Shown here in pieces: positions 1 through 64,000 of a stretch of 64,000 nt of DNA. The notes under the pieces are model-generated. The model was given only the letters and a program-made list of their open reading frames with translations. It searched no databases and had not been told where the DNA came from. Source of the stretch: Echinarachnius parma (lineage: Eukaryota > Echinodermata > Echinoidea > Clypeasteroida > Echinarachniidae); NCBI GenBank assembly GCA_037951105.1, contig JBAMJV010003042.1:461060-525059 (forward strand), written 5' to 3'. The first letter of the stretch is position 1. Each line of letters opens with the position of its first letter. The position numbers and the translations under genes were made by a program.

Positions 1-1074
1 CTGACAGCCGACTGACGTCTAAAGTAGACGTCAGAAAGACGTCACCATGACTATGCCTTTAAAAACATAATAATTTATATCATATAGAAGACGTCTTTTT
101 AAAGACCAATTTTCGCAATTAACTTTTTCCGTAAAGAAGTCACAAAAAACAACAATTTACGACGTCCTTAAAACAATGTACATGACAAAAATAAACGTCA
201 TTTCTTACAAGCATTTGCTGTCAGGGTAGTTCTATCACAACACAAAACAGTTTACGGTATATTACGGTAAAAAAATAAATAAAAAAAAATAAATAAAAAT
301 AAAACGGTCATGCTCACAGTTTGCATCAACCCAGTTGAGGTCATGGAACCAGGTCAAAACCTCAGAACTTGCAAAGGAACATTGTCAAACCCATCTATCA
401 ACGCCCGATTACGCAATACTAACTCATAACAACAAAACATTAGACCTGACTGTCCGCGGTCACCCTTTTGTGTCGGTGCACCCACTGATCCGATCCCTTG
501 TAAAGAATAAATCCCAGTCAAGTTGCTATTCACTCTCTAAAACTAAATGCAACACTAAATAAAATCAATGGACGCCAAGTCAAAAATGGCCGAGTCTAAA
601 AGTAAGGTTTTTTCTCTCTTTTTTCTTTTTTATTACCAATAGCCACCCTTTCTCTAATTAAAACCTAATCAAACCCAACACAGGAATCCCGACCGCATCC
701 CTCTACATTGTCCGAAGCTTTAATCCAATTCCACTCACAAGCGACCGAGCCACTACGGGGCAAAAAAAAACAAAAACAAAACAAAACAAAACAAAAAACA
801 AAAAAAAATCAACATCTAGTACAGTGTATAGTCATTATAGTCATTTTTTACTTTCCCTTTACTGCCAAGTTCAACAACTGTCAAAACAACAACAAAAAAA
901 TTTCCACATGATTTGTCTATAATTAAAGTATCAAATTAAAGCTATCGCATCACCCGCAGGCAATTACATGTATAATAGTAAAGTCATCATAGTCATTGAA
1001 CGATTTTTCCTTTACTATAAAGTTCAATGCTATCAACATACAACCTTGCTTGTTATCAACATACAACCTTGCTT
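1..1074. other. Unassigned AT-rich sequence
   Basis: No gene or complete element is recognised. Visible structure: a perfect inverted repeat at 13-33 (TGACGTCTA, 3-nt loop, TAGACGTCA) inside a cluster of GACGTC palindromes over the first 200 bases; an A-rich tract at about 270-304; and a (CAAAA)n-like tract at 761-808 resembling a retroposon tail. An open frame of 75 codons at 335-562 has no recognisable domain, and nothing here shows it is used. The region could be a decayed transposon, but I see no paired termini. Confidence 0.5.
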
Positions 1075-1076
1075 GT
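1031..1076. repeat. 23-bp direct duplication at block edge
   Basis: The 23-mer starting TATCAACATACAACCTTGCT occurs at 1031-1053 and again at 1054-1076. A third start (TATC) falls exactly where the duplicated block begins, so the repeat abuts the left breakpoint of the 1075-5236 block. Confidence 0.8.
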
Positions 1077-1318
1077 TATCATTCAAAAAGAGCCGTTAAA
1101 ACGTAAGAGGGCGCTCTCTAAACACTCATCGGTTTCAACCATATTGAATAAAATATTGTGCATGTGATGTTTTGTTGAAATAGTGATTAGATAGAGAAAT
1201 AACCAACAACTATTTAAATACCTATTTTGTAACTTTTTGAAAAGAGGAAGCATTTTTTAAAAATTTTTAACGGCTGGTTCAAAATTCTCTAATAAACCTG
1301 GGGCCCCAGCTTCATTAC

Positions 1319-1753
1319 AAATTTATTTATTTATTTATTTATTTATTCAAATATATTTATACAGGATAGCCTGATCAGCAAGAATACTGTTTTTCGTCAG
1401 GGTCCTGATATAACATCATACAATATACATAAAACAATAATTCATTAATATGATAATTATAAATATAAAAATATGTACAAATAGCATATGACCAGCAGAT
1501 TCAAGATATACTTTATTAAAATTTTGGACAAAGTTATATTAAAATAGTTTCAATTTATTTCAAATCATAAAAACACAATTAAGTTTCTATATACAGTCTA
1601 AATATACTAATTTTTACGAAAGAGAGAAATAAATTGTTTTGGTTACTCCAGCTAGCACGTGATTATCAGTCAAGCAGAACAATGTCAACACAGACATGAC
1701 AGAACACCTCACAGTCATACAGCAGGCACACGCACAGCCACGCATCATAAATT
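1319..1753 (-). mobile_element. LINE-like retroelement 3' fragment, longer copy
   Basis: The corresponding point of copy 2 (around 17996-18001) is uninterrupted, so this is an insertion of about 430 bp. Read on the minus strand it ends in an (AAAT)n tail, seen as (TTTA)n from 1321. AAATT occurs at both borders (1319-1323 and 1749-1753), consistent with a short target-site duplication. The terminal ~150 bp match 55473-55635 in the opposite orientation, and that copy is 5'-truncated. A simple-repeat tail plus 5' truncation is typical of non-LTR retrotransposons. No reverse transcriptase sequence is present, so the clade is not assigned. Confidence 0.75.
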
Positions 1754-3037
1754 GTTATATTTATGGATATTTCAGCCGTCTCTGAACCGATTTTGATCAA
1801 ACAAAGATGATTTTATTATTTAAATAGTATGCTCTTTCAAATTTTACACTCAGTTTTTCATTACCTCACAAAATAATAAGTAGTCTAGCGCCCTCTCTAC
1901 CAAAACTCAACTATCCCTTTAAGTGTGATAAAATCCGAATCTTAGTATCGTTCAATGTAGGCATAATGATAGAATGTCAACTAACGCCATCAGCACGCCA
2001 GTAAAATGTGGCCTAAATTCTCGGCCCATCCGCGCCACAACGCTGGGTTGGACATTGGCTCGACAAGGCCGATATCCCGTGCAGATGTGAGCTCGCGTAG
2101 CTTTTGCACGCAGCGTATGCGGTAAAAAATAAAATATATGTGGTAAAAGATCTCTGTATTTCTAACTACTAAATTTCAAAGCAGTTTTTTGTTCCCTAAT
2201 ATTTACATTAACAGATACGTTATCATACATGTATATTATTTCATATGGTAGATGATTAGTCCGTGTTTTTCAATTGTTAGTGCGTGAGGCGTTTCAAAAT
2301 ACTATATTTGGCTTTAACTCATATTAGGCCATAGTTATATAGAGTTCTTCACGCCCGGATATGGTTCATTTATCTTCCATATATCTCACGAAGAGAATAA
2401 CGTGTAAAAGTTAATGTCAATTCCGACAATACCATGAACTTATTCTAAAAATCACCGTTCAAACAACTTCATACACAACTACAAACTGCTATTTGTGTAC
2501 GCGTATCCAAAGCTCTGATCAACTAGATAAGGAAATAACAACCGGATATGTTATTCTTTAGCGTGCAGTGCAGATCGATTAGCTTTCCTAAGGTCAAAGC
2601 AACATATTTGGATTAGGTTGTAAAAACACAAAGTCTTATTAGAAATTTCCCACGAGTTAAATCCCTTATTTGTTTAGCTGCTGTCCTCATGACCTGGGAC
2701 CCGTTATTGCAATGTGCTTCCTCCATAAATTATGTACTTGATAAGGATCACAATCCTCGAAACTTACGTTGAACTCTTGCGGTTCTCACATATCTCGTTG
2801 TATTTGTAATAATAATATAAGCATGGGCAGTTTTTGTTTTGTTTTTCTTAATTTATTTGGTTATAAAGATATGTATGATTAAAGGGTTCAGATTTACATG
2901 TATATGCTAGATCATAACCGTGTAGAAAGTCGGTGAAATGAGTGATAGTAAATATCACTCGCATTGCAGTTTTGCTCATTACTCGGTCATATGACGTTCA
3001 TTTACCATGGAATGCTCTCACATCACTCAGATGATAT

Positions 3038-3795
3038 ATCTGGGGGTGTATTCTGAAAACCATTTTAAAGGGACTGTCCGCCTTTTACAAATCATCTAAA
3101 AAGTTTACAGTACCTAGACTCGGTGATAAATATGACACCCATGTGAAATGTTCAATTCAAAACGCTATAATTTAGATTCTATGAATGAAAAACTACCAAG
3201 AAAAATAGCAAAGATCGCGTCTCCTCAATGTACTACATTTTGGACACTTGCTATGTATATTTAGCTGATTCATTGTCAGAACTTATTTTCGAAAAACCTG
3301 TGTGTATACAATTTATTAGATGCATGCTACACAATAACAATCTCAAATGAAAGAAAGAATGAAAGGATCTGAAGTTTGAAGAGTAGTTCAGTACTTGAAT
3401 GATTATTCGGTCATTAGGTTGCACAAGGCAAACGCAGGCAGTTTAGCGTTCACTCAAAGTCTGTAGAACACTAAACATGTCAGGCAGTATAACCAGGGAA
3501 ATGGAAGTATGTTAAATACACTTACATGTTGTTGTTGTTTTTAAATGTCAAGCCCTTATATGTTAAAGCATGCTGTTAAATGACATTTTCTATCATATAA
3601 GTCAATAACCTCGCAACTTTTGAAATTTGGCTTGCAAAAGGGGGACAGTCCCTTTAAGCTAAGATATAGTGTATACTTTTATACGTCACTAAAATGTTTT
3701 AGCCAAATCGGTATTCTGAAGCTCTAAACTATATTTCAGTGACGTAGATGCAATACATTTTAACTTAAAATACTTTGCCGAATACACCCCCAGAT
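3038..3795. mobile_element. Outer MITE with ~30-bp inverted ends (copy 1)
   Basis: ATCTGGGGGTGTATTC at 3038 is mirrored by GAATACACCCCCAGAT ending at 3795, and the inverted match continues with a few mismatches to about 31 bp (TTTTAA / TTAAAA). The element has no coding capacity and its target duplication is not clear. It is interrupted by a second MITE at 3065-3657. Removing that insert leaves about 165 bp of original element. Confidence 0.75.
3065..3657. mobile_element. Inner MITE, TTAA target site (copy 1)
   Basis: TTAA at both borders (3065-3068 and 3654-3657) flanks inverted ends AGGGACTGTCCGCC and its near-complement GGGGGACAGTCCCT, about 20 bp with one or two mismatches. TTAA duplication is characteristic of piggyBac-type and some other DNA transposons; superfamily assignment is inference. 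The element is 593 bp with both TTAA copies and non-coding. Confidence 0.8.
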
Positions 3796-4655
3796 CAAAG
3801 AAACCCATGAGATTTTATCACCCACTTGCCCGTTTTTCAAATTGTTATCATGTGTATGGTTATTATTACCATTTGTATTATTAATATTACTATCATGATT
3901 ACTATGAGTATGCATTGCGGTACGCTATTCGTAGTATACTATATCACAGCGTTTACAATAGTTTGCAAAATAACTATACAACATACAATATCATACAAAC
4001 AAAATCAATTGGGATCAATTGGGAAATAGGTATGTTTTAAAGAGCTTTTTAAAACATCCACTAATGGAGCAGATTCAATATGTGAGGGTAGTCCTTTCCA
4101 GTTTCCACTCCTTAGCTGCTGTAACAGTATCCTGCCTTACTATAATAGTCCTCAGAAAAGTAAACCGAAATGGGTCTGCATTGGAGCGAAGATGTGTACG
4201 CAAATGTCGATTCGTATCAAGACATGCATAACAGTTAAACAACAATCTTGTACATGTCAACAAAGTGACTAAATCCCTTTAAGAACAAGAATAAGCACAT
4301 CGGTGAGTGTATGTTTAATTAGCGTTATAAGCGTTGCGAAATTGGTTTATTGTCAAGTTATATTTAATTTTCATTGTTTTAGTCTTTTAGAAATTAAATT
4401 GAAATTGTAAACTTGATCACAGGTATAGTGAAGTTTTTACCGGATGTTCACAGTCACGCGATGGTCATTTTTTCTCGTAAACATATCCGCGGTTAGGCAG
4501 GCCCTGGATCCTAATTGTTGTTATGGCTCGTTAAAACATATAGACTCTATGGTTAAAGGAGACCACCACGCGAATAATACCAAAGGGTCATAACAATAAT
4601 ACATATATTCCATTTTTTTATAACGCTTTTTAACAATTAAGTCTCAAATATTGAT

Positions 4656-5276
4656 GATATGATGATATTGACTTTTCAACGCGTAATATGATAATGTCAT
4701 AACATTTACTTGGCATAAATGAATGACACAAAATAGGGTAACAATATTAATTCATAACAAAAGGGAAGGGGGAAGCTCTTTAATTGACCAAAATGACTGT
4801 AAAATGGCTCTATACCTGACGTCTTATTTCAACCATATCACACCTTTCCTTTGGCCGATTTTTACCCGGTTTTCAGTATGTTAAAGCTGAGTTTCCGCTA
4901 CACTATCACGATTTTCGATTTTATTTCACGATTAGAGCACGGGAACAGGTCGTAATTGAAGGTTGAACTTTTGTTTTACTTTATCGTGCACTATGGTGAC
5001 TTTACAAAATCTGATTGGCCATTGTTAGATATGTAAACATATGTGCAACTCATACTCTTTCGGAATATGTAAAAATATTTGGATATATCCATGTATCAAA
5101 GAAGTTATGACCGATAAGAGAAGGGCATGTTTGACCAGATTTAGCCAATTTTCACACTTTTGCGCGATTTCAACTTTAACTGGTCAATTCGATGACTTTA
5201 TAACATTTACTCGGCATAAATGAGGTATGAATTCGTGTCTCTATGCACTGGCATATAGACACAAAAACAATACTAG
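4656..5276 (+). repeat. Truncated type A unit at end of block copy 1
   Basis: Lacks the usual junction hairpin and first ~40 bp, entering the type A sequence at GATATGATGATATTGAC. It contains the first module (CCAAT-palindrome region deleted here to GATTGGCCATTG), then jumps from GAATTCGT at about 5236 straight to the 3' hairpin and CTAG (5273-5276). The jump occurs at shared TTCGT, suggesting a microhomology deletion of the middle and last modules. Confidence 0.8.
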
Positions 5277-6925
5277 ATTTTGAATTCGTCACTTTTGACG
5301 AATTAAGGTTATACATATCGAATTCTTATGATAAAAGCATTATTCCAAAAATAAATACTCAATCATCATATAAATAATATCACATACCCCCCCCCCCCCC
5401 TAATAAAAAGTAAAAAAGAAGAAAAAAGAAATTTAAAAAATATTGTCTTGGATTCGAACCCACGACCCTTAGATCTTGCGTCACAACTTGTTCCACGAGA
5501 CCAACATTAGATCTCTTAACGAAAATGGGAAATCGGGAACGATATATCAGTGATTGCACACTGCATTTGTCATTGTAACAGTGAATTATTTGACCTTTGA
5601 ACCTAATTTACATTTCCTTAACGCCATTTTCATAATCCGATCTTATCTTATGAAAATTTTTCCTTTCATTATAACCTACATGTGTGCTGAATTTCATGTC
5701 CACGGCGTACGTGGTTATTCATGCTTGATTTATTTGACCTTTGACGGTAAATATGGCGATGAAATATGCATTTTTGCGATTTGGTGTTAACTTATGAAAT
5801 GTTGGGCTTGCAAGTCCCTATCTACATGCGAAGTTTCACATTGGTAGCATAATTCTTTCAGCAGTTATAGGTCGAAAGCATACGTTTTAGCTAACCCTCA
5901 ATTTTTAACAGATTTGGACTCTCATTTCCAATCAAACAATTCATCAGGATCCAGTGAACAAAACTAAATGGTGTAAATAGATTGTGAATAGAGCAGGACA
6001 TCAGCTACGATATATCAACATTTGGGAGCACATTGATGGAGAATAAGCGTGATATGGTCAAAAGCACACTGTGATCGATTTCAACATTGATTGAAAGTGA
6101 TTAAAATTCGCATTTTCAACTTTAACCGTCAATACGATGACTTTATAACATTTACTCGGCATAAATGAGGTATGAATTCGTATCTACAACTCATAATATA
6201 TCCGAATATTAAAAGATAATTGGATGTTTGTGGACTTTTTAAAAAGTTATGGCCGAATAAAAAAAGGATGTTTTTACCATGTTTTGCCATTTGCGTGCGC
6301 GCGTAATTTTGACTTTGACGCGCACGTACTCCGTTATTATGAGTCAACAATGACTCAAATTGATAGGGTGTGTTGGGGGATCTATAAGGAATGCAAAACA
6401 TGTGAAAAAACGACAATTTTCCTATTCATTCGCGTTACGCGCGCAAATACGCGCGCGCCGACGCGCACGCGCGGAATTTTTTGAAACGCTTAAAATTGTC
6501 TGAAACATATAGTAAATTACTAGGGTTGGGGTTTTGAACATTTTTTGACATTTTTTTTCATTTGACGGACGCGTACGCGCGCGTCTCCGAGTGTAATTGC
6601 ACGCGCATGAGCTTAAAAGATGACCATTGACCTGATCAATATTGATGCGAAATTTGAATTGAAATTGATATATCATGACTGAGATATGATGATTATTGAA
6701 ATTTGTCAAAATGGCGTCCTGATGACGTTATTGTGATGTGACGTCACTGAAAAAGTTAGCAGATCTAAGTTAGATCATGATCTATCATCATGTGAAGATT
6801 CATGACAATTGATTCATGTGATCTTGAGATATGCGACGAACAAAATTGATGGGAAGAATAAATAAATAATAAAAATTCTAACAAAATCAATAGGTTATAC
6901 ATATGTATATGTATAACCTAACTAG
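5277..6925 (+). repeat. Array unit 1, type B (1649 bp)
   Basis: Full-length type B. Junction hairpin at about 5281-5302, poly-C run at about 5389-5400, tRNA-derived segment on the minus strand, body of ~120-180 bp degenerate phrases, one 'GGCATAAATGAGGTATGAATTCG' type module near 6160, paired AP-1 palindrome at 6340-6357, CpG-rich blocks at about 6295-6330, 6427-6475 and 6565-6610, TGACGTCA at 6739-6746, 28-bp palindrome at 6892-6919, CTAG at 6922-6925. The first of the two usual CRE-like sites is decayed (TGACGTTA). Confidence 0.88.
5443..5512 (-). other. tRNA-derived segment in unit 1
   Basis: On the minus strand, an A-box-like TGGTCTCGTGG (5493-5503) lies about 40 nt upstream of a perfect B-box GGTTCGAATCC. 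The acceptor arms do not pair convincingly, so this is a tRNA-derived (SINE-like) remnant and not a functional tRNA. Confidence 0.65.
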
Positions 6926-7082
6926 ATGTTGAATTCGTCACGTTTGACGAATTAAGGTTATACATATTGAAATTACGATATGATGATATTGACTCTTCAA
7001 CGCGTAATATGATGATGTCATAATATTTACTTGGCATAAATGAATGACACAAAATAGGGTAACAATATTAATTCATAACTAG
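6926..7082 (+). repeat. Array unit 2, type A stub (157 bp)
   Basis: Contains only the junction hairpin and the first ~140 bp of type A, and ends directly in ATAACTAG. Full type A units continue ATAAC then AAAAGGGGAGG, so the stub was probably made by joining at shared ATAAC with a hairpin-less unit end. Confidence 0.85.
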
Positions 7083-8610
7083 ATGTTGAATTCGTCACAT
7101 TTGACGAATTAAAGGTTATACATATTGAAATTACGATATGATGATATTGACTCTTCAACACGTAATATGATAATGTCGTAACATTTACTTGGCATAAATG
7201 ATGACACAAAATAGGGTAACAATATCAATTCATAACAAAAGGGGAGGGGGGAGCTCTTAAATTGACCAAAATGACTGTAAAATGGCTCTGTACCTGACGT
7301 CTTATTTCAACCATATCACACCTTTCCTTTGGCCGATTTTGACCCGGTTTTCAGTATGTTAAAGCTGAGTTTCCGCTACGCTATCGCGATTTTCGAGTTT
7401 ATTTCACGATTAGAGCACGGGAACAGGTCGTAATTGAAGGTTGAACTTTTTTTTTCTTTATCGTGCACTATGATGACTTTACAAAATCTGATTGGCCAAT
7501 GTTAAAATTGTAAAAATATGTGCAACTCATACTCTTTCAGAATATGAAAAAAATATTTGTATATTTCCATGTATCAAAGAAGTTGTGACCGTTAAGAGAA
7601 GTGCATGTTTGACCAGATTTAGCCAATTTTCACACTCTTTGCGCGATTTCAACTTTAACCGGTCAATTCGATGACTTTAGAAGATTTACTCGGCATAAAG
7701 CAAGTATGAATTCGTATCTACAACTCATAATCTACCCAAATATTCAAATAAAATTGGGTTTTTGTCGATTTTTGAAAAAGTTATGGCCGAATTCAAAAAG
7801 GATGTTTTGACCATATTTTGCCAATTATTTGATTTAAACTGTTCGCCCTTAGATGTTAGATGGCGCTATACAGACTTAGCCAATTTTCACACTCGTGCGC
7901 TTTTTAAATCTTAACGGTCAATATGATGACTTTGTAACATTTACTCGGCATAAATGAGGTATGAATTCGCATCTACAACTCATAATCTTTCCGGATATTC
8001 AAAGAAATTTGCGAGTTTGTGGACTTTTTAAAAAGTTATGGCCGATAAGAGACCAGACTTGGGAAATTTTCACACTCGTGCGCTATTTAATTTTTAACCG
8101 TCAATATGATGACTTTATAACATTTACTCGGCATAAATGAGGTATGAATTCGTATCTACAACTCATAATCTATCCGAATATTAAAAGAAAGTTGGGTTTT
8201 TGTGGACTTTTAAAAAAGTTATGCCCGAATAAAAAAATGGTTGTTTTTGAGCATTTTCAGATTTTAAGATCCTTGGACGAGCGCGTACGCGCTTCTTACG
8301 TGGCGCATGCGTATGCGCATAATCGGAAAAGTTGCCACTCGGCCTGATAACTATTGGTGCCAAATTTAAAGGGAAATAGAAGATGCATGACTGAGATACA
8401 TCCATGAATGAAATTTCACAAAATGGCGTCCCGATGACGTCACGAAGAGTCGGCGGCACTCAAAAGTTTGGCAGTTCTAAGTTAGACCAAGATCTATCAT
8501 CTGGCAAAGTTTCAGGACAATAGCTGCACCCGTTATTGAGGTATCCGACGAACAAAATCCTTGTTTTCGTGTCTCTATGCATTGGCATACAGACACAAAA
8601 ACAATACTAG
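7083..8610 (+). repeat. Array unit 3, type A (1528 bp)
   Basis: Full-length type A. Modules begin near 7472, 7670, 7928 and 8107 (each around ATGATGACTTT...ACATTTACTCGGCATAAA). It has the NF-Y-like GATTGGCCAATG near 7490, the CpG/NRF1-like block near 8280-8325, TGACGTCA near 8436, and the 3' hairpin GTGTCTCTATGCA / TGGCATACAGACAC ending 10 nt before CTAG. Confidence 0.9.
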
Positions 8611-10137
8611 ATGTTGAATTCGTCACATTTGACGAATTTAAGGTTATACATATTGAAATTACCATATGATGATATTGACTTTTCAACGCCTAATACGATA
8701 ATGTCGTAACATTTACTTGGCATAAATGAATGACACAACATAGGGTAACAATATTAATTCATAACAAAAGGGGAGGGGGGAGCTCTTAAATTGACCAAAA
8801 TGACTGTAAAATGGCTCTGTACCTGACGTCTTATTTCAACCATATCACACCTTTCCTTTGGCCGATTTTGACCCGGTTTTCAGTATGCTAAAGCTGAGTT
8901 TCCTCTACACAATCATTTTTTCGATTTTATTTTACGATTTGAGCACGGGAACAGGTCGTAATTGAAGGTTGAACTTTTTTTTTCTTTATCGTGCACTATG
9001 ATGACTTTACAAAATCTGATTGGCCAATGTTAAAATTGTAAAAATATGTGCAACTCATACTCTTTCAGAATATGAAAAAATATTTGGATATATTCATGTA
9101 TCAAAGAAGTTGTGACCGATAAGAGAAGTGCATGTTTGACCAGATTTAGCCAATTTTCACACTCTTTGCGCGATTTCAACTTTAAGCGGTCAATTCGATG
9201 ACTTTAGAAGATTTACTCGGCATAAAGCAAGTATGAATTCGTATCTACAACTCATAATCTATCCAAATATTGAAATAAAATTGGGTTTTTGTCGACTTTT
9301 GAAAAAGTTATGGCCCAATTAAAAAAGGATGTTTTTACCATATTTGGCCAATTATTTGTTTTGAAGTGTTCGCCGTTAGATGTTAGATGGCGCTGTTCAG
9401 ACTTAGCCAATTTTCACACTCGTGCGCTTTTAAAATCTTAACGGTCAATATGATGACTTTGTAACATTTACTGGGCATAAATGAGGTATGAATTCGCATC
9501 TACAACTCATAATCTTTCCGGATATTCAAAGAAATTTGCGAGTTTGTGGACTTTTTAAAAAGTTATGGCCGATAAGAGACCAGACTTGGGAAATTTTCAC
9601 ACTCGTGCGCTATTTAATTTTTAACCGTCAATGTGATGACTTTATAACATTTACTCGGCATAAATGAGGTATGAATTCGTATCTACACCTCATAATCTAT
9701 CCGAATATTAAAAGAAAGTTGGGTTTTTGTGGACTTTTAAAAAAGTTATGCCCGAATAAAAAAATGGTTGTTTTTGAGCATTTTCAGATTTTAAGATCCT
9801 TAGACGAGCGCGTACGCGCTTGTTACGTAGCGCATGCGCATGCGCATAATCGGAAAAGTTGCCACTCGGCCTGATAACTATTGGTGCCAAATTTAAAGGG
9901 AAATAGAAGATGCATGACTGAGATACATCCATGAATGAAATTTCACAAAATGGCGTCCTGATGACGTCACGAAGAGTCGGCGGCACTCAAAAGTTTGGCA
10001 GTTCTAAGTTAGACCAAGATCTATCATCTGGCAAAGTTTCAGGACAATAGCTGCACCCGTTATTGAGGTATCCGACGAACAAAATCCTTGTTTTCGTGTC
10101 TCTATGCATTGGCATACAGACACAAAAACAATACTAG
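8611..10137 (+). repeat. Array unit 4, type A (1527 bp)
   Basis: Full-length and collinear with unit 3. It carries the longer palindromic GCGCATGCGCATGCGC near 9833, where unit 3 has a point change (GCGCATGCGTATGCGC). An internal 92-codon minus-strand open frame recurs in many type A units but is broken in others. Confidence 0.9.
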
Positions 10138-11812
10138 ATGTTGAATTCGTCACATTTGACGAATTAAGGTTATACATATCGATTTTTTATGATAAAAGGA
10201 TGATTCCAAAAATAACTACTCAATCATCATATCAATAATAATAGATTCTCCCCCCACCCCCCCCCCACCCCCCTGCAAAAAGGAAAAAAAAAAAAGAAAA
10301 GAAAGTTAAAAAATATTGCCTTGGATTCGAACCCACAACCTTTGATCTTGTGTCACAAATTATACCGCGAGACCAACATTAGATCTCTTAACGAAAATGG
10401 GAAATCGGGAAAGATACATCAGTGATTGCACACTGCACTTGTCATTGTAACAGAGAATTATTTGACCTTTGAACCTAAATTACATATCCTTAACGCCATT
10501 TTCATAATCCGATCTTATCTTATGAACATTTTTCCTTTCATTATACCATACATGTGTGTTGAATTACATGTCCGCGGCGTACGTGGTTATTGAGTATTCA
10601 TGCTTGATTTATTCGACCTTTAACGGTAAATATGACAATGAAATATGCATTTTCGCGATTTGGTGTTAACTTATGAAATGATGGGCTTGTAAATCCCTAT
10701 CTACATGCGAAATCTCAAATTGATAGCATAATTCCTTCAGCAATTATGTCGATAACATACGTTTTGGCTAACCCTCAATTTGTAACAGATTTGAACTCTT
10801 ATTTCCAATCAAACAATTCATCAGGATCCATTGAACAAAACTAAATGGTGTGAATAAATTGCGAATAGAGCAGAACATCAGCTACGATATACCAAAATTT
10901 GGGAGTACATTGATGGAGAATAAGTGAGATATGGTCAAAAGTACACTGTGATCGATTTCAACATTGACTGAAATTGAGTAAAATTCGCATTTTCAAATTT
11001 AACCGTCAATACGATGACTTTATAACATTTACTCGGCATAAATCAGGTATGAATTCGTATTTACAACTCATAATCTATCCGAATATTAAAAGACAATTTG
11101 GTGTTTGTGGACTTTTTAAAAAGTTATGGCCGAATAAAAAAAGTATGTTTTTACCATATTTTGCCAATTTGCGTGCGCGCGTAATTTTGACTTTGACGCG
11201 CGCGTACTCCGTTATTATGAGTCAGCAATAACTCAAATTGATAGGGTGTGTTGAGGGATCTATAAGGAATGCAAAACATGTGAAAAAACGACAATTTTCT
11301 TATTCATTCGCGTTACGCGCGCAAATACGCGCGCGCCGACGCGCACGCGCGGAATTTTTTGAAACGCTTAAAATTGTCTGAAACATATAGTAAATTACTC
11401 GGGTTGGGGTTTTGAGCATTTTTTGACATTTTTTTTCATTTGACGGACGCGTACGCGCGCGTCTCCGAGTGTAATTGCACGCGCATGAGCTTAAAAGATG
11501 ACCATTGACCCGATTAATATTGATGCGAAATTTGAATTGAAATTGATAAATCATGACTGAGATATGATGATTATTAACATTTGACAAAATGGCGTCCTGA
11601 TGACGTCATAGTAATGCGACGTCACTGAAAAAGTTTGCAGATCTAAGTTAGATCATGATCTATCATCATGTGAAGATTCATGACAATTGATTCATGTGAT
11701 CTTGAGATATGCGACGAACAAAATTGATGGGAAGAATAAATAAATAATAATAATAATAAAAATTCGAACAAAATCAATAGGTTATACATATGTATATGTA
11801 TAACCTAACTAG
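10138..11812 (+). repeat. Array unit 5, type B (1675 bp)
   Basis: Full-length type B with an interrupted poly-C tract (about 10250-10273), minus-strand tRNA-derived segment, AP-1 pair near 11217, with one mutated arm (CAATAACTCA), CpG blocks, two CRE-like sites (the first at 11601-11608, the second altered to CGACGTCA), an ATA/AATA microsatellite just upstream of the 28-bp palindrome, then AA and CTAG. Confidence 0.9.
10319..10380 (-). other. tRNA-derived segment in unit 5
   Basis: B-box GGTTCGAATCC is intact and the A-box-like sequence reads TGGTCTCGCGG (10365-10375). The intervening loop region differs from unit 1 (CACAAGATCAAAGG in place of CGCAAGATCTAAGG). Confidence 0.62.
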
Positions 11813-13194
11813 ATTTTGAATTCGTCACTTTTGACGAATTAAGGTTATACATATTGAAATTTCGATATGATGATATTGACTTTTCAACGCGTAATATGAT
11901 GATGTCATATCATTTACTTGGCATAAATGAGGTATGAATTTGTATCTACAACTCATAATCTATCCGAATATTAAAAGAAAATTGGGTGTTTGCTGACTTT
12001 TTAAAAAGTTATGGCCGAATAAAAAAAGGACGTTTTTACCATATTTTGCCAATTTGCGTGCGAGCGTAATTTTGACTTTGACGCGCGCGTACTCATTTAT
12101 TATGAGTCAACAATGACTCAAAATGATAGGGCGAGTTGAGGGATGTATCAGGATTGCTAAACATGTGAATAACGGCATTTTTCGTATTTATTTGCGTTAC
12201 GCGCGCAAATACGCGTGGCAGACTAATCACAATTGTATAGAGACACATTATAATTCCTGAATTCATACTGTTGGGTAATTCAAACCGCAGCACTTTTAAA
12301 GCATAACCTCAGGTACAACATATCGAAATCTAGGAGAAAATCAATGGAAAATCAGCGAGATATGGTCGAAAGTCTGCTGTGATTGATTTCAACATCGATT
12401 AAAATCAGTTAAAATGCGCATTTTCAACTTTAACCGTCAATATGATGACTTTACAACATTTACTCGGCATAAATGAGGTATGAATTTGTATCTACAACTC
12501 ATAATCTATCTGAATATTAAAAGAAAATTGGGTGTTTGTGGACTTTTTAAAAAGTTATGGACGAATAAAAAAAGTATGTTTTTACCATATTTTGCCAATT
12601 TGTATGCGCGCGTAATTTTGACTTTGACGCGCGCGTACTCCGTTATTATGAGTCAACAATGACTCAAATTGATAGGGTGTGTTGAGGGATCTATAAGGAA
12701 TGCAAAACAAGTGAAAAAACGACAATTTTACTATTCATTCGCGTTACGCGCGCAAATACGCGCGCGCCGACGCGCACGCGCGGAATTTTTTGAAACGCTT
12801 AAAATTGTCTGAAACATATAGTAAATTACTCGGGTTGAGGTTTTGAGCATTTTTTGACATTTTTTTTCATTTGACGGACGCGAACGCGCGCGTCTCCGAG
12901 TGTAATTGCACGCGCATGAGCTTAAAAGATGACCATTGACCCAATTAATATTGATGCGAAATTTGAATTGAAATTGATAAATCATGACTGAGATATGATG
13001 ATTATTAACATTTGACAAAATGGCGTCCTGATGACGTCATAGTAATGTGACGTCACTGAAAAAGTTTGCAGATCTAAGTTAGATCATGATCTATCATCAT
13101 GTGAAGATTCATGACAATTGATTCATGTGATCTTGAGATATGCGACGAACAAAATTGATGGGAAGAATAAATAAATAATAATAATAATAACTAG
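11813..13194 (+). repeat. Array unit 6, A/B chimera without 3' palindrome
   Basis: Begins with type A sequence for ~110 bp, changes at the GGCATAAATGAGGTATG module into a B-like body, and includes a middle segment (about 12205-12420, CAGACTAATCACAATTG..) otherwise seen only in unit 8. It repeats a B module and ends AATAATAATAACTAG with the 28-bp palindrome missing. Confidence 0.85.
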
Positions 13195-15286
13195 ATGTTG
13201 AATTCGTCACGTTTGACGAATTAAGGTTATACATATTGAAATTACGATATGATGATATTGACTTTTCAACGCGTAATATGATAATGTCGTAACATTTAAT
13301 TGGCATAAATGAATGACACAAAATAGGGTAACAATATTAATTCATAACAAAAGGGGAGGGGGCAGCTTTTTAATTGACCAAAATGACTGTAAAATAGCTC
13401 TGTACTTGACGTCTTATTTCAATCATATCACACCTTTCCTTTGGCCGATTTTTGCCAGGTTTTCAGTATGTTAAAGCTGAGTTTCCGCTACACATTCATT
13501 TTTAGATTTTATTTTACGTTCTAAGCACGGGAACAGGGCCAAATTGAAGGTTGAACTTTGTTTTGACTTTATCGTGCAATATAATGACTTTAGCAAATCC
13601 GATTGGCCAAGGTTACGTATTTAATAATATCTACAACTCATACTCTTTAAGATTATGAAAAAATATTTTGGGATTTCCATGCAAGGAAGAAGTTATTGCC
13701 GATAAGAGATGGGCATGTATTACCAGATTTAGCCAATTTTCGCACATTTTCTAGCGAACGGAGGAATACGGGATTTACAGTCTGCCGTTGGGGGCGCTAG
13801 ACCACTTCACGACACGGTGTTGTTTGTCGATAATTTGTAAATACAAATAAATTAGGTATTTTAATGTTTGAGCTCTGAAAATTGATTATAATTTGAATTT
13901 CAATGACTGATAATATATCTGGGCCATTGTTAAATTGGCAGTCATCATCTTTTAACAGTAATTTACAAGTGTAGTGTGCTGAATGACAAGTCCGTGGTTA
14001 TTGAGTATTTATGCTTGATATATTTGACATTTGACGGTTAATAAGACAATGTAATATGCATGTTCGCGATTTTGTGTTAACTTATGAAATGTTGGACTTG
14101 CAAGTCCCTATCTACATGCGAAATTTCAAATTGATAGCATAATTCCTTCAGCAGTTATAGGTCGATAACATACGTTTTGGCTAACCCTCAATTTGTAACA
14201 GATTTGAACTTTTATTTCCAATCAAACAATTCATCAGGATCCAGTGAACAAAACTAAATGGTGTGAAAAGATCACGAATAGAGCAGGACATCAGCTACGA
14301 TATATCAAAATTTGGGAGTACATTGATGGAGAATAAGCGAGAAATGGTCAATAGTACACTGTGATCGATTTCAACATTGATTGAAATTGATTAAAATTCG
14401 CATTTTCAACTTTAACCGTCAATACGATGACTTTATAACATTTACTCGGCATAACTGAGGTATGAATTCGTATCTACAACTCATAATCTATCCGAATATT
14501 AAAAGAAAATTGGATGTTTGTGGACTTTTTAAAAAGTTATGGCCGAATAAAAAAAGTATGTTTTTACCATATTTTGCCAATTTGCGTGCGCGCGTAATTT
14601 TGACTTTGACGCGCGCGTACTCCGTTATTATGAGTCAACAATGACTCAAATTGATAGGGTGTGTTGAGGGATCTATAAGGAATGCAAAACATTTGAAAAA
14701 ACGACAATTTTTCTATTCATTCGCGTTACGCGCGCAAATACGCGCGCGCCGACGCGCACGCGCGGAATTTTTTGAAACGCTTAAAATTGTCTGAAACATA
14801 TAGTAAATTACTCGGGTTGGGGTTTTGAGCATTTTTTGACATTTTTTTTCATTTGACGGACGCGTACGCGCGCGTCTCCGAGTGTAATTGCACGCGCATG
14901 AGCTTAAAAGATGACCATTGACCCGATTAATATTGATGCGAAATTTGAATTGAAATTGATATATCATGACTGAGATATGATGATTATTAACATTTGACAA
15001 AATGGCGTCCTGATGACGTCATAATAATGTGACGTCACTGAAAAAGTTTGCAGATCTAAGTTAGATCATGATCTATCATCATGTGAAGATTCATGACAAT
15101 TGATTCATGTGATCTTGAGATATGCGACGAACAAAATTAGGAAGAAGAAAAAATAAATAATAATAATAATAATAATAATAAAAATCTTGACGAAATCAAG
15201 AGGTTATACATATGTATATGTATAACCTAATAAAAATTCGAACAAAATCAATAGGTTATACATATGTATATGTATAACCTAACTAG
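13195..15286 (+). repeat. Array unit 7, A-C-B chimera (2092 bp)
   Basis: Type A 5' third; then from about 13745 to 14000 a diverged relative of the type C middle (AGCTCTGAAAATTG.., ATCTGGGCCA..); then a type B body and end. AP-1 pair near 14632, CpG blocks and CRE pair present. Two complete 28-bp palindromes (15201-15228 and 15253-15280) precede CTAG at 15283-15286. Confidence 0.85.
15201..15280. repeat. Doubled 3' palindrome of unit 7
   Basis: Two perfect palindromes with arms AGGTTATACATAT separated by about 24 bp, each preceded by its own AAATCAA leader (one from the CTTGACGAAATCAA variant, one from the ATTCGAACAAAATCAA variant). Only the second is followed by CTAG. Confidence 0.92.
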
Positions 15287-15463
15287 ATGTTGAATTCGTC
15301 ACGTTTGACGAATTAAGGTTATACATATCGATTTATTATGATAAAAGGATGATTCCAAAAATAACTACTCAATCATCATATAAATAACATTATATACCCC
15401 CCCCCCCCCCCCCAATAAAAAGAAAAAAATAAGAAAAAAGAAAGTAAAAAAAAATATTGCCTT

Positions 15464-15532
15464 GGATTCGAACCCACGACAATTAGACAGACTTAAGATC
15501 TAGAGTGACAGATTCGTACCACGACACCAGCC
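15464..15532 (-). other. tRNA-derived segment in unit 8
   Basis: B-box GGTTCGAATCC retained. The region between the boxes is different and longer than in other units (contains TCTAGATCTTAAGTCTG), and the A-box-like sequence reads TGGTGTCGTGG, so this copy may derive from a separate tRNA-like source. Confidence 0.55.
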
Positions 15533-16453
15533 CTTGTTCACTTGACAGAGATAAACAAATGATGGAATATGAGTAAAAGATTGCACTCTGCATTTGCCAA
15601 TACAAGATACAACTCATAATCTATCCGAATATTAAAATAAAATTGGGTGTTTGTGGACTTTTAAAAAAGTTATGGCCGAATAAAAATACAATGTTTTTAC
15701 CATATTTGGCCAATTTGCGTGTGCGCGTAATTTTGACTTTGACGCGCGCATACTCCGTTATTAGGAGTCAACAATGACTCAAATTGATAGGGTGAGTTGA
15801 GGGATGTATCAGGATTGCAAAACATGTGAAAAAACGGCACTTTTCCTATTTATTTGCGTTACGCGCGCAAATACGCTTGGCAGACTAATCACAATTGTAT
15901 AGAGACACATAGTTCCTGAATTCATATTATTAGATAATTTAAACCACAGCACCTTTAGAGTATAACCTCAGCTACAACATATCGAAATCTGGGAGAAAAT
16001 AAACGGAGAATAAGCGAGATATGGTCGGAAGTCTGCTGTGATTGATTTCAAAATCGATTAAAATAAGTTAAAATGCGCATTTTCAACTTTAACCGTCAAT
16101 ATGATGACTTTATAACATTTACTCGGCATAAATGAGGTATGAATTCGTATCTACAACTCATAATATATCCGAATATTAAAAGAAAATTGGGTGTTTGTGG
16201 ACTTTTTAAAAAGTTATGGCCAAATAAAAAAATGATGTTTTTACCATATTTTGCCAATTTGCGTGCGCGCGTAATTTTGACCTGATAAATATTGATGCGA
16301 AATTTGAATTGAAATTGATATTTCATGACTGAGATATGATGATTATTAAAATTTGACAAAATGGCGTCCTGATGACGTCACAGTCATGTGACGTCACTGA
16401 AAAGTTGGCAGTTCTAAGTTAGAACATGATCTATCATCATGTGACGATTCATG

Positions 16454-17546
16454 ATATGTGACCGGCTCTGTCACTTTGGGGAATTCATCGGGAATATCAA
16501 AATTGAGATTGTTAGTGTTTTGAATTCTCTAGGATTTCAGCTTTAAAATGATATACAACTTGATAAGTATGAGTTTCTTGAAGGCTAGAAAAACGCAAAT
16601 TAATAACATGGACCAGAGCCCCGTGATTTGTCAAACAACGGAGAAAATCGCTTCTAAAGTTTTGCATCCATTCAGAAAAGCATTCTCACACACCGAGCGA
16701 GAAGTTGAACGGTTCGCTTTCACCTTTCCGCTTTTCGTAATCGATCAGCAAACGAAATAATGCATGCACAGTTATACTGTTATTTATCGGCCAATCAGCA
16801 ACGCTTACGCCGGTATTACGTAATTGTACAAAGCCTCAGCCCTAAGTCTCAGTTGATCGACAAACTAGCCCATGTGCTGCCCTTTGATGTGCATGTATTA
16901 CAACCGCGGTGTATTGTGTATGTACGTACCGCCATAACCCACCGCATCATATTCACCATACCGCCGCTGTACCACCGGTAGACAAAAGAAAAGCGCAGCT
17001 TGATACCGTATGATATGGTACGCTGCACACGCACACTGCACACTTGCGGCATGCCCAGCGCGATTCAATGCGGTACCCATAGAATTATAAACAAACCAAC
17101 TACTCGTTTACTATACAGTAAGTTAAATGCCGCGAACGCTTCCTGGAAATGTACAACACACGGGCAATACAACTCTATTCAGGTTAGTCTGACCAATCAC
17201 TGTACAGGTACAGTGCTTTCTTCTTGCAGCTCGCCGCGGCGGCACGGTCGAATCACACACACATAGCTGGCGCGTTCGTTTCACAATCGATCATGATCAG
17301 CCAGCGCGGATTTACTGAGTTTCTGGTCGAAACCGAAATGAAGGTTGCTTAGAAAAATCATTATTTACGGCATAAAAAATTAGATTAAGGACCTGAAATT
17401 TTCAGAGAATGTAGATGAAACATGTAAGTATCAAATCCCATAAAGTTAACAATTTCAGCCAAAGACAATATTTTATGATTTTGAGGCTCTAAGTACTAAA
17501 GACCCATCCCGACTTTACACCCATTCTCTGGGAGCCGGTCTCATAT
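16454..17546. mobile_element. GTGACCGGCTC-ended DNA element (1,085 bp)
   Basis: The element 16458-17542 begins GTGACCGGCTC and ends GAGCCGGTCTC (inverted match 10 of 11). ATAT occurs on both sides (16454-16457 and 17543-17546), and deleting element plus one ATAT restores the uninterrupted TTCATGATATTTGATTC of other type B units. Open frames at 16548-16760 and 17000-17266 show no recognisable transposase features. Likely a non-autonomous DNA transposon; superfamily not assigned. Confidence 0.75.
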
Positions 17547-17637
17547 TTGATTCATCTGATCTTGAGATAATCGACGAACAAAAGTGAGGGGTAGAATAAA
17601 GAAGAAGAAGGAGAAAAAAAATTCGAACAAAATCAAT

Positions 17638-17727
17638 AGGTTATACGTATGATATACGTATAACCTAAAACTCTTGACGAAATCAATAAGGTTATACATA
17701 TGTATATGTATAACCTATGTATAACCT
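17638..17727. repeat. Doubled 3' palindrome with compensated change (unit 8)
   Basis: The first palindrome has arms AGGTTATACGTAT and ATACGTATAACCT, so the A-to-G change in one arm is matched by T-to-C in the other. The second is the common form. A third partial arm (ATGTATAACCTT) follows at 17717-17728. Confidence 0.88.
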
Positions 17728-19283
17728 TACAAATGACGTAGTAAAGATCATGTTATCATTCAAAAAGAGCCGTTAAAACGTAAGAGGGCGCTCTCTAAAC
17801 ACTCATCGGTTTCAACCATATTGAATAAAATATTGTGCATGTGATGTTTTGTTGAAATAGTGATTAGATAGAGAAATAACCAACAACTATTTAAATACCT
17901 ATTTTGTAACTTTTTGAAAAGAGGAAGCATTTTTTTAAAATTGTTAACGGCTGCTTCAAAATTCTCTAATAAACCTGGGGCCCCAGCTTCATTACAAATT
18001 GTTATATTTATGGATATTTCAGCCGTCTCTGAACCGATTTTGATCAAACAAAGATGATTTTATTATTTAAATATTATGCTCTTTCAAATTTTACACTCAG
18101 TTTTTCATTACCTCACAAAATAATAAGTAGTCTAGCGCCCTCTCTACCAAAACTCAACTATCCCTTAAAGTGTGATAAAATCCGAATCTTAGTATCGTTC
18201 AATGTAGGCATAATGATAGAATGTCAACTAACGCCATCAGCACGCCAGTAAAATGTGGCCTAAATTCTCGGCCCATCCGCGCCACAACGCTGGGTTGGAC
18301 ATTGGCTCGACAAGGCCGATATGCCGTGCAGATGTGAGCTCGCGTAGCTTTTGCACGCAGCGTATGCGGTAAAAATAAAATATATGTGGTAAAAGATCTC
18401 TGTATTTCTAACTACTAAATTTCAAAGCAGTTTTTTGTTCCCTAATATTTACATTAACAGATACGTTATCATACATGTATATTATTTCATATGGTAGATG
18501 ATTAGTCCGTGTTTTTCAATTGTTAGTGCGTGAGGCGTTTCAAAATATTATATTTGGCTTTAACTCATATTAGGCCATAGTTATATAGAGTTCTACACGC
18601 CCGGATATGGTTCATTTATCTTCCATATATCTCACGAAGAGAATAACGTGTAAAAGTTAATGTCAATTCCGACAATACCATGAACTTATTCTAAAAATCA
18701 CCGTTCAAACAACTTCATACACATCTACAAACTGCTATTTGTGTACGCGTATCCAAAGCTCTGATCAACTAGATAAGGAAATAACAACCGGATATGTTAT
18801 TCTTTAGCGTGCAGTGCAGATCGATTAGCTTTCCTAAGGTCAAAGCAACATATTTGGATTAGGTTGTAAAAACACAAAGTCTTATTAGAAATTTCCCACG
18901 AGTTAAATCCCTAATTTGTTTAGCTGCTGTCCTCATGACCTGGGACCCGTTATTGCAATGTGCTTCCTCCATAAATTATGTACTTGATAAGGATCACAAT
19001 CCTCGAAACTTACGTTGAACTCTTGCGGTTCTCACATATCTCGTTGTATTTGTATTAATAATATAAGCATGGGCAGTTTTTGTTTTGTTTTTCTTAAATT
19101 ATTTGGTTATAAAGATATGTATGATTAAAGGGTTCAGATTTACATGTATATGCTAGATCATAACCGTGTAGAAAGTCGGTGAAATGAGTGATAGTAAATA
19201 TCACTCGCATTGCAGTTTTGCTCATTACTCGGTCATATGACGTTCATTTACCATGGAATGCTCTCACATCACTCAGATGATAT

Positions 19284-20042
19284 ATCTGGGGGTGTATTCT
19301 GAAAACCATTTTAAAGGGACTGTCCGCCTTTTACAAATCATCTAAAAAGTTTACAGTACCTAGACTCGGTGATAAATATGACACCCATGTGAAATGTTCA
19401 ATTCAAAACGCTATAATTTAGATTCTATGAATGAAAAACTACCAAGAAAAATAGCAAAGATCGCGTCTCCTCAATGTACTACATTTTGGCCACTTGCTAT
19501 GTATATTTAGCTGATTCATTGTCAGAACTTATTTTCGAAAAACCTGTGTGTATACAATTTATTAGATGCATGCTACACAATAACAATCTCAAATGAAAGA
19601 AAGAATGAAAGGATCTGAAGTTTGAAGAGTATTTTAGTACTTGAATGATTATTCGGTCATTAGGTTGCACAAGGCAAACGCAGGCAGTTTAGCGTTCACT
19701 CAAAGTCTGTAGAACACTAAACATGTCAGGCAGTATAACCAGGGAAATGGAAGTATGTTAAATACACTTACATGTTGTTGTTGTTTTTAAATGTCAAGCC
19801 CTTATATGTTAAAGCATGCTGTTAAATGACATTTTCTATCATATAAGTCAATAACCTCGCAACTTTTGAAATTTGGCTTGCAAAAGGGGGACAGTCCCTT
19901 TAAGCTAAGATATAGTGTATAATTTTATACGTCACTAAAAATGTTTTAGCCAAATCGGTATTCTGAAGCTCTAAACTATATTTCAGTGACGTAGATGCAA
20001 TACATTTTAACTTAAAATACTTTGCCGAATACACCCCCAGAT
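19284..20042. mobile_element. Outer MITE (copy 2)
   Basis: Same termini as 3038-3795. Being present at the same relative position in both copies, the insertion predates the segmental duplication. Confidence 0.75.
19311..19903. mobile_element. Inner TTAA MITE (copy 2)
   Basis: TTAA at 19311-19314 and 19900-19903 flank AGGGACTGTCCGCC-type inverted ends; orthologous to 3065-3657. Confidence 0.8.
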
Positions 20043-20902
20043 CAAAGAAACCCATGAGATTTTATCACCCATTTGCCCGTTTTTCAAATTGTTATCATGT
20101 GTATGGTTATTATTACCATTTGTATTATTAATATTACTATCATGATTACTATGAGTATGCATTGCGGTACGCTATTCGTAGTATACTATATCACAGCGTT
20201 AACAATAGTTTGCAAAATAACTATACAACATACAATATCATACAAACAAAATCAATTGGGATCAATTGGGAAATAGGTATGTTTTAAAGAGCTTTTTAAA
20301 ACATCCACTAATGGAGCAGATTCAATATGTGAGGGTAGTCCTTTCCAGTTTCCACTCCTTAGCTGCTGTAACAGTATCCTGCCTTACTATAATAGTCCTC
20401 AGAAAAGTAAACCGAAATGGGTCTGCATTGGAGCGAAGATGTGTACGCAAATGTCGATTCGTATCAAGACATGCATAACATTTAAACAACAATCTTGTAC
20501 ATGTCAACAAAGTGACTAAATCCCTTTAAGAACAAGAATAAGCACATCGGTGAGTGTATGTTTAATTAGCGTTATAAGCGTTGCGAAATTGGTTTATTGT
20601 CAAGTTATATTTAATTTTCATTGTTTTAGTCTTTTAGAAATTAAATTGAAACTGTAAACTTGATCACAGGTATAGTGTAGTTTTTACCGGATGTTCACAG
20701 TCACGCGATGGTCATTTTTTCTCGTAAACATATCCGCGGTTAGGCAGGCCCTGGATCCTAATTGTTGTTATGGTTCGTTAAAACATATAGACTCTATGGT
20801 TAAAGGAGACCACCACGCGAATAATACCAAAGGGTCATAACAATAATACATATATTCCATTTTTTTATAACGCTTTTTAACAATTAAGTCTCAAATATTG
20901 AT

Positions 20903-21940
20903 GATATGATGATATTGACTTTTCAACGCGTAATATTATAATGTCATAACATTTACTTGGCATAAATGAATGACACAAAATAGGGTAACAATATTAATTC
21001 ATAACAAAAGGGAAGGGGGAAGCTCTTTAATTGACCAAAATGACTGTAAAATGGCTCTGTACCTGACGTCTTATTTCAACCATATCACACCTTTCCTTTG
21101 GCCGATTTTTACCCGGTTTTCAGTATGTTAAAGCTGAGTTTCCGCTACACCATCACAATTTTCGATTTTATTTCACGATTAGAGCACGGGAACAGGTCGT
21201 AATTGAAGGTTGAACTTTTGTTTTACTTTATCGTGCACTATGATGACTTTACAAAATCTGATTGGCCATAGTTAGATATGTAAAAATATGTGCAACTCAT
21301 ACTCTTTCGGAATATGTAAAAATATTTGGATATATCCATGTATCAAAGAAGTTATGACCGATAAGAGAAGGGCATGTTTGACCAGAATTAGCCAATTTTC
21401 ACACTCTTGCGCGATTTCAACTTTAACCGGTCAATTCGATGACTTTATAACATTTACTCGGCATAAATGAGGTATGAATTCGTATCTACAACTCATAATC
21501 TATCCGAATATAAAAAGAAAATTGGTGGTTTGTGGACTTTTCAAAAAGTTATGCCCGAATAAAAAAATGGTTGTTTTTGAGCATTTTCATATTTTAAGAT
21601 CCTTAGACGGGCGCGTACGCGCTTGTTACGTAGCGCATGCGCATGCGCATAATCGGAAAAGTTGCCACTTGGGCTGATAATTGTTGGTGCCAAATTTAAA
21701 GGGAAATAGAAGATGCATGACTGAGATACATCCATGAATGAAATTTCACAAAATGGCGTCCTGATGACGTCACGAATAGTCGGAGGCACCCAAAAGTTTG
21801 GCAGTTCTAAGTTAGACCAAGATCTATCATCTCGCAAAGTTTCAGGACAATAGCTGCACCCGTTCTTGAGGTATCCGACGAACAAAATTCTTGTTTTCGT
21901 GTCTCTATGCACTCGCATACAGACACAAAAACAATACTAG
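20903..21940 (+). repeat. Type A unit at end of block copy 2
   Basis: Lacks the junction hairpin like its partner at 4656, but keeps more of the unit: module 1, then directly the last module, the CpG/NRF1-like block (near 21610-21650), TGACGTCA near 21768, the 3' hairpin and CTAG (21937-21940). The two middle modules are missing. Confidence 0.82.
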
Positions 21941-24607
21941 ATGTTGAATTCGTCACATTTGACGAATTAAGGTTATACATATCGATTTATTATGATAAAA
22001 AGGATGATTCCAAAAAAATAACTACTCAATCATCATAGAAATAATAGCAGATACCCCCCCCCCCCCCTAATAAAAAGAAAAAAAGAAGAAAAAAGAAAGT
22101 AAAAAAAACATTTCCTTGGATTCGAACCCATTACCCTTGGATCTTGCGTCCCAACTTGTTCCACGAGACCAACATAACATCTCTTGTGAGAAATGGAAAA
22201 TCTGGGAATATATATCAGTGATTGGACTTGTCAATGTAGGATATTCAGCCGTCTAGACTTTTTTCTCCAAAACGCGGAGGAATGATGACGTCATTCTTTT
22301 TTCATAAAATGAATCATAAACACTACTTAAGTTGTTATAATCTGTAGTTTTATGCTGGATTTGGCATGAAGGTAATGCTATCTTTCATAATTAGCCGAAA
22401 GTCTGGATAAATCTGGTGAATAATAGCTTTTGTTGATTATTAAGTGCAAATCACTCATTTCTGGTATCCTTGAGACAAGACAATTGACCGATTTTTGAAT
22501 TATTCGCGCCGATAGATGGCGCTATTGCACGAAAAATCATAAGAGCATTGCAGGATAATTGTAAATTGAAAACAAGTAATGTTTTTTAATGTTTTAGCTC
22601 TGAAAATTGTTTCGACTGACTTCTTCGGATATTATAATATGATTTTAAATGACTAATAATTTATCTGGGCCAGCATTAAATTGATAATTCTCATCTTCTT
22701 TCCTGAACGGCAACATGACATTTGCTTAGTAACTTCTCACAATAACTGCTATATAAAAGTTATATTTCAAGCCTGGCATTTGTGATCTTGAGGACTATGC
22801 ATTGGTAACCAGTATCAGGAGTAGCGCTCTTGTGAGTCAGCTAGTAGTAAATATATGCTTGATGGAAGTGATGGTAAGTGAGACATGTTAATACCCTTAA
22901 ATAAATAAAGCATTTTGTACTATTTTATCTACTTTGTATGTCCAATGTTGGCTTTTCATGGCCGTTTGACACACGCATACATGATGAATGGAGCGTTTTC
23001 GTGCGTGAGTGTTATGTTATTAAATGGACCTCGAGTCTAAATTGTTCTAAAAGTCTACACAGATTCTTGAACGTGCAAATAATTAATGGTTAGTTAAATA
23101 CGGAACAGTGAGTTATTTTGACAAATGAACCTAATTTACATATCCTGAACGCCATTTTCATAATCCGATCTTATGTTATGAAATGTTCCTTTCATTATAA
23201 CCTACATGTGTGCTGAATTTCACGTCCAATGGCGTACGTGGTTATTGAGTATTCATGCTTGATTTATTTGACCTTTGACGGTAAATATGACAATGAAATA
23301 TGCATTTTCGCGATTTGGTCTTAACTTATGAAATGATGGGCTTGCAAATCCCTATCTACATGCGAAGTTTCGCATTGGTAGCATAATTCCTCCAGCAGTT
23401 ATAGGTCGAAAGCATACGTTTTGGCTAAACCTCCATTTTTATCAGATTTGGACTCTTATTTACAATCAAACAATTCATCAGGATCCAGTTAACATAACGA
23501 ATTATTGTGAAAAGATTGCGAATAGAGCAGGACATCAGCTACGATAATATTTATAAACATTTGGGAGTAAATTGATCTAGAATAAGCGAGATATGGTCAA
23601 AAGTCCGCTGTGATAAATTTCAAAATTGATTGAAATTGATTAAAATTCGCATTTTCAACTTTAACCCTAAATATGATGACTTTATAACATTTACTCGGCA
23701 TAAATGAGGTATGAATTCGTATCTATAACTCATAATCTATCCGAATATTAAAAGAAAGTTGGGTGTTTGTGAACTTTTTGAAAAGTTATGGCCCAATACA
23801 AAAAGGATGTTTTTACCATATTTTGCCAATTATTTGTTTTGAATTGTTGCCGTTAGATGGCGCTATTCAGACTTGGCCAATTTTCACACTCGTGCGCTAT
23901 TTAAATTTTAACGGTCAATATGATGACTTTGTAACATTTACTCGGCATAAATGAGGTATGAATTCGCATCTACAACTCATAATCTTTCCGGATATTCAAA
24001 GAAATTTGGGAGTTTGTGGACTTTAAAAAAAGTTATGGCCGATAAGAGACCAGACTTAGGAAATTTTCACGCTCGTGCGCTATTTAATTTTTAACCGTCA
24101 ATATGATGACTTTATAACATTTACTCGGCATAAATGAGGTATGAATTCGCATTTACAACTCATAATCTATCCGAATATTCAAATAAAAATTGGTTTTTGT
24201 GGACTTTTTAAAAAGTTATGCCCGAATAAAAAAATGGTTGTTTTTGAGCATTTTCAGATTTTAAGATCCTTGGACGAGCGCGTACGCGCTTCTTACGTGG
24301 CGCATGCGTATGCGCATAATCGGAAAAGTTGCCACTCGGCCTGATAACTATTGGTGCCAAATTTAAAGGGAAATAGAAGATGCATGACTGAGATACATCC
24401 ATGAATGAAATTTCACAAAATGGCGTCCCGATGACGTCACGAACAGTCGGCGGCAGCCAAAAGTTTGGCAGTTCTAAGTTAGACCAAGATCTATCATCTC
24501 GCAAAGTTTCAGGACAATAGCTGCAGCCGTTATTGAGGTATCCGACGAACAAAATCCTTGTTTTCGTGTCTCTATGCATTGGCATACAGACACAAAAACA
24601 ATACTAG
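21941..24607 (+). repeat. Array unit 9, C/A chimera (2667 bp)
   Basis: Starts like type B (junction hairpin, poly-C, tRNA-derived segment) but from about 22195 contains ~900 bp specific to type C, including TGATGACGTCATTC near 22280 and GATAGATGGCGCTATT near 22513. It returns to the common B body near 23110, then continues as the last three type A modules with a type A end and CTAG (24604-24607). Confidence 0.85.
22114..22175 (-). other. tRNA-derived segment in unit 9
   Basis: B-box GGTTCGAATCC intact; A-box-like TGGTCTCGTGG. The inter-box sequence (GACGCAAGATCCAAGG) is closest to units 1 and 33. Confidence 0.6.
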
Positions 24608-26138
24608 ATGTTGAATTCGTCACGTTTGACGAATTTAAGGTTATACATATTGAAATTTCGATATGATGATATTGACTTTTCAACGCGTAATATGATGATG
24701 TCATAACATTTACTTGGCATAAATGAATGACACCAAATAGGGTAACAATATTCATTCATAACAAAAGGGGAGGGGGGAGCTCTTTAATTGACCAAAATGA
24801 CTGTAAAATGGCTCTGTACCTGACGTCTTATTTCAACCATATCACACCTTTCCTTTGGCCGATTTTGACCCGGTTTTCAGTATGTTAAAGCTGAGTTTCC
24901 GCTACGCTATCGCGATTTTCGAGTTTATTTGACGATTAGAGCACGGGAACAGGTCGTAATTGAAGGTTGAACTTTTTTTTTTCTTTATCGTGCACTATGA
25001 TGACTTTACAAAATCTGATTGGCCAATGTTAAAATTGTAAAAATATGTGCAACTCATACTCTTTCAGAATATGAAAAAAATATTTGTATATTTCCATTTA
25101 TCAAAGAAGTTGTGACCGATAAGAGAAGTGCATGTTTGACCAGATTTAGCCAATTTTCACACTCTTTGCGCGATTTCAACTTTAAGCGGTCAATTCGATG
25201 ACTTTAGAACATTTACTCGGCATAAATGAGGTATGAATTCGTATCTACAACTCATAATCTATCCAAATATTCAAATAAAATTGGGTTTTTGTCGACTTTT
25301 GACAAAGTTATGGCCGAATTAAAAAAGGATGTTTTTACCATATTTTGCCAATTATTGGTTTAGAACTGTTCGCCCTTAGATGTTAGATGGCGCTGTTCAG
25401 ACTTAGCCAATTTTCACACTCGTGCGCTTTTTAAATCTTAACGGTCAATATGATGACTTTGTAACATTTACTGGGCATAAATGAGGTATGAATTCGCATC
25501 TACAACTCATAATCTTTCCGGATATTCAAAGAAATTTGCGAGTTTGTGGACTTTTTAAAAAGTTATGGCCGATAAGAGACCAGACTTGGGAAATTTTCAC
25601 ACTCGTGCGCTATTTAATTTTTAACCGTCAATATGATGACTTTATGACATTTACTCGGCATAAATGAGGTATGAATTCGTATCTACACCTCATAATCTAT
25701 CCGAATATTAAAAGAAAGTTGGGTTTTTGTGGACTTTTTAAAAAGTTATGCCCGAATAAAAAAAATGGTTGTTTTTGAGCATTTTCAGATTGTAAGATCC
25801 TTAGACGGGCGAGTACGCGCTTGTTACGTAGCGCATGCGCATGCGCATACTCGGTAAAGTTGCCACTCGGCGTGATAATTATTGGTGCTAAATTTAAAGG
25901 GAAATAGAAGATGCATGACTGAGATACATCCATGAATGTAATTTCACAAAATGGCGTCCTGATGACGTCACGAATAGTCGGCGGCACTCAAAAGTTTGGC
26001 AGTTCTAAGTTAGACCGAGATCTATCATCTCGCAAAGTTTCAGGACAATAGCTGCAGCCGTTATTGAGGTATCCGACGAACAAAATCCTTGTTTTCGTGT
26101 CTCTATGCATTGGCATACAGACACAAAAACAATACTAG
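24608..26138 (+). repeat. Array unit 10, type A (1531 bp)
   Basis: Full-length type A. From about 24960 to its end it appears identical to units 12 and 13 (offsets 3402 and 4940), while its first ~350 bp differ, so a sequence exchange or partial duplication is implied. Confidence 0.9.
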
Positions 26139-28002
26139 ATGTTGAATTCGTCACATTTGACGAATTTAAGGTTATACATATTGAAATTTCGATATGATGA
26201 TATTGACTTTTCAACGCCTAATATGATGATGTCGTAACATTTACTTGGCATAAATGAATGACACAAAATAGGGTAACAATATTAATTCATTACATTCAAT
26301 TGTTATCAAATGGGGAGTGGGAAGCTCTTAAATTGACCCAAATGACTGTAAAATGGCTCTGTACCTGACGTCTTATTTCAACCATATCACACCTTTCCTT
26401 TGGCCGATTTTGACCCGGTTTTCAGTATGTTAAAGCTGAGTTTCCGCTACAGTAACCCGATTTTCGAGTTTATTTCACGATTAGAGCACGGGAACAGGTC
26501 GTAATTGAAGGTTGAACTTTTTTTTTCTTTATCGTGCACTATGATGACTTTACAAAATCTGATTGGCCAATGTTAAAATTGTAAAAATATGTGCAACTCA
26601 TACTCTTTCAGAACATGAAAAAATATTTGGATATATCCATGTATCAAAGAAGTTGTGACCGTTAAGAGAAGGGCATGTTTGACCAGATTTAGCCAATTTT
26701 CACACTCGTGCGCGATTTCAACTTTAACCGTCAATTCGATGACTTTATAACATTTACTCGGCATAAATGAGGTATGAATTCGTATCTACAACTCATAATC
26801 TATCCGAATATCAAATAAAACTGGGTGTTTGTGGACTTTTTAAAAAGTTATGGCCGAATACAAAAAGGATGTTTTTACCATATTTTGCCAATTTGCGTGC
26901 GCGCGGACAGATTTTTTAATTATCCGCCGATAGATGGCGCTATTCTCCACTCCAAATCATGGTCGTAATTGAAGGTTGAACTTTTCTTTTACTTTATCGT
27001 GCACTATGGAGACTTTACAAAATCGGATTGGCCATTGTTAGATATGTAAAAATATGTGCAACTCATACTCTTTTAGAATATGTAAAAATATTTGGATATA
27101 TCCATGTATCAAAGAAGTTGTGACCGTTAAGAGAAGGGCATGTTTGACCAGATTTAGCCAATGTTCACACTCGTGCGCGATTTCAACTTTAACTGTCAAT
27201 TCGATGACTTTATAACATTTACTCGGCATAAATGAGGTATGAATTCGCATCTACAACTCATAATCTATCCGAATATTAAAAGAAAATTGTGTGTTTGTGG
27301 ACTTTTAAAAAAGTTATGGCCGAATAAAAAAAGTATGTTTTTACCATATTTTGCCAATTTGCGTGCGCGCGTAATTTTGACTTTGACGCGCGCGTACTCC
27401 GTTATTATGAGTCAACAATGACTCAAATTGATAGGGTGTGTTGAGGGATCTATAAGGAATGCAAAACATGTGAAAAAACGACAATTTTATTATTCATTCG
27501 CGTTACGCGCGCAAATACGCGCGCGCCGACGCGCACGCGCGGAATTTTTTGAAACGCTTAAAATTGTCTGAAACATATAGTAAATTACTCGGGTTGAGGT
27601 TTTGAGCATTTTTTGACATTTTTTTTCATTTGACGGACGCGTACGCGCGCGTCTCCGAGTGTAATTGTACGCGCATCAGCTTAAAAGATGACCATTGACC
27701 TGATTAATGTTAATGCGAAATTTGAATTGAAATTGATATTTCATGACTGAGATATGATGATTATTAACATTTTACAAAATGGCGTCCTGATGACGTCACA
27801 GTCATGTGACGTCACTGAAAAAGTGGGCAGTTCTAAGTTAGAACATGATCTATCATCATGTGAAGATTCATGATATTTGATTCATGTGATCTTGAGATAA
27901 TCGACGAACAAAAGTGATGGGGAGAATAAATAATAAAAAATAATAATAAAAGATCGAACGAAATCAATAGGTTATACATATGTATATGTATAACCTAACT
28001 AG
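26139..28002 (+). repeat. Array unit 11, A/B chimera (1864 bp)
   Basis: Type A for the first two modules, then a segment with GCGCGCGGACAG and CCGATAGATGGCGCTATTC (about 26895-26950), a repeated module 1, then a type B 3' half: AP-1 pair near 27408, CpG blocks, CRE pair, 28-bp palindrome and CTAG at 27999-28002. Units 23 and 28 share this composition. Confidence 0.87.
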
Positions 28003-29540
28003 ATGTTGAATTCGTCACATTTGACGAATTAAAGGTTATACATATTGAAATTACGATAATTATGATGATATTGACTTTTCAACGCGTAATTATGATGATG
28101 TCATGACATTTACTTGGCATAAATAAATGAATGACACCAAATAGGGTAACAATATTAATTCATAACAAAAGGGGAGGGGGGAGCTCTTTAATTGACCAAA
28201 ATGACTGTAAAATGGCTCTGTACCTGACGTCTTATTTCAACCATATCACACCTTTCCTTTGGCCGATTTTGACCCGGTTTTCAGTATGCTAAAGCTGAGT
28301 TTCCGCTACACAATTTTTTTTCGATTTTATTTCACGATTAGAGCACGGGAACAGGTCGTAATTGAAGGTTGAACTTTTTTTTTTCTTTATCGTGCACTAT
28401 GATGACTTTACAAAATCTGATTGGCCAATGTTAAAATTGTAAAAATATGTGCAACTCATACTCTTTCAGAATATGAAAAAAATATTTGTATATTTCCATT
28501 TATCAAAGAAGTTGTGACCGATAAGAGAAGTGCATGTTTGACCAGATTTAGCCAATTTTCACACTCTTTGCGCGATTTCAACTTTAAGCGGTCAATTCGA
28601 TGACTTTAGAACATTTACTCGGCATAAATGAGGTATGAATTCGTATCTACAACTCATAATCTATCCAAATATTCAAATAAAATTGGGTTTTTGTCGACTT
28701 TTGACAAAGTTATGGCCGAATTAAAAAAGGATGTTTTTACCATATTTTGCCAATTATTGGTTTAGAACTGTTCGCCCTTAGATGTTAGATGGCGCTGTTC
28801 AGACTTAGCCAATTTTCACACTCGTGCGCTTTTTAAATCTTAACGGTCAATATGATGACTTTGTAACATTTACTGGGCATAAATGAGGTATGAATTCGCA
28901 TCTACAACTCATAATCTTTCCGGATATTCAAAGAAATTTGCGAGTTTGTGGACTTTTTAAAAAGTTATGGCCGATAAGAGACCAGACTTGGGAAATTTTC
29001 ACACTCGTGCGCTATTTAATTTTTAACCGTCAATATGATGACTTTATGACATTTACTCGGCATAAATGAGGTATGAATTCGTATCTACACCTCATAATCT
29101 ATCCGAATATTAAAAGAAAGTTGGGTTTTTGTGGACTTTTTAAAAAGTTATGCCCGAATAAAAAAAATGGTTGTTTTTGAGCATTTTCAGATTGTAAGAT
29201 CCTTAGACGGGCGAGTACGCGCTTGTTACGTAGCGCATGCGCATGCGCATACTCGGTAAAGTTGCCACTCGGCGTGATAATTATTGGTGCTAAATTTAAA
29301 GGGAAATAGAAGATGCATGACTGAGATACATCCATGAATGTAATTTCACAAAATGGCGTCCTGATGACGTCACGAATAGTCGGCGGCACTCAAAAGTTTG
29401 GCAGTTCTAAGTTAGACCGAGATCTATCATCTCGCAAAGTTTCAGGACAATAGCTGCAGCCGTTATTGAGGTATCCGACGAACAAAATCCTTGTTTTCGT
29501 GTCTCTATGCATTGGCATACAGACACAAAAACAATACTAG
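28003..29540 (+). repeat. Array unit 12, type A (1538 bp), twin of unit 13
   Basis: Visually identical over its full length to the next unit. It uses the 5' variant ATTACGATAATTATGATG with an extra AATAAATG. CTAG at 29537-29540. Confidence 0.92.
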
Positions 29541-31078
29541 ATGTTGAATTCGTCACATTTGACGAATTAAAGGTTATACATATTGAAATTACGATAATTA
29601 TGATGATATTGACTTTTCAACGCGTAATTATGATGATGTCATGACATTTACTTGGCATAAATAAATGAATGACACCAAATAGGGTAACAATATTAATTCA
29701 TAACAAAAGGGGAGGGGGGAGCTCTTTAATTGACCAAAATGACTGTAAAATGGCTCTGTACCTGACGTCTTATTTCAACCATATCACACCTTTCCTTTGG
29801 CCGATTTTGACCCGGTTTTCAGTATGCTAAAGCTGAGTTTCCGCTACACAATTTTTTTTCGATTTTATTTCACGATTAGAGCACGGGAACAGGTCGTAAT
29901 TGAAGGTTGAACTTTTTTTTTTCTTTATCGTGCACTATGATGACTTTACAAAATCTGATTGGCCAATGTTAAAATTGTAAAAATATGTGCAACTCATACT
30001 CTTTCAGAATATGAAAAAAATATTTGTATATTTCCATTTATCAAAGAAGTTGTGACCGATAAGAGAAGTGCATGTTTGACCAGATTTAGCCAATTTTCAC
30101 ACTCTTTGCGCGATTTCAACTTTAAGCGGTCAATTCGATGACTTTAGAACATTTACTCGGCATAAATGAGGTATGAATTCGTATCTACAACTCATAATCT
30201 ATCCAAATATTCAAATAAAATTGGGTTTTTGTCGACTTTTGACAAAGTTATGGCCGAATTAAAAAAGGATGTTTTTACCATATTTTGCCAATTATTGGTT
30301 TAGAACTGTTCGCCCTTAGATGTTAGATGGCGCTGTTCAGACTTAGCCAATTTTCACACTCGTGCGCTTTTTAAATCTTAACGGTCAATATGATGACTTT
30401 GTAACATTTACTGGGCATAAATGAGGTATGAATTCGCATCTACAACTCATAATCTTTCCGGATATTCAAAGAAATTTGCGAGTTTGTGGACTTTTTAAAA
30501 AGTTATGGCCGATAAGAGACCAGACTTGGGAAATTTTCACACTCGTGCGCTATTTAATTTTTAACCGTCAATATGATGACTTTATGACATTTACTCGGCA
30601 TAAATGAGGTATGAATTCGTATCTACACCTCATAATCTATCCGAATATTAAAAGAAAGTTGGGTTTTTGTGGACTTTTTAAAAAGTTATGCCCGAATAAA
30701 AAAAATGGTTGTTTTTGAGCATTTTCAGATTGTAAGATCCTTAGACGGGCGAGTACGCGCTTGTTACGTAGCGCATGCGCATGCGCATACTCGGTAAAGT
30801 TGCCACTCGGCGTGATAATTATTGGTGCTAAATTTAAAGGGAAATAGAAGATGCATGACTGAGATACATCCATGAATGTAATTTCACAAAATGGCGTCCT
30901 GATGACGTCACGAATAGTCGGCGGCACTCAAAAGTTTGGCAGTTCTAAGTTAGACCGAGATCTATCATCTCGCAAAGTTTCAGGACAATAGCTGCAGCCG
31001 TTATTGAGGTATCCGACGAACAAAATCCTTGTTTTCGTGTCTCTATGCATTGGCATACAGACACAAAAACAATACTAG
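29541..31078 (+). repeat. Array unit 13, type A (1538 bp), twin of unit 12
   Basis: Same length and sequence as unit 12 as far as can be compared by eye; recurrent open frames translate identically. CTAG at 31075-31078. Confidence 0.92.
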
Positions 31079-32603
31079 ATGTTGAATTCGTCACATTTGA
31101 CGAATTAAAGGTTATACATATTGACATTACGATATATTATGATAATTGACTTTTCAACGCGTAATATGATGATGTCATAACATTTACTTGGCATAAATGA
31201 ATGACACCAAATAGGGTAACAATATTAATTCATAACAAAAGGGGAGGGGGCAGCTTTTTAATTGACCAAAATGACTGTAAAATGGCTCTGACGTCTTATT
31301 TCAAACATATCACACCTTTGCTTTGGCCGATTTTGACCCGGTTTTCAGTATGTTAAAGCTAAGTTTGCGCTACACTATCGCGATTTTCGAGTTTATTTCA
31401 CGATTAGAGCACGGGAACAGGTCGTAATTGAAGGTTGAACTTTTTTTTTCTTTATCGTGCACTATGATGACTTTACCAAATCTGATTGGCCAATGTTAAA
31501 ATTGTAAAAATATGTGCAACTCATACTCTTTCAGAATATGAAAAAATATTTGTATATTTCCATGTATCAAAGAAGTGGTGATCGATAAGAGAAGTGCATG
31601 TTTGACCAGATTTAGCCAATTTTCACACTCTTTGCGCGATTTCAACTTTAACCGGTCAATTCGATGACTTTAGAAGATTTACTCGGCATAAAGCAAGTAT
31701 GAATTCGTATCTACAACTCATAATCTATCCAAATATTCAAATAAAATTGGGTTTTTGTCGACTTTTGAAAAAGTTATGGCCGAATTAAAAAAGGATGTTT
31801 TTACCATATTTTGCCAATTATTTGTTTAGAAGTGTTCGCCCTTAGGTGGTAGATGGCGCTGTTCAGACTTAGCCAATTTTCACACTCGTGCGCCATTTAA
31901 ATTTCAACGGTCAATATGATGACTTTGTAACATTTACTCGGCATAAATGAGGTATGAATTCGCATCTACAACTCATAATCTTTCCGGATATTCAAAGAAA
32001 TTTGGGAGTTTGTGGACTTTTTAAAAAGTTATGGCCGATAAGAGACCAGACTTGGGAAATTTTCACGCTCGTGCGCTATTTAATTTTTAACCGTCAATAT
32101 GATGACTTTATAACATTTACTCGGCATAAATGAGGTATGAATTCGTATCTACAACTCATAATCTATCCGAATATTAAAAGAAAGTTGGGTTTTTGTGGAC
32201 TTTTTAAAAAGTTATGCCCGAATAAAAAAATGGTTGTTTTTGAGCATTTTCAGATTTTAAGATCCTTAGACGGGCGCGTACGCGCTTGTTACGTAGCGCA
32301 TGCGCATGCGCATAATGGGAAAAGTTGCCACTCGGCGTGATAATTGTTGGTGCCAAATTTAAAGGGAAATAGAAGATGCATGACTGAGATACATCCATGA
32401 ATGAAATTTCACAAAATGGCGTCCCGATGACGTCACGAATAGTCGGCGGCACTCAAAAGTTTGGCAGTTCTAAGTTAGACCAAGATCTATCATCTGGCAA
32501 AGTTTCAGGACAATAGCTGCACCCGTTATTGAGGTATCCGACGAACAAAATCCTTGTTTTCGTGTCTCTATGCATTGGCATACAGACACAAAAACAATAC
32601 TAG
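31079..32603 (+). repeat. Array unit 14, type A (1525 bp)
   Basis: Full-length type A with a distinct start (TTGACATTACGATATATTATG) and a small deletion at the TGTACCTGACGTC site (GGCTCTGACGTC). CTAG at 32600-32603. Confidence 0.9.
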
Positions 32604-32769
32604 ATGTTGAATTCGTCACTTTTGACGAATTAAGGTTATACATATCGATTTATTATGATAAAAGGATGATTCCAAAAATAACTACTCAATCATGATATCA
32701 ATAATAATAGATTCCCCCCACCCCTGAAAAAAGAAAGAAAAAAAGAAGAAAAAAAGGAAAAATATTGCC

Positions 32770-32828
32770 TTGGATTCGAACCCACGACTCTTTGATATTG
32801 TGTCACAAATTATACCACGAGACCAACA
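32770..32828 (-). other. tRNA-derived segment in unit 15
   Basis: B-box GGTTCGAATCC intact; A-box-like TGGTCTCGTGG. A deletion removes CATTAG just upstream of the A-box on the minus strand. Confidence 0.62.
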
Positions 32829-33617
32829 GATCTCTTAACGAAAATGGGAAATCGGGAAAGATACATCAGTGATTTCACACTGCATTTGTCATTGTAACAG
32901 TGAATTATTTGACCTTTGAACCTAATTTACATATCCTTAACGCCATTTTCATAATCCGATCTTATCTTATGAACATTTTCCTTTCATTATACCATACATG
33001 TGTGCTGAATTTCATGTCCGCGGCGTACGTGGTTATTGAGTATTCATGCTTGATTTATTTGACCTTTAACGGTAAATATGACAATGAAATATGCATTTTC
33101 GCGATTTGGTATTTACTTATGAAATGATGGGCTTGCAAATCCCTATCTACATGCGCAAACTCAAATTGATAGCATAATTCCTTCAGCAGTTATAGGTCGA
33201 TAACATACGTTTTGGCTAACCCTCAATTTGTAACAGATTTGAACTCTTATATCCAATCAAACAATTCATCAGGATCCAGTGAACAAAACTAAATGGTGTG
33301 AATAGATCGCGAATAGAGCAGGACATCAGCTACGATATATCAAAATTTGGGAGAAAATTGATGGAGAATAAGCGAGATATGGTCAATAGTCCGCTGTGAT
33401 CGATTTCAACATTGACTGAAATTGATTAAAATTCGCATTTTCAACTTTAACCGTCAATATGATGACTTTATAACATTTACTCGGCATAAATGAGGTATGA
33501 ATTTGTATCTACAACTCATAATCTATCCGAATATTAAAAGAAAATTGGGTGTTTGTGGACTTTTTAAAAAGTTATGGCCGGATAAAAAAAGTATGTTTTT
33601 ACCATATTTTGCCAATT

Positions 33618-34072
33618 TGTGTGCGCGCGTAATTTTGACTTTGACGCGCGCGTACTCCGTTATTATGAGTCAACAATGACTCAAATTGATAGGGTGTGTT
33701 GAGGGATCTATAAGGAATGCAAATCATGTGAAAAAATGATAATTTTCCTATTCATTCGCGTTACGCGCGCAAATACGCGCGCGCCGACGCGCACGCGCGG
33801 AATTTTTTGAAACGCTTAAAATTGTCTGAAACATATAGTAAATTACTCGGGTTGGGGTTTTGAACATTTTTTGACATTTTTTTTCATTTGACGGACGCGT
33901 ACGCGCGCGTCTCCGAGTGTAATTGCACGCGCATGAGCTTAAAAGATGACCATTGACCTGATCAATATTGATGCGAAATTTGAATTGAAATTTATATTTC
34001 ATGACTGAGATATGATGATTATTAACATTTGAAAAAATGGCGTCCTGATGACGTCACAATCATGTGACGTCA
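33618..34072. promoter_or_regulatory. CpG/bZIP-site cluster of type B (reference copy)
   Basis: Within ~450 bp lie TGAGTCA-ACAA-TGACTCA (inverted AP-1/TRE sites), three CpG-rich alternating purine-pyrimidine blocks (CGCGCGCGTAC, ACGCGCGCAAATACGCGCGC, GACGCGTACGCGCGCGTC-type), a YY1-like AAAATGGCG and two TGACGTCA sites with 8 bp between them. Equivalent clusters occur in nearly all type B ends. That these bind factors or promote transcription is inference from motif identity only. Confidence 0.4.
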
Positions 34073-34256
34073 CTGAAAAAGTGGGCAGTTCTAAGTTAGA
34101 ACATGATCTATCATCATGTGAAGATTCATGATATTTGATTCATGTGATCTTGAGATAATCGACGAACAAAAGTGAGGGGTAGAATAAAGAAGAAGAAGAA
34201 GAAAAATTCGAACAAAATCAATAGGTTATACATATGTATATGTATAACCTAACTAG

Positions 34257-35791
34257 ATGTTGAATTCGTCACATTTGACGAATTAAAGGTTATACATATT
34301 GAAATTACGATAATTATGATGATATTGACTTTTCAACGCGTAATTATGATGATGTCATGACATTTACTTGGCATAAATAAATGAATGACACCAAATAGGG
34401 TAACAATATTAATTCATAACAAAAGGGGAGGGGGGAGCTCTTTAATTGACCAAAATGACTGTAAAATGGCTCTGTACCTGACGTCTTATTTCAACCATAT
34501 CACACCTTTCCTTTGGCCGATTTTGACCCGGTTTTCAGTATGCTAAAGCTGAGTTTCCGCTACACAATTTTTTTTCGATTTTATTTCACGATTAGAGCAC
34601 GGGAACAGGTCGTAATTGAAGGTTGAACTTTTTTTTTCTTTATCGTGCACTATGATGACTTTACAAAATCTGATTGGCCAATGTTAAAATTGTAAAAATA
34701 TGTGCAACTCATACTCTTTCAGAATATGAAAAAATATTTGTATATTTCCATGTATCAAAGAAGTTGTGACCGATAAGAGAAGTGCATGTTTGACCAGATT
34801 TAGCCAATTTTCACACTCTTTGCGCGATTTCAACTTTAACCGGTCAATTCGATGACTTTAGAACATTTACTCGGCATAAAGCAAGTATGAATTCGTATCT
34901 ACAACTCATAATCTATCCAAATATTCAAATAAAATTGGGTTTTTGTCGACTTTTGAAAAAGTTATGGCCGAATTAAAAAAGGATGTTTTTACCATATTTT
35001 GCCAATTATTTGTTTTGAATTGTTCGCCCTTAGATGTTAGATGGCGCTATACAGACTTAGCCAATTTTCACACTCGTGCGCTTTTTAAATCTTAACGGTC
35101 AATATGATGACTTTGTAACATTTACTGGGCATAAATGAGGTATGAATTCGCATCTACAACTCATAATCTTTCCGGATATTCAAAGAAATTTGCGAGTTTG
35201 TGGACTTTTTAAAAAGTTATGGCCGATAAGAGACCAGACTTGGGAAATTTTCACACTCGTGCGCTATTTAATTTTTAACCGTCAATATGATGACTTTATA
35301 ACATTTACTCGGCATAAATGAGGTATGAATTCGTATCTACACCTCATAATCTATCCGAATATTAAAAGAAAGTTGGGTTTTTGTGGACTTTTTAAAAAGT
35401 TATGCCCGAATTAAAAAATGGTTGTTTTTGAGCATTTTCAGATTTTAAGATCCTTAGACGAGCGCGTACGCGCTTGTTACGTGGCGCATGCGCATGCGCA
35501 TAATGGGAAAAGTTGCCACTCGGCCTGATAATTGTTGGTGCCAAATTTAAAGGGAAATAGAAGATGCATGACTGAGTTACATCCATGAATGTAATTTCAC
35601 AAAATGGCGTCCCGATGACGTCACGAATAGTCGGCGGCACTCAAAAGTTTGGCAGTTCTAAGTTAGACCAAGATCTATCATCTCGCAAAGTTTCAGGACA
35701 ATAGCTGCACCCGTTATTGAGGTATCCGACGAACAAAATCCTTGTTTTCGTGTCTCTATGCATTGGCATACAGACACAAAAACAATACTAG
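34257..35791 (+). repeat. Array unit 16, type A (1535 bp)
   Basis: Full-length. The 5' third matches units 12 and 13 (ATTACGATAATTATG variant), but the middle carries GAATTGTTCGCCCTTAGATG and GGCGCTATACAG variants like unit 3, again indicating exchange between units. CTAG at 35788-35791. Confidence 0.9.
34669..35623. promoter_or_regulatory. CCAAT / NRF1 / YY1 / CRE-like motifs of type A (reference copy)
   Basis: CTGATTGGCCAAT (34670-34682) contains two inverted CCAAT boxes. GCGCATGCGCATGCGC (35484-35499) contains the NRF1 consensus core. AAAATGGCG (35601-35609) resembles a YY1 site and TGACGTCA lies at 35616-35623. These motifs recur at the same places in other type A units. Regulatory function is inferred, not shown. 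Confidence 0.38.
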
Positions 35792-37337
35792 ATGTTGAAT
35801 TCGTCACGTTTGACGAATTAAGGTTATACATATTGAAATTACGATATTATGATGATATTGACTTTTCAACGCGTAATATGATGATGTCATAACATTTACT
35901 TGGCATAAATGAATGACACCAAATAGGGTAACAATATTAATTCATTACATTCAATTGTTATCAAGTTGGGGAGTGGGAAGCTCTTAAATTGACCAAAATG
36001 ACTGTAAAATGGCTCTGTACCTGACGTCTTATTTCAACCATATCACACCTTTCCTTTGGCCGATTTTGACCCGGTTTTCAGTATGTTAAAGCTGAGTTTC
36101 CTCTACACAATCATTTTTTCGATTTTATTTCACGATTTGAGCACGGGAACAGGTCGTAATTGAAGGTTGAACTTTTTTTTAACTTTATCGTGCACTATGA
36201 TGACTTTACCAAATCTGATTGGCCAATGTTAAAATTGTAAAAATATGTGCAACTCATACTCTTTCAGAATATGAAAAATATTTGTATATATCCATGTATC
36301 AAAGAAGTTGTGACCGTTAAGAGAAATGCATGTTTGACCAAATTTAGCCAATGTTCACACTCTTTGCGCGATTTCAACTTTAACCGGTCAATTCGATGAC
36401 TTTAGAACATTTACTCGGCATAAAGCAAGTATGAATTCGTATCTACAACTCATAATCTGTCCAAATATTGAAATAAAATTGGGTTTTTGTCGACTTTTGA
36501 AAAAGTTATGGCCGAATTAAAAAAGGATGTTTTTACCATATTTTGCCAATTATTTGTTTAGAACTGTTCGCCCTTAGATGTTAGATGGCGCTATACAGAC
36601 TTAGCCAATTTTCACACTCGTGCGCCATTTAAATTTCAACGGTCAATATGATGACTTTGTAACATTTACTCGGCATAAATGAGGTATGAATTCGCATCTA
36701 CAACTCATAATCTTTCCGGATATTTAAAGAAATTTGGGAGTTTGTGGACTTTTAAAAAAGTTATGGCCGATAAGAGACCAGACTTGGGAAATTTTCACAC
36801 TCGTGCGCTATTTAATTTTTAACCGTCAATATGATGACTTTATAACATTTACTCGGCATAAATGAGGTATGAATTCGCATCTACAACTCATAATCTATCC
36901 GAATATTAAAAGAAAGTTGGGTTTTTGTGGACTTTTTACAAAGTTATGCCCGAATAAAAAAAAATGGTTGTTTTTGAGCATTTTCAGATTTTAAGATCCT
37001 TAGACGAGCGCGTACGCGCTTGTTACGTGGCGCATGCGTACGCGCATAATGGGAAAAGTTGCCACTTGGCCTGATAATTGTTGGTGCCAAATTTAAAGGG
37101 AAATAGAAGATGCATGACTGAGATACATCCATGAATGTAATTTCACAAAATGGCGTCCCTATGACGTCATGAATAGTCGGCGGCACTCAAAAGTTTGGCA
37201 GTTCTAAGTTAGACCAAGATCTATCATCTCGCCAAGTTTCAGGACAATAGCTGCACCCGTTATTGAGGTATCCGACGAACAAAATCCTTGTTTTCGTGTC
37301 TCTATGCATTGGCATACAGACACAAAAACAATACTAG
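35792..37337 (+). repeat. Array unit 17, type A (1546 bp)
   Basis: Full-length, with the CATTACATTCAATTG variant in place of CATAACAAAAGG near 35940 (also in units 11 and 28) and GCGCATGCGTACGCGC in place of the usual NRF1-like palindrome near 37030. CTAG at 37334-37337. Confidence 0.9.
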
Positions 37338-38512
37338 ATGTTGAATTCGTCACTTTAGACGAATTAAGGTTATACATATCGAAATTTCCATATGATGATA
37401 TTGACTTTTCAACGCGTAATATGATAATGTCATAACATACGTTTTAGCTAACCCTCAATTTTTAACAGATTTGGACTCTCATTTCCAATCAAACAATTCA
37501 TCACGATCTAGTGAACAAAACTAAATGGTGTGAATAGATTGCGAATAGAGCAGGACATCAGCTACGATATATCAAAATTTGGGAGTACATTGATGGAGAA
37601 TAAGCGAGATATGGTCAAAAGTACACTGTGATCGATTTCAACATTGATTGAAAGTGATTAAAATTCGCATTTTCAACTTTAACCGTCAATACGATGACTT
37701 TATAACATTTACTCGGCATAAATGAGGTATGAATTCGTATGTACAACTCATAATCTATCCGAATATTAAAAGAAAATTGGGTGTTTGTGGACTTTTTAAA
37801 AAGTTATGGCCGAATACAAAAAGGATGTTTTTACCATCTTTTGCCATTTTTTGCCATTTTGCGTGCGCGCGTAATTTTGACTTTGACACGCGCGTACTCC
37901 GTTATTATGAGTCAACAATGACTCAAATTGATAGGGTGTGTCGAGGGACCTATAAGGAATGCAAAACATGTGAAAAAACGACAATTTTCCTATTCATTCG
38001 CGTTACGCGCGCAAATACGCGCGCGCCGACGCGCACGCGCGGAATTTTTTGAAACGCTTAAAATTGTCTGAAACATATAGTAAATTACTCGGGTTGAGGT
38101 TTTGAACATTTAAAATTTTTTTTTTCACTTGACGGACGCGTACGCGCGCGTCTCCGAGTGTAAGCGCACGCGCATGAGCTTAAAAGATGACGATTGAACT
38201 GATTGATATTGATGCGAAATTTGAAGTGAAATTAATGATGCATGACTGAGTTATGATGATTATTGAAATTTGACAAAATGGCGTCCTGATGACGTCATAG
38301 TGATGTGACGTCACTGAAAAGTTTCACTGCACTAAGTTAGACCATGATCTATCATCATGTGAATATTCATGATAATTGATTCATCTGATCGTGAGATATG
38401 CGACGCACAAAATTAGGAAGAATAAATAAAAAAAATAAAAATAAAAATAAAAAAAATAAAAATCTTGACGAAATCAATAGGTTATACATATGTATATGTA
38501 TAACCTAACTAG
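37338..38512 (+). repeat. Array unit 18, short A/B chimera (1175 bp)
   Basis: About 95 bp of type A joined to the type B middle at ATAACATACG near 37430; both parents share ATAACAT, so the join is at microhomology. It lacks poly-C and the tRNA-derived segment, but keeps the AP-1 pair (near 37908), CpG blocks, CRE pair, palindrome and CTAG (38509-38512). Confidence 0.87.
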
Positions 38513-40043
38513 ATGTTGAATTCGTCACATTTGACGAATTGAAGGTTATACATATTGAAATTACGATATGATGATATTGACTTTTCAACGCGTAATTATG
38601 ATAATGTCATAACATTTACTTGGCATAAATGAATGACACAACATAGGGTAACAATATCAATTCATAACAAAAGGGGAGGGGGCAGCTCTTAAATTGACCA
38701 AAATGACTGTAAAATGGCTCTGTACCTGACGTCTTATTTCAACCATATCACACCTTTCCTTTGGCCGATTTTGACCCGGTTTTCAGTATGCTAAAGCTGA
38801 GTTTCCTCTACACAATCATTTTTTCGATTTTATTTTACGATTTGAGCACGGGAACAGGTCGTAATTGAAGGTTGAACTTTTTTTTTCTTTATCGTGCACT
38901 ATGATGACTTTACAAAATCTGATTGGCCAATGTTAAAATTGTAAAAATATGTGCAACTCATACTCTTTCAGAATATGAACAAAATATTTGGATATTTCCA
39001 TTTATCAAAGAAGTTGTGACCGATAAGAGAAGTGCATGTTTGACCAGATTTAGCCAATTTTCACACTCTTTGCGCGATTTCAACTTTAACCGGTCAATTC
39101 GTTGACTTTAGAACATTTACTCGGCATAAAGGAAGTATGAATTCGCATCTACAACTCATAATCTATCCAAATATTCAAATAGAAATGGATTTTTGTCGAC
39201 TTTTGAAAAAGCTATGGCCGAATTAAAAAAGGATGTTTTTACCATATTTTGCCAATTATTTGTTTTGAATGGTTCGCCCTCAGATGTTAGATGGCGCTGT
39301 TCAGACTTAGCCAATTTTCACACTCGTGCGCTTTTTAAATCTTAACGGTCAATATGATGACTTTGTAACATTTACTGGGCATAAATGAGGTATGAATTAG
39401 CATCTACAACTCATAATCTTTCCGGATATTCAAAGAAATTTGCGAGTTTGTGGACTTTTTAAAAAGTTATGGCCGGTAAGAGACCAGACTTGGGGAAATT
39501 TTCACACTCGTGCGCCATTTAATTTTTAACCGTCAATATGATGACTTTATGACATTTACTCGGCATGAATGAGGTATGAATTCGCATCTACAACTCATAA
39601 TCTATCCGAATATTAAAATAAAAATGGGTTTTTGTGGACTTTTAAAAAAGTTATGCCCGAATAAAAAAAATGGTTGTTTTTGAGCATTTTCAGATTTTAA
39701 GATCCTTAGACGGGCGCGTACGCGCTTGTTACGTAGCGCATGCGCATGCGCATAATCGGAAAAGTTGCCACTCGGCGTGATAATTATTGGTGCCAAATTT
39801 AAAGGGAAATACAAGATGCATGACTGAGATACATCCATGAATGAAATTTCACAAAATGGCGTCCCGATGACGTCACGAACAGTCGGCGGCACCCAAAAGT
39901 TTGGCAGTTCTAAGTTAGACCAAGATCTATCATTCCGCAAAGTTTCAGGACAATAGCTGCACCCGTTATTGAGGTATCCGACGAACAAAATCCTTGTTTT
40001 CGTGTCTCTATGCATTGGCATACAGACACAAAAACAATACTAG
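38513..40043 (+). repeat. Array unit 19, type A (1531 bp), twin of unit 20
   Basis: Appears identical to the next unit (offset 1531), including private changes such as AAAGCTATGGCC, GAATTAGCATC and TTGGGGAAATT. The minus-strand frame at 39602-40021 is open for 139 codons, the longest in the array, but is interrupted in most other units. Confidence 0.92.
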
Positions 40044-41574
40044 ATGTTGAATTCGTCACATTTGACGAATTGAAGGTTATACATATTGAAATTACGATAT
40101 GATGATATTGACTTTTCAACGCGTAATTATGATAATGTCATAACATTTACTTGGCATAAATGAATGACACAACATAGGGTAACAATATCAATTCATAACA
40201 AAAGGGGAGGGGGCAGCTCTTAAATTGACCAAAATGACTGTAAAATGGCTCTGTACCTGACGTCTTATTTCAACCATATCACACCTTTCCTTTGGCCGAT
40301 TTTGACCCGGTTTTCAGTATGCTAAAGCTGAGTTTCCTCTACACAATCATTTTTTCGATTTTATTTTACGATTTGAGCACGGGAACAGGTCGTAATTGAA
40401 GGTTGAACTTTTTTTTTCTTTATCGTGCACTATGATGACTTTACAAAATCTGATTGGCCAATGTTAAAATTGTAAAAATATGTGCAACTCATACTCTTTC
40501 AGAATATGAACAAAATATTTGGATATTTCCATTTATCAAAGAAGTTGTGACCGATAAGAGAAGTGCATGTTTGACCAGATTTAGCCAATTTTCACACTCT
40601 TTGCGCGATTTCAACTTTAACCGGTCAATTCGTTGACTTTAGAACATTTACTCGGCATAAAGGAAGTATGAATTCGCATCTACAACTCATAATCTATCCA
40701 AATATTCAAATAGAAATGGATTTTTGTCGACTTTTGAAAAAGCTATGGCCGAATTAAAAAAGGATGTTTTTACCATATTTTGCCAATTATTTGTTTTGAA
40801 TGGTTCGCCCTCAGATGTTAGATGGCGCTGTTCAGACTTAGCCAATTTTCACACTCGTGCGCTTTTTAAATCTTAACGGTCAATATGATGACTTTGTAAC
40901 ATTTACTGGGCATAAATGAGGTATGAATTAGCATCTACAACTCATAATCTTTCCGGATATTCAAAGAAATTTGCGAGTTTGTGGACTTTTTAAAAAGTTA
41001 TGGCCGGTAAGAGACCAGACTTGGGGAAATTTTCACACTCGTGCGCCATTTAATTTTTAACCGTCAATATGATGACTTTATGACATTTACTCGGCATGAA
41101 TGAGGTATGAATTCGCATCTACAACTCATAATCTATCCGAATATTAAAATAAAAATGGGTTTTTGTGGACTTTTAAAAAAGTTATGCCCGAATAAAAAAA
41201 ATGGTTGTTTTTGAGCATTTTCAGATTTTAAGATCCTTAGACGGGCGCGTACGCGCTTGTTACGTAGCGCATGCGCATGCGCATAATCGGAAAAGTTGCC
41301 ACTCGGCGTGATAATTATTGGTGCCAAATTTAAAGGGAAATACAAGATGCATGACTGAGATACATCCATGAATGAAATTTCACAAAATGGCGTCCCGATG
41401 ACGTCACGAACAGTCGGCGGCACCCAAAAGTTTGGCAGTTCTAAGTTAGACCAAGATCTATCATTCCGCAAAGTTTCAGGACAATAGCTGCACCCGTTAT
41501 TGAGGTATCCGACGAACAAAATCCTTGTTTTCGTGTCTCTATGCATTGGCATACAGACACAAAAACAATACTAG
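40044..41574 (+). repeat. Array unit 20, type A (1531 bp), twin of unit 19
   Basis: Shares every private variant of unit 19 over the compared length. CTAG at 41571-41574. Confidence 0.92.
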
Positions 41575-43105
41575 ATGTTGAATTCGTCACATTTGACGAA
41601 TTAAAGGTTATACATATTGAAATTTCGATATGATGATATTGACTTTTCAACGCGTAATTATGATAATGTCATAACATTTACTTGGCATAAATGAATGACA
41701 CAACATAGGGTAACAATATTCATTCATAACACAAAAGGGGAGGGGGCGGCTCTTTAATTGACCAAAATGACTGTAAAATGGCTCTGTACCTGACGTCTTA
41801 TTTCAACCATATCACACCTTTCCTTTGGCCGATTTTGACCCGGTTTTCACTATGTTAAAGCTAAGTTTCCACTACACAATCATTTTTTCGATTTTATTTC
41901 ACGATTTGAGCACGTGAACAGGTCGTAATTGAAGGTTGAACTTTTTTTTTCTTTATCGTGCACTATGATGACTTTACAAAATCTGATTGGCCAATGTTAA
42001 AATTGTAAAAATATGTGCAACTCATACTCTTTCAGAATATGAAAAAAATATTTGTATATTTCCATTTATCAAAGAAGTTGTGACCGATAAGAGAAGTGCA
42101 TGTTTGACCAGATTTAGCCAATTTTCACACTCTTTGCGCGATTTCAACTTTAACCGGTCAATTCGATGACTTTAGAAGATTTACTCGGCATAAAGCAAGT
42201 ATGAATTCGTATCTACAACTCATAATCTATCCAAATATTCAAATAAAATTGGGTTTTTGTCGACTTTGGAAAAAGTTATGGCCGAATTAAAAAAGGATGT
42301 TTTTACCATATTTTGCCAATTATTGGTTTAGAACTGTTCGCCCTTAGATGTTAGATGGCGCTGTTCAGACTTAGCCAATTTTCACACTCGTGCGCTTTTT
42401 AAATTGTAACGGTCAATATGATGACTTTGTAACATTTACTCGGCATAAATGAGGTATGAATTCGCATCTACAACTCATAATCTTTCCGGATATTCAAAGA
42501 AATTTGCGAGTTTGTGGACTTTTTAAAAAGTTATGGCCGGTAAGAGACCAGACTTGGGAAATTTTCACACTCGTGCGCCATTTAATTTTTAACCGTCAAT
42601 ATGATGACTTTATGACATTTACTCGGCATGAATGAGTTATGAATTCGCATCTACAACTCATAATCTATCCGAATATTAAAATAAAAATGGGTTTTTGTGG
42701 ACTTTTTAAAAAGTTATGCCCGAATAAAAAAATGGTTGTTTTTGAGCATTTTCAGATTGTAAGATCCTTAGACGGGCGCGTACGCGCTTGTTACTTGGCG
42801 CATGCGCATGCGCATACTCGGAAAAGTTGCCACTCGGCCTGATAATTATTGGTGCTAAATTTAAAGGGAAATAGAAGATGCATGACTGAGATACATCCAT
42901 GAATGTAATTTCACAAAATGGCGTCCCGATGACGTCACGAATAGTCGGCGGCACCCAAAAGTTTGGCAGTTCTAAGTTAGACCAAGATCTATCATCTGGC
43001 AAATTTTCAGGACAATAGCTGCACCCGTTATTGAGGTATCCGACGAACAAAATCCTTGTTTTCGTGTCTCTATGCATTGGCATACAGACACAAAAACAAT
43101 ACTAG
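41575..43105 (+). repeat. Array unit 21, type A (1531 bp)
   Basis: Same length as units 19 and 20 and sharing part of their 5' region (TAATTATGATAATG, GACACAACATAGGG), but it diverges after the first third. The CpG block reads GTTACTTGGCGCATGCGC. CTAG at 43102-43105. Confidence 0.9.
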
Positions 43106-44641
43106 ATGTTGAATTCGTCACTTTTGACGAATTAAAGGTTATACATATTGAAATTACGATATGATGATATTGACTGATCAACGCGTAATTATGATGATGT
43201 CATAACATTTACTTGGCATAAATAAATGAATGACACCAAATGGGGTAACAATATTCATTCATAACAAAAGGGGAGGGGGAAGCTCTTTAATTGACCAAAA
43301 TGACTGTAAAATGGCTCTGTACCTGACGTCTTATTTCAAGCATATCACACCTTTCCTTTGGCCGATTTTGACCCGGTTTTCAGTATGTTAAAGCTGAGTT
43401 TCCGCTACACTATCGCGATTTTCGAGTTTATTTCACGATTAGAGCACGGGAACAGGTCATAATTGAAGGTTGAACTTTTGTTTTTCTTTATCGTGCACTA
43501 TGATGACTTTACAAAATCTGATTGGCCAATGTTAAAATTGTAAAAATATGTGCAACTCATACTCTTTCAGAATATGAAAAAAAATATTTGTATATTTCCA
43601 TTTATCAAAGAAGTTGTGACCGATAAGAGAGGTGCATGTTTGACCAGATTTAGCCAATTTTCACACGCTTTGCGCGATTTCAACTTTAACCGGTCAATTC
43701 GATGACTTTAGAACATTTACTCGGCATAAAGCAAGTATGAATTCGTATCTACAACTCATAATCTATCCAAATATTCAAATAAAATTGGGTTTTTGTCGAC
43801 TTTTGAAAAAGTTATGGCCGAATTAAAAAAGGATGTTTTTACCATATTTTGCCAATTATTTGTTTAGAACTGTTCGCCCTTAGATGTTAGATGGCGCTGT
43901 TCAGACTTAGCCAATTTTCACACTCGTGCGCTTTTTAAATCTCAACGGTCAATATGATGACTTTGTAACATTTACTGGGCATAAATGAGGTATGAATTCG
44001 CATCTACAACTCATAATCTTTCCGGATATTCAAAGAAATTTGCGAGTTTGTGGACTTTTTAAAAAGTTATGGCCGATAAGAGACCAGACTTGGGAAATTT
44101 TCACACTCGTGCGCTATTTAATTTTTAACCGTCAATATGATGACTTTATAACATTTACTCGGCATAAATGAGGTATGAATTCGTATCTACACCTCATAAT
44201 CTATCCGAATATTAAAATAAAAATGGGTTTTTGTGGACTTTTTAAAAAGTTATGCCCGAATAAAAAAATGGTTGTTTTTGAGCATTTTCAGATTGTAACA
44301 TCCTTAGACGGGCGCGTACGCGCTTGTTACGTGGCGCATGCGCATGCGCATACTCGGAAAAGTTGCCACTCGGCGTGATAATTATTGGTGCTAAATTTCA
44401 AGGGAAATAGAAGATGCATGACTGAGATACATCCATGAATGTAATTTCACAAAATGGCGTCCCGATGACGTCACGAATAGTCGGCGGCACCCAAAAGTTT
44501 GGCAGTTCTAAGTTAGACCAAGATCTATCATCTGGCAAAGTTTCAGGACAATAGCTGCACCCGTTATTGAGGTATCCGACGAACAAAATCCTTGTTTTCG
44601 TGTCTCTATGCATTGGCATACAGACACAAAAACAATACTAG
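43106..44641 (+). repeat. Array unit 22, type A (1536 bp)
   Basis: Full-length with a TTGACTGATCAACGCG start variant. The final module reads CCTTAGACGGGCGCGTACG with a palindromic AGCGCATGCGC relative nearby. CTAG at 44638-44641 is followed by ATTTTGAATTC, the minor junction variant. Confidence 0.9.
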
Positions 44642-46428
44642 ATTTTGAATTCGTCACGTTTGACGAATTAAAGGTTATACATATTGAAATTTCGATATGA
44701 TGATATTGACTGTTCAACGCGTAATTATGATGATGTCGTAACATTTACTTGGCATAAATGAATGACACAAAATAGGGTAACAATATTAATTCATAACAAA
44801 AGGGGAGGGGGCAGCTCTTTAATTGACCAAAATGACTGTAAAATGGCTCTGTACCTGACGTCTTATTTCAACCATATCACACCTTTCCTTTGGCCGATTT
44901 TGACCCGGTTTTCAGTATGTTAAAGCTGAGTTTCCGCTAGACTATCGCGATTTTCGAGTTTATTTCACGATTAGAGCACGGGAACAGGTCGTAATTGAAG
45001 GTTGAACTTTTGTTTTACTTTATCGTGCACTATGATGACTTTACAAAATCTGATTGGCCAATGTTAAAATTGTAAAAATATGTGCAACTCATACTCTTTC
45101 AGAATATGAAAAAAATATTTGTATATTTCCATGTATCAAAGAAGTTGTGACCGATAAGAGAAGTGCATGTTTGACCAGATTTAGCCAATTTTCACACTTT
45201 TTGCGCGATTTCAACTTTAACCGGTCAATTCGATGACTTTAGAAGATTTACTCGGCATAAATGAGGTATGAATTCGTATCTACAACTCATAATCTATCCG
45301 AATATTAAAAGAAAGTTGGGTTTTTGTGGACTTTTTAAAAAGTTATGGCCGAATACAAAAAGGATGTTTTTACCATATTTTGCCAATTTGCGTGCGCGCG
45401 GACAGATTTTTGAATTATCCGCCGATAGATGGCGCTATTCTCCACTACAAATCATGGTCGTAATTGAAGGTTGAACTTTTCTTTTACTTTATCGTGCACT
45501 ATGAAGACTTTACAAAATCGGATTGTCCATTTTTAGGTATGTAAAAATATGTGCATTTCATACTCTTTCAGAATATGAAAAAATATTTGGATATATCCAT
45601 GTCTCAAAGAAGTTATGACCGATAAGAGAAGGGCATGTTTGACCAGATTTAGCTAATTTTCACACTCGTGCGCGATTTCAACTTTAACCGTCAATTCGAT
45701 GACTTTATAACATTTACTCGGCATAAATGAGGTATGGATTCGTATCTACAACTCATAATCTATCCGAATATTAAAAGAAAATTGGGTGTTTGTGGACTTT
45801 TTAAAAAGTTATGGACGAATAAAAAAAGTATGTTTTTATCATATTTTGCCAATTTGCGTGCGCGCGTAATTTTGACTTTGACGCGCGCGTACTCCGTTAT
45901 TATGAGTCAACAATGACTCAAATTGATAGGGTGTGTTGAGGGATCTATAAGGAATGCAAAACATGTGAAAAAACGACAATTTTACTCTTCATTCGCGTTA
46001 CGCGCGCAAATACGCGCGCGCCGACGCGCACGCGCGGAATTTTTTGAAACGCTTAAAATTGTCTGAAACATATAGTAAATTACTCGGGTTGAGGTTTTGA
46101 GCATTTTTTGACATTTTTTTTCATTTGACGGACGCGTACGCGCGCGTCTCCGAGTGTAATTGTACGCGAATGGGCTTAAAAGATGACCATTGACCTGATT
46201 AATGTTAATGCGAAATTTGAATTGAAATTGATATTTCATGACTGAGATATGATGATTATTAACATTTGACAAAATGGCGTCCTGATGACGTCATAGTAAT
46301 GTGACGTCACTGAAAAAAGTTTGCAGATCTAAGTTAGATCATGATCTATCATCATGTGAAGATTCATGACAATTGATTCATGTGATCTTGAGATATGCGA
46401 CGAACAAAATTGATGGGAAGAATAAATA

Positions 46429-46466
<38 letters not shown>

Positions 46467-46516
46467 TTCGAACAAAATCAATAGGTTATACATATGTATA
46501 TGTATAACCTAACTAG
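44642..46516 (+). repeat. Array unit 23, A/B chimera (1875 bp)
   Basis: Same composition as unit 11: type A modules, the GGACAGATTTTTGAATTATC/GATAGATGGCGCTATTC segment near 45400, a repeated module 1, then a type B end with a long (AAT)n microsatellite (about 46425-46463) and the 28-bp palindrome. CTAG at 46513-46516. Confidence 0.88.
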
Positions 46517-48076
46517 ATGTTGAATTCGTCACATTTGACGAATTAAGGTTATACATATCGATTTATTATGATAAAAGGATGATTCCAAAAATAACTACTC
46601 AATCATGATATCAATAATAATAGATTCCCCCCACCCCTGAAAAAAGAAAGAAAAAAAGAAGAAAAAAAGAATCTTGTGTCACAAATTATACCACGAGACC
46701 AACATTAGATCTCTTAACGAAAATGGGAAATCGGAAAAGATACATCAGTGATTTCACACTGCATTTGTCATTGTAACAGTGAATTATTTGACCTTTGAAC
46801 CTAATTTACATATCCTTAACGCCATTTTCATAATCCGATCTTATCTTATGAACATTTTCCTTTCATTATACCATACATGTGTGCTGAATTTCATGTCCAC
46901 GGCGTACGTGGTTATTGAGTATTCATGCTTGATTTATTTGACCTTTAACGGTAAATAAGACAATGTTATATGCATTTTCGCGATTTGGTGTTAACTTATG
47001 AAATGATGGGCTTGCAAATCCCTATCTACATGCGAAATCTCAAATTGATAGCATAATTTCTTCAGCAGTTATAGGTCGATATCATACGTTTTGGCTAAAC
47101 CTCAATTTTTATCAGATTTGGACTCTTATTTACAATCAAACAATTCATCAGGATCCAGTTAACATAACGAATTGTTGTGAAAAGATTGCGAATAGAGCAG
47201 GACATCAGCTACGATATATCAAAATTTGGGAGAAAATTGATGGAGAATAAGCGAGATATGGTCAATAGTCCACTGTGATCGATTTCAACATTGATTGAAA
47301 TTGATTAAAATTCGCATTGTCAACTTTAACCGTCAATACGATGACTTTATAACATTTACTCGGAATAAATGAGGTATGACTTCGTATCTACAACTCATAA
47401 TCTATCCGAATATTAAAAGAAAATTGGATGTTTGTGGACTTTTCAAAAAGTTATGGCCTAATGAAAAAAGGATGTTTTTACCATGTTTTGCCATTTTGCG
47501 TGCGCGCGTAATTTTAATTTTGACGCGCGCGTACTCCGTCATTATGAGTCAACAATGACTCAAATTGATAGGGTGTGTTGAGGGATCTATAAGGAATGCA
47601 AAACATGTGAAAAAAACGATAATTTTCCTATTCATTCGCGTTACGCGCGCAAATACGCGCGCGCCGACGCGCACGCGCGGAATTTTTTGAAACGCTTAAA
47701 ATTGTCTGAAACATATAGTAAATTACTCGGGTTGGGGTTTTGAACATTTTAATTTTTTTTTTTCACTTGACGGACGCGTATGCGCGCGTCTCTGAGTGTA
47801 AGCGCACGCGCATGAGCTTAAAATATGACGATTGAACTGATTGATATTGATGCGAAATTTGAAGTGAAATTAATGATGCATGACTGAGTTATGATGATTA
47901 TTGAAATTTGACAAAATGGCGTCCTGATGACGTCACAGTGATCTGACGAGATTAAAATGATTACGTTGCACTAAGTCAGATGATGATCTATCATCATGTG
48001 AAGTTTCATGATGATTGATTCATTTGATCTTGAGATATGCGACGAACAAAATCGGAAGAATAATAATAATAACTAG
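46517..48076 (+). repeat. Array unit 24, type B, palindrome missing (1560 bp)
   Basis: Type B with the tRNA-derived segment cut short and the 3' palindrome absent (ends AATAATAATAACTAG). The CpG block is GCGTATGCGCGCG, and the second CRE is lost (GATCTGACGAGATTAAAATG). Confidence 0.87.
46672..46704 (-). other. Truncated tRNA-derived segment in unit 24
   Basis: The A-box-like TGGTCTCGTGG is present, but the purine tract is fused to AATCTTGTGTCAC so the B-box half is deleted. It could not serve as an internal Pol III promoter. Confidence 0.6.
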
Positions 48077-49017
48077 ATGTTGAATTCGTCACGTTTGACG
48101 AATTAAGGTTATACATATTGAAATTACGATATGATGATATTGACTTTTCAACGCGTAATATGATAATGTCGTAACATTTAATTGGCATAAATGAATGACA
48201 CAAAATAGGGTAACAATATTAATTCATAACAAAAGGGGAGGGGGCAGCTTTTTCATTGACCAAAATGACTATAAAATAGCTCTGTACTTGACGTCTTATT
48301 TCAATCATATCACACCTTTCCTTTGGCCGATTTTTGCCCTGTTTTCAGTATGTTAAAGCTGAGTTTCCGCTACACAATCATTTTTGATTTTATTTTACGT
48401 TCTATTCAAAGAAATTTGCGAGTTTGTGGACTTTTTAAAAAGTTATGGCCGATAAGAGACCAGACTTGGGAAATTTTCACGCTCGTGCGCTATTTAATTT
48501 TTAACCGTCAATATGATGACTTTATAACATTTACTCGGCATAAATGAGGTATGAATTCGTATCTACACCTCATAATCTATCCGAATATTAAAAGAAAGTT
48601 GGGTTTTTGTGGACTTTTAAAAAAGTTATGCCCGAATTAAAAAATGGTTGTTTTTGAGCATTTTCAGATTTTAAGATCCTTAGACGGGCGCGTACGCGCT
48701 TGTTACGTGGCGCATGCGCATGCGCATACTCGGAAAAGTTGCCACTCGGCGTGATAATTATTGGTGCTAAATTTCAAGGGAAATAGAAGATGCATGACAG
48801 AGATACATCCATGAATGTAATTTCACAAAATGGCGTCCCGATGACGTCACGAATAGTCGGCGGCACCCAAAAGTTTGGCAGTTCTAAGTTAGACCAAGAT
48901 CTATCATCTGGCAAAGTTTCAGGACAATAGCTGCACCCGTTATTGAGGTATCCGACGAACAAAATCCTTGTTTTCGTGTCTCTATGCATTGGCATACAGA
49001 CACAAAAACAATACTAG
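48077..49017 (+). repeat. Array unit 25, deleted type A (941 bp)
   Basis: Type A start joined near 48404 (TTTTACGTTCTATTCAAAG) to the third module, removing about 590 bp. Last two modules, NRF1-like palindrome, TGACGTCA, 3' hairpin and CTAG (49014-49017) are intact. Confidence 0.88.
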
Positions 49018-50412
49018 ATTTTGAATTCGTCACTTTTGACGAATTAAGGTTATACATATCGATTTAAAATGATAAAAGGATGATTCCAAAAATAACTACT
49101 CAATCATCATATCAATAATAATAGATCCCCCCCCCCCCTGAAAAAAGAGAGAAAAGGAAGAAAAAAAGAAAGTTAAACAAATATTGCCTTGGATTCGAAC
49201 CCACGACCCTTTAATCTTGTGTCACAAATTATACCGGGAGACCAACATTAGATCTCTTAACGAAAATGGGAAATCGGGAAAGATACATCAGTGATTGCAC
49301 TATCTACATGCGAAATCTCAAATTGATAGCATAATTTCTTCAGCAGTTATAGGTCGATAACATACGTTTTGGCTAAACCTCAATTTTTATCAGATTTGGA
49401 CTCTTATTTACAATCAAACAATTCATCAGGATCCAGTTAACGTAACGAATTGTTGTGAAAAGATTGCGAATAGAGCAGGACATCAGCTACGATATATCAA
49501 AATTTGGGAGAAAATTGATGGAGAATAAGCGAGGTATGGTCAATAGTCCACTGTGATCGATTTCAACATTGATTGAAATTGATTAAAATTCGCATTTTCA
49601 ACTTTAACCGTCAATACGATGACTTTATAACATTTACTCGGCATACATGAGGTATGAATTCGTATCTACAACTCATAATCTATCCGAATATTAAAAGAAA
49701 ATTGTATGTTTGTGGACTTTTTAAAAAGTTATGGCTGAATGAAAAAAGGATGTTTTTACCATGTTTTGCCATTTTGCGTGCGCGCGTAATTTTGACTTTG
49801 ACGCGCGCGTACTCCGTCATTATGAGTCAACAATGACTCAAATTGATAGGGTGTGTTGAAGGATCTATAAGGAATGCAAAACATGTGAAAAAACGATAAT
49901 TTTCCTATTCATTCGCGTTACGCGCGCAAATACGCGCGCGCCGACGCGCACGCGCGGAATTTTTTGAAACGCTTAAAATTGTCTGAAACATATAGTAAAT
50001 TACTCGGGTTGGGGTTTTGAACATTTTAAATTTTTTTTTTCACTTGACGGACGCGTACGCGCGCGTCTCCGAGTGTAAGCACACGCGCATCAACTTGAAA
50101 TATGACGATTGACCTGATTTATATTGAAGCGAAATTTGAAGTGAAATTGATGATGCATGACTGAGTTATGATGATTATTGAAATTCGACAAAATGGCGTA
50201 CTGATGACGTCACAGTGATCTGACGAGATTAAAATGATTACGTTGCACTAAGTCAGATGATGATCTATCATCATGTGAAGTTTCATGATGAATGATTCAT
50301 TTGATCTTGAGATATGCGACGAACAAAATCGGAAGAATAATAATAATAATAAATAATAAAAATCTTGACGAAATCAATAGGTTATACATATGTATATGTA
50401 TAACCTAACTAG
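49018..50412 (+). repeat. Array unit 26, deleted type B (1395 bp)
   Basis: Poly-C, tRNA-derived segment, then a join near 49299 (GTGATTGCACTATCTACATG) removing the usual ~420 bp after the tRNA-like part. AP-1 pair near 49822, CpG blocks, single CRE, palindrome and CTAG (50409-50412) present. Confidence 0.88.
49188..49252 (-). other. tRNA-derived segment in unit 26
   Basis: B-box GGTTCGAATCC intact; A-box-like sequence changed to TGGTCTCCCGG. Confidence 0.58.
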
Positions 50413-52041
50413 ATGTTGAATTCGTCACTTTTGACGAATTAAGGTTATACATATCGATTTATTATGATAAAAGGATGATTCCAAAAATAACTACTCAATC
50501 ATCATATCAATAATAATAGATTCCCCCCCCCCCCCCTGAAAAAAAAGAAAAAAAAAAGAAAAAAAAGAAAGTAAAAAAATATTGCCATGGATTCGAACCT
50601 ACGACCCTTTGATCTTGTGTCACAAATTATACCGCGATACCAACATTAGATATCTTAACGAAAATGGGAAATTGGGAAAGATACATCAGTGATTGCACAC
50701 TGCATATGTCATTGTAACAGTGAATTATTTGACCTTTGAACCTAAATTACATATCCTTAACGCCATTTTCATAATCCGATCTTATCTTATGAACATTTTT
50801 CCTTTCATTATACCATACATGTGTGCTGGATTACATGTCCGCGGCGTACGTGGTTATTGAGTATTCATGCTTGATTTATTTGACCTTTAACGGTAAATAT
50901 GACAATGAAATATGCATTTTCGCGATTTGGTGTTAACTTATGAAATGATGGGCTTGCTAATCCCTATCTACATGCGAAATCTCAAATTGATAGCATAATT
51001 CCTTCAGCAGTTATAGGTCGATAACATACGTTTTGGCTAACCCTCAATTTGTAACAGATTTGAACTCTTATTTCCAATCAAACAATTCATCAGTATCCAG
51101 TGAACAAATCTAAATGGTGTGAATAGATTGCGAATAGAGCAGGACATCAGCTACGATATATCAAAATTTGGGAGTACATTGATGGAGAATAAGCGAGATA
51201 TGGTCAAAAGTACACTGTGATCGATTTCAACATTGATTGAAATTGATTAAAATTTGCATTTTCAACTTTAACCCTAAATATGATGACTTTATAACATTTA
51301 CTCGGCATAAATGAGGTATGAATTCGTATCTACAACTCATAATCTATCCGAATATGAAAAGAAAATCGGATGTTTGTGGACTTTTTAAAAAGTTATGGCC
51401 GAATAAAAAAAGGATGTTTTTACCATATTTTTGCCAATTTACCATATTTTGCCAATTTGCGTGCGCGCGTAATTTTGACTTTGACGCGCGCGTACTCCGT
51501 TATTATGAGTCAACAATGACTCAAATTGATAGGGTGCGTTGAGGGATGTATAAGAATTGCAAAACATGTGAAAAAACGACAATTTTCTTATTCATTTGCG
51601 TTACGCGCGCAAATACGCGCGCGCGGACGCGCACGCGCGGAATTTTTTGAAACGCTTAAAATTGTCTGGAACATATAGTAAATTACTCGGGTTAGGGTAT
51701 GGATAATTTTTAATTTTTTTTTTTCATTTGACGGACGCGTACGCGCGCGTCTCCGAGTGTAAGCGCACGCGCATGAATTTGAAATATGACGATTGACCTG
51801 ATTTATATTGAAGCGAAATTTGAAGTGAAATTGATAATGCATGACTGAGTTATGATGATTATTGAAATTTGACAAAATGGCGTCCTGATGACGTCACAGT
51901 GATCTGACGAGATTAAAATGATTACGTTGCACTAAGTCAGATGATGATCTATCATCATGTGAAGTTTCATGACGATTGATTCATCTGATCTTGAGATATG
52001 CGACGAACAAAATCGGAAGAATAATAATAATAAATAACTAG
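50413..52041 (+). repeat. Array unit 27, type B, palindrome missing (1629 bp)
   Basis: Complete type B body with a local duplication of TTTTGCCAATTTACCATA near 51425-51455 and a GCGCGCGGACGCGC block variant. It ends AATAATAATAAATAACTAG without the 28-bp palindrome. Confidence 0.88.
50587..50646 (-). other. tRNA-derived segment in unit 27
   Basis: B-box GGTTCGAATCC intact, preceded by GTA rather than GTG; A-box-like sequence TGGTATCGCGG. Confidence 0.58.
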
Positions 52042-53715
52042 ATTTTGAATTCGTCACTTTTGACGAATTAAGGTTATACATACTGAAAATACTATAATAT
52101 GGTATTACATGTATATTGCCTTTTCAACAGGAAATATGATGATTTAAGTACATTTATTGATATAAATGAATTTCACAAAAAGGGTACAAATATTAATTCA
52201 TAACATTCAATTGTAATCCAAATTGGAGTGGGAAGCTCTTAAATTTACCAAAATGACTGTAAAATGGCTCTGTACTTGACGTCTTATGTTTGACCAGATT
52301 TAGCCAATTTTCACACTCTTGCGCGATTTCAACTTTCAACCGTCAATTCGATGACTTAATAACATTTACTCGGCATAAATGAGGTATGAATTCGTATCTA
52401 CAACTCATAATCTATCCGAATATTAAATAAAATTGGGTGTTTGTGGACTTTTTAAAAAGTTATGGCCGAATACAAAAAGGATGTTTTACCATATTTTGCC
52501 AATTTGCGTGCGCGCGGACAGATTTTTGAATTATCCGCCGATAGATGGCGCTATTCTACACTCCAAATCATGGTCGTAATTGAAGGTTGAACTTTTCTTT
52601 TACTTTATCGTGCACTATGGAGACTTTACAAAATCGGATTGTCCATTGTTAGGTATGTAAAAATATGTGCAACTCATACTCTTTCAGAATATGAAAAAAT
52701 ATTTGGATATATCCATGTCTCAAAGAAGTTATGACCGATAAGAGAAGGGCATGTTTGACCAGATTTAGCCAATTTTTACACTCGTGCGCGATTTCAACTT
52801 TAACCGTCAATTCGATGACTTTATAACATTTACTCGGCATAAATGAGGTATGGATTCGTATCTACAACTCATAATCTATCCGAATATTAAAAGAAAATTG
52901 GGTGTTTGTGGACTTTTTAAAAAGTTATGGACGAATAAAAAAAGTATGTTTTTATCATATTTTGCCAATTTGCGTGCGCGCGTAATTTTGACTTTGACGC
53001 GCGCGTACTCCGTTATTATGAGTCAACAATGACTCAAATTGATAGGGTGTGTTGAGGGATCTATAAGGAATGCAAAACATGTGAAAAAACGACAATTTTA
53101 CTATTCATTCGCGTTACGCGCGCAAATACGCGCGCGCCGACGCGCACGCGCGGAATTTTTTGAAACGCTTAAAATTGTCTGAAACATATAGTAAATTACT
53201 CGGGTTGAGGTTTTGAGCATTTTTTGACATTTTTTTTCATTTGACGGACGCGTACGCGCGCGTCTGCGAGTGTAATTGCACGCGCATGAGCTTAAAAGAT
53301 GACCATTGACCTGATTAATATTGATGCGAAATTTCAAATGAAGTTAATGATGCATGACTGAGATATGATGATTATTGAAATTTGACAAAATGGCGTCCTG
53401 ATGACGTCATTGTAATGTGACGTCACTGAAAAAGTTAGCAGATCTAAGTTAGATCATGATCTATCATCATGTGAAGATTCATGACAATTGATTCATGTGA
53501 TCTTGAGATATGCGACGCACAAAATCAGGAAGAAGAAAAAAGAAATAAATAATAATAAAAATCTTGACGAAATCAATAGGTTATACATATGTATATGTAT
53601 AACCTAATAATAAAAATTCGAACAAAATCAATAGGTTATACATATGTATATGTATAACCTAAAAATTCGAACAAAATCAATAGGTTATACATATGTATAT
53701 GTATAACCTAACTAG
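52042..53715 (+). repeat. Array unit 28, A/B chimera with triple palindrome (1674 bp)
   Basis: The first ~230 bp are a diverged type A start (ATACTGAAAATACTATAATATGG). It then has the same module order as units 11 and 23, sharing near-identical sequence with unit 23 (for example GGTATGGATTCG). The B end carries three 28-bp palindromes before CTAG at 53712-53715. Confidence 0.87.
53578..53709. repeat. Tripled 3' palindrome of unit 28
   Basis: Perfect palindromes at 53578-53605, 53633-53660 and 53682-53709, each with an AAATCAAT leader. The first leader is the CTTGACG variant, the second and third the ATTCGAAC variant. Confidence 0.93.
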
Positions 53716-55377
53716 ATGTTGAATTCGTCATTTTTGACGAATTAAGGTTATACATATCGATTTATTATGATAAAAGGATGATTCCAAAAATAACTACTCA
53801 ATCATCATATCAATAATAATAGATTCCCCCCCCCCCCCCCTTAAAAAAGGAAGAAAAAAAAAGAGAAAAAAAAAGAAAGTTACAAAATATTGCCTTGGAT
53901 TCGAACTTACGATCCTTTGATCTTGAGTCCTAAATTATACCGCGAGACCAACATTAGATCTCTTAACGAAAATGGGAAATTGGGAAAGATACATCAGTGA
54001 TTGCACACTGCATATGTCATTTAAACAGTGAATTATTTGACCTTTGAACTTAATTTACATATCCTTAACACCATTTTCATATTCCAATCTTATCTTATGA
54101 ACATTTTCCTTTCATTATACCATACATGTGTGCTGAATTTCATGTCCGCGGCGTACGTGGTTATTGAGTATTCATGATTGATTTATTTGACCTTTACCGG
54201 TAAATATGACAATGAAATATGCATTTTCGCGATTTGGTATTAACTTATGAAATGATTGGCTTGCAAATCCCTATCTACATGCGAAATCTCAAATTGATAG
54301 CATAATTCCTTCAGCAGTTATAGGTCGATAACATACGTTTTGGCTAACCCTCAATTTGTAACAGATTTGAACTCTTATTTCCAATCAAACAATTAATCAG
54401 GATCCAGTGAACAAAACTAAATGGTGTGAATAGAACGCGAATAGAGCAGGACATCAGCTACGATATATCAAAATTTGGGAGAAAATTGATGGAGAATAAG
54501 CGAGATATGGTCAATAGTCCGCTGTGATCGATTTCAACATTGACTGAAATTGATTAAAATTCGCATTTTCAACTTTAACCGTCAATACGATGACTTTATA
54601 ACATTTACTCGGAATAAATGAGGTATGACTTCGTATCTACAACTCATAATCTATCCGAATATTAAAAGAAAATTGGATGTTTGTGGACTTTTTAAAAAGT
54701 TATGGCCTAATGAAAAAAGGATGTTTTTACCATGTTTTGCCATTTTGCGTGCGCGCGTAATTTTAACTTTGACGCGCGCGTACTCCGTCATTATGAGTCA
54801 ACAATGACTCAAATTGATAGGGTGTGTTGAGGGATCTATAAGGAATGCAAAACATGTGAAAAAACGATAATTTTCCTATTCATTCGCGTTACGCGCGCAA
54901 ATACGCGCGCGCCGACGCGCACGCGCGGAATTTTTTGAAACGCTTAAAATTGTCTGAAACATATAGTAAATTACTCGGGTTGGGGTTTTGAACATTTTAA
55001 TTTTTTTTTTTCACTTGACGGACGCGTATGCGCGCGTCTCTGAGTGTAAGCGCACGCGCATGAGCTTAAAATATGACGATTGAACTGATTGATATTGATG
55101 CGAAATTTGAAGTGAAATTAATGATGCATGACTGAGTTATGATGATTATTGAAATTTGACAAAATGGCGTCCTGATGACGTCACAGTGATCTGACGAGAT
55201 TAAAATGATTACGTTGCACTAAGTCAGATGATGATCTATCATCATGTGAAGTTTTATGATGATTGATTCATTTGATCTTGAGATATGCGACGAACAAAAT
55301 CGGAAGAATAATAATAATAAATAAAAATCTTGACGAAATCAATAGGTTATACATATGTATATGTATAACCTAACTAG
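53716..55377 (+). repeat. Array unit 29, type B (1662 bp)
   Basis: Full-length. Junction hairpin loop reads TTTT (GTCATTTTTGAC), poly-C of ~15, GCGTATGCGCGCG block and lost second CRE as in unit 24. 28-bp palindrome and CTAG at 55374-55377. Confidence 0.9.
53894..53952 (-). other. tRNA-derived segment in unit 29
   Basis: The B-box has one change (AGTTCGAATCC); A-box-like TGGTCTCGCGG. Confidence 0.55.
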
Positions 55378-55472
55378 ATTTTGAATTCGTCACTTTTGAC
55401 GAATTAAGGTTATACATATCGATTTAAAATGATAAAAGGATGATTCCAAAAATAACTACTCAATCATCATAT

Positions 55473-55635
55473 TCTATTTGTACATATTTTTATATTTATA
55501 TTTATCATATTAATGTATTATTGTTTTATGTATATTGTATGATGTTATATCAGGACCCCGACGAAAAAACAGTATCCTTGCTGATCAGGCTATCCTGTAT
55601 AAATATATTTGAATAAATAAATAAATAAATAAATA
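55473..55635 (+). mobile_element. LINE-like retroelement 3' fragment, truncated copy
   Basis: Reverse-complement match to the terminal part of the 1319-1753 element (for example GGCTATCCTGTATAAATATA then (AAAT)n). It interrupts the ATCATATCAATAATAATAGATT stretch normally seen before poly-C. The longer copy extends ~270 bp further 5', so this one is 5'-truncated. No clean target duplication is visible. Confidence 0.82.
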
Positions 55636-55704
55636 GATTCCCCCCCCCCCCCCCTGAAAAAAAGGGAACAAAAGAAGAAAAAAAGAAAGTACAAAAATAT
55701 TGCC

Positions 55705-55762
55705 TTGGATTCGAACCCACGACCCTTTGATCTTGTGTCACAAATTATACCGCGGGACCAAC
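55705..55762 (-). other. tRNA-derived segment in unit 30
   Basis: B-box GGTTCGAATCC intact; A-box-like TGGTCCCGCGG. Confidence 0.6.
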
Positions 55763-57181
55763 ATTAGATCTCTTAACGAAAATGGGAAATCGGGAAAGGT
55801 ACATCAGTGATTGCACACTGCATTTGTCATTGTAACAGTGAATTTTTTGACCTTTGAACCTAATTTACATATCCTTAACGCCATTTTCATAATCCAATCT
55901 TATCTAATGAACATTTTTCCTTTCATTATACCATACATGTGTGCTGAATTTCATGTCCACGGCGTACGTGGTTATTGAGTATTCATGCTTGATTTATTTG
56001 ACCTTTAACGGTAAATATGACAATGTAATATGCATTTTCGCGATTTGGTGTTAACTTATGAAATGATGGGCTTGCAAATCCCTATCTACATGCGAAATCT
56101 CAAATTGATAGCATAATTCCTTTAGCAGTTATAGGTCGATAACATACGTTTTGGCTAACCCTCAATTTGTAACAGATTTGAACTCTTATTTCCAATCAAA
56201 CAATTCACCCGGATCCATTGAACAAAACTAAATGGTGTGAATAGATTGCGAATAGAGCAGAACATCAACTACGATATATCAAAATTTGGGAGTACATTGA
56301 TGGAGAATAAGTGAGATATGGTCAAAAGTACACTGTGATCGATTTCCACATTGATTGAAATTGAGTAAAATTCGCAATTTCAACTTTAACCGTCAATACG
56401 ATGACTTTATAACATTTACTCGGCATAAATGAGGTATGAATTCGTATCTACAACTAATAATCTATCCGAATATTAAAAGAAAATTGGGTGTTTGTGGACC
56501 TTTAAAAAAGTTATGGCCGAATAAAAAAAAGATGTTTTTACCATATTTTGCAAATTTGCGTGCGCGCGTAATTTTGACTTTGACGCGCGCGTACTCCGTT
56601 ATTATGAGTCAACAATGACTCAAATTGATAGGGTGTGTTGAGGGATCTATAAGGAATGCAAAACATGTGAAAAAACGACAATTTTCTCATTCATTCACGT
56701 TACGCGCGCAAATACGCGCGCGCCGACGCGCACGCGCGGAATTTTTTGAAACGCTTAAAATTGTCTGAAACATATAGTAAACTACTCGGGTTAGGGTTTT
56801 GAGCATTTAAAAAAAAAAAATTAATTGACGGACGCGTACGCGCGCGTCTCCGAGTGTAATTGCACGCGCATGAGCTTAAAAGATGACTATTAATCTGATT
56901 AATATTGATACGAAATTTGAATTGAAATTGATATTTCATAACTGAGATATAATGATTATTAAAATTTGACAAAATGGCGTCCTGATGACGTCACAGTGAT
57001 GTGACGTCACTGAAAAAGTGGGCAGTTCTAAGTTAGAACATGATCTATCATCATGTGAAGATTCATGATATTTGATTCATGTGATCTTGAGATAATCGAC
57101 GAACAAAATTAGGAAGAAGAATAAAGTAAAATCTTGACGAAATCAATAGGTTATACATATGTATATGTATAACCTAACTAG

Positions 57182-58784
57182 ATTTTGAATTCGTCACTTT
57201 TGACGAATTAAGGTTATACATATCGATTTATTATGATAAAAGGATGATTCCAAAAATAACTACTCAATCATGATATCAATAATAATAGATTCCCCCCACC
57301 CCTGAAAAAAGAAAGAAAAAAAGAAGAAAAAAAGAAAAAATATTGCCTTGGATTCGAACCCACGACTCTTTGATCTTGTGTCACAAATTATACCACGAGA
57401 CCAACATTAGATCTCTTAACGAAAATGGGAAATCGGGAAAGATACATCAGTGATTTCACACTGCATTTGTCATTGTAACAGTGAATTATTTGACCTTTGA
57501 ACCTAATTTACATATCCTTAACGCCATTTTCATAATCCGATCTTATCTTATGAACATTTTCCTTTCATTATACCATACATGTGTGCTGAATTTCATGTCC
57601 GCGGCGTACGTGGTTATTGAGTATTCATGCTTGATTTATTTGACCTTTAACGGTAAATATGACAATGAAATATGCATTTTCGCGATTTGGTGTTAACTTA
57701 TGAAATGATGGGCTTGAAAATCCCTATCTACATGCGAAATCTCAAATTGATAGCATAATTTCTTCAGCAGTTATATGTCGATAACATACGTTTTGGCTAA
57801 CCCTCAATTTGTAACAGATTTGAACTCTTATTTCCAATCAAACAATTCATCAGGATCCATTGAACAAAACTAAATTGTGTGAATAGTTTGCGAATAGAGC
57901 AGAACATCAGCTACGATATATCAAAATTTGGGAGTACATTGATGGAGAATAAGTGAGATATGGTCAAAAGTACACTGTGATCGATTTCAACATTGATTGA
58001 AATTGAGTAAAATTCGCATTTTCAACTTTAACCGTCAATACGATGACTTTATAACATTTACTCGGCATAAATGAGGTATGAATTCGTATCTACAACTCAT
58101 AATCTATCCGAATATTAAAAGAAAATTGGGTGTTTGTGGACTTTTTAAAAAGTTATGGCCAAATAAAAAAAGTATGTTTTTACCATATTTTGCCAATTTG
58201 CGTGCGCGCGTAATTTTGACTTTGACGCGCGCGTACTCCGTTATTATGAGTCAATAATGACTCAAATTGATAGGGTGTGCTGAGGGATGTATAAGAATTG
58301 CAAAACATGTAAAAAAAATACATTTTTCTTATTCATTCGCGTTACGCGCGCAAAAACGCGCGCGCCGACGCGCACGCGCGGAATTTTTTGAAACGCTTAA
58401 AATTGTCTGAAACATATAGTAAATTACTCGGGTTAGGGTTTTGAGCATTTAAAAAAAAAAAAATTAATTGACGGACGCGTACGCGCGCGTCTCCGAGTGT
58501 AATTGCACGCGCATGAGCTTAAAAGATGACCATTGACCTGATTAATATTGATGCGAAATTTGAATTGAAATTGATATTTCATGACTGAGATATGATGATT
58601 ATTAACATTTGACAAAATGGCGTCCTGATGACGTCACAGTCATGTCACGTCACTGAAAAATTGGGCAGTTCTAAGTTAGAATATGATCTATCATCATGTG
58701 AATATTCATGATATTTGATTCATCTGATCTTGAGATAATCGACGAACAAAATAAGGAAGAATAAATAATAATAATAATAACTAG
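57182..58784 (+). repeat. Array unit 31, type B, palindrome missing (1603 bp)
   Basis: Full body; AP-1 arm changed (TGAGTCA-ATAA-TGACTCA near 58246). Second CRE is TCACGTCA. It ends AATAATAATAATAACTAG without palindrome. Confidence 0.9.
57349..57413 (-). other. tRNA-derived segment in unit 31
   Basis: B-box GGTTCGAATCC and A-box-like TGGTCTCGTGG both retained. Confidence 0.62.
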
Positions 58785-58957
58785 ATGTTGAATTCGTCAC
58801 TTTTGACGAATTAAGGTTATACATATTGATTTATTATGATAAAAGGATGATTCCAAAAAATAACTACTCAATCATCATAGAAATAATAGCAGATACCCCC
58901 CCCCCCCCCCCCCCTCCCTAATAAAAAGAAAAAAAAGAAAATTAAAAATGATACTGC

Positions 58958-59018
58958 CTTGGATTCGAACCCACGACCCTTAGATCTGGCGTCCCAACTT
59001 GTTCTACGAGACCAACAT
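58958..59018 (-). other. tRNA-derived segment in unit 32
   Basis: B-box GGTTCGAATCC intact; A-box-like TGGTCTCGTAG. Confidence 0.58.
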
Positions 59019-59307
59019 AACATCTCTTGTGAGAAATAGAAAATCTAGGAATATATATCAATGATTGGACTTGACGTCATTCTTTTTTCAGAAAATGAAT
59101 CATAAACACTACTTAAAGTGTTATAATCTGTAGTTTTATGCTGGATTTGGCATGAAGGTCATGCTATTTTTCATAATTAGCCGAAAGTCTGGATAAATCT
59201 GGTGAATAATAGCTTTTGTTGATTATTAAGTGCAAGTCATGCATTTTTGGAATCCTTGAGACAAGACAATTGACCGATTTATTCGCCGATAGATGGCGCT
59301 ATTACAC

Positions 59308-59932
59308 GAAAAATCCAGGCCCCCCCAACTCAAAATGGAAGTTGGGCAAATTTTTAATGAAGAGAACCACCGATTGTTATGTTAATTCGACTGGCTGCCA
59401 TGGTAATATTAGCGTAAATTCATTCATAATAATGCGCGGGCGCGAACTTCACAATTATCACGCACGAATTTATGGTATGCCTCTGTTATGACGTCACAAT
59501 GAAAAACAATATTTTGATCCTAGTAGGGAAATCCCCTGTTTCTTGACTGTGCGCAATTAAATACATGACATCGCGTAACTGTTAGTACTGCGCGTAATTA
59601 AAATAATAGAGATGAATTAGAATACTTAAGCGTCTTTGGTATTATGAAGCGCAATTTTGCTGAGAAGTGCGTGTTTAAATGCCATGGCAACTGCAAGTGC
59701 GCAATGCGTAATTACTTTAGCTTTTTGCGTAATGTGTTAATTTATCCAATGAATCCACGTCTGATAATTTATTCAAATGAAAAAAATCTGACGTACTACC
59801 TCATTTGCATGTCATTCGGCGCGTATTTTCAAAAACTTGCTGATAAAGGTGTGGCCTATCTCTGTGGTTAAAACGCTATACGCTTATTCAGTTGGGGTTC
59901 TAGTATTTATATTGTATTTCTGTGGAAAAATC
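59308..59932. mobile_element. hAT-like insertion with 8-bp target duplication
   Basis: GAAAAATC flanks the insert on both sides (59308-59315 and 59925-59932), and unit 9 has a single uninterrupted copy at the same point (ACGAAAAATCATAAG). The insert (59316-59924) begins CAGGCCCCCCAACTC and ends near GTTGGGGTTCTAG..CTGTG; inverted similarity of the ends is weak. An 8-bp duplication and a CAGG start fit hAT elements. The open frame 59644-59871 (75 codons) has no transposase features that I recognise. Confidence 0.62.
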
Positions 59933-60773
59933 ATGGAGCATTGCAGGATAATTGTAAATTGAAAACAACTAATGTATTTTAATGTTTTAGCTCTGAAAAT
60001 TGTTTCGACTGACTTCTTCGGATATTATAATATGATTTTCAATGACTAATAATTTATCTGGGCGAGCATTAAATTGATAATTCTCATCTTCTTTCCTGAA
60101 CGGCAACATGACATTTGCTTAGAAACTTCTCACAATAACTGCTATATAAAAGTTATATTTCAAGCCTGGCATTTGTGATCTTGAGGACTATGCATTGGTA
60201 ACGAGTATTAGGAGTAGCGCTCTTGTGAGTCAGCTAGTAGTAAATATATGCTTGATGGAAGTGATGGTAAGTGAGACATGTTAATACCCTTAAATAAATA
60301 AATAAAGTATTTTGTACTACTTTATCTACTTTGTATGTCCAATGTTGGGTTTTCATGGCCGTTTGACACACGCATACATGATGAATGGAGCGTGTTCGTG
60401 CGTGAGTGTTATTTTTATTAAATGGACCTCGAGTCTAAATTGTTCTAAAAGTCTACTCAGATTCTTGAACGTGCAAATAATTAATAGTTAGTTAAATACG
60501 GAAGAGTGAGTTATTTTGACATAGGAACCTAATTTATATATCCTGAACGCCATTTTCATAATCCGATCTTATCTTATGAAATGTTCCTTTCATTATAACC
60601 TACATGTGTGCTGAATTTCATGTCCGTGGCGTACGTTGTTATTGAGTATTCATGCTTGATTTATTTGACCTTTGACGGTAAATATGACAATGAAATATGA
60701 ATTTTCCCGATTTGATTTTAACTTATGAAATGTTGGGCTTGCAAATCCATATCTACATGCGGAATTTCAAGTT

Positions 60774-61195
60774 AAGCTATTTTTTATTTGTTGAGTTGTA
60801 ATTGAATAAACTTTTATTTTTGATCTGAGTTATTATGGATTAACCGTTAGATCATGAACACATACACATACATACATTTGAATCATTACACAAACGTACA
60901 TATCCTTTTATTCACTCATATACAAACAAAAATTCACTTCATATCTGAAGGAAAAGCGACTATTTAAGCTATTTTGGATTTTTTTGAGTTGTAAATGAAT
61001 AAACTTTTATTTTTGATCTGAGTTATTATGGATTAATCGTTAGATCATGAACACATACACATACACACATTTGAATCATTACACAAACATACATATCCTT
61101 TTATTCACTCATATACCAAACAAAATTCACCTCATATCTGAAAGAAGAAGGACGATTTAAGCTATTTTTGATTGTTTGAGTTGTACATTTATTAT
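60774..61195 (+). repeat. 192-bp tandem repeat, about 2.2 copies
   Basis: AAGCTATTTT starts at 60774, 60966 and 61159. Each complete copy contains GAATAAACTTTTATTTTTGA, ACACATACACATACA and CATATCCTTTTATTCACTCA. The third copy stops after about 35 bp. No coding potential. 61196-61306 contains nothing assignable. Confidence 0.88.
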
Positions 61196-61306
61196 TTATT
61201 TATATCAAGTCCAAATTAACATTTACACTGAATTAATTCTGCGAGGCTCAATTTTGATGGTACTCTGTCTTTTAGATCTTGATATATTACAATTATGAGC
61301 TATAAG

Positions 61307-61847
61307 TGACCTTGACCTTTGCCCTCATGACCCCAAAATCTAATGACTACAATTGTTTTCTAATATACATTCAAGTTGGATTGAAATCTGATATTCAGTT
61401 ATTGAGATTTCCAATCCAAAGCTACTTTTACATATAAAGAGCCCTGTGACCTTTGACCTTTGACTGCATGACCACAAAATCTCATCAGTTTATTGGCTCC
61501 CCAAGAAACATACATGTACGATGTTTGGTCAGAATCCGTCAATTAGTTCTTGAGATAACGCGATCACGAGCTGTTTCTTGCATATAAAATAAGCTCTATG
61601 ACCTTTGACCTCATGACCTCCAAAATTTATTCAGTTCATTGGCTCTCCAAGGAACATGCATGTACCAAGTTTGGTTAGAATCTATCAATCCTTTCTTGAG
61701 ATAACGCGATCACGAGCTTTTTTTGCATATATAATGAGCTCTGCGACCTTTAACCTTTGACCTCATGACCCCAAAATCTAATCAGATCATCGGCCCCCAA
61801 GATACATACATGTACCAAGTTTGGTCAGAATCCGTCAATCCGTTCTT
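61307..61847 (+). repeat. ~146-bp tandem repeat, left part
   Basis: Four degenerate units, each with a TGACCT-rich start, CATGACC..AAAATCTAATCAG, TACATGTACCAAGTTTGGT and TTCTTGAGATAACGCGATCACGAG-type end (split here for length). Perfect DR1 arrangement TGACCT-T-TGACCT occurs at 61447-61459 and 61599-61611; a DR0-like TGACCTTGACCT at 61307-61318. Confidence 0.85.
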
Positions 61848-62884
61848 ATATGGAAAACTTTCAGCCCGAAACGCGCATTAGATAATACCAGCACTATACA
61901 CAACCGCTTTCGCATTGAGAGAACGCTCGAGTGCACTCTTGCGTGAAGTACTCGAATTGGACTAGTCCAATGCGGCACAACAGGGGTGCGAGCATGAAGA
62001 CTCGGAGGGAGGGTTAATTTATGGAAATCTCCGTATGCTCTTTATGCGCTTTTCGTTATAATGTTTTGCAGTTTATATCGTGATCTTGGGATATTTGTAT
62101 ATAAAAGTATAAATATTTTATAATTTATGTAAGGCTTTCAAAATCTTTCTGCCGCTGTTTATTCTCACTTCCCTCTTTCCGGAGTGCACTCATCCCCATT
62201 CACGTACGTTGCATGCATTGTACATGCAAACGCGAAGCTCGCGCGTGCGGTGGGAGTTCGAGCGCAACTAAGCTGCACGCATGCATGGACTCTATGCAAC
62301 GTCAACACGCACACTCTGAGTGCAGCTGTACACGTGTATTATCGCGTTGCATGCGGTACATTGAATTTGTTCGTTTAGCACGTACATGAACGAAGCGCTG
62401 CACTATCCCAGCCAGCTTCAGTTATTATATGAAAAACTACTTCTTTTTGGATTAAAAAGTGCTACCGTTTCCTCTCCACGAATGAAAATCATCGTTATAT
62501 CAATGCAAAGCTATGACATCGAGGTTTCTGAATCCATCCGAAGATTTTTTATACGTGTCTCGTGTAAATTTTGGTGATTGATTGAAGGTGTGAACTTCCA
62601 GAAAATGACGAAAAACAGTGCAATCTCCATTGACAGACTGACAAAATGTAAAATTTTAGGCCAAAAGTGCTACCGTTTCTTCTGAAAGAAAAATTACAAA
62701 CTTGGTATCATTTAAAGAGGATATTTCAAATAGTACAAAATCGTCCGAAGATTTTTTTAACAGGTTTCCATTTTCTGCAATGCCAGCGATTCTACCGCAA
62801 AACGGTGTTTTTGACGTACATTCACCGTGCTTAACGGGATACGCGACCCGGCACTGAGCAGATATGCGCGCTAGTTTTCCATAT
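61848..62884. mobile_element. 1,037-bp insert with 12-bp perfect inverted ends
   Basis: Begins ATATGGAAAACT (61848-61859) and ends AGTTTTCCATAT (62873-62884). Deleting it joins CGTTCTT to GAGATAAC exactly as in neighbouring tandem units, so there is no extra target duplication beyond what the ends can hide. The interior is GC-richer than the surroundings and contains two related GCTACCGTTTC..CGAAGATTTTTT stretches (about 62460 and 62668). Open frames at 62184-62378, 62386-62577 and 62656-62916 (minus) are unrecognised. Confidence 0.65.
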
Positions 62885-63202
62885 GAGATAACTCGATCAC
62901 GAGCTGTTTCTTGCATATAAAATAAGCTCTATGACCTTTGACTCATGACCTCCAAAATCTAATCAGTTCATTGGCTCTTCAAGGAACATGCATGTACCAA
63001 GTTTGGTTAGAATCTATCAATCCTTTCTTGAGATACGCGATCACGAGCTTTTTTTTGCATATATAATGAGCTCTGCGACCTTTACCTTTGACCTCATGAC
63101 CCCAAAATCTAATCAGATCATCGGCCCCCAAGATACATACATGTACCAAGTTTGGTCAGAATCCGTCAATCCGTTCTTGAGATAACTCGATCACGAGCAC
63201 CT
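62885..63202 (+). repeat. ~146-bp tandem repeat, right part
   Basis: Continues the repeat after the insert and repeats the same order of variants as 61551-61847 (GAGCTGTTTCTTGC unit, then GAGCTTTTTTT unit), so the array is itself built from a two-unit higher-order repeat. The DR1 at 62933 is broken (TGACCTTTGACTC). Confidence 0.85.
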
Positions 63203-63752
63203 TTAAAGGGACATTTTCCCTAACATATAATCACCTTTGATTATGTTCTCTAAACGTTAAACACAATTTCATGCAAATACGACCAACATTGGCCTTTTGA
63301 GCAAGGGATGAGCATCATTCAAAGTCACTCGCTGTACGGGATAATCCCATTCATCGCGAACACTATGGAGCCTGTCATTGGTGTTTATGAAACTCGGATC
63401 GCTCTAAAATGTGATGTCAAACCCGAACTACTCTTTTTGTTGGTTCACGTTTGGCCTTGTGTTTGTGCACAAACCCCGCGAGCTGCGAGAGCTAACAAAA
63501 AGAGGCGGAGCTTGTTTGTTCGAGTTTGACGTAGCATTTTGGCGCGAACAATTAAAAATCCGGGTTTCAAAAAATATAATGGCAACCTCCACGCTATACG
63601 CGATGAATGGAATTAGCCCATACAGCGATTGACTTTGAATGACGCCCCTGCTTTGTTCAGAGGGCAAACATTGGACATATTTGCATGAAAATATGTTATA
63701 ATGTGTAGAGAAATTAATCAAAGGTAAATAGATGGGGAAACTTTCCCTTTAA
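63203..63752. mobile_element. Foldback MITE with TTAA ends (550 bp)
   Basis: TTAA at 63203-63206 and 63749-63752 bound inverted ends starting AGGGACATTTTCCC / AGGGAAAGTTTCCCC. Inverted similarity continues through CACCTTTGATTA, CATTCAAAGTCA, GATGAATGG and TTTTGTTGG to a central palindrome GTTTGTGCACAAAC (63461-63474), so almost the whole element can fold on itself. The short open frames at 63308-63529 and, on the minus strand, 63428-63721 resemble each other only because the arms are mirror copies. Confidence 0.82.
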
Positions 63753-63930
63753 GGCAATATTCACAAATTATATATTGAAGTATTCTAGGAAAGCTAATGC
63801 AGGAATAATGAATTCCATTCCATAACATTTTCACAAAATACTATCAATTATCCAAATATGATTTTGTTTTTTTACGTGCACTTATGACTTATTGACCTTC
63901 AAATTATTATCTTTTTGTAACAAATTGTAG
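63753..63930 (+). other. AT-rich sequence, possible intron end
   Basis: No repeat recognised. If 63931 starts an exon, this is the 3' part of an intron. A branch-point-like TTATTGAC (63887-63894) and a moderately T-rich stretch (ATTATCTTTTTGTAAC) precede TTGTAG. Confidence 0.3.
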
Positions 63931-64000
63931 GTAAAGAACAGAAAGGAGGCTATGTGGCAGAAGGTCCTAATTCAGCTGGAGGTGTGGAGGGGTTCGTAGG
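63931..64000 (+). CDS. Possible partial internal exon, unknown protein
   Basis: Composition changes abruptly from AT-rich to purine- and G-rich at 63931, directly after TTGTAG. In the frame starting at 63933 it is open to the window end and reads K-E-Q-K-G-G-Y-V-A-E-G-P-N-S-A-G-G-V-E-G-F-V, a glycine-rich, protein-like composition with no match to a family I can name. The frame starting at 63931 has a stop at 63997. TAG|GTAAAG also resembles a splice donor, so the boundary could be read the other way with the exon to the left, though the left side is AT-rich and has no good frame. Only about 22 residues are visible, so this is a weak call. Confidence 0.3.

Follow-up and report, generated by a model that had tools for sequence, protein, structure and literature searches.

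Tandem copies are an expected outcome of rolling-circle transposition. In plant genomes, truncated Helitrons form tandem arrays of several to several hundred repeats (Xiong et al. 2016, as reported in the portions of PMC12628747 and PMC5148889 used here). The same excerpts and similar ones describe an abutting pair of Helitrons in maize, for which serial insertion has been argued (PMC2267711), three tandem copies in Metarhizium (PMC5148889), and tandem clusters in bat and silkworm, whose size is left unstated in the passages at hand and for which terminator bypass has been argued (PMC4067079). Furthermore, when the Helraiser transposon loses its 3' end signal, downstream DNA is reported to be transduced as far as another terminator (PMC4778049).

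Here, we describe a locus of Echinarachnius parma at which about 56 kb are filled by more than 30 small non-coding elements that are arranged head to tail and resemble rolling-circle transposons. The window, i.e. the whole stretch of DNA analyzed, comprises 64,000 nt (contig JBAMJV010003042.1, assembly GCA_037951105.1); all coordinates refer to it, and all units lie on its + strand. The differences between units suggest that most of them were added separately and with precise borders, and not by ordinary satellite-DNA duplication.

Units and borders of the array

Thirty-two junctions of the form CTAG/AT[GT]TTGAATTC, in which the slash marks the border, are found between 5276/5277 and 58784/58785 (first CTAG at 5273-5276, last at 58781-58784). 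They split the region into 33 same-strand units, U0 to U32; the outermost two, U0 on the left and U32 on the right, are truncated, while 31 have borders at both sides. These consecutive units form the array core (U1-U31, 5277-58784), starting with AT[G/T]TTGAATTC (at most two substitutions allowed in the search) and ending with CTAG. In a + strand search with up to three substitutions, the 5' end was matched 32 times, in 32 of 32 cases directly behind CTAG, in support of CTAG being a genuine border of the units. When both strands were searched with up to four edits, - strand matches appeared only where + matches sit and the sequence is palindromic. The 3' ends at the 32 junctions comprise 16 with a hairpin (type A), 11 with a palindrome (type B) and 5 with a hairpin-less CTAG (type C), and runs tests (P = 0.19 and 0.16) gave no indication of a non-random order. 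Thus, the earlier note on this DNA, made from the sequence alone, was right in describing head-to-tail units with a CTAG end and a common junction, in placing their borders at CTAG and in seeing A and B units interleaved. Its array start at 5277 holds as the first junction, but related DNA extends farther left, with a truncated A unit at 4658-5276 and flanking sequence from 1074.

At the 5' end, a hairpin with a 9-bp stem and a 4-nt loop begins at nt 7 of the unit (5283-5304 in U1; folds of three units, column counts of 32). Its stem is unbroken in 31 of 32 units, and one loop column is highly variable. The type A 3' end consists of a hairpin, a 10-nt spacer and CTAG (e.g. 8569-8610 in U3), as previously read, and is identical over the last 48 nt in 14 of 16 A-ended units. 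The type B end (6892-6925 in U1) indeed combines a palindrome with 2 nt (AA) and CTAG, yet the palindrome is not a perfect one of 28 bp, as perfect 13-bp arms flank a 2-nt GT center (6892-6919); all 11 B-ended units are identical over their last 42 nt. The palindrome module is present once in nine of these ends, twice in U7 and three times in U28. Four of the five type C ends, those of U6 (11813-13194), U24 (46517-48076), U27 (50413-52041) and U31 (57182-58784), are B ends with zero copies of the module, and the fifth belongs to U2 (6926-7082), a unit of 157 bp left over from the 5' end of an A.

Calculated with DNA parameters, hairpins of -8.7 to -12.3 kcal/mol lie within 48 nt upstream of 27 of the 32 junction CTAGs. 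These are stronger than the hairpin of any of 30 other scored CTAGs, the best of which reaches -7.6 kcal/mol, and therefore go beyond chance. Four other CTAGs in the captured DNA of U8 (see below) have weak or absent hairpins (0 to -3.4) and are not ends. In terms of conservation, the 10 full A units have their longest invariant run at the 3' end (81 columns, beginning at column 1484 in an alignment of 1565). When 29 units are compared, the top three near-invariant stretches all fall within the first 43 columns of the common 5' end; within the A interior, 44 of 140 windows reach the level of conservation of the first 46 columns. For B, special conservation of both ends was dropped because of an 84-column invariant run in the interior, in an alignment disturbed by the extra palindrome copies.

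Element family and composite units

A and B had been taken for two families. They have the 5' hairpin and the central repeats in common, and 34 of 68 aligned columns are alike over their last 60 bp; by the rule in the available part of PMC4067079, applied to the 5' copy of the repeat only, they instead look like two 3'-end subfamilies of one family. The 10 A units compared share a mean identity of 96.6% and the 8 B units one of 92.6%, and the members of two twin pairs are 100% identical, which points to units of several ages.

The anatomy of a non-autonomous rolling-circle element of the Helentron/HINE kind, as suspected from the first reading, was recovered: a 5' subterminal inverted repeat with a hairpin near the 5' end (31 of 32 stems intact), a palindrome near the 3' end at 27 of 32 junctions, and central repeats of 177-184 bp (three copies in the A unit examined), corresponding to the tandem repeats of about 160-180 bp that HINEs may carry in their center. 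The units thus resemble non-autonomous Helitron2/Helentron elements (HINEs), though their 3' inverted repeat is weak. An inverted copy of the 5' repeat, matching in 11 of 12 bases at 35 nt from the end, is seen in U18 and U29 among 31 units tested (equalled by 3 and 1 of 300 shuffles, respectively), and A-ended units score no better than shuffled sequence (86-118 of 300 shuffles do equally well). This weakness counts against a HINE-type explanation. As for canonical Helitrons (Helitron1), in place of a 5' TC, 32 of 32 units begin with AT[G/T]TTG after CTAG, and, measured against a 3' CTRR with a hairpin some 10-12 nt upstream, CTAG is present in 32 of 32, at a spacing of 10 nt in 16 A ends and 2 nt in 11 B ends, with no hairpin in 5.

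HINEs are further characterized by insertion at TT without target-site duplication, and an autonomous partner with the same ends is expected to encode a Rep/helicase/endonuclease. The window contains no solitary copy. All five open reading frames of at least 110 aa (ATG/GTG/TTG starts) overlap 3' parts of A type and lie on the minus strand. A Pfam scan of 10 selected frames gave no match at the cut-off (best E 0.086), and none of these 10 encodes a Rep, helicase or endonuclease of such a partner. In the 64-kb window, no Rfam match reached the gathering score and no tRNA was found; the segment 32604-33100, which contains a tRNA-like stretch of a B unit, had no Rfam match up to E = 1. Likewise, none of four patterns, namely the 5' end (with one N), the A end, the B end and the central repeat, was matched exactly in the viral contigs of IMG/VR, a collection ill-suited to eukaryote DNA.

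Several units are composites. U7 (13195-15286) and U28 (52042-53715) join an A or A-like 5' part to a B 3' part; in U11 (26139-28002), an A-like 5' part meets a B 3' part inside the central repeat, and U23 (44642-46516) is arranged like U11, to which it is 94% identical. U9 (21941-24607) comprises a B 5' end, an insert D, a B middle and an A 3' end, and the last unit, U32 (58785-60773), a B 5' end and insert D before it is cut inside the B body at the right edge.

Proposed growth of the array

The best reading, to which we assign a probability of roughly 55%, is repeated insertion of single rolling-circle products, with occasional dimers, at resident CTAG/AT junctions. The units would be copies of one non-coding Helitron2/Helentron-type (HINE-like) family whose 3' ends define the subfamilies A and B. 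An autonomous partner located elsewhere would supply the transposase, which would nick the element at its 5' end, unwind it and halt at the 3' hairpin and CTAG. Over time, the products, now and then as dimers, would insert at the CTAG/AT of resident copies, preserving orientation and junction. A/B chimeras would arise by recombination in the common central repeat, and at least one chimera type would later have been copied as a whole unit. Transposition itself, array growth by insertion and the recombinational origin of the chimeras are what we infer from these patterns. More tentatively, and at less than even odds, resident joined ends may be the preferred landing site, and the locus may be an orderly record of separate transposition events in which two terminators are mixed and compound elements, joining the 5' end of one subfamily to the 3' terminator of the other, were re-transposed. 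In the portions of the Helitron literature covered, we found no experiment on self-targeted insertion.

When junctions are compared in pairs, 0 of 496 pairs are identical over both the upstream and the downstream 60 bp (92 match upstream and 10 downstream; 1.85 double matches expected if independent); without twin copies and the left copy, the count is 0 of 406 pairs (expected 1.65). By contrast, 44 control points within units gave 78 double matches versus 25.1 expected, with 33 of the 44 above expectation. With up to two mismatches over 100 bp on both sides, the counts are 0 of 406 junction pairs (expected 2.6) and, for the controls, 223 versus 93.8. Since junctions are unlinked and points inside units are linked, the term 'satellite' fits poorly, and the view that the elements were converted into one is not upheld: head-to-tail tandem units are present (33), but duplication tracts crossing unit borders are absent, and local homogenization is not seen among A units, whose neighbors are no more alike than distant ones once each twin pair is reduced to a single member (r = -0.135, P 0.24; P 0.07 with twins kept), though B units show a weak tendency to resemble nearby B units more (r = -0.37, P 0.03). 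For 250-bp identities across A junctions, the rank correlation is 0.32 (nominal P 0.009, 65 non-independent pairs); for all 79 pairs, it is 0.16 (P 0.17), and within-unit values range from -0.02 to 0.52, a mixed picture. The similarity of B neighbors and the positive A-junction correlation count against serial insertion.

The main rival is a satellite that grew by unequal exchange, its crossovers or conversion events being focused at the hairpin/CTAG, where palindromes break easily. A recombination hotspot at the junction would likewise erase linkage there, the copy number of the palindrome module ranges from 0 to 3, the chimeras reveal recombination inside units, and the B neighbors agree with it; we nevertheless regard it as unlikely, given that the junction comparison above revealed no repeated multi-unit block and that U8 requires a left breakpoint without evident homology together with a right end exactly at CTAG.

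This compound unit (15287-21940, 6.65 kb) starts with a B 5' end and a B-derived rearranged body with B palindromes that lack CTAG (the last to 17716), followed by 34 nt, a left-flank copy from 17751, a truncated A (20905-21940) and CTAG. It takes in 3.1 kb of the array's left flank, whose other copy (1074-5276) ends in a 5'-truncated, internally deleted A with A hairpin and CTAG. The copies are 97.7% identical over 261 columns (1074-1334 vs 17751-18011) and 99.03% over 3499 columns (1743-5240 vs 17990-21487). The 99% identity ends at CTAG, with the first mismatch at nt 3 past it, and the units that follow are about 89-90% alike. A simple tandem duplication of 1074-17750 was rejected, as the units past 21940 are unlike those past 5276. 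The composition of U8 is as predicted for terminator read-through, in which a B that lacks CTAG would extend as far as the following hairpin and CTAG, here those of a truncated A. There is no B element upstream of the left copy of the donor DNA today, and this absence counts against the read-through account.

An ordinary satellite that never transposed, with incidental CTAGs and hairpins, would explain the single orientation and the long tandem run. It appears very improbable, since identity breaks at CTAG, two 3' ends go with one 5' end, the compound unit holds flanking DNA, an A fragment is fused to non-array DNA and the anatomy is HINE-like. The fused fragment, the 5'-truncated A of the left flank, also weakens, without removing, a pure-satellite origin with no solitary copies.

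The twin pairs, U12 and U13 (28003-31078, A type, 1538 bp each) and U19 and U20 (38513-41574, A type, 1531 bp each), have 0 differences, and their duplication borders lie within -5 to +46 nt and -5 to +28 nt of the junction, respectively. In U8, the aligned copies fix the CTAG/AT border to 2 nt on its downstream side; in the two twin pairs, they fix it to 28-46 nt. The twins could be assembly artefacts. Taken as real, they are what would be expected of rolling-circle concatemers, in which replication passes the 3' terminator and circles again, so that arrays are inserted ready-made and diverge later; for Helraiser, both circle junctions of the head-to-tail kind and bypass of the terminator have been documented (PMC4778049, in part). 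Such an origin of the whole array is distinctly improbable, however: 2 of the 32 pairs of neighbors are twins, the A, B and C ends come in mixed order, alternating A and B units cannot come from one circle by itself, and A neighbors lack the excess similarity noted above.

Comparison with described rolling-circle elements

With 33 units, both ends, two terminators, twins, hairpin-loss variants and an apparent read-through, rules of termination, concatemer formation and self-targeting would become legible at one locus. The array also suggests a route from transposon to satellite-like DNA without unequal crossing-over.

As far as described in the excerpts of PMC4067079 and, for the oyster Cg_HINE, PMC7492417, the closest counterparts are the non-autonomous Helentrons HINE/DINE-1. 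Like the E. parma units, they have a 5' subterminal repeat whose adjacent complement forms a hairpin, a microsatellite-like stretch (here in B), central repeats of about 160-180 bp, a 3' palindrome and no coding capacity seen. They are described as interspersed and have T-rich flanks, whereas here 31 whole units abut, with the end motif CTAG/AT and a weak 3' subterminal inverted repeat. The plant arrays are likewise tandem rolling-circle elements, but in the accounts available, many of them combine several 5' ends with one 3' end, while each of the 31 E. parma units has its own 5' end as well as a 3' end in CTAG, and two hairpin types occur. The maize, Metarhizium, bat and silkworm tandems have similarly perfect abutting junctions; those of maize and Metarhizium comprise two or three copies, compared with 33 units of mixed subfamilies, chimeras and a compound unit here, and those of bat and silkworm, known by mention, may be closer. 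Terminator bypass by Helraiser was seen in experiments with this bat Helitron, and here it is suggested by a single unit of natural origin whose end is the terminator of the other subfamily. The published tandem Helitrons, as far as these sources describe them, are pairs, triplets, clusters of unstated size and truncated plant repeats.

Array layout and unit anatomy

In the AT-rich window (35% GC), 32 plus-strand junctions, each consisting of CTAG/AT followed by G or T and TTGAATTC, run from 5276/5277 to 58784/58785 and split the region into 33 consecutive units, U0–U32, of which U0 is truncated at its left and U32 at its right. A search for the 5′ end that allowed three substitutions placed it directly behind CTAG in 32 of 32 copies. 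At the 3′ side of the units (n = 32), hairpin A is found in 16 cases, palindrome B in 11 and no hairpin (C) in five. We scored the 48 nt upstream of all 62 CTAGs in the window, 32 at junctions and 30 elsewhere: hairpins of −8.7 to −12.3 kcal/mol precede 27 of the 32 junction CTAGs, and the best hairpin at the 30 other sites reaches −7.6 kcal/mol (mean −1.9). At the cut-off of U32, a 193-bp tandem repeat begins (2.2 copies, 60772–61185); tandem repeats of 146 and 149 bp lie farther right (61432–61847 and 62884–63240).

The units open with a short hairpin of a 9-bp stem and a 4-nt loop, as seen in three folded units; the stem is unbroken in 31 of 32 units, and one loop column varies freely. Inside the units are repeats of ~180 bp, present in three copies in the one A unit examined. 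Between U3 (A) and U1 (B), the first 46 bp are common at 91% identity, the central repeats are 88–94% identical, and identity is 75% over about 250 bp toward the 3′ end; in the last 60 bp of U16 (A) and U15 (B), 34 of 68 aligned columns match. According to PMC4067079, a family is defined by at least 11 identical subterminal bases, and a subfamily by 80% identity across the last 60 bp. By this rule, with only the 5′ repeat copy compared, A and B are classed as two subfamilies of one family. B units additionally have a C-run, a stretch rich in A and, on the minus strand, a tRNA-like motif read by eye. This tRNA-like stretch (5446–5520 on the minus strand, with counterparts at similar positions in other B units) includes a B-box-like GGGTTCGAATCC and adjoins the C-run and the A-rich tract; it was recognized by neither Rfam nor ARAGORN. 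Among the stretches scanned there is no long coding frame, and among the ORFs scanned no Pfam match reached the cut-off.

Unit types and chimeras

Mapping of each unit onto U16 as the A reference and U15 as the B reference identified U3, U4, U10, U12–U14, U16, U17 and U19–U22 as full-length A, and U1, U5, U15, U24, U27, U29, U30 and U31 as full-length or nearly full-length B, three of these eight being hairpin-less. U11, U23 and U28 are chimeras, A-like in their 5′ part and B in their 3′ part, with the join in the shared central repeat. Because U11 and U23 are 94% alike though 12 units apart, this chimera type was probably copied as a whole unit. Other mosaics are U6, U7, U9 and U18, and deletions are carried by U2, U25 and U26. 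U32 and U9 have an insert, D, in common at the same place in B (59072–60510 and 22286–23112; 92–96% identical), with about 610 bp of the U32 version missing from U9.

In four of the five cases, the C end is a B end without its palindrome module; this module occurs in zero, one, two (U7) or three (U28) copies adjoining TAA repeats. Since U24 and U31 have different palindrome-bearing units, U29 and U30, respectively, as their nearest relatives in the full-length B set, the C ends represent, by this comparison, more than one lineage. No CTAG lies between the tandem modules (three copies at 53550–53711, two at 15176–15282); the hairpin-less units are the reverse outcome.

Twin units and a compound unit

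Two pairs of adjacent units show no differences: U12/U13 (1,538 bp each) and U19/U20 (1,531 bp each). Because the neighboring units on either side differ, the borders of these duplications must lie within −5 to +46 nt (U12/U13) and −5 to +28 nt (U19/U20) of the junction. Such twins would be expected from a rolling-circle dimer, or if one source had inserted twice; an assembly error is possible as well. Insertion of rolling-circle concatemers would account for the twins, but leaves unexplained why A, B and chimeric units are intermingled.

The compound unit U8 (15287–21940) starts as a B, and its rearranged body holds a 1.08-kb insert of another element (about 16458–17542). Read by eye, this insert has inverted ends GTGACCGGCTC/GAGCCGGTCTC with ATAT on either side, and it resembles a DNA transposon whose insertion duplicated 4 bp of target. 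U8 contains B-like palindromes without CTAG behind them, the last ending at 17716; 34 nt later, from 17751, a copy of the array's left flank (1074 on) follows, and a 5′-truncated A that still bears its hairpin and CTAG closes the unit. Aligned to each other, the two copies show 99.03% identity in a stretch of 3,499 columns and 97.7% in another of 261. Their identity ends at CTAG, with the first mismatch at nt 3 past it, and the units that follow are about 89–90% alike in matching pieces. Both copies carry nested inverted-repeat insertions, MITE-like by eye (3042–3791 and 19288–20038), with outer ends GGGGGTGTATTC/GAATACACCCCC and inner ends AAAGGGACTGTCC/GGACAGTCCCTTT. Two features are confined to the left copy: ~410 bp of extra DNA (about 1335–1742) and an internal deletion in A. 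The extra DNA matches, reversed, an insert in U30 at 96% over 162 bp (minus strand; 1335–1742 and 55467–55628), and the ATTT-repeat edge suggests that these inserts are 5′-truncated LINE copies.

Four further CTAGs within the captured DNA of U8 have weak or absent hairpins. The composition of U8 is what read-through predicts, namely a bypassed 3′ end and use of a downstream terminator, as described in PMC4778049; here, the terminator would belong to the other subfamily. The weak point of this reading is that no B element lies upstream of 1074 in the left copy. A 23-bp tandem duplication at the breakpoint of that copy (1031–1081) is possibly a repair scar, in which case a B could have been lost there; alternatively, both copies may derive from a third place. 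Where the A fragment meets non-array DNA, at 4658 (and 20905), an A element seems once to have had such DNA as its neighbor.

Linkage across junctions and proposed growth of the array

We compared every pair of the 32 junctions (496 pairs) for identity in the 60 bp on each side. Identity was found before the junction in 92 pairs, after it in 10 and on both sides in none, against 1.85 expected under independence; at 40 bp there were nine double-sided matches (14.1 expected), at 50 bp two (4.5 expected). Once the junctions of the twin copies and of the left copy, three in all, were set aside, none of the remaining 406 pairs matched doubly (1.65 expected), and two did when one mismatch was allowed (5.9 expected). 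As a control, we used 44 points inside units, defined by 16-mers taken from U16 and U15 in 50-bp steps and found at 8 to 40 places each, within-unit repeats included. These gave 78 double matches against 25.1 expected, with 33 of 44 points exceeding expectation. With up to two mismatches in 100 bp, junctions yielded 0 (2.6 expected) and controls 223 (93.8 expected). The deficit at junctions and the excess at control points, both counted over non-independent pairs, thus show at the sequence level that units are linked internally and unlinked across CTAG/AT. A coarser comparison, of 250-bp identities across junctions, gave a mixed outcome: rho is 0.16 for all 79 pairs (P 0.17), 0.32 for the 65 pairs of A (nominal P 0.009) and −0.05 for the 11 pairs of B; within units, values range from −0.02 to 0.52. 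Runs tests found no difference between array order and random (P 0.19 and 0.16). Similarity among A units does not clearly fall with distance when one of each twin is removed (r = −0.135, P 0.24; twins kept, r = −0.24, P 0.07), and that among B units falls weakly (r = −0.37, P 0.03).

The sequence also shows that CTAG/AT is the unit border, that duplication is unit-exact and that the compound unit is composed as read-through predicts. We infer that the units arise by transposition, that a partner transposase would supply the activity, and that the array would grow through single products inserted at resident junctions. The main rival, unequal exchange focused on the palindromes, is opposed by the structure of U8 and by the finding that no multi-unit block recurs. 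Serial insertion was also the explanation given for a maize Helitron pair (PMC2267711), and a study cited in PMC12628747 traces transposon dimers in Drosophila mainly to insertion-site preference. As PMC2267711 relays from Pritham and Feschotte, independent insertion should leave a host A between CTAG and the next start. In the array, the base right behind CTAG is an A at every one of the 32 junctions, which is suggestive, though this A may belong to the host or to the element.

Single HINE/DINE elements, the non-autonomous Helentron-type rolling-circle elements to which we liken our units, are well known with central repeats (PMC4067079, PMC7492417). Reported tandem Helitrons comprise a pair in maize (PMC2267711), three copies in Metarhizium (PMC5148889) and clusters of unstated size in bat and silkworm (PMC4067079); tandem arrays are also described in plants (Xiong et al., 2016, as summarized in PMC12628747). 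In search listings and selected passages from a library that excludes most subscription papers, we found no equally long array whose units retain a 5′ end together with a CTAG at the 3′ end, preceded by either of two types of hairpin. Whereas many of the plant arrays, according to that summary, combine a single 3′ end with several 5′ ends, the units described here keep both.
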